Notes under the pieces: generated by a model
The model's database searches: none
What the model was told of the DNA's origin: nothing
Seen by the model: the letters and a program-made list of their open reading frames with translations, nothing else
Position numbers and translations under genes: made by a program
NCBI GenBank assembly: GCA_947650365.1
Contig: CANTAL010000021.1
Span: 806,001-870,000 of the forward strand
Reading direction: 5' to 3'
Origin: Chamaelirium japonicum
Taxonomy: Eukaryota; Streptophyta; Magnoliopsida; Liliales; Melanthiaceae
DNA: 64,000 nucleotides
Shown here: in pieces, positions 1 to 64,000 of the stretch
How the letters are laid out: each line of letters opens with the position of its first letter
How positions within the stretch are numbered: the first letter of the stretch is position 1

Positions 1-719
1 GTAGAGTTTTATAATTTAGATTCCTTCTTACTACACATCTATACCCATGGCGAATAGACTGGAGTAGGACTTCAACTCTCTTCTCTATTTGTTTATCTCT
101 CTATTTTCTTCTCTCTCTCCTGTCTTCGTTTCTCTTTCTGTTTTCTAATAACTGGTCGGTTGGGCTCAATATATTCGTACTGATAACGTGTTGTAAGATG
201 GGAGAAAGGAAGAGCCATCAAAAATGCCCCACCCTAATTAGATTTATTCTTACTTTATACCTATACCCGTGGCCAATAGGTTAGAGCAGGACTTCTTCTA
301 TCTTCTCTCTTCATTTATCTCCCTGTTTTCTTCTCTCTTTTTTTCTCTCTCCTATCTTCCTTTTTCTCTCTGTTTTCTTATGACTGGTCGGCTGGGCTTG
401 ACATATTCGTTTTGATAATGTATTGTGTGATAGAGCTAAAGAGAGCCGTGAAATATGCCTCACCCTAAAGGGGCCATATAAATATTGAGAAGTGGAGTTT
501 TAGAATTTAGATTATTTCTTACTTTACACTTATACCCGTGGTGAATGGACTAGAGTAGGACTTCTTCTCTCTTCTCTCTTCATTTATGTCTCCGTTCTGT
601 TCTTTCTTCTTCTCTCTCTTCTGTCTTCGTTTCTCTCTTCGTTTTTTTGTGACTGGTTGGTTGGGCTCGACATATTCGTGCTGATAATATGTTGTGAGAT
701 GGGAGAAAGAGAGAGCCAT
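1..719 (-). repeat. Repeat-module mosaic, mostly reverse orientation
   Basis: Two to three reverse units: TTAGATTCC...ACCTATACCC..GGAC (module C), pyrimidine tract (module B), then GACTGGTCGG...GTGCTGATAACGTG (end of module A). At about 240 the unit jumps from module A directly to module C, so the TATA part is deleted. No gene seen. Confidence 0.8.
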
Positions 720-870
720 CAAACGTGCTCCACCCTAAAGGGGTTGTATATTATTAATAGGGTAAGCTTACTTAGGGCCTAAGCAATCTATAGGAAATCC
801 TAATCCATAGGAGAGATCCGATGGTGGATAGCTATTCAATCGAACGATCTCAAAACAGTTGTAATATTTT
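720..870 (-). promoter_or_regulatory. Module A with U3-like extension, reverse, degraded TATA
   Basis: CACCCTAAAGGGG, a damaged TATA (ATTATTAATAGGG), HindIII, CTTAGGGCCTAAG, then GATCCGATGGTGG and AACAGTTGTAAT running into AT-rich DNA. The telo-box is damaged. Confidence 0.4.
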
Positions 871-1320
871 AAATTTTTTAAAGAAAAATATAAATTATTT
901 TTAAAGTAAAAAATTCGAGTGTGCCTTATCTTCCTTCTTTACTTCCTATTATTTAATTAATTTAATTAGTTTAATAAATTAAATAGTTAAATAATTAAAT
1001 AAATATTTATTTATCTATATAACTAAATATTTAAATTATTTATATAATTTATTTAATATTTAAATATTAAAATAAATAAATATTAATTTGATTATTTAAA
1101 AAAATTTAAGCTATTTAAAAAAATATTTTATTATTTATATATTCAAAAAATTAACTTATTATTTAAATAATAAATAAATAGTTATTGAATTATTATTTTA
1201 TTTTATTACTTAATTAAATAATCAATTTTTTATTTATTTTAATTAATATTTCATAATTTAATAAGAAAAATTGAATTAATTAATTATATAATAAATTTAT
1301 TAAAATTATTATTTTTGTAA
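870..1320. repeat. AT-rich block
   Basis: Almost pure A/T in ATTTAATTATTTAAATAA-type words after the U3-like extension at 720-870. The 5' boundary text (AAAAATTCGAGTGTGCC...ACTTCCTATTATT) is shared with 8.82 kb and, as a variant, 30.18 kb. No gene. Confidence 0.8.
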
Positions 1321-1775
1321 CTATATCTTCTTTTCTCTTTTCTGTATTTGTTTCGCTCTCCATTTTCTTATGACTGGTCGGTTGTGCTCGATATGTTTGT
1401 GTTATAATGTGTTGTGAGATGGAAGAAAGAGAGAGCCATCAAACATGCCCCACCCTAATTAGATTTCTTCTTACTTTATACCTATACCCGTGGCCAATAG
1501 GTTGGAGCAGGACTTCTTCTATCTTCTCTCTTTGTTTATCTCCCTCTTATCTTCTCTCTTTTTTTCTCTCTCCTGTCTTCCTTTCTCTTTCTGTTTTCTT
1601 ATGACTGGTCGGCTGGGCTTGACATGTTCGTGTTGATAACGTATTTTATTTATAGGGTAAGCTTACTTAGGGCCTAAGTAATCTATAGGAAACCCTAATC
1701 CATGGGAGAGATCCGACGGTTGACAGCCATCCGATCGAACATGCCCTACCCTAAAGGGGTCGTATTAATCATTTA
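1321..1775 (-). repeat. Repeat-module mosaic, reverse
   Basis: One reverse unit with module A ending at CACCCTAATTAGATT (same truncated junction as at 240), module C, pyrimidine tract, then a complete module A with TATTTATAGGG near 1,650 and AAACCCTAA near 1,691, broken at 1,740 by a second CCCTACCCTAAAGGGG. Confidence 0.75.
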
Positions 1776-2045
1776 TTTAAATAATTATTAAATTAATTCT
1801 TTTAATTAGTAAGCTTACCTTATAAATATTTAATTATATATAATTGATTATCACCATGGGTATAGGTGTGAAGTAAAAAGGAATCAAAATTCCAAAACTC
1901 CACTTCTCAATAGTATCATCTCAACAATATTATGATTATCATAGTAACATTACTATAATTTTTTTAATTAAATTAAATATTTATTTAATTACTAATTAAT
2001 TTATATTATTTAATAATTTAAATAATTTAATAATTAAGTTTACTA
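1776..2045. repeat. AT-rich block with edge motif and embedded module-C end
   Basis: AT-rich DNA, a 60-bp piece of module C (about 1,852-1,910), then the edge motif ATAGTATCATCTCAAC...ATTATGATTATCATAGTAAC and further AT-rich DNA to 2,045. Confidence 0.7.
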
Positions 2046-3456
2046 ATTAATGTGTTGTGAGATGGGAGAAAGAGAGAGACATCAAACTTGCTGCACCCTA
2101 AAGAGGTCGTATAATATAATTAAATCTCTCCGTTCTCTTCTCTCTTCTCCCATAGATTAGGGTTTCCTATATATTGCTTAGGCCCTAAGTAAGCTTACCC
2201 TATAAATAATATACTACCCCTTTAGGGTGGGACACGTTTATCGATCTCTCTTTCTCTCATCTAATAACATTTACCCTATAAATAATATTTAACCCCTTTA
2301 GGGTAGGGCACTTTTGACGGCTCTCTCTTTCTCCTATCTCACATCACATTATCAGCACGAATATATGGAGCCCAGCCTACCAGTCGCAAGAAAATAGAGA
2401 GAAACGAAGATAGAAGAGAAGTTTTGGAATTTAGATTCCTTCTTACTTCACACCTATACCCGTGGTCAATGGACTTGAGCAGGACTTCTTCTCTCTTCTC
2501 TCTTCTCTCTTTATTTATCTCTCTGTTCTTTTCTTTCTTCTTCTCTCAAATCTCTCCGAAGAGAGAAGAGAAAAGAAGTCCTTCTCCAATCCATTAGCCA
2601 TGGGTACAGGTATGAAGTAAGAATGAATCTAAATTCCAAAACTTCATAGAAGTGACAGAAAAAGAGAGAAGAGAATGAAGAGATAAACAAAGACAGAAGA
2701 GAGAGATACGATTGGTCAGCTGGGCTCGATAGTAAGAAGTGGCACACCCGAATTGCTTAGGCCCTAAGTTCAAATATTAAGAGATACACTATCGGATATC
2801 TCCTATAGATTAGGGTTTCCCATATAATACTTAGGCCCTAAGTAAGCTTACCTTATAAATAATATACGACCCCTTTAGGGTGGGGAATGTTTAATGGCTC
2901 TCTCTTTCTCCCATCTCACAACACGTTATCAGCACGAACATATCCAGCCCAGTGACCAGTCGCAAGAAAACAGAGAGAGAAACAAAGACAAAAGAGAGAA
3001 GAAGAAAGAAGAGAATGGAGAGATAAACGAATATAGTAGAGAGAAGAAGTCATGTTCTAGTCCATTGGCCACGGGTATAGGTATGAAGTAAGGAGGAATC
3101 TAAATTCCAAAACTCCACTTCTCAAAAATATAATTAAATCTCTCCGTTCTCTTTTTTCTTCTCCTATGGATTAGGGTTTTCTATAGATTGCTTAGGTACC
3201 AAGTAAGCACGAACAATATGTTATTAGGGTTTTCTCTTTTTCTCATCTCACAACACGTTATCAGCACGAACATGTCGAGCCTAGCTGACCAGTCACAAGA
3301 AAACGAAGAGAGAAACAAAGACAGAAGAGAGAGAAGATACGAGGAGAACGGAGAGATAAACAAAAAGAGAAGAGAGAAGAAGTCATACTCCAGTCCATAC
3401 GCCATGGGTATAGGTATGAAGTAAGAAGGAATCTAAATTTCAAAGCACCACTTCTT
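2046..3456 (+). repeat. Repeat-module mosaic, mostly forward
   Basis: Forward modules A near 2,150-2,240, 2,270-2,390 and 2,820-2,960, with TATAAATAATAT near 2,200, 2,277 and 2,852. A head-to-head switch lies at about 2,560, where a pyrimidine tract runs directly into a purine tract. No gene. Confidence 0.8.
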
Positions 3457-3594
3457 AATAGTATCTTCTCAATGTTATTATGATTATCATAGTAATGTTA
3501 CTATAATTTTTTTAATTAAATTAATTATTTGACTAAAACGAAGAGAGAATAGAATTTACTATGATAATCGTAATAACGTTGAGATGATATTATT
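3457..3594. mobile_element. Possible minimal TIR element (MITE-like), 138 bp
   Basis: Two 39-bp inverted repeats (3,457-3,495 and 3,556-3,594, four mismatches) flank about 60 bp. Ends begin AATA(G/A)TATC(T/A)TCTCAA and contain the internal palindrome ATTATGATTATCATAGTAA. The same end sequence borders most large AT blocks in the window (near 1.91, 10.33, 20.09, 20.66, 30.94, 42.35, 52.49, 53.06 and 63.52 kb), so this may be a collapsed version of those blocks. No clear target duplication; it lies between two module-C ends. Confidence 0.5.
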
Positions 3595-6500
3595 GCGAAA
3601 ACTCTACTTCTCAATAATATAATTAAATCTCTCCGTTCTCTTTTATCTTCTCCCATGGATTATGTTTTCCCATGAATTGGTTAGGCCCTAAGTAAACTTA
3701 CCTTATAAAAAATATACAACTCCTTTAGGGTGGGTCACGTTTGACGGCTCTCCCTTTCTCCCATCTCACAACACGTTATCAGCACGAACATGTCAAGCCC
3801 AACCGACCCATCATAAGAAAATGGATAGAAAAACGAAGACAAAAGTAGAGTTTTATAATTTAGATTCTTTCTTACTTTACACCTATACCCATGGCCAATT
3901 GACTAGAGCAGGACTTCGTCTCACTTTTCTCTTCATTTATCTCTCTATTTTCTTCTCTCTTCTTCTCTCTTTTCTATCTTCGTTAAACTCCACTTCTTTT
4001 CTCAATAAATGAAGAGAGACACGAAGATAGAAGAGAGAGAAGAAGAGAGAAGAGAACGGAGAGATAAACGAAGAGAGAAGAGAGAAGAAGTTCTACTCCA
4101 GTCTATTCACCATGGGTATAGGTGTGAAGTTCTCTCTTCTATCATCGTTTATCTCTCCGTTATCTTCTCTCTTCTTTCGTCTTCGTTTGTCCCTCAGTTT
4201 TTCTTATCACTGGTAGACTGGGCTCGACATGTTCGTGGTGATAACGTATTATGAGATAGGAGAACGAGAGAGCCATCAAATGTGCCCCATGCTAACGGGG
4301 TCGTATATTATTTAGACTGGGCTCAACATGTTCGTTTGTCCCTCAGTTTCTCTTCTGTCTTTGTTTCTCTCTCCGGTTTCTTGTGACTAATCGACTGGGC
4401 TCGATATGTTCATGCTGATAACAAGTTGTGAGAACAAAAAAGAAGAGAGAAGAGAAGGGAGAGATAAACAAAGAAAGAAGAGAAGAAATATTGCTCCAGT
4501 CCATTCGCCACAGGTATAGGTGTAAAGTAAGAAGGAATCTAAATTCCAAAACTCCACTTCTAAATAATGTAATTAAATCACTCCATTCTTTTCTCTCTTC
4601 TCCCATGGATTAGGGTTTCCCATAGATTGCTTAGGACCTAAGTAAGCTTACCCTATAAATAATATATGACCCCTCTAGGGTGGGGCATGTTTGACGGCTC
4701 TTCCTTTCTCCCATCTCATAATACTTTATCAGCACGAACATATCGAGCCCAGCTGACCAGTCGCAAGAAAATCGAAAGAGAAACGAAGACAGAAGTGGAG
4801 TTTTGGAATTTAAATTCCTTCTTACTTCACACCTATACCCTATGGCCAATAGACTAGACCAGGACTTTTTCACTCTTCACTCTTCGTTTATCTCTCCGTT
4901 CTCTTTTCTCTTCTTCTCTTACTTCTGTCTCCATTTCTTTATCCATTTATTAAGAGAAGAAGAGAAGTTTAACGAAGACAGAAGAGATATAAGAAGCGAG
5001 AAGAGAATAGAGAGATAAATAAAGAGAAAATAGAGAACTTCACATCTATACCCGTGGCCAATGGACTGGAGCAGGACTTCTTCTCTCTTCGTTTATGTCT
5101 CCATTTTCTTCTCTTTTTCTTTCTCTTTGTCTTCGTTTCTCTATCCATTTATATAGAGAAGAAGTAGAGTTTAATGAAGACAGAAGAGAGATAAGAAGCG
5201 AGAAGCAAACAGAGAGATAAATGAAGAGAGAAGAGAGGAGATGTCCTGCTCTAGTACATTGGCCACCGGTATAAGTGTGATGTAAGAAGGAATATAAATA
5301 CCAAAACTCCACTTCTGTCTTCGTTTCTCGTACTATTTTCTTGCGACTGGTCGGCTAGGCTCGACATATTCGTACTGATAACATACTGTGAGATGGGAGA
5401 ATGAGAGAGCCGTCAAACGTGCCCCACCCTAAAGGGGTCATATATTATTTATAGAAAAAGCTTACTTAGGGCCTAAGCAATCTATGCGAAACCCTAATCC
5501 ATAGACGAAGAGAAAAAAGAACGAAGAGATTTAATTATATTATTGAGAAGTAGAGGTTTGGAATTTAGAATCTTTCTTAATTCACACCTATACCTGTGGC
5601 GAATGGACTGGAATAGGACTTCTTCTCTCTTCTCTCTTCGTTTGTCTCTCCGTTCTCTTCTCTCTTCTTACAATACATTATCAACATGAACATATCGAAC
5701 CTAACCGACCAGCCACAAGAAAACAGAGAGAGAAAAGATGATAGAAGAGAAAAAAGATAACAAAGAGATAAATGAAAAGAGAAGATAGAAGAAGTCCTGC
5801 TCCAGTCCATTGGCCACGCGTATAGCTGTAAAGTAAGAATGAATCTAAATTCCAAAACTCCACATAAGTGAGATAAGAAGAGAGAAGAGAATAGAGAGAT
5901 AAATGAAGAGAGAAGAAGTCTTACTCTAGGCTATTGGCCACGGGTATAGGTGTGACATAAGAAGGAATATAAATTCCTAAACTCCACTTTTGTCTTCATT
6001 TCTCTCTTCGTTTTCTAGTGACTGGTCGGCTGGGCTTGACATGTTCGTACTGATAACTTGTAATGAGATGGGAGAAAGAGAGAGCCGTCAAACATGCCCC
6101 ACCCTAAAAGGGTTATATATTATTTATAAGGTAATATTACTTAGGGCCTAAGCAATCTATAGAAAATCATAATCCATGGGAGAGATTCAATGGTGGCCCT
6201 AATTAAGCTTACCCTATAAATAATATACGACCCCTTTAGGGAGGGGCACGTTTGACGGCTCTCTCTTTCTCCCATCTCATAACACGTTATCAACACGAAA
6301 ATATCGAGCCCAACCGACCAGTCACAAGAAAATGGAGAGAAACGAAGATAGAAATGGAGTTTTGGAATTTAGATTCCTTCTTACTTCACACCTATACCCA
6401 TGGCCAATGGACTGGTGTAGGACTTCTTTTCTCTTCTAACTTCATTTATCTCTTCGTTCTCTTCTCTTTTCTTCTCTCTTTTCTATGGAGTTTTAGAATT

Positions 6501-8639
6501 TAGATTCATTCTTACTTCACACCTATACCCGTGGCCAATGGACTGGAGCAGGACTTATTCTCTCTTCTCTTTTTGTTTATCTTTCTGTTCTCATATCTCT
6601 TCTTCTCTTACTTCTGTCTTTTTTTATCTCTCTGTTTTCTTATGACTGGTCGGCTGGGCTCGACATGTTCGTGCTGATAATATGTTATGACAAGTGAGAA
6701 GAGAACAAAAAGATAAATGAAGAGAGAAGAGAGAAGAAGTCCTGCTTCAGTCCATTCGCCACGGGTATAGGTGTGAAGTAAAAAGAAATATAAATTCCAA
6801 AACTCCACTTCTTAATAATATAATTAAATCTCAGTTCTCTTTTTTCTTCTCCCATGGATTCGGGTTTCCCATAGATTGCTTCGGCCCTAAGTAAGCTTAC
6901 CCTATAAATAATATACGACCCCTTTAGGGTAGGGCAAGTTTGATGACTCTCTCTTTATTCCAACTCATAATACATTATCAGCACGATCATATCTAGCCCA
7001 ACCGACCAGTCACAAGAAAACAGAGAGAGAAACGAAGACAGAAGAGAGAGAAGAAGAAAGAAAATAACGGAGAGATAAACAAAGATTGAAGTGAGAAGAA
7101 GTCCTGCTCTAGTCTATTGGCCACGGGTATAGATTTGAAGTAAGAATGAATCTAAATTCGAAAACACCACTTCTTAATATTTATATGACCCCTTTATGGT
7201 GGGGCACGTTTGACGGCTCTCTCTCTTTCTCCCATCTCACAACACGTTATCTATATAAGCATATCGAGCCCAGCAGACTTGTTACAAGAAAACGAAGAGA
7301 GAAACAAACATAGAAGAGAGAGAAGAAAAGAGAAGAAAACAGAGAGATAAATGAAGAGAGAAGAAGTTCTACTCCAGTACATTGGCCATGGGTATAGGTT
7401 TGAAGTAAGAAGTAATTTGAATTCCAAAACTCTACTTCTCAATAATATAATTAAATATCTCCGTTTTCTTCTCTCTTCTCCTATGGATTAGGATTTCCCA
7501 TAGATTGCTTAGGCTCTAAGTAAGCGTACCCTATAAATAATACATGACCCCTTTAGGGTATGGCATATTTGATGGCTCTATCTCTTTCTCCCAAATCACA
7601 ATACGTTATCAGCTCAAACATATCAAGCCCAGCCGACCAGTCGCAGGAAAATAGAGAGAGAAATAAAGACAGGAGAGAGAGAAGAAGAGAGAAGAGAACG
7701 GAGATATAAATAAAGAAAGAAGAAGTCATGCTCCTGTCCATTGGCCACGGGCATAGGTGTAAAATAAGATATAATCCAAATTCCAAAACTCCACTTCTGT
7801 CTTTATTTCTCTCTCTGTTTTCTTGCAACTGGTCGGCTGGGCTCGATATGTTCGTGCTGATAACATATCTAGTTTAATTAAGAAGGAATCTAAATTCTAA
7901 AACTTTACTTCTCAATAATATAATTAAATTTCTCTATTCTCTTCTCTCTTTTCCCAGAGATTAGGGTTTCCCATAGAATTCTTAGGCCCTAAGTAAGCTT
8001 ACCCTATAAATAATATTCGACCCCATTAGGGTAGGGCATATTTGACGGCTCTTTCTTTCTCCCATCTCACACTACTTAACCAATAAATAATATACGACCC
8101 CTTTAGGGTAGAGCATATTTGATGGCTCTCTCTTTCTCCCATCTTATAACACGTTATCTTTTGTTTCTCTCCCCGTTTTCTTTATTTCTCTCTTTTTCTC
8201 TTATAGTATAAAATAAAATAAATAAGTATTGATAGAAAAGAGATAAAAATTTATTTTAAACTAGAGAGAGCAGGACTTCTTCTCTCTTCTCTCTTCGTTT
8301 ATCTCTCTATTCTCTTCTTTCCTTCTCCCATCTCTTAACATGTTATCAGCACGAACATATCGAGCCTAGCTGACCAATTATAAGAAAACGGAGAGAGAAA
8401 CGAAGATAGAAGTAGAGTTTTCGAATTTAGATTTCTTCTTCCTTCACACTTATACCTATGGCTAATGGACTGGAGCAGGACTTTTTCTCTCTTCTATCTT
8501 CGTTTATCTCTTCGTTATTTTCTCTCTTCTTCTCTCTCTTCTGTCTTCATTTCTCTTTCCTTTTTTTTGTGACTGGTTGGCTGGGCTCGATATGTTTGTG
8601 TTGATAACGTATTGTAAGATGGGAGAAAAATAGGACCGT
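3595..8639. repeat. Repeat-module mosaic, mixed orientation
   Basis: Modules A with TATA occur forward near 3.70, 4.65, 6.21, 6.90, 7.53, 8.00 and 8.08 kb and reverse near 4.30, 5.44 and 6.12 kb. Purine tracts alternate with pyrimidine tracts, with direct switches near 4.97, 5.16 and 5.65 kb giving hairpin-prone arrangements. A short-form unit without telo-box, in which module C runs straight into AATATTTATACGACCCC, is seen near 7.18 kb. All open frames here are translated tracts. No gene seen. Confidence 0.8.
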
Positions 8640-8649
8640 CAAATGTGCC

Positions 8650-8795
8650 CCACCCTAAAGGAGTCGTATATTATTTATAGGGTAAGCTTACTTAGGGCCT
8701 AAGCAATCTACGAGAAACCCTAATCCATAGAAGAGGTTTGAATATGGACAGCCATCCGATCGAACGATCTCACAACAGTTGTAATGTTTTATATT
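8650..8795 (-). promoter_or_regulatory. Module A with U3-like extension, reverse
   Basis: Reverse copy with TATTTATAGGG near 8,676, AAACCCTAA near 8,715 and the GGACAGCCATCCGATCG block after it. It reads leftward, away from the AT core. Confidence 0.45.
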
Positions 8796-9329
8796 TTTTT
8801 TTTAAAAAATGTAAAATATTTTTAAAGCAAAAAATTCGAGTGTGCTTCATCTTCTTTCTTTACTTCCTATTATTTAATTAATTTAATTATTTAATAAATT
8901 AAATTATTAAAAAATTAAATAATCAAATAAATATTTAAATATCTTCTCTCTTCTTACTTTATTTTATTACTATGATAATTAAGTGGAGTGTTGCTACTAT
9001 AATTTTTTTAATTAAATTAATCGTTTAATTAAAACGAAGAGAGAAGTGAATTTACTATGATAATCATAGTAACGTTGAGATGATACTATTGAGAAGTGAA
9101 GCTTTATAATTTAAATTCCTTTTTAGTTCGCACCTATACCCGTGGTGAATAGACTGGAGTAAGACTTATTCTCTCTTCTCTATTATTTATCTTTATTTAA
9201 ATTATTTAATAATTCAAAAAATTTATAAATTATGTTTTTAGTAAAATAATTAATTTAAATAAACAAATTTTTAGCTTGAAAAATAATTAATATTTTTTTT
9301 AAATTTTTTTTTAAAACATTACAACTATT

Positions 9330-9450
9330 ATGAGATCGTTCGATCGGATGGCTGCCCACCATCGGATCTCTCCCGTGGATTAGGGTTTCCCATAGATTGC
9401 TTAGGCCCTAAGTAAGCTTACCCTATAAATAATATACGACCCTTTAAGGG
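9330..9450 (+). promoter_or_regulatory. Module A with U3-like extension: Pol II promoter-like
   Basis: One of the best preserved forward examples. GATCGTTCGATCGG lies upstream, the telo-box TTAGGGTTT at 9,380-9,388, CTTAGGCCCTAAG at about 9,400-9,412, a HindIII site, and TATAAATA from 9,424. Telo-box plus TATA at this spacing is known from plant promoters; activity here is inference. Confidence 0.5.
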
Positions 9451-9490
9451 TGGGGCACATTTGACGGCTCTCTCTTTCTCCCATCTCACA

Positions 9491-10259
9491 ACACATTATT
9501 AGCACAAATATATCGAGCCCCATGGAATCTAATTAATTAAATATTTAATTAATTACAGAACTTCTTCTCTCTTTAATATGTTCGTACTGATAACGTGTTT
9601 TGAGATGGGAGAAAAGAGCCGTCAAACGTGTCCTACCCTAAAGGGGTTGTATATTCTTCAAAGAAGAGAGAAGAGAATGGAGAACTAAACGAAGAGAGAA
9701 GAGAGAAAAACTCCTACTCCTGTCCATTCACCACGGGTATAGTTATGAAGTAAGAAGAAAACTAAATTCCAAAACTCCACTTCTTAATATTTATACGACC
9801 CATCAGATCTCTAACATCTCTTTATTTATTATACTTATTTAATCTCACAACACGTTATCAGCACGAACATATCGAGCCCAGCTGACCAGTCATAAGAAAA
9901 CAGAGAAAAAAACGAAGACAGAAGAAAGAAAAGAACGGAGAGATAAACGAAGAGAAAAGAGAGAAGAAGTCATGCTCCAATCCATTATTCAGGGGTATAT
10001 ATATGAAGTAAGAAAGAATATAAATTCCAAAACTCCACTTCTGTCTTCATTTCTCTCTCCATTTTCTTATGACTGGTCGGCTCGGCTCGACATATTCGTG
10101 TTGATAACATGTTGCGAGATGGGAGAAAGGGAGAGCTATCAAATATGCCCACCTAAAGGAGTCGTGTAAATATTAAGAAGTGGAGTTTTAGAATTTACAT
10201 TCCTTTTTACTTTATACCTATACCCGTGGCCAATGGACTAGAGAGGCCACAGGTATATT
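9491..10259. repeat. Repeat-module mosaic at outer edge of palindrome
   Basis: A forward module A end is broken at 9.52 kb by AT sequence, followed by reverse and forward fragments, a forward B-C unit (9.85-10.05 kb) and a reverse short unit to 10.25 kb. Its mirrored position (63.6-64.0 kb) holds different sequence, so this lies outside the recognisable palindrome. Confidence 0.7.
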
Positions 10260-13200
10260 ATTTATTTAATAATTAAATAAATAATTATAATAACGTTGAG
10301 ATGATAATTATAGTAATATTACTTTGATAATCATAATAACGTTGAGATGATACTATTAAGAAGTGGAGTTTTGGAATTTAGATTCTTTCTTACTTCACAC
10401 ATATACCGGTGGCGAATGGACTAGAGCAAGACTTCTTCTTTCTTCTCTCTTCGTTTATGTCTTTTTTCTCTTCTCTCTTCTTCTTTCTCTTCTATCTTTG
10501 TTTCTCTCTATGTTTTCTTCTCTTTTCTGTCTTCGTTTCTCTTTCTCATAGATTGCTTAGGCCCTAAGTTAGCTTACGCTATAAATAATATACAACCCCT
10601 TTAGGGTGTGGCACGTTTGATGGCTTTCTCTTTCTTCCATCTCAAAATACACTATCAACATGAATATATCGAGCCCACCCGACCAGTCACAAGAAAACAG
10701 AAAGAGAAACGAAGATAAAAGAGAGAGAGAAGAGAGAAGAGAACGGAGAGATAAACGAAGAGAGAAGACAGAAGAAGATAGAAGAGAACAGAGAGATAAA
10801 TGAAGAGAGAAAAGAGAAGAAGTCCTACTCAAGTCCATTGGCCATGGGTATAGGTCTAAAATAAGAAAAAATCTAAATTCCAAAACTCTACTTCTCAATA
10901 TTTATACGACCCCTTTAGGGTGGGGCTCATTTGACGGCTCTCTATTTCTCCCATCTCACAACACGTTATTAGCACGAACATATTGAGCCCAGCTGACCAG
11001 TCGCAAGAAAATGGAAAGAGAAACAAAGACAGAAGTGGAGTTTTGGAATTTAGATTTCTTCTTACTTCACACCTATACTCGGGGTCAATGGACTGGAGTA
11101 GGACTTCATCTCTCTTCTCTCTTTTTTTATCTCTATATTCTCTTCTCTCTTCTGTCTTTGTTTCTATCTCCGTTTTCTTATGACTGGTCGGTTGGGCTCG
11201 ACATATTCATGCTGATAGCATATTATGAGATGGGAGAAAAAGAGAGTCGTCTAACGTGCCCCACTCTAAAGGTGTCGTATATTATTTATATGATAAGTAT
11301 TATGAGATAGGAGAATAAGAGAGCCGTCAAACATGCTCCAACCTAAAGAGGTCACATAAATATTGAGAAGTAAAGATTTAGAATTTAGATTCCTTCTTAC
11401 TTTACACCTATACTCGTGGCCAATGGACTGGAGCAGGACTTCTTCTATCTTCCCTTTTCGTTTATCTCTTCGTTATCTTCTCTCTTCTTCTCTTTCTTCT
11501 GTCTTTATTTCTCTCTTTGTTTTTTTCACAATAATATATTAGTTAAATAACATAGAGCAGGACTTTTTCTCTCTTCTCTCTTTGTTTATCTCTTCATTCT
11601 CTTCTCTCTTCTCATAACACGATATCAATACTAACATATCGAGCCCAGCTGACCAGTCACAAGGAAACAGAGACAGAAACAAAGACAGAAGAGAGAGAAG
11701 AAGAGAAAAGAAAATAAAGAGTTAAATGAAGAGAGATGAGAGAAGAAGTCCTATTCCAGTCTATTGGCCATAGGTATAGCTGTAAAGTAAGAAGGAATCT
11801 AAATTCCAAAACTCCACTTCTCAATATTTATACGACCCTTTTAGGGTAGGGCATATTTGACGGCTCTCTCTCTCTCCCATCTCACAACACGTTATCAGCA
11901 CGAATATATCGATCCCAACCGACCAGTCACAAGAAAATGAAGAGAGAAACAAAGACAGAAGAGAGAAGAAGAGAGAAGAGAACGAAGAAATAAACAAAAA
12001 TAGAAGGGAGAAGAATTCCTGCTCCAGTCCAAAACTGTATAGAAGAGACAAAAAAAAAGAGAAGAGAACAGAGAGATAAATGAAGAGAGAAGAAGTCCTT
12101 CTCTAGTCCATTAGCCATGGGTATAGTTGTGAAGTAAGAAGAAATCTAAATTCAAAAACTCTACTTCTATCGTCATTTCTCTCTTCGTTTTCTTGGGACT
12201 GGTCGGATGGGCTCGATATGTTCGTGCGGATAATGTGTTGAGAGATAGGATAAAGAGAGACCCATCAAACATGCCCCACCATAAAGAAGTCGTATAAATA
12301 TTAAGAAGTGGAGTTTTAGAATTTATATTCCTACTTACTTCACACCTATACTCATAGCCAATGGACTGGAGTAGGGCTTCTTCTTTCTTCTCTCTTCATT
12401 TATCTCTCAATTCTCTTCTCTTTTCTTCTCCCTCTTCTTCTCTCTTCTGTCTTTGTTTCTTTCTCCATTTTCTTATGATTGATCGGCTAGGCTCGACATG
12501 TTCGTGCTGATAATGTGTTGTGAGAAGAGAGAAGAAGAGAGAAGAGAACGGAGAGATAAACGAAGAGAGAATAGAGATGAAGTCATGCTCTAGTCTATTC
12601 GTCACGGGTATAGGTATGAAGTAAGAAGGAATCTAAATTCCAAGACTCCATTTCTCAATATTATAATTAAATCTCCATGTTCTCTTCTCTCTTCTCCCAT
12701 GGATTAGGATTTCCTATAGATTATTTAGGCCCTAAGTAAGCTTACCCTATAAATAATATATGACCCCTTTAGGGTGGGGCATATTTGATATCTCTCTCTT
12801 TCTCCTATCTCATAATACGTTATCAGCACGAATATGTCGAGCCCAGACGACCAGTCACAAGAAAATAGAGAGAGAAACGAAGACAAATGAGAGAGAAGAA
12901 GAGAGAAGAGAACGGAGATATAAACGAAGATAGAAGAGAGAAGAAGTCCTGCTCGAGTCCATTGACCACGGGTATAGGTGTGAAAATAAGAAGGAATCAA
13001 AATTCCAAAACTTCACTTCTCAAAAATATAATTAAATCTTTCTATTCTCTTCTCTCTTCTCCTATGGATTAGGGTTTCCCATAGATTGCTTAGGCCCTAA
13101 ACAAGCATACCTTATAAATAATATACAACCCCTTTAGGGTGGGGCACATTTGACGGCGCTCACTTTCTCCTATCTCATAATACGTTCCAGCATGAACATG

Positions 13201-15590
13201 TCGAGCCCAACCGACCAATTACAAGAAAACGGAGAGAGAAATTAAAACAAAAGAGAAAGAAGAAAAGAGAAGAGAACGAAGAGATAAACAAAGAGAGAAG
13301 AGAGAAGAAGTCCTGCTCCAGTCCATTGGCCACAAGTATAGGTGTGAAGTAAGAAGGAATCTTAATTCCAAAACTCCACAAAAGAGAGAGAAGAAGAGAG
13401 AAGAGAATAAAGAGATAAATAAAGAGAGAAAAGAGAACAAGTCCTACTCCAGTCCATTGGCCACGGGTATAGGTGTGAAGTAAGAAGGAATCTAAATTTT
13501 AAAACTCCACTTCTGTCTTCGTTTCTCTCCCCATTTTCTTATGACTGGTCGGATGGGCTCGATATGTTCGTGCTGATAATGTGTTATGAGATGGGAGAAA
13601 GAGAAAGCGTCAAAAATGCCCTACCCTAAAGGGGTCATATATTATTTATAGGGTAAGCTTACTTAGGGCCTAAGCAATCTATGAGAAACCCAAATCCATG
13701 GGATAAGATAGAAGAGAATGGAGAAATAAAAAAAATAGAAGAAAGAAGAAGTCCTGCTCTAGTCCATTGGCCACGGGTATAGGTGTAAAGTTAGAAGGAA
13801 TCTAAATTCCAAAACTCCACTTATATCTTTATTTTCTCTCTGTTTTTTTGTGACTGGTCGGCTGGGCTTGACATGTTCGTGCTGATAATGTCTTGTAATA
13901 TGGGAGAAAGAGAGAGCCATCAAACGTTCCCCATCCTAGGGGGGTCGTATATTATTTATAAGGTAAGATTACTTAGGGCCTATGCAATCGGTAGGAAACC
14001 CTAATCAATATGAGAGATAAAGAAGAGAACGGAGAGATTTAATAATATTATTGAGAAATGAAATTTTGGAATTTAGGTTCCTTCTTACTTCGTACCTATA
14101 CCCGTGGTAAATGGACATAAGCATTACTTCTTCTTTCTTATCTCTTCGTTTATCTCTTTGTTTTCTTCTCACTTCTTCTCTTTTCTCACAACACGTTATC
14201 AGCATGAACATATCGACCCTAATTGACTAGTCGTAAAAAAATGAAGAGATAAACGAAGACAAAAGAGAGAGAAGAAAAAAGAAAAGAACGGAGAGAACGG
14301 AGAGATAAATAAAGAGAGAAGAAAGAAGAAGACTTGTTCCAGTGCATTGGCCACGGGTATAGCCAGTGCATTGGCTACGGGTATAGGTGTAATGTAAGAA
14401 TGAATCAAAAATCCAAAACTCCATTTCTTCATATTTATACGACCCCTTTAAGGTAGGGCACGTTTGATGGCTCTCTCTTTGTCTCATCTCACAACACGTT
14501 ACCAGCACGAACATTTCTAGCTCAACCGACCAGTCACAAGAAAACGGAGAGATAAACAAAGACAGAAGAGAGAAAAAGAGAGAAGAGACCAGAGAGATAA
14601 ACAAAGAGAGAAGAAAGAAGAAGTCCAGCTCTATTCCATTGGCCACGGTATAGGTGTGAAGTAAGAAAGAATCTGATAACGTGTTATAAGATGGGAGAAA
14701 GTGAGAGCCGTCAAATGTGCGCTATCCAAAAGAGGTCGTATTTATTTATGGTTTAAGCTTACTTAGGGCCTAAACAATCTATAGAAAACCCTAATACATG
14801 GAAGAAGAGAGAAAAGCATGGAGAGATTATAATTATATTATTAAGATGTGGAGTTTTGGAATTTAAATTCCTTCTTACTTCACACCTATACCCATGGCGA
14901 ATGGATTGGAGCAGGTCTTCTTCTCTCTTCTCTTTTCATTTATCTCTTTGTTCTCTTCTCACTTCTTCTCTCTTCTCACAATACGTTATCAGCACGAATA
15001 TATCGAGCCTAGCCGATCAGTCACAAAAAAACAAAGAGAAAATGAAGATAGAAGTAAGAGAGAAACGAAGACAGAAGAGAGAGAAGAAGAGGGAAAAGAA
15101 CGGAGAGATAAACAAAGAGAGAAGAGAGAAGAAGTCCTGCTCCAGTCTATTAGCCATGGGTATAGGTGTGAAATAAGAAGGAATCTAAATTCCAAAACTC
15201 CACAAAAGATTGTAAAGAAAAGAGAAGAAAACAATGAGATAAATAAAGAGAGAAGTCTTACTCTAGTTCATTCTCCACCGTTGGATCTCTCCCTTGGAAT
15301 AGGGTTTCCCATATATTTTTTAGGCCCTAAGTAAGCTTACCCTATAATTAATATAAAGGGTAGGGCATTTTTGACGGCTCTCCCTTTCTCCCATCTTACA
15401 ACACGTTATCAGTATAAATATGTCGAGCCCAGCCGTTAAATAATTCATTTATCTCTCCCTTCTCTTCTCTCTTCTCTCTTCTCATAACACGTTATCAGCA
15501 CGAACATGTCAAGCCTAGTCGACTAGTTACAAGAAAACAAAGAGAGTATAGCTGTGAAGTAAGAAGGAATCAAAATTTCAAAACTCCACT
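10260..15590. repeat. Higher-order block P1 (about 5.3 kb)
   Basis: Begins with a doubled edge motif (10,290-10,345), then modules in a fixed order: forward A with GGCCCTAAGTTAG near 10.56 kb, the ATTAGTTAAATAACAT junction at 11.54 kb, forward short units at 10.9 and 11.83 kb, forward A at 12.7 and 13.1 kb, reverse A at 13.65, 13.95 and 14.75 kb, the TTGGAATAGGG variant at 15.29 kb and GCCGTTAAATAATTCATTT at 15.43 kb. The same order recurs at 20.65-26.1 kb and, reversed, at 58.35-63.56 kb. No gene. Confidence 0.8.
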
Positions 15591-18500
15591 ACTCAATATT
15601 TATACGACCCCTTTAGGGTGGGGCATATTTGACGGCTCTCGCTCTCTCCCATCTCACAACACGTTATCAGCACGAACATAACGATCCCAACCGACCAGTC
15701 ATAAGAAAATGGAAATAGAAACAAAGACAAATGAGAGAAGAGAACAGAGACATAAACGAAGATACAAGGGAGAAGAAGTCCTGCTCCAGTCCAAAACACT
15801 ATAGAAGAGAGAGAAGAAAAGAAAAGAAAATAGAGAGATAAATAAAGAGAGAATAGAGAAGAAGTCCTGCTCCAGTCCATTGGCCCGGGTATAGGTGTGA
15901 AGTAGAAGAAATCTAAAATCAAAAACTCTACTTCTGTCTTTATTTTTATCTCTGTTTTCTTGCGACTGGTCAGCTGGGCTCGACATGTTCGTGCTGAAAA
16001 CGTGTTGTGAGATAGGACAAAGGGAGACCCGTCAAACTTGCCCCACCATAAAAGGGTCATATAAATATTAATAAGTGGAGTTTCAGAATTTAGATTCCTT
16101 CTTACTTCACACCTATACCCATGGCCAATGGACTGGAGCAGGGGTTCTTTTCCCTTTATTTATCTCTCCATTCTCTTCTCTCTTCTTCTCTCTTCTATCT
16201 TTGTTTCTCTCTCCGTTTTCTTGTGACTGGTCGGTTGGGCTCGACATGTTCGTGCTAATAATGTGTTGTGAGAAGAGAAAAGAAGAAAGAAGAGAAATGA
16301 GATATAAACGAAGTGAGAATAGAGAAGAAGTCCTGCTCCAGTCTATTCATCACGGGTATAGGTATGAAGTAAGAAGAAATCTAAGTTCAAAAACTCCACT
16401 TCTTAATAATATAATTAAATCTCCCTGTTCTCTTCTCTCATAGATTAGGGTTTTCATAGATTGCTTAGGCCCTAAGTAAGCTTACCCTATAAATAATATA
16501 CGACCCCTTTAGGGTGGGGCATGTTTGACGGCTCTCTTTTTCTCCTATCTTATAATACGTTATCAGTTTGAACAAATCGAGCCCAGCCGACCAGTCATAA
16601 GAAAACGGAGAAAGAAACGAAGACAGAGAAGAGAGAAGAAGAAAGAAGAGAACAAAGATATAAACGAAGATAGAAGATAGAAGAAGACCCGCTTCAGTCT
16701 ATTGGCCACATGTATAGGTGTGAAGTAAGAAGGAATCTAAATTCCAAAACTCCACTTCTCAATAATATAATTTAATCTCTCCATTCTATTCTCTCTTCTA
16801 CTATGGATTAGGGTTTTCCATAGATTGCTTAGGCCCTAAGTAAGCTTACCATATAAATAATATATGACCCCTTTAGGGTAGGGCACGTTTGACAGTGCTT
16901 ACTTTCTTCTATCTCATAATACATTATCAGCATGAACATATCGAGCCCAACCGACCAATTATAAGAAAACAGAGAGAGAAGAAAAGAGAAGAGAATGGAT
17001 AGATAAACAAAGAGAGAAGAGAAAAGAAGTCCTGCTCCAGTCCATTGGCCACAAGTATAGGTGTGAAGTACGAAGGAATCTAAATTCCAAAACTCCACAG
17101 AAAAGAGAGAAGAAGAGAGAAGAGAATAGAGAGATAAATAAAGAGAGAAAAGAGAAGAAGTCCTACTCCAGTACATTGGCCACGGGTATAGGTGTGAAGT
17201 AAGAAGGAATCTAAATTCTAAAACTTCACTTCTGTCTTCGTTTCTCTTTCCGTTTTCATACGATTGGTCGGATAGGCTCGATATTTTCCTACTGATAACG
17301 TGTTTTAAGATAGGAGAAAGAGAAAGCCGTCAAACATGCCCCACCCTAAGTGGTCGTATATTATTTATAGAGTAAGCTTACTTAGGGTCTAAGCAATCTA
17401 TGAGAAACCCTAATCTATGGGAGAAGATAGAAGAGAACAGAGAAATAAATAAAGAGAGAAGAGAGAAGAAATCCTACTCCAGTCCATTGGCCACGGATAT
17501 AGGTGTAAAGTTAGAAGGAATCTAAAATTTAAAACTCCACTTTTATCTTTGTTTCTCTCTTTGTTTTCTTCCGACTGGTCGGCTGGGCTCGACATGTTCG
17601 TACTGATAATGTGTTGTGAGATGGGAGAAAGAGAGAGCCGTCAAACTTTCCCCACCCTAAGGGGGTCGTAATTTATTTATAAGGTTAGCTTACTTAGGGC
17701 TTAAAAAATCTATAGGAAACCCTAATCCATATGAGAGATCAAGAAGATAACGGAAAGATTTAATTATATTATTGAGAAATAGAGTTTTGGAATTTTGGTT
17801 CCTTCTTACTTCATACCTATACCCATGGTAAATGGACATATGCAATACTTCTTCTCTTTTCGTTTATTTTTCCGTTCTCTTCTCTCTTCTTCTCTCTTTT
17901 TACAACAGGTTTTCAGCATAAACACGTCGATCCCAACCGACTATTCGCAAAAAAATGAAGAGAAACGAACACAGAAAAAGGAAAAGAAGAGAAAAAAGAA
18001 CAGAGAGATAAATGAAGAGAGAAGAGAGAAGAAGACCAGCTTCAGTACATTGGCCACAGGTATAGGTGTGAAGTAAGAAGGAATCTGAAATCCAAAGCTT
18101 CACTTTATACGACCCCTTGAAGGTGGGGCATGTTTGACGGCTCTCTCTTTCTCCCATCTAACAACACGTTATCAGCACGAATATTTCGAGCCCAACCGAC
18201 CAGTCACAAGAAATCGGAGAGATAAATAAAGACAGAAGAGATAGAAGAAGAAAGAAGAGACCAGAAAGATAAACGAAGAGAGAAGAGAGGAAGTCCTGCT
18301 CTATTCCATTGGCCACGGGTATAGGTGAGATATAAGAAAGAATCCGATAACGTGTTGTAAGATCGGAGAAAATGAGAGCCGTCAAATATGCCCTATCCAA
18401 AAGGGTCGTATATTATTTATGGTGTAAGCTTACTTAGGGCCTAAGCAATCTATGGAAAACCCTAATCTATAGGAGAAGGAAGAAGAGAACGAAGAGATTA

Positions 18501-19300
18501 TAGTATTATTATTGAGAAGTGGAGTTTTGGAATTTAGATTCCTTCTTACTTCACACCTATACCCATGGGGAATGGATTGGAGCAGGACTTCTTCTCTTTT
18601 CTCTCTTCGTTTATCTCTCTGTTCTCTTTTCTCTTCTTCTCTCTTCTCATAACACGTTATCAGCATGAACATATCGAGCCCAGCCGACCAGTCATAAGAA
18701 AACAAAGAGAGAAACGAAGATAAAAGAGATAGAGAAAAAAAGACAGAAGAGAGATAAGAAGAGAGTAGAGAACGGAAAGATAAATAAAGAAAAAAGAGAA
18801 AAGAAGTCCTTATCCAGTCCATTAGCCATGGCTATAAGTATGAAGTAAGACAGAATTTAAATTACAAAACTCTATAGAAGATTGAGAAGAAGAAAGAAGA
18901 GAACAGAGAGATAAATGATGAGAGAAGAAGTCCTACTCTAGTTAATTATCCAACGTCGGATCTCTCCCTTGGAATAGGGTTTTTTATAGATTGCTTAGGC
19001 CCTAAGTAAGCTTACCCTATAAATAATATAATGGGTGGGGCAAATTTAACGGCTCTCATTTTCTCCTATCTTACAACACGTTATCAGCACGAACATATCA
19101 AGCCCAGCCATTAAATAATTTATTTGTCTCTCTGTTCTCTTCTCTCTTCACTCTTCTTACAACACGTTATCAGCATGAACATGTCGAGCCCAGCAGACCA
19201 GTCATAAAAAAACAGAGAGAAAACTAAAGACAAAAGAGAGAGAAGAAGAAGAAAGAGAACAAAGAGATAAACAAAGAGAGAAGAAGTCCTACTCTAGGCC
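15591..19300. repeat. Higher-order block P2: tandem partial copy of 11.8-15.6 kb
   Basis: Repeats the 11.83-15.59 kb order at an offset of about 3.7 kb: the short unit at 15.60 kb (11.83), the reverse A/forward B-C junction at 16.26 kb (12.53), AAAGTTAGAAGG at 17.51 kb (13.80), TTGGAATAGGG at 18.97 kb (15.29) and the GCC(A/G)TTAAATAATT site at 19.10 kb (15.43). The doubled GTGCATTGGC of 14.35 kb is single here. Mirror copy in the right arm about 54.85-58.35 kb. Confidence 0.8.
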
Positions 19301-20085
19301 ATTGGCTACAGGTATAGCTGTGAAGTAAGAAGAAATCTAAATTCCAAAAACCTACTTCTCAATAATATAATTAAATCTCTCCATTCTTTTCTCTCTTCTC
19401 CTATGGATTAAGGTTTCCCATAGATTGCTTAGGCCCTAAGTAAGCTTAACCTATAAATAATACACGATCCTTTTAGGGTGGGGCATATTTGACGACTCTC
19501 TCTTTCTTCCATCCCACAATATGTTATCAGTACGAATATATCAAGCCCAGCCGACTAGTCGCAAGAAAATAGAGAGAGAGATAAAGATAGAGAAGAGAAA
19601 AGAAGAGGGAAGAGAATGGAGAAATAAACAAAGTTAGAAAAGAGAAGTCCTGCTCCAGTCCATTGGCCACGGATATAGGTGTGAAGTAAGAAAGAATCTA
19701 AATTCCAAAACTCCACTTCTCAATAATATAATTAAATCTCTCTATTCTCTTCTCTATTCTCCCATGGAATTGGGTTTCCTATAGATTACTTAGGCCCTAA
19801 ATAAGCTAATCCTATAAATAATATACGACCCTTTTAGGGTGGGGCACATTTGACGGCTCTTACTTTCTCCCTTCTCATAACACTTTATCAGCATGAACAT
19901 GCCAAGGCCAACCGACCAGTTACAAGAAAACGGAGAGAGAAATGAAGACAAAAGAGAGAAAATAAAAGAGAAGAAAACGGAGAAATAAACAAAGTGAGAA
20001 GAAAGAAGAAGTCCTGCTCCAGTCTATTGGCCACAAATATAGGGTGAAGTAAGAAGGAATCTAAATTTCAAAACACCACTTCACA
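19301..20085 (+). repeat. Forward repeat units between P2 and P3
   Basis: Two full forward units in tandem with TATA near 19.45 and 19.81 kb; module C runs into AATATAATTAAATCTCTCC before the next telo-box. This is the cleanest head-to-tail A-B-C-A-B-C array, with a unit of about 370 bp. It ends at the edge motif (20,087). Confidence 0.75.
19641..19735 (+). repeat. Representative module C
   Basis: GTCCTGCTCCAGTCCATTGG, CCACGGATATAGGTGTGAAG, TAAGAAAGAATCTAAATTCC, then AAAACTCCACTTCTCAATA. This block of about 75 bp is the most conserved non-TATA part of every unit. (G)GAATCTAAATTCC is a near palindrome. It carries no open frame or RNA-gene signature. Confidence 0.8.
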
Positions 20086-20690
20086 ATAGTATTATCTCAA
20101 CGTTATTATGATTATCATAGAAATATTACTATTAATTTTTTAATTAAATTAATTATTTATTTAATTATTAAATAATTAAATAATTTAATAATTAAATTTT
20201 TAGTAAAATAATTAATTAAATATATTTATTATAGTATAAATAGATATTGAATTATTTAAATAAAATGAACTATTACGAAGTGGAGTTTTTGGAATTTAGA
20301 TTCCTTCTTACTTCACACATATACCCGTGGCCATAGACTGGACCAGGACTTCTTCTCTCTTCATTTCTCTCTCTGTTCTATTCTCTCTTATTCTTTCTCT
20401 TCCGTGGAGTTTCGGAATTTAGATTTCTTCTTACTTCACACCTATACCCATGACGAATGGACTGGAGCACGACTTCTTCTCTCTTCTTTCTCAATATTTA
20501 TTTAATTAGCTTACTTTTTATTATTAATATTAAAAAAATAAATAACTAGATAATTAAATAATTTAATTAATTAATTTTTTTACTAAAAGCTTAATAAAAA
20601 ACTATTAAAATTATTAAATTATTTAAAAATTAAATAAATGATTATAGTAATATTACAATGATAATCATAATAATTTTAAGATGATACTAT
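20086..20690. repeat. AT-rich block bounded by inverted edge motifs
   Basis: The edge motif starts at 20,087 (AATAGTATTATCTCAACG) and recurs inverted near 20,655-20,690 (ATAATCATAATAATTTTAAG). Between them lie two AT blocks around two reverse module-C pieces (20,275-20,500). Mirror partner at 52,485-53,095, which has the same two-block layout. Confidence 0.8.
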
Positions 20691-23600
20691 TGAGAAGTGG
20701 AGTTTTGGAATTTATATTCCTTCTTACTTCACACCTATACCCATGGAGAATTGATTGGAGCATGACTTCTTCTCTCTTCATTTATCTCTCTGTTCTCTTC
20801 TTTCTTCTTCTTTCTCTTCTATCTACGTTTCTCTCTCTGTTTTCTTCTATTTTCTTTTCTCTTCTGTCTTCGTTTCTCTTTCTCATAGATTACTTAGGCC
20901 CTAAGTTAGTTTACCCTATAAATAATATACGACATTTTTTAAGGTGGGGCATGTTTGATGGCTCTCTCTTTCTCCCATCTCAAAATATGTTATCAGCATA
21001 AACATATCAAGCCCAGCCGACCAGTCACAAGAAAACGGAGAGAGAAACAAACATAGAAGAGAGAAAATAAAAGAGAAAAGAATGAAGAGATAAACGAAGA
21101 GAGAAGACAGAAGAAGGGCGAAGAGAATGGAGAAATAAATGAAGAGAGAAGAGAACGGAGAGATAAAGGAAGAGAGAAAAGACAAGAAGTCCTGCTTCGG
21201 TCCATTGGCCATGGGTGTAGGAGTGAAGTAAGAAGGAATCTAAATTCTAAAACTCCACTTCTCAATATTTATATAACCACTTTAGGGTGGGGCACATTTG
21301 ACGTCTCTCTCTTTCTCCCATTTCCCAATACATTAGCAGTAAGAAAATGTCGACAGTTGACCAATCGTAAGAAAATAGAGAGAGAAACGAAGACAGAAGT
21401 GGAGTTTTGGAATATAGATTCTTTCTTACTTCACACCTATACCCATGGCCAATGGACTAGAGCAAGACTTCTTCTCTCTTCTCTTTTCGTTTATCTCTCC
21501 ATTCTCTCTTTTGTCTTCATTTCTCTCTCCGTTTTCTTATTACTGGTCGGCTGGGCTCGATATATTCGTGCTGATAACGTTTTGTGAGATGGGAGAAAGA
21601 GAGAGCCGTTTAACGTGCCCTACCCTAAAGGGGTCTTATATTATTTATAGGGTAAGTGTTGTGAGATGGGAGAAAGAGAGAGCTGTCAAACGTGCCCCAC
21701 CCTAAAGGGGTCGTATAAATTTTAAGAAGTGCAGATTAGTAATTTAGATTCCTTCTTACTTCACACCTATATCTGTAGCGAATGGACTGGAGCAGGACTT
21801 CTTTGCTCTTCTCTCTTTTTGTTTATCTCTCCGTTCTCTTCTCACTTCTTCTCTCTCTTCTGTCTTTATTTTCCTCTCCGTTTTCTTCATGAAAATATAT
21901 TAGTTAAATAACATGGAGCAGGATTTCTTCTCTCTTATCTCTTCATTTATCTCTCTATTCTCTTCTCTCTTATTCTCTCTTCTCACAACACATTATCAGT
22001 ATGAATATGTCGAGCCCAGCTGACCAGTCATAAGAAAACAGAGAGAAAAATAAAGACAAAAGAGAGAGAAGAAGTGAAAAGAGAATCAAGAGATAAACGA
22101 AGAGAGAAGAGAGAAGAAGTTCTGCTCCAGTGCATTGGCCACTGGTATAGATGTGGAGTAAGAAGTAATCTAAATTCCAAAACTCCACTTCTCAATATTT
22201 ATACGACCCCTTTAGGGTGCGGCATGTTTGACGGCTCTCTCTTTCTCCCATCTCAAAACACGTTATCAGCACGAAGACAGAAGAGAGAAAATAAGAAAGA
22301 AGAGAACAGAGAGATAAACGAAAATAAAAGAGAGAAGAAGTCATGCTCCAGTCCATTGGCCAAGGGTATAGGTATGAAGTAAGAAAGAATCTAAATTCTA
22401 AAACTCCACAGAAGAGAGAGAAGAAGAAAGAAGAGAACGAAAAGATAAATAAAGAGAGAAGTAGAGAAGTCATGCTTCTGTCTTTGTTTTCTTGCGACAG
22501 GCCTGGTGGGCTTGACAGGTTCGTGCTGATAACGTACTGTAAGATGAAAGAAATAGAGTCATTAAACGTGCCCTACCAAAAAGGGGTCGTATAAATATTA
22601 AAAAGTAGAGTTTTGGAATTTAGATTCCTTCTTACTTCACACCTATACCTGTGGCCAATGGACTAGAGCAGGGCTTCTTCTCTCTTCATTTATCTCTCTG
22701 TTCTTACTTTGTTCTCTTCTCTTTTCTTCTCTCTCTTTAGTCTTCGTTTCTTTCTCTGTTTTCTTGCGACTGGTCGGCTGGGTTCGACATGTTCGTGCTG
22801 ATAACGTGTTGTAAGAAGAGAGAATAGAATATAGAGATAAACAAAAAGAGAAGAGAGAAGATGTCATGCTCTAGTCCATTCGCCATGGGTATAGGTGTGA
22901 AGTAAGAAGGAATCTAAATTCCAAAACTCCACTTTTTAATAATTTAATTAAATCTCCCCATTCTCTTCTCTCTTCTCCTATAGATTAGGGTTTCTTATAG
23001 ATTCCTTATGCCCTAAGTAAGCTTACCCTATAAATAATATATGACCCCTTTAGGGTGGGACACATTTGACGACTTTCCCTTTCTCCTATCTCATAACACG
23101 TTATCAGTGCGAACATATGGAGCTCAACCGACCAATCGTATGAAAACGAAGAGAGAAACGATTACAGAGAAGAGAAAATAAGAGAGAAGAGAACGAAAAG
23201 ATAAACAAAGATAGAAGAGAAAAGAAGTCCTTCTCCAATCCATTAGCCACGGGTATAGATATGAAGTAAGAAGGAAACTAAATTCCAAACCTCCACTTCT
23301 TAATAATATAATTAAATCTCTCCATTCTTTTCTTTCTTCACCCATGGATTAGGGTTTTCCATAGATTGCTTAGGCCCTAAGTAATCTTACCCTATAAATA
23401 ATATACTACCCCTTTAGGGTAGGGCAAGTTTGATAACTCTCATTTTGTCCCATCTTACAACACGTTATCAATACGAACATGTCAAGCCCAACCGACCAGT
23501 CACAAGAAAACAAAGAGAGAAATGAAGACAGAAGAGAGAAGAGAATGAAGAGATAAACAAAGAGAGATAACAGAAGAAGTCTTGCTCCAATCCATTGGCT
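20691..23600. repeat. Higher-order block P3, first part
   Basis: Copy of P1 at an offset of 10.3 kb: GGCCCTAAGTTAG at 20.90 kb (10.56), ATTAGTTAAATAACATG at 21.90 kb (11.54), then short units at 21.27 and 22.19 kb and forward A at 23.0 and 23.37 kb. A doubled reverse module A end (21.59 and 21.66 kb) is also seen in the right arm (51.85 and 51.92 kb). Confidence 0.75.
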
Positions 23601-23637
23601 GTGGGTGCAAATTTTGGCCGAAAGCCTCACAAATAGT

Positions 23638-23885
23638 GGGACCCACCAGCCCTGCCTGTGGGGTCTACAAAGACGACAACGGGACCCACTAGTTTTGCCT
23701 GTAGGATCTACAAAGATGATAGCGGGACCCACCAGCCCTGCCTGTGGGGTCCATCGAGGTAACGACAGGACCCACCTGCCCTGCCTGTGGGGTCCACCGA
23801 GGCGATAGTGCGACCCACCAGTCCTGCCTGTGGGGTCTACCAAAATGACGGCGAGACCCATCAACCCCGTCGGGATTCAGATGAC
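23638..23885 (+). repeat. 43-bp minisatellite in left TIR
   Basis: Five tandem 43-bp units start at 23,638, 23,681, 23,724, 23,767 and 23,810, followed by a partial unit at 23,853. Each begins G(G/C)GACCCACC and contains GCCTGTGGGGTC. The period is constant with only substitutions between units. The opposite orientation lies at 24,300-24,473. Confidence 0.9.
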
Positions 23886-24299
23886 AGCTGCAAAAACTGC
23901 CGTTTACTCTGGTTTCCTTTCAAGAAAAATCTATAAATAGCAGACCCAACGAGTTTACTAGAAAAAATCGGATCTCTGATTTCTGAATCAGACTTTCAAA
24001 AAACCTAGAGCTCTCACATCCTAACCCTTTGATTTCTTTTCAAAGAGATCAGTGACACTCGGCCTGTCAAGGTCACTTTAGGAAAAGTGTCAGTGAATTT
24101 AGGTTGCACCTTATAGCACGGAGACATAGGTTTTGGCTGAACTCTAATATCATATCTTGTGTCAATCTCCTCTCTCTTCTTATTTAAAGTTTAATTCAAA
24201 GGCACTAAAAAGCAACCTCTGAATCGACAATCTAGACTATAGTTCGATCAGCCCTTCAACTCGACTAGATTGACTGGTTGTGTGGAGTCTTCGGGTCTG
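23886..24299 (+). other. Internal segment of foldback element, promoter-like, LTR-like
   Basis: About 400 bp of unique sequence between the two TIRs. It has a TATA box (CTATAAATAG near 23,931) and, downstream, GTTGCACCTTATAGCACGG, ACATAGGTTTTGGCTGAAC and CTTGTGTCAATCTC. These recall the R-U5 part of plant Ty1/copia LTRs from general knowledge; no search was possible. It may be captured sequence. The right-arm counterpart is about 48.58-48.99 kb. No open frame of note. Confidence 0.5.
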
Positions 24300-24473
24300 G
24301 TGGGTCCCGTTATCATCTTTGTGGACCCCACAAGCAGGGCTGGTGGGTCCCGCTGTCATCTTTGTAGATCCCACAGGCAGTGATAGTGGGTCCCGCTGTT
24401 GTCTTTGTGGATCCCACAGGCAGGGCTGGTGGGTCCTGCTATTTGTGAGGCTTTCGGCCAAAATTTACACCCA
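24300..24473 (-). repeat. 43-bp minisatellite in right TIR
   Basis: Three 43-bp units (24,300, 24,343, 24,386) and a partial one are in inverse orientation to those at 23,638-23,885, ending in the shared terminal sequence. With the left TIR they would form a long GC-rich hairpin stem. Confidence 0.88.
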
Positions 24474-24481
24474 CATTGGCT

Positions 24482-26650
24482 ACGGGTATAGGTGTGAAGT
24501 AAGAAGGAATCTAAATTTCAAAACTCCATGAAAAAGAGAGAAGAAGATAGAAGAGAATAGAGAGATAAATAAAGAGAGATGAGAAGGAGTCCTACTCCAG
24601 CCCATTATCCATGGGTATAGGTGAGAAGTAAGAAGGAATCTAAATTCAAAAACTCTACTTTTGTCTTTGTTTCTCTTTCCATTTTCTTGCGACTGGTCGG
24701 CTGGGCTCGATATGTTCGTGTTGATAATATATTATAAGATATGAGAAAGAGAGAGCCGTCAAACGTGCCCCACCCTAAAGGGGTCGTATATTATTTGTAG
24801 GGTAAGCTTACTTAGAGCCTAAACAATCCATGAGAAATCCTAATCTATGGGAGAAGAGAGAAGAGAACGAAGAGATAAACGAAGAGAGAAGAGAGAAGAA
24901 ATCCTACTCCAGTCCATTGGCCACGGGTATAGGTATAAAGTTAGAAGGAATCTAAATTCCAAAACTCCACTTCTGTCCTCGTTTCTCTCTCCATTTTCTT
25001 GTGACTGGTCGACTGGGCTTGACATGTTCGTGCTGATAACGTGTTGTGAGATAGGGGAAAGAAAAAACCATCAAATCTGCCCCACCCTAAAAGAGTCGTA
25101 TATTATTTATAAGGTAAGCTTACTTAGGGCCTAAGCAATCTATAGGAAATACTAATCCATAAGAGTGATCAAGAAGAGAACGGAGAGATTTAATTATACT
25201 ATTGGGAAATAGAGTTTTGGAATTTAGATTCCTTTTTACTTTATACCTATATTCATGGTGAATGGATTGGAGTAGGACTTTCTCTCTTCTCTCTTCGTTT
25301 ATCTCTCAATTCTCTTCTCTCTTCTTCTCTCTTCTCATAATATGTTATCAGCATGAACATGTTGAGCCCAACCGACTATTCCTAAAAAAATGGAGAGGAA
25401 AAATAAGACAGAAGAGAGAGAAGAAGAGAGAAGAGAACGGAGAGATAAATAAAGAGAGAAGACCTGCTCCATTGCATTGATCACGGGTATAGGTGTGAAG
25501 TAAGAAGGAATCTAAATTCCAAATTTTTAATATTTATTTAACCCATTTAGGGTAGGGCACGTTTGATGGCCCTCTCTTTCTTACATCTCATAATACGTTA
25601 TCAGCACGAACATGTCAAGCCAAACCAACTAGTCACAAGAAAACGGAGAGAGAAACGAAGACAGAAAAGAGAGAATAAAAGAGAAGAGAACAGAGAGATA
25701 AACAAGAGAGAAGAAGTTCTGCTCTAGTCCATTAGCCACGGGTATAGATGTGAAGTAAGAAGGAATCTAAATTCCAAAACTCCATAGAAGAGAGAAGAAG
25801 AGAGAAGAGAACAAAAAGATAAATAAAGAGAGAAGAGAGAAGAAGTCATGCTCTATGTCATTATCAACTGTCGGATTTCTTCCATGGATTAGGATTTCTC
25901 ATAGATTGCTTAGGCCCTAAGTAAGCTTACCCTATAAATAATATACGACCCCGTTAGGTTATGGCATATTTGACGGCTCTCTCTTTCTCCCATCTTACAA
26001 TACGTTATCAGTACGAATATATCGAGCACAGCCATTAAATAATTCATTTATCTCTCCGTTCTCTTCTCTCTTCTCACAATACGTTATCAACACGAACTTG
26101 TTGAGCCCAGCCGACCAGTTACAAGAAAACATAGAGAGAAACAAAGATAGAAGAGAGAGAAGAAGAGAGAAGATAACAGAGAGAAATAAAGAGAGAAGAG
26201 AGAAGAAGTCATGTTTGAGTCCATTTGCCACGGGTTTAGGTGTGAAGTAAGAAGGAATATAAATTTCAAACCTCCACTTTTGTCTTCGTTTCTTTCTCCA
26301 TTTTTTTTGACTGATCGGTTGGGCTCAACCTATTTGTGCTGATAATGTATTGTGAGATAGAAGAAAGAGAGAGCTGTCAAACGTGCCCCACCGAAAAGTG
26401 GTCGTAAATTATTTATAGGGTAAGCTTACTTAGGGCCTAAGCAATCTATAAGAAACCTTAATCCATAGGAAAAGAGAACGAAGATATTTAATTATATTTA
26501 TGAGTATTAGAGTTTTCGAATTTAGATTATTTCTTACTTCATACCTATACTGCTGATAACATATTGTGAGATGGGAGAAGAAGAGAGAAAAGAATAGAGA
26601 GATAAACTAAGAAAGAAGAGACAAAAAGTCATGCTCCAGTCCATTGGCCA
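24482..26650. repeat. Higher-order block P3, second part
   Basis: Continues P3 after the foldback insertion: reverse A at 24.80 kb, AAAGTTAGAAGG at 24.94 kb (third copy after 13.80 and 17.51 kb), reverse A at 25.10 kb, a short unit at 25.53 kb, the GTCGGATTTCTTCCATGG variant at 25.87 kb, GCCATTAAATAATTCATTT at 26.03 kb and reverse A at 26.42 kb. No gene. Confidence 0.75.
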
Positions 26651-26735
26651 AGGTTATAGATATGAAGTAAAATAATTAAATTAAAATAACTAATTAATTA
26701 TTTAATAACTAATTAGAGCCAACCGGTATTCCTTT
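26651..26735. repeat. Short AT insert with unique text
   Basis: AT-rich DNA ending AGAGCCAACCGGTATTCC just before the CCATGGG of a module A remnant. Mirror partner at 46,685-46,765 reads GAATACTGGTCGGCTCT, a landmark pair unique to this point of the palindrome. Confidence 0.7.
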
Positions 26736-29700
26736 TTTATAATCCATGGGTGAAGAGAGAAGAGAATAAAGAGATTTAATTATATTATAGAGAAGTGGAG
26801 TTTTGAAATTTAGATTCCTTCTTACTTCACGCATATACCTGTGGCGAATAGACTGGAGCAGGACTTATTTTCTCTTATCTCTTTGTTTATCTTTTCGTTC
26901 TCTTCTCTCTTCTTCTCTCTCTTCTTTCTTCTTTTATCTCTTTGTTTTCTTTTCTCCTGCTCCAGTCCATTCGCCACGGGTATAGGTGTGAAGTAAGAAG
27001 GAATCTAAGTTCCAAAACTCCACTTTTGACTTTGTTTATCTCACTATTTTCTTACGACTGGTCGGCTGGCCTCGACATGTTCGTGCTAATAATGTGTTGT
27101 GAGATGGGAGAAAGAGAGAAAAGAACAGAGAGATAAACAAAGAGAGAAGAGAGAAAAGAGAAGAAGTCCTGCTCTAGTCTATTCGCCATGGGTATAGGTG
27201 TGAAGTAAAAAGAAATCTAAGTTTCAAAACTCCATAGTAGAGAGAGAAGAAGAGAGAAAAGAACGGAGAGATTTAATTATATTATTAAGAAGTGAAATTT
27301 TGGAATTTAGATTCCTTCTTACTTCACACCTATACCCGTGGTGAATAGATTGGAGGAGGACTTCTTCTCTCTTCTCTCTTTTCTCTTTATTTATCTCTTT
27401 ATTGTCTTCTCTCTTCTTCTTTCTTCTTATAACACATTATCAGCACGAATATGTCGAGCCCAGCCGACCAGTCATAATAAAACGAAGAGAGAAATAAAGA
27501 CAGAAGAGAGCGAAGAAGAGAGAAGAGAATAGAAAGATAAACGAAACGAAAAAAGAGAAGAAGTACTGCTCCAGTCCATTGGCCATGGGTATAGGTATGA
27601 AGTAAGAAGGAATCTAAATTCTTAAACTCTACAGAAGAGAGCGAAGAAGATAATAGAGAGAAGAAGTTCTCTCTCTGTTTTCTTATGACTGGTCGGTTGG
27701 GATCAACATGCTCATGCTGATAACCTGTTGTGAGAAGAGAAAATAAAAGAAAAGGGAATAGAGAGATAAACAAAGAGAGAAGAGAGAAGAAGTCCTGCTC
27801 CAGTCCATTCACCACGGGTATAGGTGTGAAGTAAGAAGGAATCTAAATTCTAAAACTCCACTTCTCAATAATGTAATTAAATCTCTCTGTTCTCTTTTTT
27901 CTTCACCTATGGATTAGATTTCCTATAGATTGCTTAGGCCCTAAGTAAGCTTACACTATAAATCATTTACGACCCTTTTAGGGTGGGGCACATTTGATGG
28001 CTCTTTTTTTCTCCCATCTCACAACACGTTATCAGCACGAACATGTCGAGCCCAGCCGACCGGTCACCAAAAAACAGAGAGAGAAATGAAGGTAGAAGTA
28101 AAGTTTTCAAATATAGATTCCTTCTTACTTCACACCTATATCCATAGACTATGGATTGGAGCAGAACTTCTTCTCTCTTTATTTATCTCTCTATTCTCTT
28201 CTCTCTTTTTCTCTCTTTTGTTTTTGTTTCTCTCTCTGTTTTCTTACGACTGGTCGGCTGGGCTTGACATGCTCGCATTGTTAACGTATTGTAAGATAGG
28301 AGAAAAAGAGAGCCGTCAAATGTGCCCCACCCTAAAGGGGTTGTATATTATTTATAGGGTAAGAATGGAAAGAGAAGCAAAGATAGAAGAGAGAAGAGGG
28401 GAGAAGAGAATAAAGAGATAAATAAAGAGGGTAAAGAGAAGAAGTCCTGCTCCAGTCCATTGGACATGTTTGATGGCTTACTTTCTTTCTCCCATATCAC
28501 AACACATTATCAGCACGAATATGTCGAACCCAATCGATCAGTCACAAAAACGGAGAGAAACAAATATATAAGTGAAGATTTGGAATTTAGATTCCTTCTT
28601 ATTTCACACCTATACCTGTGGCGAATAGATTGGAATAGGACTTCTTCTCTCTTCTATCTTCGTTTATATTTTCGTTCTCATCTTTCTTCTTCTCTCTTCT
28701 CATAACACGTTATCAGCATGAATATGTCGAGCCCAGTCGACCTGTTACAAGAAAATAGAAGGAGAAACAAAGGCAAAAGTGGAGTTTTAGAATTTAGATT
28801 ACTTCTTACTTCACACATATACCCATGTTAATGGACTAGAGTAGGTCTTCTTCTCTCCTCTTTTTGTTTATCTTTTCGTTCTTTTCTCACTTCTTCTTTC
28901 TCTTCTATCTTTATTTCTTTCTCTGTTTTCTTGTGACTGGTCGGCCGGGCTCGACATATTCATGCTGATAACATTTTGTGAGATGGGAGATAGAGAAAGC
29001 CATCAAACATGCCCCACCCTAAAGGGGTCATATGTCAAGCCCAGCCGACCATGTCGAGCCTAGCCGACCAGTCATAAGAAATGGAAAGATAAACGAATAT
29101 AGAAGAGAGAGAAGAAGAGAGAAGTAAACGAAGAGATAAACAAAGAGAGAAGAGAGAAGATGTCCTGCCCCAGTCCATTGGCCACGGGTATAGGTGTGAA
29201 GTACGAATGAATCTAAATTCAAAAACTTCATAGAAGAGAGAGAAGAGAGAAGAGAACAGAGAGATAAATAAAAAGAGAAGAGAGAAGAAGTCTTGCTCCA
29301 GTCTATTAGCCATGGGTATAGGTCAGAGGTAAGAAGGAATCTAAATTCCAAAACTCTACTTCTGTCTTTGTTTTTCTCTCTGTTTTCTTACATCTGGTCG
29401 GTTGGGCTCGATATATTCGTATTGATAATGTATTGTGAGATGGAAGAAAGAGATAGCCGTCAAATGTTCCCCACATTAAAGGGTTCATATAAATATTAAG
29501 AAGTGGAGTTTTGGAATTTAGATTCCTTCTTACTTTACACCTATACTCGTGGCCAATATTTTGGAATAAGACTTTTTATCTCTTTTTAGTTCATTTATCT
29601 CTCTGTTCTTTTCTCTCTTCTTCTGTCTTCGTTTCTTTCATCGTTTTCTTGTGACTGGTCAGCTGGGCTTAATATGTTCGTGCTGTAACGTGTTATGAGA

Positions 29701-30004
29701 TAGGAGAAAGAGAAATCCGTCAAATATGCCCCACCCTAATAGGGTCGTATAAATATTAAGAAGTAAAGTTTTAGAATTTAGATTCCTTCTTACTTTATAC
29801 CTATACCCCTGGTGAATAGACTAGAGCATGACTTCTTCTCTCTTCTTACTTCTTTTATCTCTCCATTCTTTTCTTCCTTCTTCTCTTTCTTCAGTATTCG
29901 TTTCTCTCTCTTTTCTTATGCCTGGTCGACTGGGCTCGACATGTTCGTGCTGATAATGTATTGTGAAATGGGAGAAAGAGAGAGCCGTCAAACATGCCAC
30001 ACCT
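26736..30004. repeat. Repeat-module mosaic, mixed orientation
   Basis: Forward A near 27.95 kb; reverse short or partial A at 28.35, 29.02, 29.49 and 29.74 kb. Head-to-head purine/pyrimidine switches near 26.95, 27.42 and 27.66 kb. At 29,036-29,065 a piece of module A (AGCCCAGCCGACC / AGCCTAGCCGACC) is doubled; the right arm has the same doubling near 44.26-44.29 kb. No gene. Confidence 0.75.
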
Positions 30005-30140
30005 TAAAAGGGTCGTATATTATTTATAGGGTAAACTTACTTAGGGCCTAAGCAATCTATAAGATACCCTAATCCATGGGAGAGATCCGACGGTGGACAG
30101 CCATCCAATCGAATGATCACATAACAAGTGTAATGTTTTC
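30005..30140 (-). promoter_or_regulatory. Module A with U3-like extension, reverse, beside long AT block
   Basis: TATTTATAGGGTAA near 30,020, CTTAGGGCCTAAG, CCCTAATCCATGGGAG and GATCCGACGGTGG, then ACAAGTGTAATG at the edge of the AT block. The telo-box is damaged (ATACCCTAA). Mirror partner at 43,185-43,315. Confidence 0.45.
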
Positions 30141-30970
30141 AAGTTTTTTAAAGAAAAATATATATTATTTTTAAAGCAAAAAATTCGGGTATACCTCATC
30201 TTCCTTCTTTACTTCCTATTATTTAATAAATTAAATAATTAAATAGATAAATAATTAAATAAATATTTAACTATTTATATAATTAAATAATTAATTATTT
30301 AAATAATTTATATATTATGTAAATATTAAAATAAATAAATATTTATTTAATTATTTAAAAAATTTATTAAGTTATTTAAAAAATATTTTATTATTTATAT
30401 ATTAAAATAAATAACTAATTATTTAAATAATAAGGAAATAGTTATTGCATTACTGTTTTATTTTATTACTTAATTAGATAATAAGTTTTTTAATTATTTC
30501 AATTAATATTTTATAATATATTTTAATTATTTTTTATTTAACTATAAAATAATTTAATAATTAAATTATTTATTTTTTTAAGTAAATAATCTATTTAATA
30601 TAATTCTTTAGTAAATAATTTTTATATATTTAAATATTTATCTAATTATTTAATTATTTAAAAATAAAATAATAATTAAATAAATAACTAATAAAATGAG
30701 TTAATAAATTATTTATATAATTAAATTATTATTTCTTTATTTAATAATTTAAATAATTTCCTAATTTATTAATTTAATAATATAATAGTAAATAAATAAA
30801 TAGAATAATAAATTTAATTGAATAAATTATTTATTTTACTAAAAAGTTAATTATTAAATTATTTAAATTATTAAATTATTTAAATAATTTAATAATTAAT
30901 TAAATAATTAATTTAATTAAAAATATTATAGTAATATTAGTATGATAGTCATAATAACGTTGAGATGATA
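30141..30970. repeat. Long AT-rich block (left arm)
   Basis: About 830 bp, nearly all A/T, starting with a conserved AAAAATTCGGGTATACCTC edge and ending in the inverted edge motif ATAATAACGTTGAGATGATACTATTGAG. Internal text is AATT/ATTTAA words with no open frame. Mirror partner 42,341-43,184. A scaffold/matrix-attachment role is possible but untested. Confidence 0.85.
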
Positions 30971-33594
30971 CTATTGAGAAGTGGAGTTTTGGAATATAGA
31001 TTCCTTCTTACTTCACACCTATACCCGTGGCGAATGGTCTAGAGCATGACTTCTTCTCTCTTCTCTCTTTATTTATCTCTCTGTTCTCTTCTATCTTCTT
31101 CTCTCTTCTCATAACATGTTATCAGCTTGAACATGTCGAGCCCAGCCGACTAGTCACAAGAGAATAGAGAGTGAAACAACGATAGAAGTAAAGTTTCGGA
31201 ATTTAGATTCCTTCTTACTTCACACCTATACCCGTGGCCAATGGACTAGAGTAGAACTTCTTCTCTCTTCGTTTATCTCATCGTTTTCTTCTCTCTTCTT
31301 CTCTCTCTTCAGTCTTCGTTTCTCTCTTCGTTTGCTTGTGACTGGTCGGTTGGGCACGATATGTTCGTGTTGATGACGTATTATGTGATAAGAGAATAAG
31401 AGAGTCATCAAATGTGTCCCACCCTAAAGGGGTAATATATTATCTATAGGGTAAGCTTACTTAGGGCCTAAGTAATCTATAGGAAACCCTAATCCATAGG
31501 AGAAGAGAGATAAGAATGGAGAGTTTTAATAATATTATTGAGAAGTAGAGTTTAGGAATTTAGATTTCTTCTTACTTCACACCTATACCCATGGCGAATG
31601 GACTAGAGCATGACTTCTCTTTTCCTCTTCATTTATCTCTCCATTCTCTTCTCTCTTCTTCTCTCTCTTCTGCAGAGTTTTAGAATTTAGATTCCTTCTT
31701 ACTTCACAAGTTTACCCTATAAATAATATATGATCCCTTTAGGGTAGGGTACGTTTGACAGCTCTCTCTTTTTACCATACATTATCAATACGAACATATC
31801 GAGCCCAGTCGACCAGTCATAAGAAAATAGAGAAAGAAACGAAGACAGAAGAGAGATAAGAAGAAAGAAGAGAATTGAGAGATAATAGAAAAAAGAAAAA
31901 AGAAGAAGTCCTGCTCCAGTCCATTAGCCACGGGTATAGATGTGAAGTAAGAAGGAATCTAAATTTAAAAACTCCAAAAACGAGATAGAAGGAGAGAGAA
32001 GAGAACAGAAAGATAAATGAAAAGAGAAGAGAGAAGAAGTCCTGCTCCAGTTCATTTGCCACGGGTATAGGTGTGAACTAAGAAGAAATACAAATTCTAA
32101 AACTCCACTTCTGCTTTGTTTCGCTCTCCGTTTTCTTATGACTAGTCGGCTGGGTTTGATATGTTTGTACTGATAATGTGTTATGAGATAGGAGAAAGAG
32201 AGAGCCATCAAACGTGCCCTATAATAAAGGGGTCATATAAATTTTGAGAAGTGGAGTTTTGAAATTTAGATTCTTTCTTACTTCACACCTATACCCGTGG
32301 CCAATGGACTGGAGCAAGACTTCTTCTCTCTTCTCTCTTTATTTATCTCTTTGTTCTCTTCTTTCTTCTTTTTTCTCTTCAATCTTTGTTTCTCTCTCCG
32401 TTTTCTTGTGATTGGTCGACTGAGCTTGACATGTTCGTGCTGATAATATGTTGTGAGATGGGAGAAAGAGAAAGCTATCAAATATACCCCACCCTAAAGG
32501 GATCGTATAAATATTGAGAAGTGAAGTTTTCGAATTTAGATTCCTTCTTACTTCACACCTAAACCCATAGCCAATGGACTGGAGCATGACTTCTTCTCTC
32601 TTCATTCTTCGTTTATATCTCCGTTATCTTCTCTCTGTTCTGTTTTCGTTTCTCTTTTCATTTTCTTGTGACTGATCGGTTGTGCTCGATATGTTTGTAA
32701 TGATAACGTATTATGAGATTGGAAAAAGAGAGAACTGTCAAATGTGCCCTACTCTAAAGGGGTGGTATATTATTTATAGGGTAAGCTTGCTTAGGGCCTA
32801 AGCAATCTATGGGAAACCCTAATCCATGGGAAAAGACAGAAGAGAATAGAGAGATTTAATTATATTATTGAGAAGTGGAGTTTTGGAATTTAAAATCTTT
32901 CTTACTTCACGTCTATACCCGCGGCCAATGGACTTGAGTAGGACTTCCTCTCTCTTCTCTCTTTGTTTGTCTTTCTGTTCTCTTCTCTCTTCCTCTCTCT
33001 CTCTTCTGTCTTTGTTTCTTTCTTTGTTTTCTTGTAACTGGTAGGCTGGGCTCGATATGTTCGTGCTGATAACGTGTTGTGAGATGGGAGAAAGAGCGAG
33101 CCGTTAAACTTGACCCACCCTAATTAGATTCCTTCTTACTTCACACCTATACCCATGGCCAATGGACTGGAGCAAGACTTCTTCTCTCTTTTTTTATCTC
33201 TCTGTTCTCTTCTCTCTTCGGTCTTTATTTCCCTTTCTAATTTCTTGTGACTGGCCGGCTGGGCTCAACATATTTGTGCTGATAACGTGTTGTGAGATGG
33301 GAGAAAGAAAGAGCCGTCAAACATGCCCCACCCTAAAAGTGTCGTATAAATATTAGGAAGAGGAGTTTTGGAATTTAGATTCCTTCATACTTCACACCTA
33401 TACCCATGGCGAATAGACTGGAGCAAGACATCTTCTCTCTTCTCTCTTTGTTTATCTCTCCATTCTCTTTTCCCTTCTTTTCTCTCTTCTATCTTCGTTT
33501 CTCTCTCCGTTTTCTTATGACTGGTCGGCTGGGCTCGACATGTTCGTGCTGATAACGTGTTGTGCAATGGAAAAAAGAAAGAGACGTCAAACAT
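30971..33594. repeat. Repeat-module mosaic, mostly reverse
   Basis: Reverse units dominate: modules A at 31.44, 32.77 and 33.62 kb, short reverse units at 32.22, 32.50 and 33.34 kb, one forward A at 31.72 kb. Module A is truncated at CCACCCTAATTAGATTCC (33.12 kb), the same junction as near 235 and 1,455. Mirror: 39.7-42.34 kb. Confidence 0.75.
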
Positions 33595-33735
33595 ACCCTA
33601 CCCTAAATGGGTCGTATATTATTTATAGGGTGACCTTACTTAGAGCCTATGCAATCTATGGGAAACCCTAATCCATGGGAGGGATCTGACGATGGACAGC
33701 CATTCGATCGAATAATTTCATAACAGTTGTAATAT
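33595..33735 (-). promoter_or_regulatory. Module A with U3-like extension, reverse
   Basis: TATTTATAGGG near 33,620, GAAACCCTAATCCATGGG, GACAGCCATTCGATCG and then ACAGTTGTAATATTTTA leading into a short AT block. The HindIII site is lost (GGTGACCTTAC). Mirror partner at 39,585-39,715. Confidence 0.45.
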
Positions 33736-33860
33736 TTTATAATTAAATATTTAAATAATAATATTAAGATAATACTATTTGAATATTTAAAGAAACTATA
33801 TACTTTATAATATTTAAAAAAATATTACCTAAAATAAATAAAATAAATAAGCAATCTTCT
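33736..33860. repeat. Short AT-rich block
   Basis: AT-rich DNA from ACAGTTGTAATATTTTA to AAATAAATAAGCAATC, then a forward module A end. Mirror partner 39,470-39,600, with near-identical text in reverse complement. Confidence 0.75.
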
Positions 33861-34487
33861 ATCTCACAACACGTTATCAGCATGAACATATCGAGCCCAG
33901 CCGACCAGTCACAAGAAAACGGAGAGAAAAACGAAGACAGAAGAGAGAGAAGAAGAAAGAAGAGAATAGAAAGACAAACGAAGAGAGAAGAGAGAAGAAG
34001 TCTTGCTCTAGTCCATTCGCCATGGGTATAGGTGTGAAGTAAGAAGAAATCTAAATTCCAAAACTCTAATTCTCAATAATATAATTAAATCTCTCCGTTC
34101 TCTTCTCTCTTCTCCCATGGTATAGGGTTTCCCATAGATTTCTTAGAGAAGAAGTCCTGCTCTAGTCCATTTGCCACGAGTATAGATGTGAAGTAAGAAG
34201 AAATCTAAATTCCAAAACTCCACTTCTATCTTCGTTTCTCTTTTCATTTTCTTACGACTGGTTGGCTGGGCTCGACATGTTCGTGCTGATAACGTGCTGT
34301 GAGATGGGAGAAAGAGAGAGCCGTCAAACTTTCCCCACCCTACTTAGGGTCGTATAAATATTGAGAAGTAGAGTTTCAAAATTTAGATTCCTTGTTACTT
34401 CACACCTATACCCGTGGCCAATGGACCGGAGCAGGAGTTCTTCTCTCTTCTTTTATCTCCCCATTCTCTTCTTTCTTCTTCTCGCTC
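33861..34487. repeat. Repeat units next to gag remnant (left arm)
   Basis: A forward A-end/B/C unit (33.86-34.08 kb), a truncated module A, a further C, a reverse A end and a reverse short unit, stopping in a pyrimidine tract at 34,487 where gag begins. In the right arm about 1.5 kb of gag, modules and AT block lies at this point, so the left arm has a deletion here. Confidence 0.75.
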
Positions 34488-35631
34488 TTATGACATCTTG
34501 ACCATTTGAAACACCATCCTGAAAGACGAAAAACAGAAGACTGCACGCTACATCTTGGGATTGCGCTATCAAATTCAGGATGCATCAACAATGCAAACCA
34601 TCCTCACTGTGATGGAAGCATCTAGGCAAGCTCTCAAGGCCAAGAAGATTCAACAACGGGCCTTTAGGAGAGAAGTTGCCCCTAGAGTACCCCTATGTGC
34701 CCATTCAACTGGAAGAGGAGCGCCTCCTACCAGAGTCACCCCACCTGTTCCCACTCCGAGTACAACTCCAGTAAGAACCAATCAACCCCTGGGTTGGGTT
34801 GAACAACCAAGTCGTGAGCGAGGTACGATAGGGAGTCGACCACCCGAAGCAACTTACAAATGCTTCGAGTGTGGAGAAGTAGGACATCTCATTGCTCAAT
34901 GCCCGAAAAGGAGACCTCAGACTCATCTGACAGAAAGTGAAGAGCCGACTGAGGAAACCTTAAACAACATAGCTGAAGAAGAGCATGATGATGATCCTAG
35001 AGATGCTGACTATCAGGAGTATGTATGATGAAACACAAGATGTCGTTGCTGAAGTTGACGAGGTAACGCATGCACTAGTCATGCATCGTGTTTTGTCAAC
35101 ACCTAAAGCCCCTAAACCAGATTGGTGGCTTAGAAGGAATATCTTCCACCCCACTTGTACATCAAAAGGGAGACATTGTGTCCTCATCATAGACAGTGGT
35201 AGTACCGAAAACTTAGTCGCCCAGATTATGGTTGACAAGTTAGGACTCAAGATGGAGAAGCTAGTCAAGCCATACAATTTATCTTGGTTTAATAAAGGAT
35301 CAGATGTCTCTATTAAAGAGCGATGCCTAGTCGAGTACACCATTGGCAAAATGTATAAGGAAGCCGTTTGGTATGACGTGGCATTTGTCACGTTCTGTTG
35401 GGCCCCCCGTGGCAATACGACAGAAAGACAAAGCATGATGGGGAAAAGAACATTTACTCATTCTGTAAAGATGACTATAACATCACCTTAGCTCCTCATA
35501 AGGAGCCACTGAAGCTACTTTCTAGTGAGCCAAAACCCCCACACGTTACCCCAAAATTGCCAAAAGAGAAACCAAAGGCCCTACCAGTATTGCTGACGCA
35601 AGTTTGCTTGGAGGACGAGCCAAGAGAATCT
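34488..35631 (+). pseudogene. Ty3/gypsy gag-protease remnant, left-arm copy (5' truncated)
   Basis: Decayed piece of a Ty3/gypsy polyprotein. It starts abruptly inside the gag capsid domain (reading DILTI, a TGA stop, then the ARYILGL motif) directly after a pyrimidine-rich repeat module. A proline-rich linker and an intact CCHC zinc knuckle follow at 34,861-34,902 (CFECGEVGHLIAQC, spacing C-X2-C-X4-H-X4-C), which in the family binds the element's RNA. A frame change at about 35,022-35,032, explained by a repeated TATG, leads into the aspartic protease with its catalytic DSG at 35,192-35,200. A second frame change near 35,380 precedes the conserved (C)HVLLGxPWQYDR segment, where the usual Arg is Pro. 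The copy ends in the linker before reverse transcriptase at the palindrome junction. No functional product is possible. Family assignment is firm; lineage within Ty3/gypsy is not determined. Confidence 0.9.
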
Positions 35632-36189
35632 AAGGATAACCACTACGAAGATTAATTTTCGAGGATAGTCCATCCCGAGTTTTAAATGCAGTGTTCTATT
35701 CGTCACCGGGTCGTACGCGGATCTAAGGATAACCATTATGAAAATCAATTTTTGAAAAAAAATTTGTGCCATATAGCATATCAAGCATATAATCTAATCG
35801 GGGAATCAAAAACCTATACTTGATCGTTATTCGATTGATGGCACGATAGTCTATGCATATTCTCTATGTCCCATCCTTCTTGGGAGTTAGGAGTGCAGGT
35901 ACTGTGCAGTGACACATGCTCTCTTGGATTAGTCCCTTTTGCAGTAACTCGGTAATCTATCGACGCATCTCCTCATCTTCAGACGGACTCATTCGGTAGT
36001 GAGGAAAATAAGGTAGCATCGCTTTCGAGACTAAATCAATGCAATGTTGATTATCCCTAAGAGGTGGAAGTCCTTCAGGTAGTTCCTCTGGAATGAGATC
36101 ATTGAAGTCTTCAAGTAGGACTCAAATCTCATGAGGAATGCTAGGGCCCTCTCGGGCCTCCTTTGCTAAGAGGAATACGATGAAGTGAG
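35632..36189 (-). pseudogene. Palindrome spacer: broken gypsy reverse-transcriptase fragment
   Basis: The 558 bp between the arms is the direct continuation of the right-arm element. On the minus strand it reads the protease-RT linker and the N-terminal part of a Ty3/gypsy reverse transcriptase: [32 protein letters not shown], then [19 protein letters not shown] and RVRPGDE. Stops interrupt positions where the family has R, Q or W. After the AFKTRDGL motif the frame runs into a second copy of the SKIDxxxGYP motif (35,629-35,661), repeated at an offset of 93 bp from the first (35,722-35,754). The catalytic YxDD region is absent. The fragment has no counterpart in the left arm. Confidence 0.88.
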
Positions 36190-37978
36190 ATTCTCTGGGC
36201 TCGTCCTAGAAGCAAGCTTGTGTCAGTAATGCTGGTAGGGCCTTTGGTTTCTCTTTTGGCAATTTTGGGGTAAATTGTGGGGGTTTCGGCTCACTAAAAA
36301 GTAGCTTCAGTGGCTCCCTATGAGGCACTAAGGTGATGTTATAGTCATCTTTACAGAATGAGTAAGTGTTCTTTTCCCCATCATGCTTTGTCTTTCTGTC
36401 GTATTGCCACGGGCGGCCCAACAGAACGTGACAAATGCCACATCATACCAAACGGCTTTCTTATACATTTTGCCAATGGTGTACTCGACTAGGCATCGCT
36501 CTTTAATAGAGACATATGATCCTTTATTAAACCAAGATAAATTGTATGGCTTGACTAGCTTCTCCGTCTTGAATTCTAACTTGTCAACCATAATCTGGGC
36601 AACTAAGTTTTCAGTACTACCACTGTCTATGATGAGGACACAATGTCTCCTTTTTGATGTACAAGTGGGGTGGAAGATATTCCTTCTAAACCACCAATCT
36701 AGTTCAGGGGCTTTAGGTGTTGACAAAACACTATGCATGACTAGTGCATGCGTTGCCTCGTCAGCTTCAGCGACGACATCATGTGTTTCATCATATATAC
36801 TCCTGATAGTCAGTATCTCTAGGATCATTATCATGCTCTTCTTCAGCCATATTGTTTAGGGTTTCCTCAGTCGGCTCTTTACTTTCTGTCAGATGAGTCT
36901 GCGGTCTCCTTTTTGGGCATGGAGCAATGAGATGTCCTACTTCTCCACACTCGAAGTATTTGTAAGTTGCTTTGGGTAGTCAACTCCCTATCGCACCACG
37001 CTCACGACTTGGTTGTTCAACCCGACCCAGGGGTTGATTGGTTCTTGCTGGAGTTATAGTCGGAGTGGGAATAGGTGGGGTGACTCTGGTAGGAGGCGCT
37101 CCTCTTCCAGTTGAAGAGGCACATGGTGGTACTCTAGGGGCAACTTCTCTCCTAAAGGCCTGTTGTTGAATCTTCTCGGCCTTGAGAGCTTGCCTAGATG
37201 CTTCCATCACAGTGAGGATGGTTTGTATTGTTAATGCATCTTGAATTTGATAGCGCAATCCCAAGATGTAGCGTGCAACCTTCTGTTTTTCGTCTTTCGA
37301 GATGGTGTTTCAAATGGTCAAGATGTCAAACTCTTCAGTATACTCCTGTACACTTCTATTGCCTTATTTCAGGCTAAGCAACCTCTGGTACAAAGAGGTA
37401 CGATAGTCAGGAGGAAGGTACTTCAGTCGCATCTTGTCATGCATCTTGGTCCACGTTGTGACCTTTTGTTTCCCTTTTCTAAGGCGATTCGCTTGTAACT
37501 CTCGCCACTAAACCAAAGCGGCTCTTTTTAGTTTAGTTGCCACGAGTTTGACTTTTCTATCGTCAGGGAGATCTTTCCATTCAAAAAAGTGTTGGATGCT
37601 TTCTATCATGTCAAGCAATGCATCAGCATCATGGCTTCCCCTAAAGTCATCGATGTCAACTTGGACTTCATAACTTTGTAATCTCTCAAGAGCTCGCACA
37701 AGGCATTCTTCCATGCCGTGCTGATCATGCGCATGTCACTTTCTAGGGTTTCTGGGATGATCGAACTGAACGTTCTCCCGTTCAAAGTTTATGTTAGACT
37801 CGTCCAACTCAGCTTCAGACTCAGAGGGTGAATCAAAATAGTCAGCCCGATTTCGCTCTTGTGGTAGGTAACAGTTTTGATTATGAGGTAAGGATTGGTT
37901 CTGGTTCCGAGGTGGGATTGGAACCGGATTTAGATTTAAGCCCCAGCTTTGCTCCGACTCTTTAACTCTATGAACCTT
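36190..37978 (-). pseudogene. Ty3/gypsy gag-protease remnant, right-arm copy (longer)
   Basis: Mirror copy of the left-arm remnant, extended upstream to the start of gag. On the minus strand it reads an N-terminal acidic/Asn-rich region (37.98-37.74 kb), the retrotransposon gag domain (37.71-37.3 kb, with FRGSHDADALLD and a WTKMHDKMRLKYLPP stretch), the linker, a damaged zinc knuckle (first Cys is Tyr, near 36,958-36,960), the protease with DSG near 36.62 kb, and an LLGRPWQYDR segment at about 36.42-36.39 kb. In-frame stops lie near 37,731, 37,501, 37,369, 37,314 and 36,980. The gag-protease and protease-RT frameshifts match those of the other arm. The 5' end abuts a repeat module at CACGTTATCAGCA. 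No functional product. Confidence 0.9.
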
Positions 37979-38619
37979 GCTGATAACGTGTTGTGAGAAG
38001 AGAGAAAAAAAAAAAAAGAGAACGGAGAGATAAACGAAGAGAGAAAAGAGAAGAAGTCCTGCTCCAGTCCATTCGCCATGGGTATAGGTGTTAAGTAAAA
38101 AGGAATTTAAATTCCAAAACTCCATTTCTCAATTATATAATTAAATCTCTCCGTTCTCTTCTTGATCTCTCCTATGGATTAGGGTTTCATATAGATTGCT
38201 TAGGCCCTCAGTAAGCTTACCATATAAATAATATACGATCCCTTTAGGGTGGGGCATGTTTGATGACTCTCTCTTTTTCCCATCTCACAACACGTTAGCA
38301 GTACGAACATACCGAGCCCAGTCGACCAGTCGTAAGAAACAGAGAGAGAAACGAATACAAAAGTAGAGTTTTGGAATTTAAATTCCTTCTTACTTCACAC
38401 CTATACACGTGGCCAATGGACTGGAGCAGGACTTCTTCTCTCTTCTTTTTTTGTTTATCTCTCAGTTTTTTTCTCTCTTCTTCTCTCTCTTCTAGCTTCG
38501 TTTCTTTCTCTGTTTTCTTGCGACTGGTCGGCTGGGCTCGAGATGTTTATGTAGATAACATGTTGTGAGATGAAAGAAAAGAGAGAGCCGTCAAACATAC
38601 CCCACCTTAAAGGGGTCGT
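37979..38619. repeat. Repeat units at gag 5' end (right arm only)
   Basis: On the minus strand a unit ending TCACAACACGTTATCAGCA runs directly into the gag region (AGGTTCATAGAGTTAAAG). Further out are module C, a forward module A at 38.17-38.32 kb and a reverse unit to 38.62 kb. Absent from the left arm. Confidence 0.75.
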
Positions 38620-38815
38620 ATATTATTTATTTAAATAAATTATTATTTAAATAAATAATTAAGAAATTATTTTATTAAATTATTAAATATTAATTAAAAT
38701 AAATAAAAAATTTAATTATTTAATTAAGTAATAAAACAAAACAATAATTCAATAACTATTTACTTATTATTTAAATAATTAGTTAATTATTTGAATAGAT
38801 AAATAATAAAACGGA
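38620..38815. repeat. AT-rich block (right arm only)
   Basis: AT-rich words ending TTTGAATAGATAAATAATAAAACGG. Falls in the stretch missing from the left arm. Similar text occurs inside the 42.8-42.95 kb block. Confidence 0.7.
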
Positions 38816-39465
38816 GAGAGAAAAGAAGACAAAAGAGAGAGAAGAAGAAAGAAGAGAACGGGGAGATAAAAGAAGAGAGAAGAAGTCCTGCTCCGGTCCA
38901 TTTCCCACGGGTATAGGTGTGAAGTAACAAGGAATCTAAATTCCGAAACTCCACTTCTCAATATTTATACGACCCTAAGTAGGGTGGGGCAAGTTTGACG
39001 GCTCTCTCTTTCTCCCATCTCACAGCACGTTATCAGCATGAACATGTCGAGCCCAGCCGACCAGTTATAAGAAAATGAAGAGAGAAATGAAGATAGAAGT
39101 AGATTTTTGGAATTTAGATTACTTCTTACTTCACACCTATACTCATGGCAAATGGACTAGAGTAGGACTTCTTCTCTAAGAAATCTATGGGAAACCCTAA
39201 TCCATGGGAGAGGAGAGAAGAGAACAGAGAGATTTTATTATATTATTGAGAATTAGAGTTTTGGAATTTAGATTCCTTCTTACTTCACACCTATACCCAT
39301 GGCAAATCGACTGGAGCAAGACTTCTTCTCTCTTCTCTCTTCGTTTATCTCTCTGTTCTCTTCTTTCTTCTTCTCTCTCTTTTGTTTTCCTTTTTTTCTC
39401 CGTATTCTTGTGACTGGTCGACTGGGCTCGATATGTTCATGCTGATAACGTGCTGTAAGATAGAA
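38816..39465. repeat. Repeat units, mirror of 33.86-34.45 kb
   Basis: Forward B-C, a short module A at 38.97 kb (ACCCTAAGTAGGGT variant, matching CCCTACTTAGGGT at 34.34 kb), reverse C-B units and a reverse module A end at 39.44 kb. No gene. Confidence 0.75.
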
Positions 39466-39600
39466 GATTGCTTATTTATTTTATTTATTTTAGGTAATAT
39501 TTTTTAAAATGTTATAAAGTATATAGTTTCTTTAAATATTCAAATAGTATTATCTTAATGTTATTATTTAAATATTTAATTATAAAATATTACAACTGTT
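39466..39600. repeat. Short AT-rich block (right arm)
   Basis: Mirror of 33,736-33,860: GATTGCTTATTTATTTTATT through TAAAATATTACAACTG. Confidence 0.75.
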
Positions 39601-39715
39601 ATGAAATTATTCGATCGGATGGCTATCTACCGTCAGATCCCTCCCATGGATTAGGGTTTCCCATAGATTGCATAGGCCCTAAGTAAGCTCACCCTATAAA
39701 TAATATATGACCCAA
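39585..39715 (+). promoter_or_regulatory. Module A with U3-like extension, forward (right arm)
   Basis: ACAACTGTTATGAAATT, TTCGATCGGATGGC, TTAGGGTTTCCC and CCCTATAAATAATATATG follow the AT block at 39,466-39,600. HindIII has mutated to AAGCTC, different from the lesion in the left-arm partner. Confidence 0.45.
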
Positions 39716-42340
39716 TTAAGGTGGGGTATGTTTGATGTCTCTCTCTTTTTCCCATCGCACAACACATTATTATGTAAAGCCCAGCCGACCAGTCACAAGA
39801 AAATGGAGAGAGAAACAAAGATAGGAGAGAGAAAATAAGGGAAAAGAGAATGGAGAGATAAAAAAAGAGAGAAGAGAGAAGAACTCCTGCTCCAGTCCAT
39901 TTGCCATGGGTATAGGTGTGAAGTAAGAAGGAATCTAAATTCCAAAACTCCTCTTCTCAATATTTATACGACACCTTTAGGGTGGGGCATTTTTGACGGC
40001 TCTTTCTTTCTCCCATCTCACAATACGTTATCAGCATGAATATGTTGAGCCCAGCCGACCAGTCACAAGAAATTAGAAAGAGAAATAAAGACAGAAAAGA
40101 GAAGAGAACAGAGAGATAAACGAAGAGAGAAGAAGTCCTACTCCAGTCCATTGGCCACGGGTATAGGTGTGAAGTAAGAAGGAATCTAATTAGTGTGGGG
40201 CAAGTTTAATGGCTCTCTCTTTCTCTTATCTCACAACACGTTATCAGCACTAACATATCGAGCCCAGCCTACCAGTTATAAGAAAACGGAGAAAGAAACG
40301 AAGACAGAAAAGAAAGAAGAAGAGAGAAGAGAACTAAAAGACAAACAAAGAGAGAAGAAAGAGGAAGTCCTGCTCCAGTCCATTGGCCGTGGGTATAGGC
40401 GTGAAGTAAGAAAGATTCTAAATTCCAAAACTCCACTTCTTAATAATATAATTAAATCTCTCTATTCTCTTCTCTCTTCTCTCATGGATTTGGGTTTTTC
40501 ATAGATTACTTAGACCCTAAGCAAGCTTACCTTATAAATAATATACCACCCCTTTAGAGTAGGGCACATTTGACAGCTCTCACTTTTTCCTATCTCACAA
40601 TACGTTATCAGTACGAATATATCGAGCCTAGCCGATCAGTCACAAGAAAATGAAGAGAGAAACAAAAATAGAAGAGAGAGAAGATAACGGAGAAATAAAC
40701 AAAGTGAGAAGAGAGAAGAAGTCATGCTCCAATCCATTAGCCACGGGTATAGGTGTGAAGTAAGAAGGAATCTAAATTCCAAAACTTCACTTCTTAATAT
40801 TTATACGACCCCTTTAGGGTGGGGCATATTTGATGGCTTTCACTTTTTTCCATCTCACAACATATTATCAGCACGAACATGTCGAGCCCAGCCGACCAAT
40901 CATAAGAAAACGGAGGGAGAAACAAAGATAGAAGAGAAAGAAGAAAAAAGAAGAGAACGAAGAGATAAATAAAGAGAGAAGAGAGAAGAAGTCTTGCTCC
41001 AGTCCATTGGCCACGGGTATAGGTGTAAAGTAAGAAGGAATCTAAATTTCAAAACTCCACTTCTCAATATTTATATGACCCCTTTATTATAGGGCACATT
41101 TGATAGCTCTCTCTTTCTCCTATCTCACAACACGTTATCAGCATAAAATATGTCGAGCGCAGCCGACTAGTCATAAGAAAACGGAGAGAGTAACGAAGCA
41201 GAAGTGGAGTTTTGGAGTTTCTATTCCTTCTTACTTCACACCTATACCCGTGGCGAATGGACTGGAGCAGGACTTCTTCTCTCTTCTCTCTTCATTTATC
41301 TTTCTGTTCTCTTCTCTCTCCTTCTATCTCTTTTTTAGAGTTTTGAAATTTAGATTCCTTCTTACTTCACATCTATACCCGTGGCTAATGGACTGGAGCA
41401 GGACTTCTTCTTTTTTCTTTTTTCTATTATCTCTCCATTCTCTTCTCTCTCTTCTGTCTTCATATCTCTCTCTATTTTCTTGTGAATGGTCAGCTGGGCT
41501 CGATATGTTCATATTGATAACGTATGGTAGAAAGAGAGAGCCGTCAAACGTGCCCCACCCTAAAGGGATCGTATATTATTTATAGGGTAAACTTGTGAAG
41601 TAAGAAGGAATCTAAATTCTAAAACTCCGCAGAAGAGAGAGAAGAAGAGAGAGAAGAAGAGAGAAGAGAACGGAGAGATAAATGAAGAGAGAATAAGTCA
41701 TGCTCTAGTCCATTCACCACGGGTATAGGTGTGAATTAAGAAGGAATCTAAATTCCTAAACTCCACTTCTCAATAATATTATTAAAACTCTCTATTCTTA
41801 TCTCTCTTCTCCTATGGATTAGGGTTTCCTATAGATTACTTAGGCCCTAAGTAAGCTTACCCTATAAATAATATACAACCCCTTTAGGGTGGGACATATT
41901 TGATGGCTCTCTTATTCTCCTATCTCACAATACGTTATTAGCATGAACATATCGTGCCCAGCCGACCAGTTACAAGAAAACGGAGAGAGAAACAAAGACA
42001 GAAGAGAGAGAAGAAGAGAGAAGAAAATGATGAGATAAATAAAGAGAGAAGAGAGAAGAAGTCCTACTCCAGTCTATTGGCCACGGGTATAGGTGTGAAG
42101 TATGAAGGAATCAAAATTCCGAAACTCTACTTCTATCGTTGTTTCACTCTCCGTTTTCTTGTGACTGATCGGCTGGACTCGACATGTTCAAGCTGATAAC
42201 ATGTTATGAGAATAGAGTAGAAGATAGAAGGGAACCGAGAGATAAACAAAGAGAGGAGAGAAGAAGTTATGCTCCAGTCCATTCGCCACGGGTATAGGTG
42301 TGAAGTAAGAAGAAAACTATATTCCAAAACTCCACATCTC
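39716..42340. repeat. Repeat-module mosaic, mostly forward
   Basis: Mirror of 30.97-33.6 kb. Forward modules A at 40.53 and 41.86 kb, forward short units at 39.96, 40.80 and 41.07 kb, one reverse A at 41.58 kb, and the truncated GGAATCTAATTAGTGTGGGG junction at 40.18 kb. No gene. Confidence 0.75.
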
Positions 42341-43184
42341 AATAGTATCATCTCAATGTTATTATGATTATCATAGTAATATTACTATAATATTTTTAAT
42401 TAAATTAATTAATTAATTAATTATTAAATAATTTTAATAATTTAATAATTTAAATAAATTAATAATTAAGTTTTTAGTAAAATAAATAATTTAATTAATT
42501 AAATTTATTATTCTATTTATTTATTTATTATTATATTATTAAATAATTAAATTAGGTAATTATTTAAATTATTAAATAAATAAATAATAATTTAATTATA
42601 TAATTAATTTATTAATTCATTTTATTAGTTATTTATTTAATTATTATTTTATTTTTAAATAATTAAATAATTAGATAAATATTTAAATATATAAAAAATT
42701 ATTTATCAAAGAATTATATTAAATAGATTATTTACTTAAACAAATAAATAATTTAATTATTAAATTAATTTATAGTTAAATAAACAATAATTAAAATATA
42801 TTATAAAATATTAATTGAAATAATTAAAAAACTTATTATTTAATTAAGTAATATAATAAAACAGTAATTTAATAACTATTTACTTATTATTTAAATAATT
42901 AGTTAAATATTTTAATATATAAATAATAAAATATTTTTTTAAATAACTTAATAAATTTTTTAAATAATTAAATAAATATTTATTTATTTTAATATTTATA
43001 TAATATATAAATTATTTAAATAATTAATTATTTAATTATATAGATAGTTAAATATTTATTTAATTATTTATCTATTTAAGTATTTAATTTATTAAATAAT
43101 AGGAAGTAAAGAACGAAGATGAGGCATACCCGAATTTTTTGCTTTAAAAATAATATATATTTTTCTTTAAAAAACTTGAAAACA
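42341..43184. repeat. Long AT-rich block (right arm)
   Basis: Begins at the edge motif ATAGTATCATCTCAATG and ends ATACCCGAATTTTTTGC...CTTGAAAACATTACAC. Mirror of 30,141-30,970, of similar length (about 844 against 830 bp); four substitutions and no indel in the roughly 130 bp compared by eye at its outer edge. Confidence 0.85.
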
Positions 43185-43315
43185 TTACACTTGTTATGTG
43201 ATCGTTTGATCGGATGGCTGTCCACTGTCGGATCTTTTCCATAGATTAGGATATCTTATAGATTGCTTAGGCCCTAAGTAAGTTTACCCTATAAATAATA
43301 TACGACCCTTTTAAG
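43185..43315 (+). promoter_or_regulatory. Module A with U3-like extension, forward (right arm)
   Basis: Mirror of 30,005-30,140. CATTACACTTGTTATG adjoins the AT block, followed by GATCGGATGGCTGTCC, CTTAGGCCCTAAGTAAG and CCTATAAATAATATACG. Confidence 0.45.
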
Positions 43316-46300
43316 ATGGGGCACGTTTGACGGCTCTCTCTTTCTCCCATCTTACAATACATTATGAGCACGAACATATCGAGCCCAACCGACCAGGCAC
43401 AAGAAAAGAAAGAGAGAAACGAAGACAAAAGAGAAAGAAGAAGGAAAAAGAGAACGGAGAGATAAAAGAAGAGAGAAGAGAGAAGAAGTCATGTTCTAGT
43501 CCATTCACCACAGGTATAGGTATAAAGTAAGAAGGAATCTAAATTCTAAAACTCTATTTCTCAATATTTATATGACCCCATTAGGGTGGGACATGTTTGA
43601 CGGGTCACTCTTCTCCTATCTCATAATACATTATCAGCACAAATATATTAAGCCCTGCCGACCAGTCACAAGAAAACGAAGAGAGAAACGAAGACAAAAG
43701 AAGAGAGAAAAGAACAGAGAGATAAACAAACAGAGAAGAGAGAAAAAGTCATATTCTAATCTATTGGCCACGAGTATAGGTGTAAAGTAAGATGAAATCT
43801 AAATTCCAAAACTCCACTTCTCAATATTTATATGAACCCTTTAATATAGGGAACATTTGACGGCTCTCTCTTTCTTCTATCTCACAATACATTACCAGTA
43901 CGAATATATCGAGCCCAACCGACCAGATGTAAAAAAACAGAGAGAGAAACAAAGACAGAAGTGGAGTTTTGGAATTTAGATTACTTCTTACCTCTGACCT
44001 AGACCCATAGCTAATAGACTGAAGCAAGACTTCTTCTCTCTTCTCTTAAAATTTATCTCTCCGTTCTTTTCTCTTTTCTCTCTCTTCTATAGAGTTTTTG
44101 AATTTAGATTCATTCTTACTTCACACCTATACCCGTGGCCAATGGACTGAAGCAGGACATCTTCTCTCTTCTCTCTTTGTTTATTTCTTCATTTACTTCT
44201 CTCTTCTTCTCTCTATTCTATCTTCGTTTATCTTTCCATTTTCTTGTGACTGGTCGGCTAGGCTCGACATGGTCGGCTGGGCTTGACATATCATGCTGAT
44301 AACGTATTATTTATAGGGTAAGCTTGTGAAGTATAACGAATCTAAATTCTAAAACTCCACAAAAAAAAAAGAACAAGAGAGAAGAGAATAGTGAGATAAA
44401 TGAAGAGAGAAGAAAGAAGTCATGCTCCAGTCAATTCGCTATGAGTATAGGTGTAAAGTAAAAAGGAATCTAAATTCCATAACTCCACTTCTCAATAATA
44501 TTATTAAATCTCTCCATTCTCTTCTATCTTCTCCTATGGATAAGGGTTTCATATAGATTGCTTTGGCATTAAGTAAGCTTACCCTATAAATAATATATGA
44601 CCCCTTTAGGGTAGGGCATATTTGATAGCTCTCTCTTTCTCCTATCTCATAACATGTTATCAGCATGAATATATCGAGCCCGGCCGACCAGTCACAAGAA
44701 AATGGAGAAAGAAATAAAGATAGAAGACAGAGAAGAAGTGAGAAAAGAACGAAAAGATAAACGAAAAGAAAAGAGAGAATAAGACCTGCTCTAGTCCATT
44801 GGCATGGGTATATGTGTGAAGTAAGAAGTTATCTAAATTCAAAAACTCCACTTTTGCCTTCGTTTCTCCCTCTGTTATTTTGTGACAGGTCGACTAGGCT
44901 TGATATATTCATGCTGATAACGTGTTGTGAGAAGAGAGATAAGAATAAAGATATAAACGAAGATAGAAGAGAGAAGAAGTCCTGCTCCAATCTATTTACC
45001 ACTGATATACGTGTGAAATAAGAAGGAATATAAATTCCAAATCTTCAGTTCTATATTTGTTTCTCTCCGTTTTTTATGACTGATCGATTGGGTTCGATAT
45101 GTTCGTGCTGATAATGTGTTGTGAGATGGGAGAAAGAGAGAGAGCCATCAAACATGTCCAATAGACTAGAAAAGGACTTCTTCTCTCTTCACTCTTTATT
45201 TATCTCTTCATTCTCTTCTCTCCTCTTCTCTCTTCTATCTTCGTTTCTCTTTCCATTCTTACCCTATAAATAATATACAACCCCTTTAGGGTGGGGCATG
45301 TTTGACGACTTTCTTTTTCTCCTATCTCATAATACGTTAACAACACGAGCATGTCAAGCCCAGCTGACCAGTCGTAAGAAAATAGAGAGAGAAACAAAAA
45401 TAGAAGAGAGAAGAGAATAGAGAGATAAATAAAGAGAGAAGAAGTTCTGCTCCAATCTATAGGCTACGGGTATAGATGTGAAGTAAGAAGGAATCTATAT
45501 TTGAAAACTTTACTTCTGCCTTCTATATTTGGAAATCTAATCCATAGGAGAAGAAAAAAGAGAACGGAGAGATTTAATTACATTATTGAGAAGTGGAGTT
45601 TTGGAATTTAGATTCCTTCTTACTTCACACCTATACCCGTGGTGAATGGACTGGAGCAGGACTTCTTCTCTCTTCTCTCTTTGTTTATCTCTCTATTCTC
45701 TTTTATCTTCTTTTCTCTTCTCATAACAGGTTATCAGCATGAGCATGTCGATCCCAACCGACCAGTCATAAGAAAACAGAAAGAGAAGAACTTCTTCTCT
45801 TCATTCTCTTCTTCGCTCTTTTCTGTGGAGTTTTAGAATTTAGATTCCTTCTTACTTCACACCTATACCCGTGGCCAATGTACTGGAGCAGGACTTCTTC
45901 TCTCTTTTCACTTTGTTTATCTTTCTATTCTCTTCTCTTTTCTTCGCTCTCTTCTGTATTTATCTCTCTTCGTTTTATTATGACTGGCCGGCTGGGCTCG
46001 ACATGTTCGTACTGATAACATGTTATAAGAAGAGAGAAGAGAACGGAGAGATAAATAAAGAGAGAAGAGAGAAGAGAGAAGAAGTCCTTCTCCAATCTAT
46101 TCACCACGGGTATAGGTGTGAAGTAAGAAGGAATCTAAATTCCAAAATTTCACTTCTTAATAATATAATTAAATCTTTCCATTCTTTTTTCTCTTTTACT
46201 CTCTCTACTATGGAGTTTTGAAATTTAGATTTCTTTTTACTTCACATCTATACCCATGGCAAATAGACTAGAGCAGGACTTCTTCTCTCTTCTCTCTTCT

Positions 46301-46690
46301 TTCTTCGTTTATCTCTCTATTCTTTTCTCTCTTTCTCCCATCTCATAACACATTAACAGCACGAACATGTCGAGGCCAACCGACCAGTCGTAAAAAAATA
46401 GTAAGAGAAACAAAGTCAAAAGTGGACTTTTGGAACTTAGATTCCTTCTTACTTCACACCTATACCCATGGAGAATAGACTGGAGCAGGAGAAAAGAGAA
46501 TAAAGAGATAAACAAAGAGAGAAGAGAGAGAAGAGAAGAGAAGAGAACGAAGAGAGAAGAGAGAAGAAGTCCTGCTCCAGTCTATTCGCCACAGGTATAT
46601 GTGTGAAGTAAGAAGGAATCTAAATTTCAAAACTCCACTTCTCTATAATATAATTAAATCACTTTATTCTCTTCTCTCTTCACCCATGGA
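43316..46690. repeat. Repeat-module mosaic, mixed orientation (right arm)
   Basis: Mirror of 26.74-30.0 kb. Forward A-type units at 43.57, 43.83, 44.59 and 45.27 kb; the doubled GGTCGGCT(A/G)GGCT site at 44.26-44.29 kb matches 29.04-29.07 kb. Switches of tract direction near 45.79 and 46.5 kb. No gene. Confidence 0.75.
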
Positions 46691-46765
46691 TTATAAAAAA
46701 CGAATACTGGTCGGCTCTAATAAGTTATTAAATAATTAATTAGTTATTTTAATTTAATTATTTTA
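46691..46765. repeat. Short AT insert with unique text (right arm)
   Basis: GAATACTGGTCGGCTCT then ATTAAATAATTAATTAG words; mirror of 26,651-26,735. Confidence 0.7.
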
Positions 46766-48401
46766 CTTCACATCTATACCCGTGGCCAATGGACTGGAGC
46801 ATGACTTTTTGTCTCTTCTCTCTTAGTTTATCTCTCCATTCTTTTCTCTCTTCTTCTCCCATCTCAAAATATGTTATCAGCAGTATAGGTGTGAAGTAAG
46901 AAAGAATCTAAATTCGAAAACTCTAATTCTCAAAAATATAATTAAATCTCTTCGTTCTCTTCTCCTATGGATTAAGGTTTCCCATAGATTGCTTAGGCCC
47001 TAAGTAAGCTTGCCCTATAAATAATTTATGACCCCTTTTTGGTGGGGCATATTTGACAGCTCTCTCTTTCTTCTATCTCACAATACATTATCAGTACAAA
47101 TATATTGAGCCCAACCGACCAGTCAAAAGAAAATAGGGAGAGAAACGAAGACAAAAGTGGAGTTTTGAAATTTATATTCCTTCTTACTTCACACCTAAAC
47201 CCGTGGCGAATGGACTCAAACATGACTTCTTCTCTCTTCTCTCTTTATTTCTCTCTATTATCTTCTCTCTTCTTCTTTCTCTTCTGTCTTTGTCTCTCTC
47301 TATGTTTTCTTGTGACTGGTCAGCTGGGCTCGACATGTTCGTATTGATAACGTATTGTGAGAAGAGAGAAGAAAAGAGAAGAGAATGGAGAGATAAATGA
47401 ATTATTTAACGGCTGTGCTCGATATATTCGTACTGATAATGTATTGTAAGATGGGAGAAAGAGAGAGCCGTCAAATGTGCCACAACCAAAAGGGGTCATA
47501 TATTATTTATAGGGTAAGCTTACTTAGGGCCGAAGTAATCTATGAGAAATCCTAATCCATGGAAGAAATCCGACAGTGGATAATGAAATAGAGCATGACA
47601 TCTTCTCTTTTCTCTCTTTATTTATCTTTCCATTCTCTTCTCTCTTCTTCTCTCTCTTCTATGGAGTTTTGGAATTTATATTCCTTCTTCACATCTATAC
47701 CTGTGGCTAATGGACTGGAGTAGGACTTCTTATCTCTTGTTTATCTCTCCGTTCTTTTCTCTCTTCTTCTTTCTTTTCTGTCTTCGTTTCTCTCTCCGTT
47801 TTCTTGTGACTAGTTGGTTGGGCTCGATATGTTCGTGCTGATAACGTATTGTGAGATGGAAGAAAGAGAGGGTTGTCAAACGTTCCCTACCCTAAATGGG
47901 TCAAATAAATATTGAAAACTGGAATTTAGATTCCTTCTAACTTCACACCTATACCCGTGGCCAATAGACTGGAGCAGGACTTCTTCTCTCTTCTCTCTTC
48001 GTTTATCTCTCCGTTCTCTTCTCTCTTCTCCCATGGATTAGGATTTCTTATAGATTGTTTAGGCTCTAAGTAAGCTTACCCTACAAATAATATACGACCC
48101 CTTTAGGGTGAGGCACGTTTGACAGCTCTCTCTTTCTCACATCTTATAATATATTATCAGCACGAACATGTCGAGACCAGTCGCAAGAAAACAGAGAAAG
48201 AAACGAAGACAAAAGTGGAGTTTTAGAATTTAGATTCCTTCTTACTTCACACCTATACCCGTGGCCAATGGACTGGAGTAGGACTCCTTCTCTTTTCTCT
48301 CTTTATTTATCTCTCCATTCTCTTCTATCTTCTTCTCTTCTTTTTGTGAAGTTTTGAAATTTAGATTCCTTCTTACTTCACACCTACACCCGTGGCCAAT
48401 A
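46766..48401. repeat. Higher-order block P3, mirror, outer part
   Basis: Forward A at 47.0 kb, GAATTATTTAACGGCTG at 47.40 kb (mirror of 26.03 kb), reverse A at 47.51 kb, the CTTCTAACTTCACACC site at 47.94 kb (mirror of 24.94 kb) and forward A at 48.07 kb. It is shorter than the left arm by about 0.55 kb. It ends at the foldback element. Confidence 0.75.
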
Positions 48402-49276
48402 TGTGTGTAAATTTTGGCCGAAAGCCTCATAAATAGCGGGACCCACCAGCCCTGCCTATGGGGTTCACAAAGACGATAGCGGGACCCACTAGTACTGCCT
48501 GTGGGATCTACAAAGATAACAGCGAGACCCACTAGACTTGCTTGTGGGGTCCACAAAGACGACAGCGGGACCTACCAGACCCGAAGACTCCACACAACCA
48601 GTCAATCAAGTCGAGTCGAAGGGTTGATCGAACTTTAGTCTAGATTGTTGATTCGGATGTTGCTTGTTAGTGCCTTTGAATTCAAACTATGAATAAGAAG
48701 AGAGAGAAGATTGACACAAGATATAATATTAGAGTTCAGCCAAAACCTACATCTCTGTGCTATAAGGTGCAACCTAAATTCACTAACACTTTTCTCAAAG
48801 TGACTTCGACAGGCCGAGCGTCACTGATCTCTTTGAAAAAAAGATCGAAGGGTTAGGATATGAGAGCTCTAGGTTTTTTGAAAGTCTAATTCAGAAATCA
48901 GAGATCCGATTTTTTCTAGTACACTCGTTGGGTCTTCTATTTATAGATTTTTCTTGAAGGGAAACCAGAGTAAAGGGCAATTTTTGCAGCTGTCGCCTGA
49001 ATCCCGGCGGGGTTGATGGGTCCCGCTGTCATCTCGGAAGACCCCACATGCAGGACTGGTGGGTCCCACCGTCGTCTTGGTGGACCCCACAGGCAGGGCC
49101 CGTGGGTCCTATCGTTACCTCGATGGACCCCACAGGCAGGGCTGGTGGGTCCCGCTATCATCTTTATCGATCCTACAGGCAGGGCTAGTGGGTCCTGTTA
49201 TCGTCTTTGTGGACCCCATAGGCAGGGCTGGTGGGTCCCACTATTTGTGAGGCTTTCGGTCAAAATTTGCAACCAC
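48402..49276. mobile_element. Foldback / MULE-like element (right-arm copy, inverted)
   Basis: Reverse-complement copy of the 23.6-24.5 kb element, 875 bp, at the equivalent site of the other arm. The degraded target duplication is GGCCAATA (48,394-48,401) and AGTCAATG (49,277-49,284), matching the reverse complement of the left-arm CATTGGCT. End sequences have drifted (TGTGTGTAAATTTTGG and CAAAATTTGCAACCAC). The shared insertion site shows that it was duplicated with the arm and did not insert twice. Confidence 0.85.
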
Positions 49277-52200
49277 AGTCAATGGACTGGAGCAAGACTT
49301 CTTCTCTTATTTCTCTTTGTTTATCTCTTTGTTCTCTTCTCTCTTCTGTCTTCATTTCTCTCTTTGTTTTCTTGTGACTGGTTGGTTGGGCTTGACATGT
49401 TCGTATTGATAACGTGTTGTAAGATGGGAGAAAGTGAAAGCCGTCAAACGTGCCCTACCGTAAAGGGGTAGTATAGTATTTATAGGGTAAGCTTACTTAG
49501 GGCCTAAGCAATCTATGGAAAACCCTAATCCATGGGTAAAGAGAGAAAAGAATGGAGATATTTAATTATATTATTAAGAAGTGGAGTTTTGGAATTTAGA
49601 TTCCTTCTTACTTCATACCTATACCCGTGGCTAATGGATTGGAGAAGGACTTCTTTTCACTTCTATCTTTGTTTATCTATTCATTCTCTTGTCTCTTATT
49701 TTCTCTTCTCTGTCTTCGTTTCTCTCTCTGTTTTCATACGACTGGTCGGCTGAGCTCCACATGTTCGTGCTGATAACGTGTTATGAGATTGGAGAAAGGA
49801 AAAGTCATCAAACGTGTCCCACCCTAAAGGGGTCGTATATTATTTATAGGGTAAGCTTACTTAGGGCATAAGCAATCTATAAGAAACCCTAATCTATAGG
49901 AGAAGAGAGAAGAGAATGGGGAGATTTAATTAAATTATTAAGAAGTGGAGTTTTAGAATTTAGATTCCTTCTTACTTCACACCTATACCCATGGCGAATA
50001 GACTAGAGCATGACTTCTTCTCTCTTCTCTTTTTGTTTATCTCTTCGTTCTTTTCTCTCTTCTTACAACACGTTATCAGCACGAACATCTCGAACCCAGC
50101 CGACCAGTCGCAAGAAAATAGAGATAGAAACGAAGACAGAAGAGAGAAAAGAAAAGAGAAGAGAATGAAGAGAGAACAGATAGATTAATAAAGAAAGAAG
50201 AAGCCCTGCTCTAGTCCATTGGCCACAGGTATAGGTGTGAAGTAAGAAGGAATCTAAATTCCAAAGCTCTACTTCTTAATATTTATACGACCCCTTTTTT
50301 GTAGGGCACGTTTAATGACTCTATTTCTTTCATCTCATAACACGTTATCAGTACGAATATGTCAAGCCCACCAGACCAGTCGCAAGAAAATGAAGACAGA
50401 AGCATGACTTCTCTACTTCTCTCTTCTCTTTTTATTTATCTTGCCGTTCTCTTCTTCCTTCTTCTCTCTCTTCTGTGGAGTTTTAGAATTTAGATTCTTT
50501 TTTACTTCATACCTATACCCTTGTCTAATGGACTGGAACATGACTTCTTCTCTCTTTTATCTTTTTTTATCTCTCCGTTCTCTTCTTTCTTCGTTTCTCT
50601 CTTCTGTCTTCGTGCTAATAACGTGTTTTGAGATGGGAGAAAGAGAGAGCAGTCAAACATGCCGCACCTTAAAGGGGTCATATAAATATTAAGAAGTGGA
50701 TTTTTGGAATTTAGATTACTTCTTACTCCACAGCTATACCCGTGGCCAATGCACTGGAGCGGAACTTCTTCTCTCTTCTCTCTTCGTTTATGTTTTTATT
50801 CTCTTTTCACTTCTTCTCTCTCTTCTGTCTTCATTTCTCTCTCTGTTTTCTTATGACTGGTCAGCTAGGCTCGATATATTCATACTGATAACATGTTGTG
50901 AGAAGAGAGAATAAGAGAGAAGAGAATAAAGAGATAAATAAAGAGATAAGAGAGAAGAAATCCTGCTCCATGTTATTTAACTAATATATGTTCGTGAAGA
51001 AATTGGAGAGGGAAATAAAAACAGAAGAGAGAGAAGAAGTGAGAAAAGAACGGAGAGATAAACAAAAAGAGAAAAGAGCGAAGAAGTCCTGCTCCAGTCC
51101 ATTCGCTACAGATATAGGTGTGAAGTAAGAAGGAATCTAAATTACTAATCTGTACTTCTCAAAATTTATACGATACCTTTAGGGTGGGGCACGTTTGACA
51201 GCTCTCTCTTTCTCCCATCTCACAACATTTACCCTATAAATAATATAAGACCCCTTTAGGGTGGGGCCCGTTAAATGGCTCTCTCTTCTCCCATCTCACA
51301 AAACGTTATCAGTACGAACATGTCGAGCCCAACCGACTAGTAATAAGAAAACAGAGAGAGAAATGAAGACAAAAGAGAGAGAAGAAAAGAGAAGAGAATG
51401 GAGAGATAAACGAAAAGAGAAAAGAGAAGAAGTCATGCTCCAGTCCATTGGCCATGGGTATAGGTGTGAAGTAAGAAAGAATCTAAATTCCAAAACTCCA
51501 CTTTTGTCTTCGTTTCTCTCTCTATTTTCTTGTGATTGGTCGGCTGTGCTCGATATATTTTTACTGATAATTTATTGTGAAATGGGAGAAAGAGAGAGAC
51601 GTCAAATGTGCCCCACCATAAAGGGGTCGTATAAATATTGAGAAGTGGAGTTTTGGAATTTAGATTCCTTCTTACTTCACACCTATACTCATGGCCAATG
51701 GACTGGAGCATGACTTCTTCTCTTTTCCCTTTTCGTTTATCTCTCCATTCTCTTCTCTTTTCTTCTCTCTCTTTTGTCTTCATTTCTCTCTCTGTTTTCT
51801 TATTACTAGTCGGTTGGGCTCGACATGTTCGTACTGATAACGTTTTGTGAGATGGGAGAAGAGAGAGCCATTTAACGGGCCCCACCCTAAAGGGGTCTTA
51901 TATTATTTATAGGGTAAATGTTGTGAGATGGGAGAAAGAGAGAGCTGTCAAACGTGCCCCACCCTAAAGGGGTCTTCTCTCTCTTTTGTCTTCTTTTCTC
52001 TTCTCTCTTCGTTTATCTATTTGTTCTCTTCTCTCTTCGTTTATTTCTCCGCTCTCTTCGCTCTTCTTCTGTCTTCTCTCTTCGTTTATCTCTCCGTTCT
52101 TTTCTCTTTTATTCTCTCTCCTCTATCTTCGTTTCTTTCTTCGTTTTCTTGTGACTGGTCAGCTGGGCTCGATATGTTTATACTGATAACATATTTTAAG

Positions 52201-52484
52201 ATAGGAGAAAGAAAGAGCCATCAAACATGCCCTACCCTAAAAAATGTTGTATATTATTTATAGGGTAAACTAACTTAGGGCCTAAATAATCTATGGGAAA
52301 GAGAAATGAAGACAGAAGAGAGAAGAAAATAGAAAAAAATAGAGAGAGAAATGTAGATAGAAGAGAAAGAAGAAGAGAGAAGTGAACGGAGAGATAAATG
52401 AAGAGAGAAGAAGTCTTGCTCCAATCAATTCTCCATGGGTATAGGTGTAAAGTAAGAAGGAATACAAATTCCAAAACTCCACTT
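49277..52484. repeat. Higher-order block P3, mirror, inner part
   Basis: Reverse A at 49.48 and 49.84 kb, short units at 50.28, 50.68 and 51.17 kb, ATGTTATTTAACTAATATATG at 50.97 kb (mirror of 21.90 kb), doubled module A ends at 51.23-51.32 kb and 51.85-51.97 kb, and reverse GGTAAACTAACTTAGGGCC at 52.26 kb (mirror of 20.90 kb). Pyrimidine tracts of unusual length lie at 51.97-52.15 kb. No gene. Confidence 0.75.
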
Positions 52485-53095
52485 CTCAATAGTATCATCT
52501 TAACATTATTATGATTATCATAGTAATATTACTTTAATCATTTATTTAATTTTTAAATAATTTATTAATTTAAATAGTTTATTAATTAAGTATTTAGTAA
52601 AATAATTAATTAATTAAATTATTTAATTATCTAGTTATTTAATTATTTTTTTAATATTAATAATAAAAAGTAAACTAATTAAATAAATATTGAGAAAGAA
52701 GAGAGAAGAAGTCGTGCTCCAATCCATTCATCATGGGTATAGGTGTGAAGTAAGAAGGAATCTAAATTCCGAAACTCCACGGAAGAGAAAGAATAAGAGA
52801 GAATAAAACAGAGAGATAAATGAAGAGAGAAGAAGTCCTGCTCCAATCTATTAGCCACGGGTATATGTGTTAAGTAAGAAGGAATCTAAATTCCAAAAAC
52901 TCCACTTCGCAATAGTTTATTTTATTTAAATAATTCAATATCTATTTATACTATAATAATTATATTTAATTAATTATTTTATTAAAAACTTAATTATTAA
53001 ATTATTTAGTAATGAAATAAATAATTAATTTAATTAAAAAATTTATAGTAACATTACTATGATAATCATAATAACCTTGATATAAAACTATTGGG
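52485..53095. repeat. AT-rich block bounded by inverted edge motifs (right arm)
   Basis: Edge motif at 52,488 (AATAGTATCATCTTAAC) and inverted near 53,045-53,090 (ACTATGATAATCATAATAACC), enclosing two AT blocks around module-C pieces at 52.69-52.92 kb. Mirror of 20,086-20,690. Confidence 0.8.
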
Positions 53096-56000
53096 AAGTG
53101 ATATTTTGAAATTTAGATTCCTTCTTACTTCACACCTATACTTGTGGCCAATGGACTGGAGCAGCACTTCTTCTCTCTTCTCACTTCGTTTATTTCTCCG
53201 TTTTCTTCTCTCTTCTTTTCTCTCTTTTGTCTTCATTTCTCTCTCCTTTTTCTTGTAACTGGTCGGTTGGCCTTGGCATATTCGTGCTGATAACGTATTG
53301 TGAGAAGGGAGAAAGTAAGAGCCTTTAAATGTCCCCCACCCTAAAAGGGTCGTAAATGGAGAGATTTAATTATATTATTGAGAAGTGGAGTTTTGGAATT
53401 TTGATTCTTTCTTACTTCACACCTATATCTGTGGCCAATGGACTAGAGCAGGACTTCTTCTCTTTTCTAACTTCGTTTATTTCTCCATTCTCTTTCCCCT
53501 TCTTTTCTCTTCTCTGTCTTCATCTCTCACTCTGTTTTCTTGCGATTGGTCGGCTGGGCTCGATATATTCATACTGATAACATATTGTGGGATGGAAGAA
53601 AGAGAAAGCCGTCAAATATGCCCCACCCTAAAAGGGTCGTATATTATTTATAGGTTAAGCTTACTTAGGGCCTAAGCAATCTATGGGAAACCTTAATCCA
53701 TAGGAGAAGAGAGAAAAGAATGGAGAGATTTAATTATATTTTTGAGACTTGGGGTTTTGGAATTTAGATTCCTTCTTACTTCACACCTATACCCCTAGCG
53801 AATGGACTGGGGCAGGACTTCTTCTCTCTTTTTTCTTCGTTTATCTCTCTTTTATCTTCTCTCTTCTCACAATATATTATCAGTATGAATATGTCCAGCC
53901 CAACCGACCAGTCGCAAGAAAACGGAGAGAGAAATGAAGACAAAAGAGGGAGAAGAAGAGAGAAAAGAATAGAGAGATAAATAAAGAGAGAAGAGAGAAG
54001 AAGCCCTGCTCCAGTGCATTGGCCATGGGTATAGGTGTAAAGTAAGAAGGAATCTAAATTTCAAAACTCCACTTCTCAATATTTATATAAACCCTTTATG
54101 GTGGGGCACGTTTGACATCTCTATCTTTCTCCCATCTAATTACATGTTATCGGCACGAACATGTCGAGCCCAGCCGACCAGTCGCAAGAAAACGGAGAGA
54201 GAAAGGAAGACAGAAGTGGAGTTTTAGATTTTAGATTCCTTCTTACTTCACACATATACTCGTGGTCAATGGACTAGAGCAGGTCTTCTTCTCTCTTTAC
54301 TCTTTATTTCTCTTTCCATTCTTTTCTCTCTTCTTCTCTCTCTTCTGTGGAGATTTGGAATTTAGATTCCTTCTTACTGCACTATTATACCCTTGGCCAA
54401 TGGACTAGAGTAGGACTTTTTCTATATTCTATCTTCGTTTAACTCTCTGTTATCTTCTCTCTTCTTCTCTTTCTTCTGTCTTTGTTTCTCTCTCTATTTT
54501 CTTGTGACTGGTCGACTGGGCTCGACATGTTCGTGCTGATAACGTGATGTGAGATGGAAGAAAGAGAGAGCTATCAAACATGCCCCATCCTTAAGGGGTC
54601 ATATAAATATTAAGAAGTAGAGTTTTGGAATTTAGATTCCTTCTTACTTCACAGCTATACCTGTAGCCAATGGCCTGGAGTAGGACTTCTTCTCTCTTTG
54701 TTTATCTCTTTGTTCTCTTTCTTCTTCTTCTCTCTCTTTTGCCTTTATTTTTCTCTCTCTTTTTTTATGACTGGTCTGCTAGGCTCGACATATTCGTGCT
54801 GATAACGTATTGTAAGAAGAGTGAAGAGAGAAGAGAACAGAGAGATAAACGAATTATTTACCGGCTGGGCTGGATATGTTCGTGCTGATAATGTGTTGTA
54901 AGATAGGAGAAAGAGAGAGCCGTTAAATTTGCCCCACCCATTATATTATTTATAGGGTAAGCTTACTTAGGGCCTAAGCAATCTATGGAAAACCCTATTC
55001 CAAGGGAGAGATCCGACGGTGGATAATAAACTAGAGTAGGACTTCTTCTCTTATTATTTATCTCTTTATTTTCTTCTTTCTTCTTCTCAATATTCTGTAG
55101 AGTTTTGGAATTTAAATTCCGTCTTACTTCACACCTATACCCGTGGCCAATGGACTAGAGAAGGACTTCTTTTCTTTTTTTCCTTTATTTATCTCTCCAT
55201 TCTCTTCTCTCTTCTTCTCTCTCTTCTGTTTTTGTTTCTCTCTCTTTTATCTTTATTTCTCTCTTCATTTTTTTATGACTGGTCAGCTGGGCTCGACATG
55301 TTCATGCTGATAACGTGTTGTGAGAAGAGAGAAGAAGAGAGAAGAGAACGGAGAGATAAACAAAGAGAGAAGAGAGAAGAAGTCCTGCTCCAATCATTCC
55401 CCATGGGTATAGGTGTGAAGTAAGAAGAAATCTAAATTTCAAAACTCCACTTCTCAATAATATAACTATAATCTCTTCGTTCTCTTCTCTCTTCTCCCAT
55501 GGATTAGGGTTTTCCACAGATTTCTTAGGCCCTAAGTAAGCTTACACCATAAATAATATACGACCCCTTTTGGATAGGGCATGTTTGACGGCTCTCATTT
55601 TCTCCGATCTTACAACACGTTATCGGATTCTTTCTTATATCTCACCTATACCTGTGGGCAATGGAACAGAGCAAGACTTCTTCTCTCTTCTCTCTTCGTT
55701 TATCTTTCCGGTATCTTCTTTCTTCTTCTATCTCTTCTGTCTTTATTTATCTCTCCGTTTTCTTGTGACTGGTCAGTTTGGGCTCGAAATATTTATGCTG
55801 ATAACGTATTGTGAGATAGGAGAAAGAGAGCCGTCTAACGTGCCCTACCTTAAAAGGGTCGTATAAAGTGAAGGTTTGGATTTTAGATTCCTTCTTACTT
55901 CACACCTATACCTATGGCCAATGTACTAAAGCAGGTCTTCTTCTCTTTTCTCTCTTTATTTATCTCTCCGTTCTTTTTTCCCTTCTTTTCCCTTTTCTGC

Positions 56001-58350
56001 ATTCGTTTCTCTTTATTTTTTTACGACTGGTCGGTTGGGATCGACATGTTTATACTGAAAACATGTTGTGAGAAGAGAGAAGAAGATAGAAGAGAACGAG
56101 GAGATAAACAAAAAAAGAAGAACTTTTGCTCATGTCCATTTACCATGGGTATAGGTATGAAGTAAGAAGGAACCAAAATTCCAAAACTCTATTTCTCAAT
56201 AATATAATTAAATCTTTCCGTTATCTTCTTAATCTCTTACATGGATTAGGGTTTCCTATAGATTGCTTAGGCCCTAAGTAAGCTAACCTTATAAATAAAT
56301 TACGATCCCCTTAGGGTGGGAAAAGTTTGACGGCTCTCTATTTCTTCCATCCCACAACACATTATCAGCACGAATATATCGAGCCCAGTCGACCAGTCAC
56401 AAGAAAATGAAGAGAGAAACAAAGACAGTAGTGGAGTTTTAAAATTGATATTCCTTCCAACTTTACACCTATACTCGTGGCCAATTGACTGGAGCTGGAC
56501 TTCTTCTCTCTTCATTTATTTCTCTGTTCTCTTCTATCTTCTCCCATAGATTAGGGTTTCTCATAGATTGCTTAGACCCTAAGTAAGCTTACTCTATAAA
56601 TAATATACGACCCCTTTAGGGTAGGGCATGTTTGATGGCTTTCTCTTTTTCCTATCTCAAAGCACGTTATCAGCAGGAAAATATCGAGCCCATCCGACCT
56701 GTCGTATGAAAACGGAAAGAGAAACAAAGACAGAAGTGAAGGTTTGGAATTTAGATTCCTTCTTACTTCACACCTATACCCGTGGCCAATGGACTGGAGT
56801 AGGACTTATTGTCTTTTCTTTCTTTATTTATCTCTCTATTCTCTTCTCTAATCTTCTCTCTCTTCTGTGGAGTTTTGGAATTTAGATTCATTCTTACTTC
56901 ACACCTATACTTGAGGCCAATGGACTGGAGCAGGACTTCTTTTCTCTTCTCTCTTTGTTTATTTATTTGTTCTCTTCTCTTTTCTTCTCTCTCTGTTTTC
57001 TTATAATTGGTCGGTTGGGCTCGACATGTTCGTACTGATAACGTATTATGAGATAGAAGAAAGTGAGCACCATCAAACGTGTCCTACCCTAAAGGGGTCA
57101 TATATTATTTATATGGTAAGCTTACTTAGGGCCTAAGCAATCTATGGGAAACCCTAATCCATAGGTGAAGAGAGAAAAGAATGGAGAGATTTTATTATAT
57201 TGTTGAGAAGTAGAGTTTTGGAATTTAGATTCCTTCTTACTTCACACCTATACCCGTGGCCAATGGACTAAAGCAAGTCTTCTTCTATCTTATATCTTCG
57301 TTTATATCTCCATTCTCTTCTCTCTTCTTCTCTCTCCTCTGTCTTCGTTTCTTTCTCCGTTTTCTTACGACTGGTCGGTTGGGCTCAACTTGTTCATACT
57401 GATAACATATTATGAGATAGGAGAAAGAGAGAGCCGTCAAACGTGCCCCACCCTAAAGGGGTCGTATATTATTTATAGGGTAAGCTTACTTAGGGCCTAA
57501 GCAATCAATGGAAACCCTAATCCATGAGAGAAGAGAGAAGAGAACGGGGAGATTTAATTATATTATTGAGAAGTGGAGTTTTGGAACTTAGATTTCTTCT
57601 TACTTCATACCTATCCCGTGACGAATGGACTGGAGCAGGACTTCTTTTTTATTTTCTCTTCGTTTATATATTCGTTCTCTTCTTTCTTCTTTTCTCTTCT
57701 CAGAATACATTATCAGCACGAACATGTCGAGCCCAGCCAACCAGTCACAAGAAAACGGAGAGAGAAATAAAGAGAGAAGAGAAAAGAAGAGAGAAGAGAA
57801 TGAAGAGATAAATGAAGGGAGAAGAACCCCTGCTCCAGTCCATTGGCCACGGGTATAGGTGTGAAGTAAGAAGAAATCTAAATTCTAAAACTCCACTTCT
57901 TAAATTTGTATGACCCCTTTATGGTGGGGCACGTTTGACGAGTCTCCCTTTGTTCTATCTCACAACACGTTATCAGCACGAACATGTCGAGCCCAGCTGA
58001 CCAGTCGCAAGAAAACGGAGAGAGAAATGAAGACAGAAGAGGAGTTTTTGATTTTAGATTTCTTTTACTTCACACCTATACCCGGGCCAATGGACTGGAG
58101 CAGGACTTCTTCTCTATTCTCTCTTTATTTATCACTCTGTTTTCTTTTCTTTTCTTATCTATCTTCTATAGTGTTTTAGACTGGAGCAGGACTTCTTCTC
58201 CCTTCTATCTTCGTTTATCTCTCTGTTCTCTTCTCTCTTTTGTCTTTGTTTCTCTCTCCATTTTCTTATGACTGGTCAGCTGGGATCGATATGTTTGCGC
58301 TGATAACATATTGTGAGATGGGAGAGAGTGAGAGCCATCAAATATACCCC
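53096..58350. repeat. Right-arm mirror of P2 and flanking units
   Basis: Reverse A at 53.64 kb, GAATTATTTACCGGCTGGG at 54.85 kb, CCCTATTCCAAGGGAG at 55.0 kb, forward A at 55.55, 56.26 and 56.61 kb, TTCCTTCCAACTTTACACC at 56.46 kb and reverse A at 57.11 and 57.47 kb. The 53.1-54.85 kb part is about 0.8 kb longer than its left-arm counterpart, so it holds additional units. No gene. Confidence 0.75.
55318..55385 (+). repeat. Representative purine-only tract (module B)
   Basis: Nearly uninterrupted G/A text of GAGAAGAGAGAAGAAG type with few pyrimidines. Dozens of equivalents occur throughout, alternating with pyrimidine tracts on the same strand. Such mirror-symmetric purine/pyrimidine tracts can form triplex (H-DNA) structures; this is known chemistry, and its occurrence here is inference. 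Confidence 0.7.
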
Positions 58351-61300
58351 ACCCTAAAGGGGTCGTATAAATATTGAGTAGTGGAGTTTTGAAATTTTGA
58401 TTCCTTCTTACTTCACAACTATACTCTCTTTGTTTTCTTGTAACTGGTCGACTGGGCTTGACATGTTCGTACTGATAACATGTTATGAGAAGAGAGAAGA
58501 GAGAAGAGAAGGGAGAGATAAATGAATTATTTAACGGCTGGGCTCGACATGTTTATACTGATAATGTGTAATAAGATGGGAGAAAGAAAGAGCCATCAAA
58601 TATGCCCTACCCTTTATATTATTTATAGGGAAAGTTTAATTAGGGCCTAAACAATCTATGGGAAACCCTATTCCAAGGGAGAGATCCGACGGTGGATAAT
58701 GAACTAGAGTAAGACTTCTTCTCTCTTTATTTATTTTATTGTTTTCTTCTCTCTTTTTTACAGTCTTCTATGGAGTTTTGGAATATAGATTCCTTCCTAC
58801 TTCAGACCTATACCCGTGGCCAATAGACTGGAGCATGACTTCTTTTCTCTTCTCTCTTCGTTTATCTCTCTGTTCTTTTCCCTCTTCTTCTCTTTCTTCT
58901 GTCTTTATTTCTCTCTTACTTCTATCTTCATTTTCTCTTTTTTTTTTGTGACTGGTCGGCTGGGCTCGACATATTTGTGCTGATAACGTGTTGTGAGAAG
59001 AGAGAAGAAAAGAGAAAAAAACAGACAGATAAATGAAGAGAGAAGAGAGAAGAAGTCCTGCTCCAATCCATTCACCATGGGTATAGGTGTGAAGTAAGAA
59101 GGAATCTAAATTCCAAAACTCCACTTCTTAATAATATAATTATAATCTCTCCATGCTCTTCTCTCTTCTTCCATGTATTAGGGTTTTCTATAGATTGCTT
59201 AGGCCCTAAGTAAACTTATACCATAAATAATATACGACCTCTTTTGGATGGGGCACGTTTGACGGCTCTCTCTTTCTCCCATCTTATAATACATTATCAG
59301 ATTCTTTCTTACCTCACACCTATACAGTGGCCAATAGAATAGAGCTGGACTTCTTTTCTCTTCTCTCTTTGTTTATCTCTCTGGCCTCTTCTCTCTTTTT
59401 CTATCTCTTTTGTCTTTGTTTATCTCTCCGTTTTCTTCTGATTGGTTGGTTGAGCTCGAAATATTTGTGCTGGTACTGTGTTGTGAGATGAGACAAAGAG
59501 CGAGCCGTCAAACGTGCCCTACCTTAAAGGTGTCGTATAAATATTGAGAAGTGGAGTTTTGGATTTTAGATTCATTATTACATCACACCTATACCTGTGG
59601 CCAATGCACTGGCTATACCCGTGGCCAATGCACTGGAGCAAGTCTTCTTCTCTCTTCTTTCATCATTTATCTCTCCGTTCTCTCCGTTCTTTTCTCTCTT
59701 CTTCTCTCTCTTCTGTCTTTGATTATCTCTTCGTTTTTTTATGACTGGTCGGTTAGGGTCGATATGTTCATCTGATAACGTGTTGTGAGAAAAGAGAAGA
59801 AGAGAGAAGAAAATAGAGAGATAAACGAAGAGATAAAAGAGAAGAAGTCATGCGTATGTCCATTTACCAAGGGTATAGGTACGAAGTAAGAAGGAACCTA
59901 AACTCCAAAATTTTATCTCTCAATAATATAATTAAATCTCTCCGTTCTCTTCTTTATCTCTCATATGGATTAGGGTTTCCTATAGATTGCTTAGGCCCTA
60001 AGTAACCTTACCTTATAAATAATATACGACCTCCTTAGGATAGGGAACGTTTGCCGGCTTTCTCTTTCTCCCATCTTACAAGACATTATCAGCACAAACA
60101 TGTCAAGCCCAGCCGACCAATCACAAAAAAACAGAGAGAAAATAAAGACATAAGTGGAGTTTTGGAATTTAGATTCCTTCTAACTTTACACCTATACCCG
60201 TGGCCAATGGACTAGAGCAGGACTTCTTCTCTCTCCTGTCTTCTTTTATTTCTCCGTTCTCTTCTATCTTCTTCCATGGATTTGGGTTTCTCATAGATTG
60301 CTTAGGCCCTAAGTAAGCTTACCCTATAAATAATATATGACCCCTTTAGGGTAGGGCACATTTGATGCTTTCTCTTTCTCCCATCTCATAACATGTTATC
60401 AGCACGAACATATCGAGCCCATCCGACCAGTCGTAAGAAAATAGAGACAGAAACAAAGACAGAAGTGGAGTTTTGAAATTTAGATTCCTTCTTACTTCAC
60501 ACCTATACTCATGGCCAATGGACTGGAGTAGGACTTCTTCTCTTTTCTCTCTTTATTTATCTCTCTATTCTCTTCCCTCTTCTTCGCTCTCTTCTGAGGA
60601 GTTTTGGAATTAAGATTCCTTTACTTCACACCTATACTTGTGGACAATGAACTAGAGCAGGACTTTTTCTCTCTTCTCTCTTTGTTTATCTCTTCGTTCT
60701 CTTCTCCTTTCTTCTCTCTCTTTTGTTTTTATTTCTCTCTCTGTTTTCTTGTAATTGGTCGGTTGGGCTCAATATGTTCGTACTGATAACGTATTATGAG
60801 ATAGGAGAAAGTGAGCACCGTCAAATGTGCCCCACCCTAATGGGGTCGTATATTATTTATAAGGTACGCTTGCTTAGAGCCTAAGCAATCTATGGGAAAC
60901 CCTAATTCATGGAAAAAGAGAGAATAGAATAGAAAGATTTAATTATATTATTGAGAAGTGGAGTTTTGGAATTTTGATTCCTTCTTATTTCACACCTATA
61001 CCCGTGGTCAATGGACTCGAGCAAGACTTCTTTATTCTTCTATCTTCGTTTATATCTCTGTTCTCTTCTCTCTTCTTCTCTCTCCTCTGTCTTCGTTTCT
61101 CTCTTCATTTTCTTGTGACTGGTCGGCTGGGCTCGATATATTCGTGCTGATAATGTGTTATGAGATAGAAGAAAGGGAGAGCCATCAAATATGCCCTAAC
61201 CTAAAGGGGTTGTATATTATTTATAGGGTAAGCTTACTTAGGGCCTAAGCAATCTATGGGAAATCCTAATCCATGGGAGAAGAGAGAAGCGAACAAGGAG

Positions 61301-63509
61301 ATTTAATTATAATATTGAGAAATAGAGTTTTGGAATTTAGATTCCTTCTTACTTTATACCTATACCCGTGACGAATGGACTAGAGCATGACTTCTTATTT
61401 ATTCTCTCTTTGTTTATCTCTTCGTTCTCTTCTCTCTTCTTCTCTCTTCTTCTCTCTTCTCATAACACGTTATCAGCATGAACATATCGAGCCCAACCGA
61501 CCAGTCGTAAGAAAACAGAGAAAGGAACAAAGACAGAAGAGAGAAGAAGAGGGAGAAGAAAAGAGAAGAGAATGAAGAGAAAAATGAAGAGAGAAGAGAG
61601 AAGAAGCCCTACTCTAGTCCATTAGCTACGAGTATAGGTGTGAAGTAAGTAGGAATCTAAATTCTAAAACTCCACTTCTCAATATTTAAATGACTCCTTT
61701 ATGGTGGGGCACGTTTGACGGGTCTCTCTTTGTCCTTTCTCATAACACATTATCCACACGAACACGTCGAGCCCATCCGACCAGTCCCAAGAAAACGGAG
61801 AGAGAAAAGAAGACAGAAGTAGAGGTTTTGAATTTAGATTTCTTCTTACTTCACACCTATACCCGTGGCCAATGGACTGGAGCAGGACTTCTTTTCTCTT
61901 CATTTATCTCTCTGTTCTCTTCTCTTTTTTTTTCTCTCTTCTATGCAGTTTAGGACTGGAGCAGGAATTCTTCTCCCTTCTATCTCCGTTTATTTTTTCG
62001 TTCTCTTCTCTCTTATTCTCTCTTCTGACGTTGTTTCTTTCTTTGTTTTCTTGTGGCTGGTCGATTGGGATCGATATGTTCGTGCTGATAATGTGTTGTA
62101 AGATAGGAGAGAGAGAGAGCTATCAAATATGCACTACCCTAAAAGGGTCGTATAAATATTGAGAAGTGGAGTTTTGGAATTTAGATTCCTTCTTACTTCA
62201 CAGCTATACCCATGGCCAATGGACTGGAATAGGACTTCTTCTCTCTTCTCTCTTCGTTTAACTCTTCATTCTTTGATTCTGTCTCTGTTTCCTTGTGACT
62301 GGTCAGCTGGGCTCGATATGTTTGTATTGATATCGTGTTATGAGAAAAGAGGAGAATAAAGAGATAAACAAAGAGAGAAGTGAGAAGAAGTCCTGCTCTA
62401 TGTTATTTAACTAATATATGATTGTGAAAAAAACAGAGAGAGAAACGAAGACAGAAGAAAGAGAAGAAGAGAGAAGATAACGGAGAGATAAACGAGAAAA
62501 AAAAAAGAGAAGAAGTCATGCTCCAGTCCATTGGCCACGACTATAGGTGTAAAGTAAGAAGGAATCTAAATTCTAAATCTCTACTTCTTAATATTTATGC
62601 GACCACTTTAGGGTGGGGCATGTTTGACGGCTCTCTTATTCTCCCATCTCACAATACTTATCATATAAATAATATACGACACCTTTAGATAGAAGTGAGA
62701 AGAAGAGAGAAGTGAGAAGAAGAGAGAAGAGAATAGAGAGATAAACGAAGGGAGAAGAGAGATAGAGTCCTACTCCAGTCCATTGACCACGAGTATAGGT
62801 GTAAAGTAAGAAGAAATCGAAATTCGAAATTCCACTTCTATCTTCGTTTCTCTTTTTGTTTTTTTGCGACTGGTCGGCTGGGCTCAACATGTTCGTGCAG
62901 ATAACATGTTGTATGATGGGAGAAAGAGAGAGCCGTCAAACGAGCCACACCCTAAAGGGGTCGTATAAATATTAAGAAGTAGAGTTTTGGAATTTAGATT
63001 TCTTCTTATTTCACACCTATACCCGTGGCCAATGGATTGGAGCAGGACTTCTTCTCTTTTCTCTCTTTATTTATCTCTCTGTTCTCTTCTATCTTCTTCT
63101 GTCTTCTCTCTTCGTTTATCTCTCCGTTCTCTTCTCTTTTCTTCTTTTTCTTCTATCTTCGTTTCTCTCTCCGTTTTCTTGTGACTGGTTGGGTGGGCTC
63201 GATATGTTCATGTTAATAATGTATTTTGAGATGGGAGAAAGAGAGAGCCATCAAACATGCCCCACCCTAAAGGGGTTGTATATTATTTATAGTGTAAGCT
63301 AACTTAGAACCTAAGCAATCTATGAAAAAGAGAAACGAAAACAGAAAAGAGAAGAAAACGTAGAGAGAAACGAAGATAGAAAAGAAAGAAGAAGAGAGAA
63401 GAAAATGAAGAGATAAATGAAGAGAGAAGAAAGGAGAAGTCTTGCTCTAGTCCATTCGCCACGGGTATAGGTGTGAAGTAAGAAAGAATCTAAATTCCAA
63501 AACTGCACT
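58351..63509. repeat. Right-arm mirror of P1
   Basis: GAATTATTTAACGGCTGGG at 58.52 kb, CCCTATTCCAAGGGAG at 58.67 kb, the doubled GTGGCCAATGCACTGG at 59.60-59.64 kb, CTTCTAACTTTACACC at 60.18 kb, forward A at 60.0 and 60.32 kb, reverse A at 60.87 and 61.23 kb, ATGTTATTTAACTAATATATG at 62.40 kb and reverse GTGTAAGCTAACTTAGAACC at 63.29 kb. Order is the exact inverse of 10.3-15.6 kb. Confidence 0.8.
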
Positions 63510-64000
63510 TCTCAATAGTATCATCTCAACGTTATTATGATTATCATAGTAATATTACAATAATTATTTAATTAATTATTAAATAATTTAATAATTAAGT
63601 TTTTAGTAAAATAATTAATTAATTTAATTATTTAATTATTAAGTTATTTAATTATTTTTTTAATATTAACAATATAAAGTAAACTAATTAAATAAATATT
63701 AAGAGAGAAGAGAGAAGAAGTCCTACTCCAGTCCATTCGCCAAGGGTATAGGTATGAAGTAAGTAGGAATCTAGATTCCAAAACTCCAAAGAAAATTGAA
63801 AAGAAGAGAAAAGAAAACAGAGGGATAAATGAAGAAAGAAGAAGTCATACTCCAGTCCATTGGCCACGGGTATAGGTGTGAAGTAAGAAGGAATCTAAAT
63901 TTCTAAAACTCCACTTCATAATAGTTCATTTTATTTAGATAATTCAATAACTTTTTATACTATAATAAATATATTTAATTAATTATTTTACTAAAAACTT
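63510..64000. repeat. AT-rich block at right window edge
   Basis: Edge motif at 63,515 (ATAGTATCATCTCAACG) and AT-rich DNA to about 63.69 kb, two forward module-C pieces (63.69-63.92 kb), then a second AT block cut by the window. The layout copies 52.49-53.0 kb, not the left-arm flank near 10 kb, so a further P-type unit probably continues beyond the window. Confidence 0.75.

Follow-up and report, generated by a model that had tools for sequence, protein, structure and literature searches.

As a rule, giant palindromes come to notice either as recent, unstable disease alleles or as ancient ones whose arms gene conversion keeps similar. Fold-back inverted duplications in humans are described with short spacers (766-70,466 bp), junction microhomology of 2-8 bp and mention of template insertions (PMC3907307). 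The palindromes of the willow W are gene-bearing, lie on a sex chromosome and are presented with evidence of gene conversion, their shared 20-kb arms being >99% identical and their outer arms 96-99% (PMC7023750). In the beetle Tribolium madens, runs of simple monomers of the satellites TmSat1 and TmSat2 flip at thousands of inversion sites in the putative (peri)centromeres (up to 75 kb; PMC13081366). The subtelomeric satellites of potato and common bean are tandem arrays, and the starts of the respective abstracts mention no large palindrome (PMC3276127, PMC3797529). Among the matches listed from titles and abstract starts of open-licence PMC articles, none describes a plant palindrome of the present kind outside sex chromosomes, by which we do not claim its absence from print.

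We analysed a 64,000-bp stretch of the Chamaelirium japonicum genome (contig CANTAL010000021.1, positions 806,001 to 870,000; hereafter the window, whose first base is position 1), and consider it likely that the non-coding giant palindrome which it holds was born by fold-back, spread as a passenger in repeat blocks and eroded freely. It resembles the human cases in its inverted duplication, short unduplicated spacer and junction microhomology of a few bases, and differs from those patient rearrangements in being apparently old and multi-copy, with a 521-bp spacer that is below the human range (PMC3907307). With the Tribolium blocks it shares a non-coding, inverted satellite organization of tens of kilobases and many repeats, as well as the occurrence of many dyads with a conserved inversion site; in contrast to them it comprises 118 kb or more of complex mosaic sequence whose mirror symmetry holds position by position, the axis, which bears a templated insertion, falling within a retrotransposon fragment, and many of its centres are near plant scaffold ends (PMC13081366). 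The palindromes of the willow W (PMC7023750) and of mammalian sex chromosomes (PMC8981503) are likewise large, but near-identical arms with genes in them mark that class, whereas here the arms have diverged freely to 92.7% identity and the window yielded no intact gene. With the potato and bean satellites it has in common the setting of chromosome-end repeat arrays (PMC3276127, PMC3797529).

The minus-strand self-alignment of the window gave a stepwise anti-diagonal made up of pieces with BLAST identities of 88-94% (Table 1), and a MAFFT alignment of the in-window pieces (24,159 columns) showed that the left arm from 10,270 to 35,631 is mirrored by 63,597-36,188 at 92.5% identity. In 46 of 54 1-kb segments (starts 10,001 to 63,001) the anti-diagonal supplies the best non-self match (89-95.5% identical); for the remaining eight (starts 11,001, 19,001, 38,001, 44,001, 51,001, 53,001, 54,001 and 63,001) another repeat ranks first or the partner is missing from one arm. 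The off-diagonal matches listed reach ~73-88%, except for a local palindrome at 51.2-52.0 kb (89.7%), and a control comparison of the window with its own reversed, uncomplemented sequence yielded at best a match of 737 bp at 70%. The preliminary description of a large, diverged and imperfect palindrome, built of repeat modules around a short asymmetric centre, its landmarks recurring as reverse complements in inverse order, is borne out by this alignment; the coordinate sums that it gave (73.97, 72.88 and 73.32 kb) match the computed values of 73,954-73,972, 72,881-72,901 and 73,321, and the self dot-plot that it proposed as a check displays the anti-diagonal and leaves the palindrome standing.

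Table 1. Coordinates of features of the palindrome within the window.
Feature	Position	Strand or orientation	Basis or remark
Left arm (L lineage), in-window part	1..35631	+	minus-strand self-alignment
Right arm (R lineage), in-window part	36188..64000	-	minus-strand self-alignment
Paired arm pieces	10270-11281 vs 63597-62596	inverted	minus-strand self-alignment
Paired arm pieces	11265-19364 vs 62689-54608	inverted	minus-strand self-alignment
Paired arm pieces	19821-21399 vs 53357-51771	inverted	minus-strand self-alignment
Paired arm pieces	21120-24961 vs 51781-47920	inverted	minus-strand self-alignment
Paired arm pieces	25422-27929 vs 48029-45522	inverted	minus-strand self-alignment
Paired arm pieces	28088-29033 vs 45523-44595	inverted	minus-strand self-alignment
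Paired arm pieces	29030-34499 vs 44291-38823	inverted	minus-strand self-alignment
Paired arm pieces	34491-35631 vs 37328-36188	inverted	minus-strand self-alignment, 94.1%
9 bp shared at ~6.45-kb deletion scar (supposed left edge)	10258..10266	+	comparison with contig C4
3.77-kb direct duplication, left arm	11774..19220	+	11774-15545 and 15546-19220, 84.8%
AT-rich block, left arm	30001..31000	.	GC 0.126
~1.5-kb left-arm deletion site	34490..34491	.	piece retained in right arm, 37329-38822
Inner left arm, decayed retrotransposon gag-like fragment	34491..35631	+	CCHC zinc knuckle
ATCT microhomology, first switch point	35628..35631	+	same as 35721-35724 beside template
Asymmetric centre	35632..36187	.	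~35-bp templated insertion, then 521-bp spacer
Templated insertion (filler), ~35 bp	35632..35666	+	junction in 12/12 centres read
Template of insertion	35725..35759	+	93 bp downstream in spacer, 27/35 identical in window
Inner right arm, same gag-like fragment inverted	36188..37328	-	self-alignment
Mirror of AT-rich block, right arm	42,001-43,000	.	GC 0.171
Small inverted duplication, right arm	51176..51970	.	89.7%, coordinate sum 103146
Mirror of 3.77-kb duplication, right arm	54752..62209	-	54752-58424 and 58425-62209, 83.9%

The size of ~53 kb first assigned to the palindrome, with ends at 10,260 and 63,560, did not hold: the symmetry persists to the limit of the fetched sequence, from -19,509 to 98,500 in window coordinates, which gives a lower bound of 118 kb including two retrotransposon-like inserts. 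A first pair of extended limits (-194 and 80,659) was discarded as well, as the symmetry continues past both. In the right arm it is interrupted at about 80,660-93,943 by a young LTR retrotransposon; excluding this insert, the arm as known so far measures ~49 kb, the outer ends being beyond the fetched sequence. The supposed ends correspond to an indel step, and at the 10.13-10.27 kb jump the window haplotype has lost ~6.45 kb that contig C4 retains. The counterpart of the window on C4 is 98-100% identical where compared, yet has structural differences of its own. A single oppositely oriented segment had suggested an inversion of 0.83 Mb between C33 and C4. The collinearity of C33:1.100 and C33:1.450 Mb with C4 led us to reject an inversion of that extent; a smaller inverted segment remains. 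The ~1.5-kb deletion in the left arm is common to all 10 copies of S1, the subfamily of the window: with a probe spanning it, 10 of the 40 loci scored were contiguous over positions 1-2101, while 26 stopped at 1587-1593, one partial match ended at 1593 and three stopped at 1247.

Most of the arms consist of repeats, but the label of pure repeats fails for the centre and for the innermost 1.1 kb on either side of it, which derive from retrotransposon gag-like sequence. The inner left arm matches PF00098 (E 2.6e-05; 24.5 bits against a cut-off of 20.8) and, weakly, the aspartyl protease model PF13650 (E 0.0037; 18.4 bits, below the Pfam cut-off of 24.3), while a 168-aa ORF of the inner right arm has no Pfam match at E 0.1. 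This is the longest of 17 ORFs of at least 120 aa in the window and lies within the gag-like remnant, in agreement with the gene-poor character noted at the outset. Scans of the window for tRNAs and for Rfam families at gathering score gave no match, and together with the ORF scan they recovered nothing functional beyond the gag-like remnants. The 3.77-kb direct duplication of the left arm is judged from its identity to predate the palindrome.

Over 38,203 columns, within the window and beyond, the arms are 92.7% identical (K2P 0.077). Of 70 bins of 500 bp, 66 are at 91-96% and the other four at 84-90%, with no near-identical bin and no conversion tract in the window arms. A tree of the inner arms (26 sequences from 12 palindromes and two parental loci; pieces of up to 1,143 bp, the shorter rows being the right arm of C33:1.70 Mb with 783 bp and the parental rows with 882 and 422 bp) places the left and right arms of S1 in separate clades with 100% support, and the two arm sets of S2 likewise; the L and R lineages are kept distinct across the 12 copies compared. 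In the copies aligned, divergence between the arms is even and shows no trace of arm-to-arm conversion. The arms of S1, S2 and S3 form a near-star tree, which therefore gives no order for the first copies.

All 12 of the 34 centres in which the junction was read (eight of S1, three of S2 and one of S3, on 10 contigs or scaffolds) show one and the same form of it, located within the decayed gag-like fragment and consisting of a 4-bp microhomology and a ~35-bp templated insertion. The best match of the filler, at 28 of 35 positions, is in the parental locus on C8, against a maximum of 23 in 2000 shuffles. In the two dispersed parental loci fetched (L053 on C8 and L054 on C9) the 521-bp spacer runs on into the right arm; the similarity of these loci to the palindrome is confined to one side of the junction, beyond which they match each other, and the junction pattern was not found in either. 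Hence, the hallmarks of fold-back are all present, namely a short unduplicated spacer between inverted arms, a junction with microhomology and templated insertion, and parental non-inverted sequence that runs past the junction. The identity of the junction in the 12 centres fits a single birth by fold-back template switching.

Natural palindromes of this size had been described as rare and unstable. The present one is not unique, for 34 of the best 40 candidates scored in the search for its centre carry the same centre (24 full-length, one truncated, seven with one common deletion and two with another), the other six being dispersed loci with the spacer and one arm only; as regards instability, its arms have aged to the K2P distance given above and copies sit on seven chromosome scaffolds. 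We infer at least three subfamilies (S1, S2 and S3). As only the best candidates are scored (40 in most DNA searches, 21 in that for the outer right arm), copy numbers are lower bounds and arms absent from the lists may exist; the outer right arm was found at 93% identity or more in six of the 10 S1 loci. Twenty of the 34 centres are on chromosome scaffolds, 7 of 12 of which carry them. Fourteen of these placed centres are 0.5-7 Mb from a scaffold end, and the four placed S3 copies are 1.17-1.57 Mb from it, in the same orientation to the end. The other six are 11-20 Mb from the nearest scaffold end (three on C2, two on C10 and one on C1), so that the term subtelomeric does not fit every copy. 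Long arms were aligned in four copies, namely the window, C33:1.70 Mb, C10 and part of C274. C33:1.70 Mb has lost the long inverted arm, ~43 kb being missing relative to the right arm of the window. The idea that the palindromes form a regular tandem array found no support: two centres at a spacing of 53,959 bp occur on C274 alone, and C10, which repeats the spacer at ~59.8 kb, has two listed centres 1.2 Mb apart.

Several other explanations of the mirror symmetry deserve consideration. Long-read fold-back chimeras give near-perfect inverted repeats, and repeat blocks assemble poorly, the genome being in 3,253 contigs, so a hairpin read or a misjoin could have created a false inverted repeat. 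Such an assembly artefact is nevertheless extremely unlikely, as arms that should be near-identical differ at ~7.3% of positions, the same templated junction recurs on 10 contigs or scaffolds, and the C4 counterpart combines close identity with structural differences of its own. Ordinary satellite modules lying either way round could also have come together by chance, in line with the similar counts of the two orientations among landmark hits in the window (75/67, 66/64 and 81/81), but this has a negligible probability given that anti-diagonal partners prevail, at identities above those of off-diagonal matches, in an order kept over tens of kilobases.

The scattering of the 34 centres is what a giant foldback transposon, with the long inverted arms as its terminal repeats, would produce. 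This is very unlikely, as no common ends were seen within the 70 kb fetched: the symmetry stops ~21.3 kb from the centre in C10, where an insertion could mask its continuation, and passes 55 kb to the left and 62 kb to the right in C33. Further, C10 and C274, both of S2, have in common a 10.4-kb stretch (96.8%) of which ~9.6 kb is flank outside the arms, and no ORF of the window exceeds the 168 aa of the gag-like remnant. The recurrence of the dyad organization on many contigs, the conserved inversion sites of the Tribolium satellite macro-dyads (PMC13081366) and the capacity of inverted repeats to feed siRNA production, as in Mu killer (PMC3440606), would rather suit a palindrome maintained by conversion, as on the mammalian Y or the willow W, or selected as a macro-dyad for chromatin or chromosome-end structure. 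We regard this too as unlikely, because conversion tracts are lacking in the window arms, the L and R lineages remain separate across the 12 copies compared, most of one arm has been lost in C33:1.70 Mb and the centre at C4:2.18 Mb is truncated.

Instead, the palindrome seems to be old and to go back to a single copying error within a defunct retrotransposon, after which larger blocks took it to many places. During repair or replication a strand, after copying in one direction, would have folded back over ~0.5 kb and continued copying in the opposite one, so that a single event produced the inverted duplication. The product would then have been copied as a passenger in larger blocks through interchromosomal ectopic recombination or break-induced replication, the hosts presumably being large repeat blocks situated mostly towards chromosome ends. 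Indels, larger deletions and retrotransposon insertions have since worn down the arms of the copies aligned. Most likely the palindrome has no sequence-specific function; any effect would stem from the inverted structure, by way of dsRNA precursors of siRNAs, heterochromatin or local rearrangement. As it is old and unconverted, its birth junction, even divergence and later erosion are all readable, and the many copies serve as replicates of its history. How a non-coding palindrome of >100 kb survives, for which the 521-bp spacer, the 7% divergence and heterochromatin are candidate reasons, and how chromosome ends exchange large blocks thereby become testable.

Several scaffolds and contigs gave a lead to a second, larger dyad, which would lie ~0.84-0.91 Mb from their end and is marked by an inverted landmark pair ~89 kb to each side. 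At four of five places checked its centre coincides to within 33 bp with an AT-rich self-complementary module, and on C44 it is 1.6 kb off. This evidence is post hoc, coming from a 450-bp probe (L059) taken at an arbitrary C33 position for other purposes; the probe is a common repeat (3,148 first-look candidates; 101 local matches in the fetched C33 region), and its matches on C5, C6, C7, C77 and C44 are probably homologous blocks and hence not independent. We tentatively raise the possibility, in itself somewhat doubtful, that two kinds of giant dyad occupy chromosome ends, and that their recurrent birth at hairpin-prone sequences and exchange between ends are a main mode of subtelomere growth; if true, this would mean mirror-image chromosome ends on the megabase scale. 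The second dyad on C6 may reach ~0.6 Mb to either side; there, the midpoints of two wider pairs fall near 0.895-0.900 Mb, some 60 kb away from the centre at 0.836 Mb.

The minus-strand self-alignment of the window follows a stepwise anti-diagonal from 10,270/63,597 to 35,631/36,188, bearing out the ~53-kb imperfect palindrome that a preliminary description had placed at 10,260-63,560, and the paired coordinate sums given there (73.97, 72.88 and 73.32 kb) match those that we computed. Paired pieces within the window share 92.5% identity across 24,159 columns, and the anti-diagonal partner is the best match of 46 of the 54 1-kb segments, at 89-95.5%; the remaining matches listed in this comparison lie at ~73-88%, except for one local palindrome at 89.7%. 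As a control, the window compared with its reversed, uncomplemented sequence gave a best match of just 737 bp at 70%. Smaller self-palindromes are nested in the arms, and islands of GC-rich 43-bp tandem repeats (see table) may be old LTR remnants, given their resemblance by eye to 43-bp repeats in the LTRs of a young element nearby.

The extent first proposed proved too small: once flanking C33 sequence is added (positions below zero or above 64,000), the symmetry runs past both 10,260 and 63,560. The left edge at ~10.26 kb, formerly taken as an end, is a deletion step. Scaffold C4 retains the missing piece, ~6.45 kb lying between its matches to window 8,167-10,266 (98.8%) and 10,258-11,693 (98.1%), and this piece mirrors window 69,984-62,596 at 90.4%. 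Because 9 bp are shared at the scar, a microhomology-mediated loss is suggested. Further out, the right arm is interrupted by a young LTR retrotransposon flanked by a GAGAC target-site duplication, at whose insertion point the C4 match ends (query 1-962), and the left arm by a retrotransposon-like insert between symmetric stretches ending at -2,922 and starting at -17,597; the symmetry resumes past both. All 38,203 aligned arm columns give 92.7% identity (K2P 0.077), and the limits to which symmetry held, -19,509 and 98,500, are a lower bound.

Coordinates of features in and around the palindrome and elsewhere in the assembly
Feature	Position	Remarks
Flank symmetry	-194..10,132 with 80,659..69,979	
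Symmetry past the LTR retrotransposon	-1,349..-193 with 95,087..93,944; -2,922..-2,210 with 95,798..95,086	
Outer symmetry past the left-arm insert	-19,018..-17,597 with 97,213..95,794; -19,509..-19,013 with 98,500..97,993	
Young LTR retrotransposon, 13.3 kb	window ~80,660-93,943 (C33:886,660-899,943)	interrupts right arm; LTRs 785 bp, 99.87% identical
Nested self-palindromes	window 4,347-7,044 and 51,176-51,970	79-90%
GC-rich 43-bp tandem repeats	window 23,633-23,867 and 24,297-24,440	
181-bp satellite adjoining S2 palindromes	C274:1-40000; C10:58837001-58907000	~40 copies in one C10 array
Unpaired left-type arm segments	C3:649-672 kb; C12:69.19-69.21 Mb; C14:665-687 kb; C36:1.39-1.42 Mb; C43:1.02-1.04 and 1.79-1.83 Mb; C80:1.21-1.23 Mb	match the window's left arm at 95-96%
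Segment inverted between C33 and C4	C33:1260186-1282598 (-); C4:1292616-1315045 (+)	at least 22 kb

The inner 1,141 bp of either arm are retrotransposon gag-like sequence, possibly Ty3/gypsy-like; the left copy contains a CCHC zinc knuckle (Pfam, E 2.6e-05), along with an aspartyl protease match too weak to reach the Pfam cut-off, and the right copy has no Pfam match. All 12 palindromes read (8 of subfamily S1, which includes the window, 3 of S2 and 1 of S3) share one junction, in which ...GAGAATCT precedes a ~35-base copy of a stretch lying 93 bp deeper in the spacer, and the spacer follows. In two dispersed, non-inverted parental loci, one on C8 and one on C9, similarity to the palindrome extends rightwards from window 35,665-35,667; beyond this point the two loci match each other. 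The C8 locus contains the template only, and the junction pattern was looked for in the C9 locus and not found. Of the 35 filler positions, 28 agree with the C8 locus, against a maximum of 23 among 2,000 shuffled fillers, and the first switch point has ATCT as shared microhomology. We infer that the palindrome was born once, before its copies spread, through a fold-back template switch that, with one additional local jump, would have produced the inverted duplication. For human fold-back inverted duplications, PMC3907307 gives spacers of 766-70,466 bp and microhomology of 2-8 bp, and the 521-bp spacer of the palindrome lies below that range. In its junction the palindrome agrees with such duplications, and it shares traits with satellite macro-dyads as well; its age, size and traceability set it apart from both kinds.

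A search of the genome with window 35,500-36,300 yielded 718 candidates, and 34 of the best 40, which were scored, are palindrome centres. The match covers the entire centre in 24 of the 40; at C4:2.18 Mb it breaks off where the right arm starts, seven centres all lack query 650-725, and six candidates, dispersed loci at 88%, comprise the spacer and just a single arm. A different deletion is common to the two centres at C7:82.32 Mb and C3:97.30 Mb; there the match falls into two pieces with a 35-bp overlap, the pattern that a loss between filler and template should leave. S1 comprises 10 loci at 95-100% with a common ~1.5-kb left-arm deletion, S2 15 loci at 92-94% together with the two variants just named, and S3 the seven that lack query 650-725. 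Alignment of long arms covered four copies (the window, C33:1.70 Mb, C10 and part of C274), that of the remaining copies the centre only. Twenty centres lie on seven of the 12 chromosome scaffolds (C1 1, C2 4, C3 3, C4 5, C7 4, C10 2, C12 1) and 14 on unplaced contigs; copies on C33 are probably alleles of those on C4, which makes the loci fewer than the centres. The distribution is distal, not strictly subtelomeric: a scaffold end is 0.5-7 Mb away for 14 of the 20 placed centres and 11-20 Mb for six (C10, C2, C1). Four S3 copies are placed, at 1.17 Mb (C3), 1.57 Mb (C2), 1.24 Mb (C12) and 1.55 Mb (C4) from the nearest end, all in one orientation relative to it. On C274 two palindrome centres are spaced 53,959 bp apart. 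Apparently unpaired left-type arm segments also occur, partly at matching distances from scaffold ends, and none of the scored candidates listed is a palindrome centre near them.

In a tree of 26 inner-arm sequences from 12 palindromes and the two parental loci (IQ-TREE, HKY+G), S1 left and S1 right arms form separate clades with 100% support each, as do the two S2 arm sets, and the two S3 arms also stand apart. The arms therefore descend by position across copies, with no homogenisation between the two arms of any one copy, and all six arm lineages radiated about simultaneously. Divergence is even along the window's arms, with 66 of 70 500-bp bins at 91-96% and the others at 84-90%. The C10 and C274 copies have in common a stretch of 10.4 kb (96.8%), of which ~9.6 kb, including the 181-bp satellite, lies outside the arms; the copied unit was therefore larger than the palindrome. 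One junction in 12 copies, even divergence of the window's arms, separate arm lineages and the shared flanks of two copies form the observed basis of our reading. A palindrome maintained by conversion and an artefact of assembly both failed their tests, and the evidence leans against a transposon reading. The palindrome, probably of single origin, may have spread by exchange between chromosomes, its stability perhaps owed to the spacer, the divergence of the arms and heterochromatin.

The palindromes decay over time: the window copy has lost 6.45 kb, that at C33:1.70 Mb ~43 kb by comparison with the right arm of the window, and the outer right arm was found at six of 10 S1 loci (21 best candidates scored). 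Several inter-arm steps are, by eye, near module sizes. The identities are layered, with an internal 3.77-kb duplication at 84-85%, the arms at 92.7%, S1 inner arms at ~96-99.6% and C33 versus C4 at 98-100%, and give relative ages in that order. Assumed rates of 0.65-1.3e-8 substitutions per site per year would put the age of the palindrome, from the K2P of 0.077, at ~3 to 6 million years. The palindrome may have a silencing role, as proposed through hairpin RNA for Mu killer (PMC3440606), or a chromatin role like that proposed for Tribolium macro-dyads (PMC13081366).

Landmark searches hint at a second, larger dyad of opposite polarity centred on hairpin-prone sequence. On C5, C6, C7 and C77, arm landmarks occur in '-' orientation at 753, 747, 817 and 762 kb and in '+' orientation at 932, 925, 995 and 941 kb, facing opposite ways around a point that lies 0.84-0.91 Mb from the start of the respective contig or scaffold. 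A 450-bp C33 probe picked elsewhere for another purpose, an AT-rich imperfect hairpin (68.7% over 71-366), falls within 33 bp of the midpoint at these four of five places, and 1.6 kb off centre on C44. Against such a dyad stand the probable homology of these blocks and the origin of the probe in a common repeat (3,148 candidates before scoring). Another probe matches C6 at 281 and 602 kb (-) and at 1,198 and 1,508 kb (+), but these wider pairs centre at ~0.895-0.900 Mb, ~60 kb away from the C6 midpoint at 0.836 Mb.

The assembly comprises 3,253 contigs (1.52 Gb), with C1 to C12 of 137 to 70 Mb and C13 of just 3.9 Mb; these 12 large scaffolds, together with CCCTAAA repeats at the start of C3, therefore make 12 chromosome pairs look likely for the plant. 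The window is positions 806001-870000 of C33. This 2.1-Mb contig parallels the initial 2 Mb of C4 and seems to be the second haplotype of that region: both have three palindrome centres in identical order (0.51/0.84/1.70 Mb versus 0.52/0.89/1.72 Mb), and C33 probes at 1.10 and 1.45 Mb match C4 collinearly at 100% and 98% in equal orientation. Between these probes, one segment is of opposite orientation in C33 and C4 (see table), either through a polymorphic inversion or through an error of orientation in the assembly.
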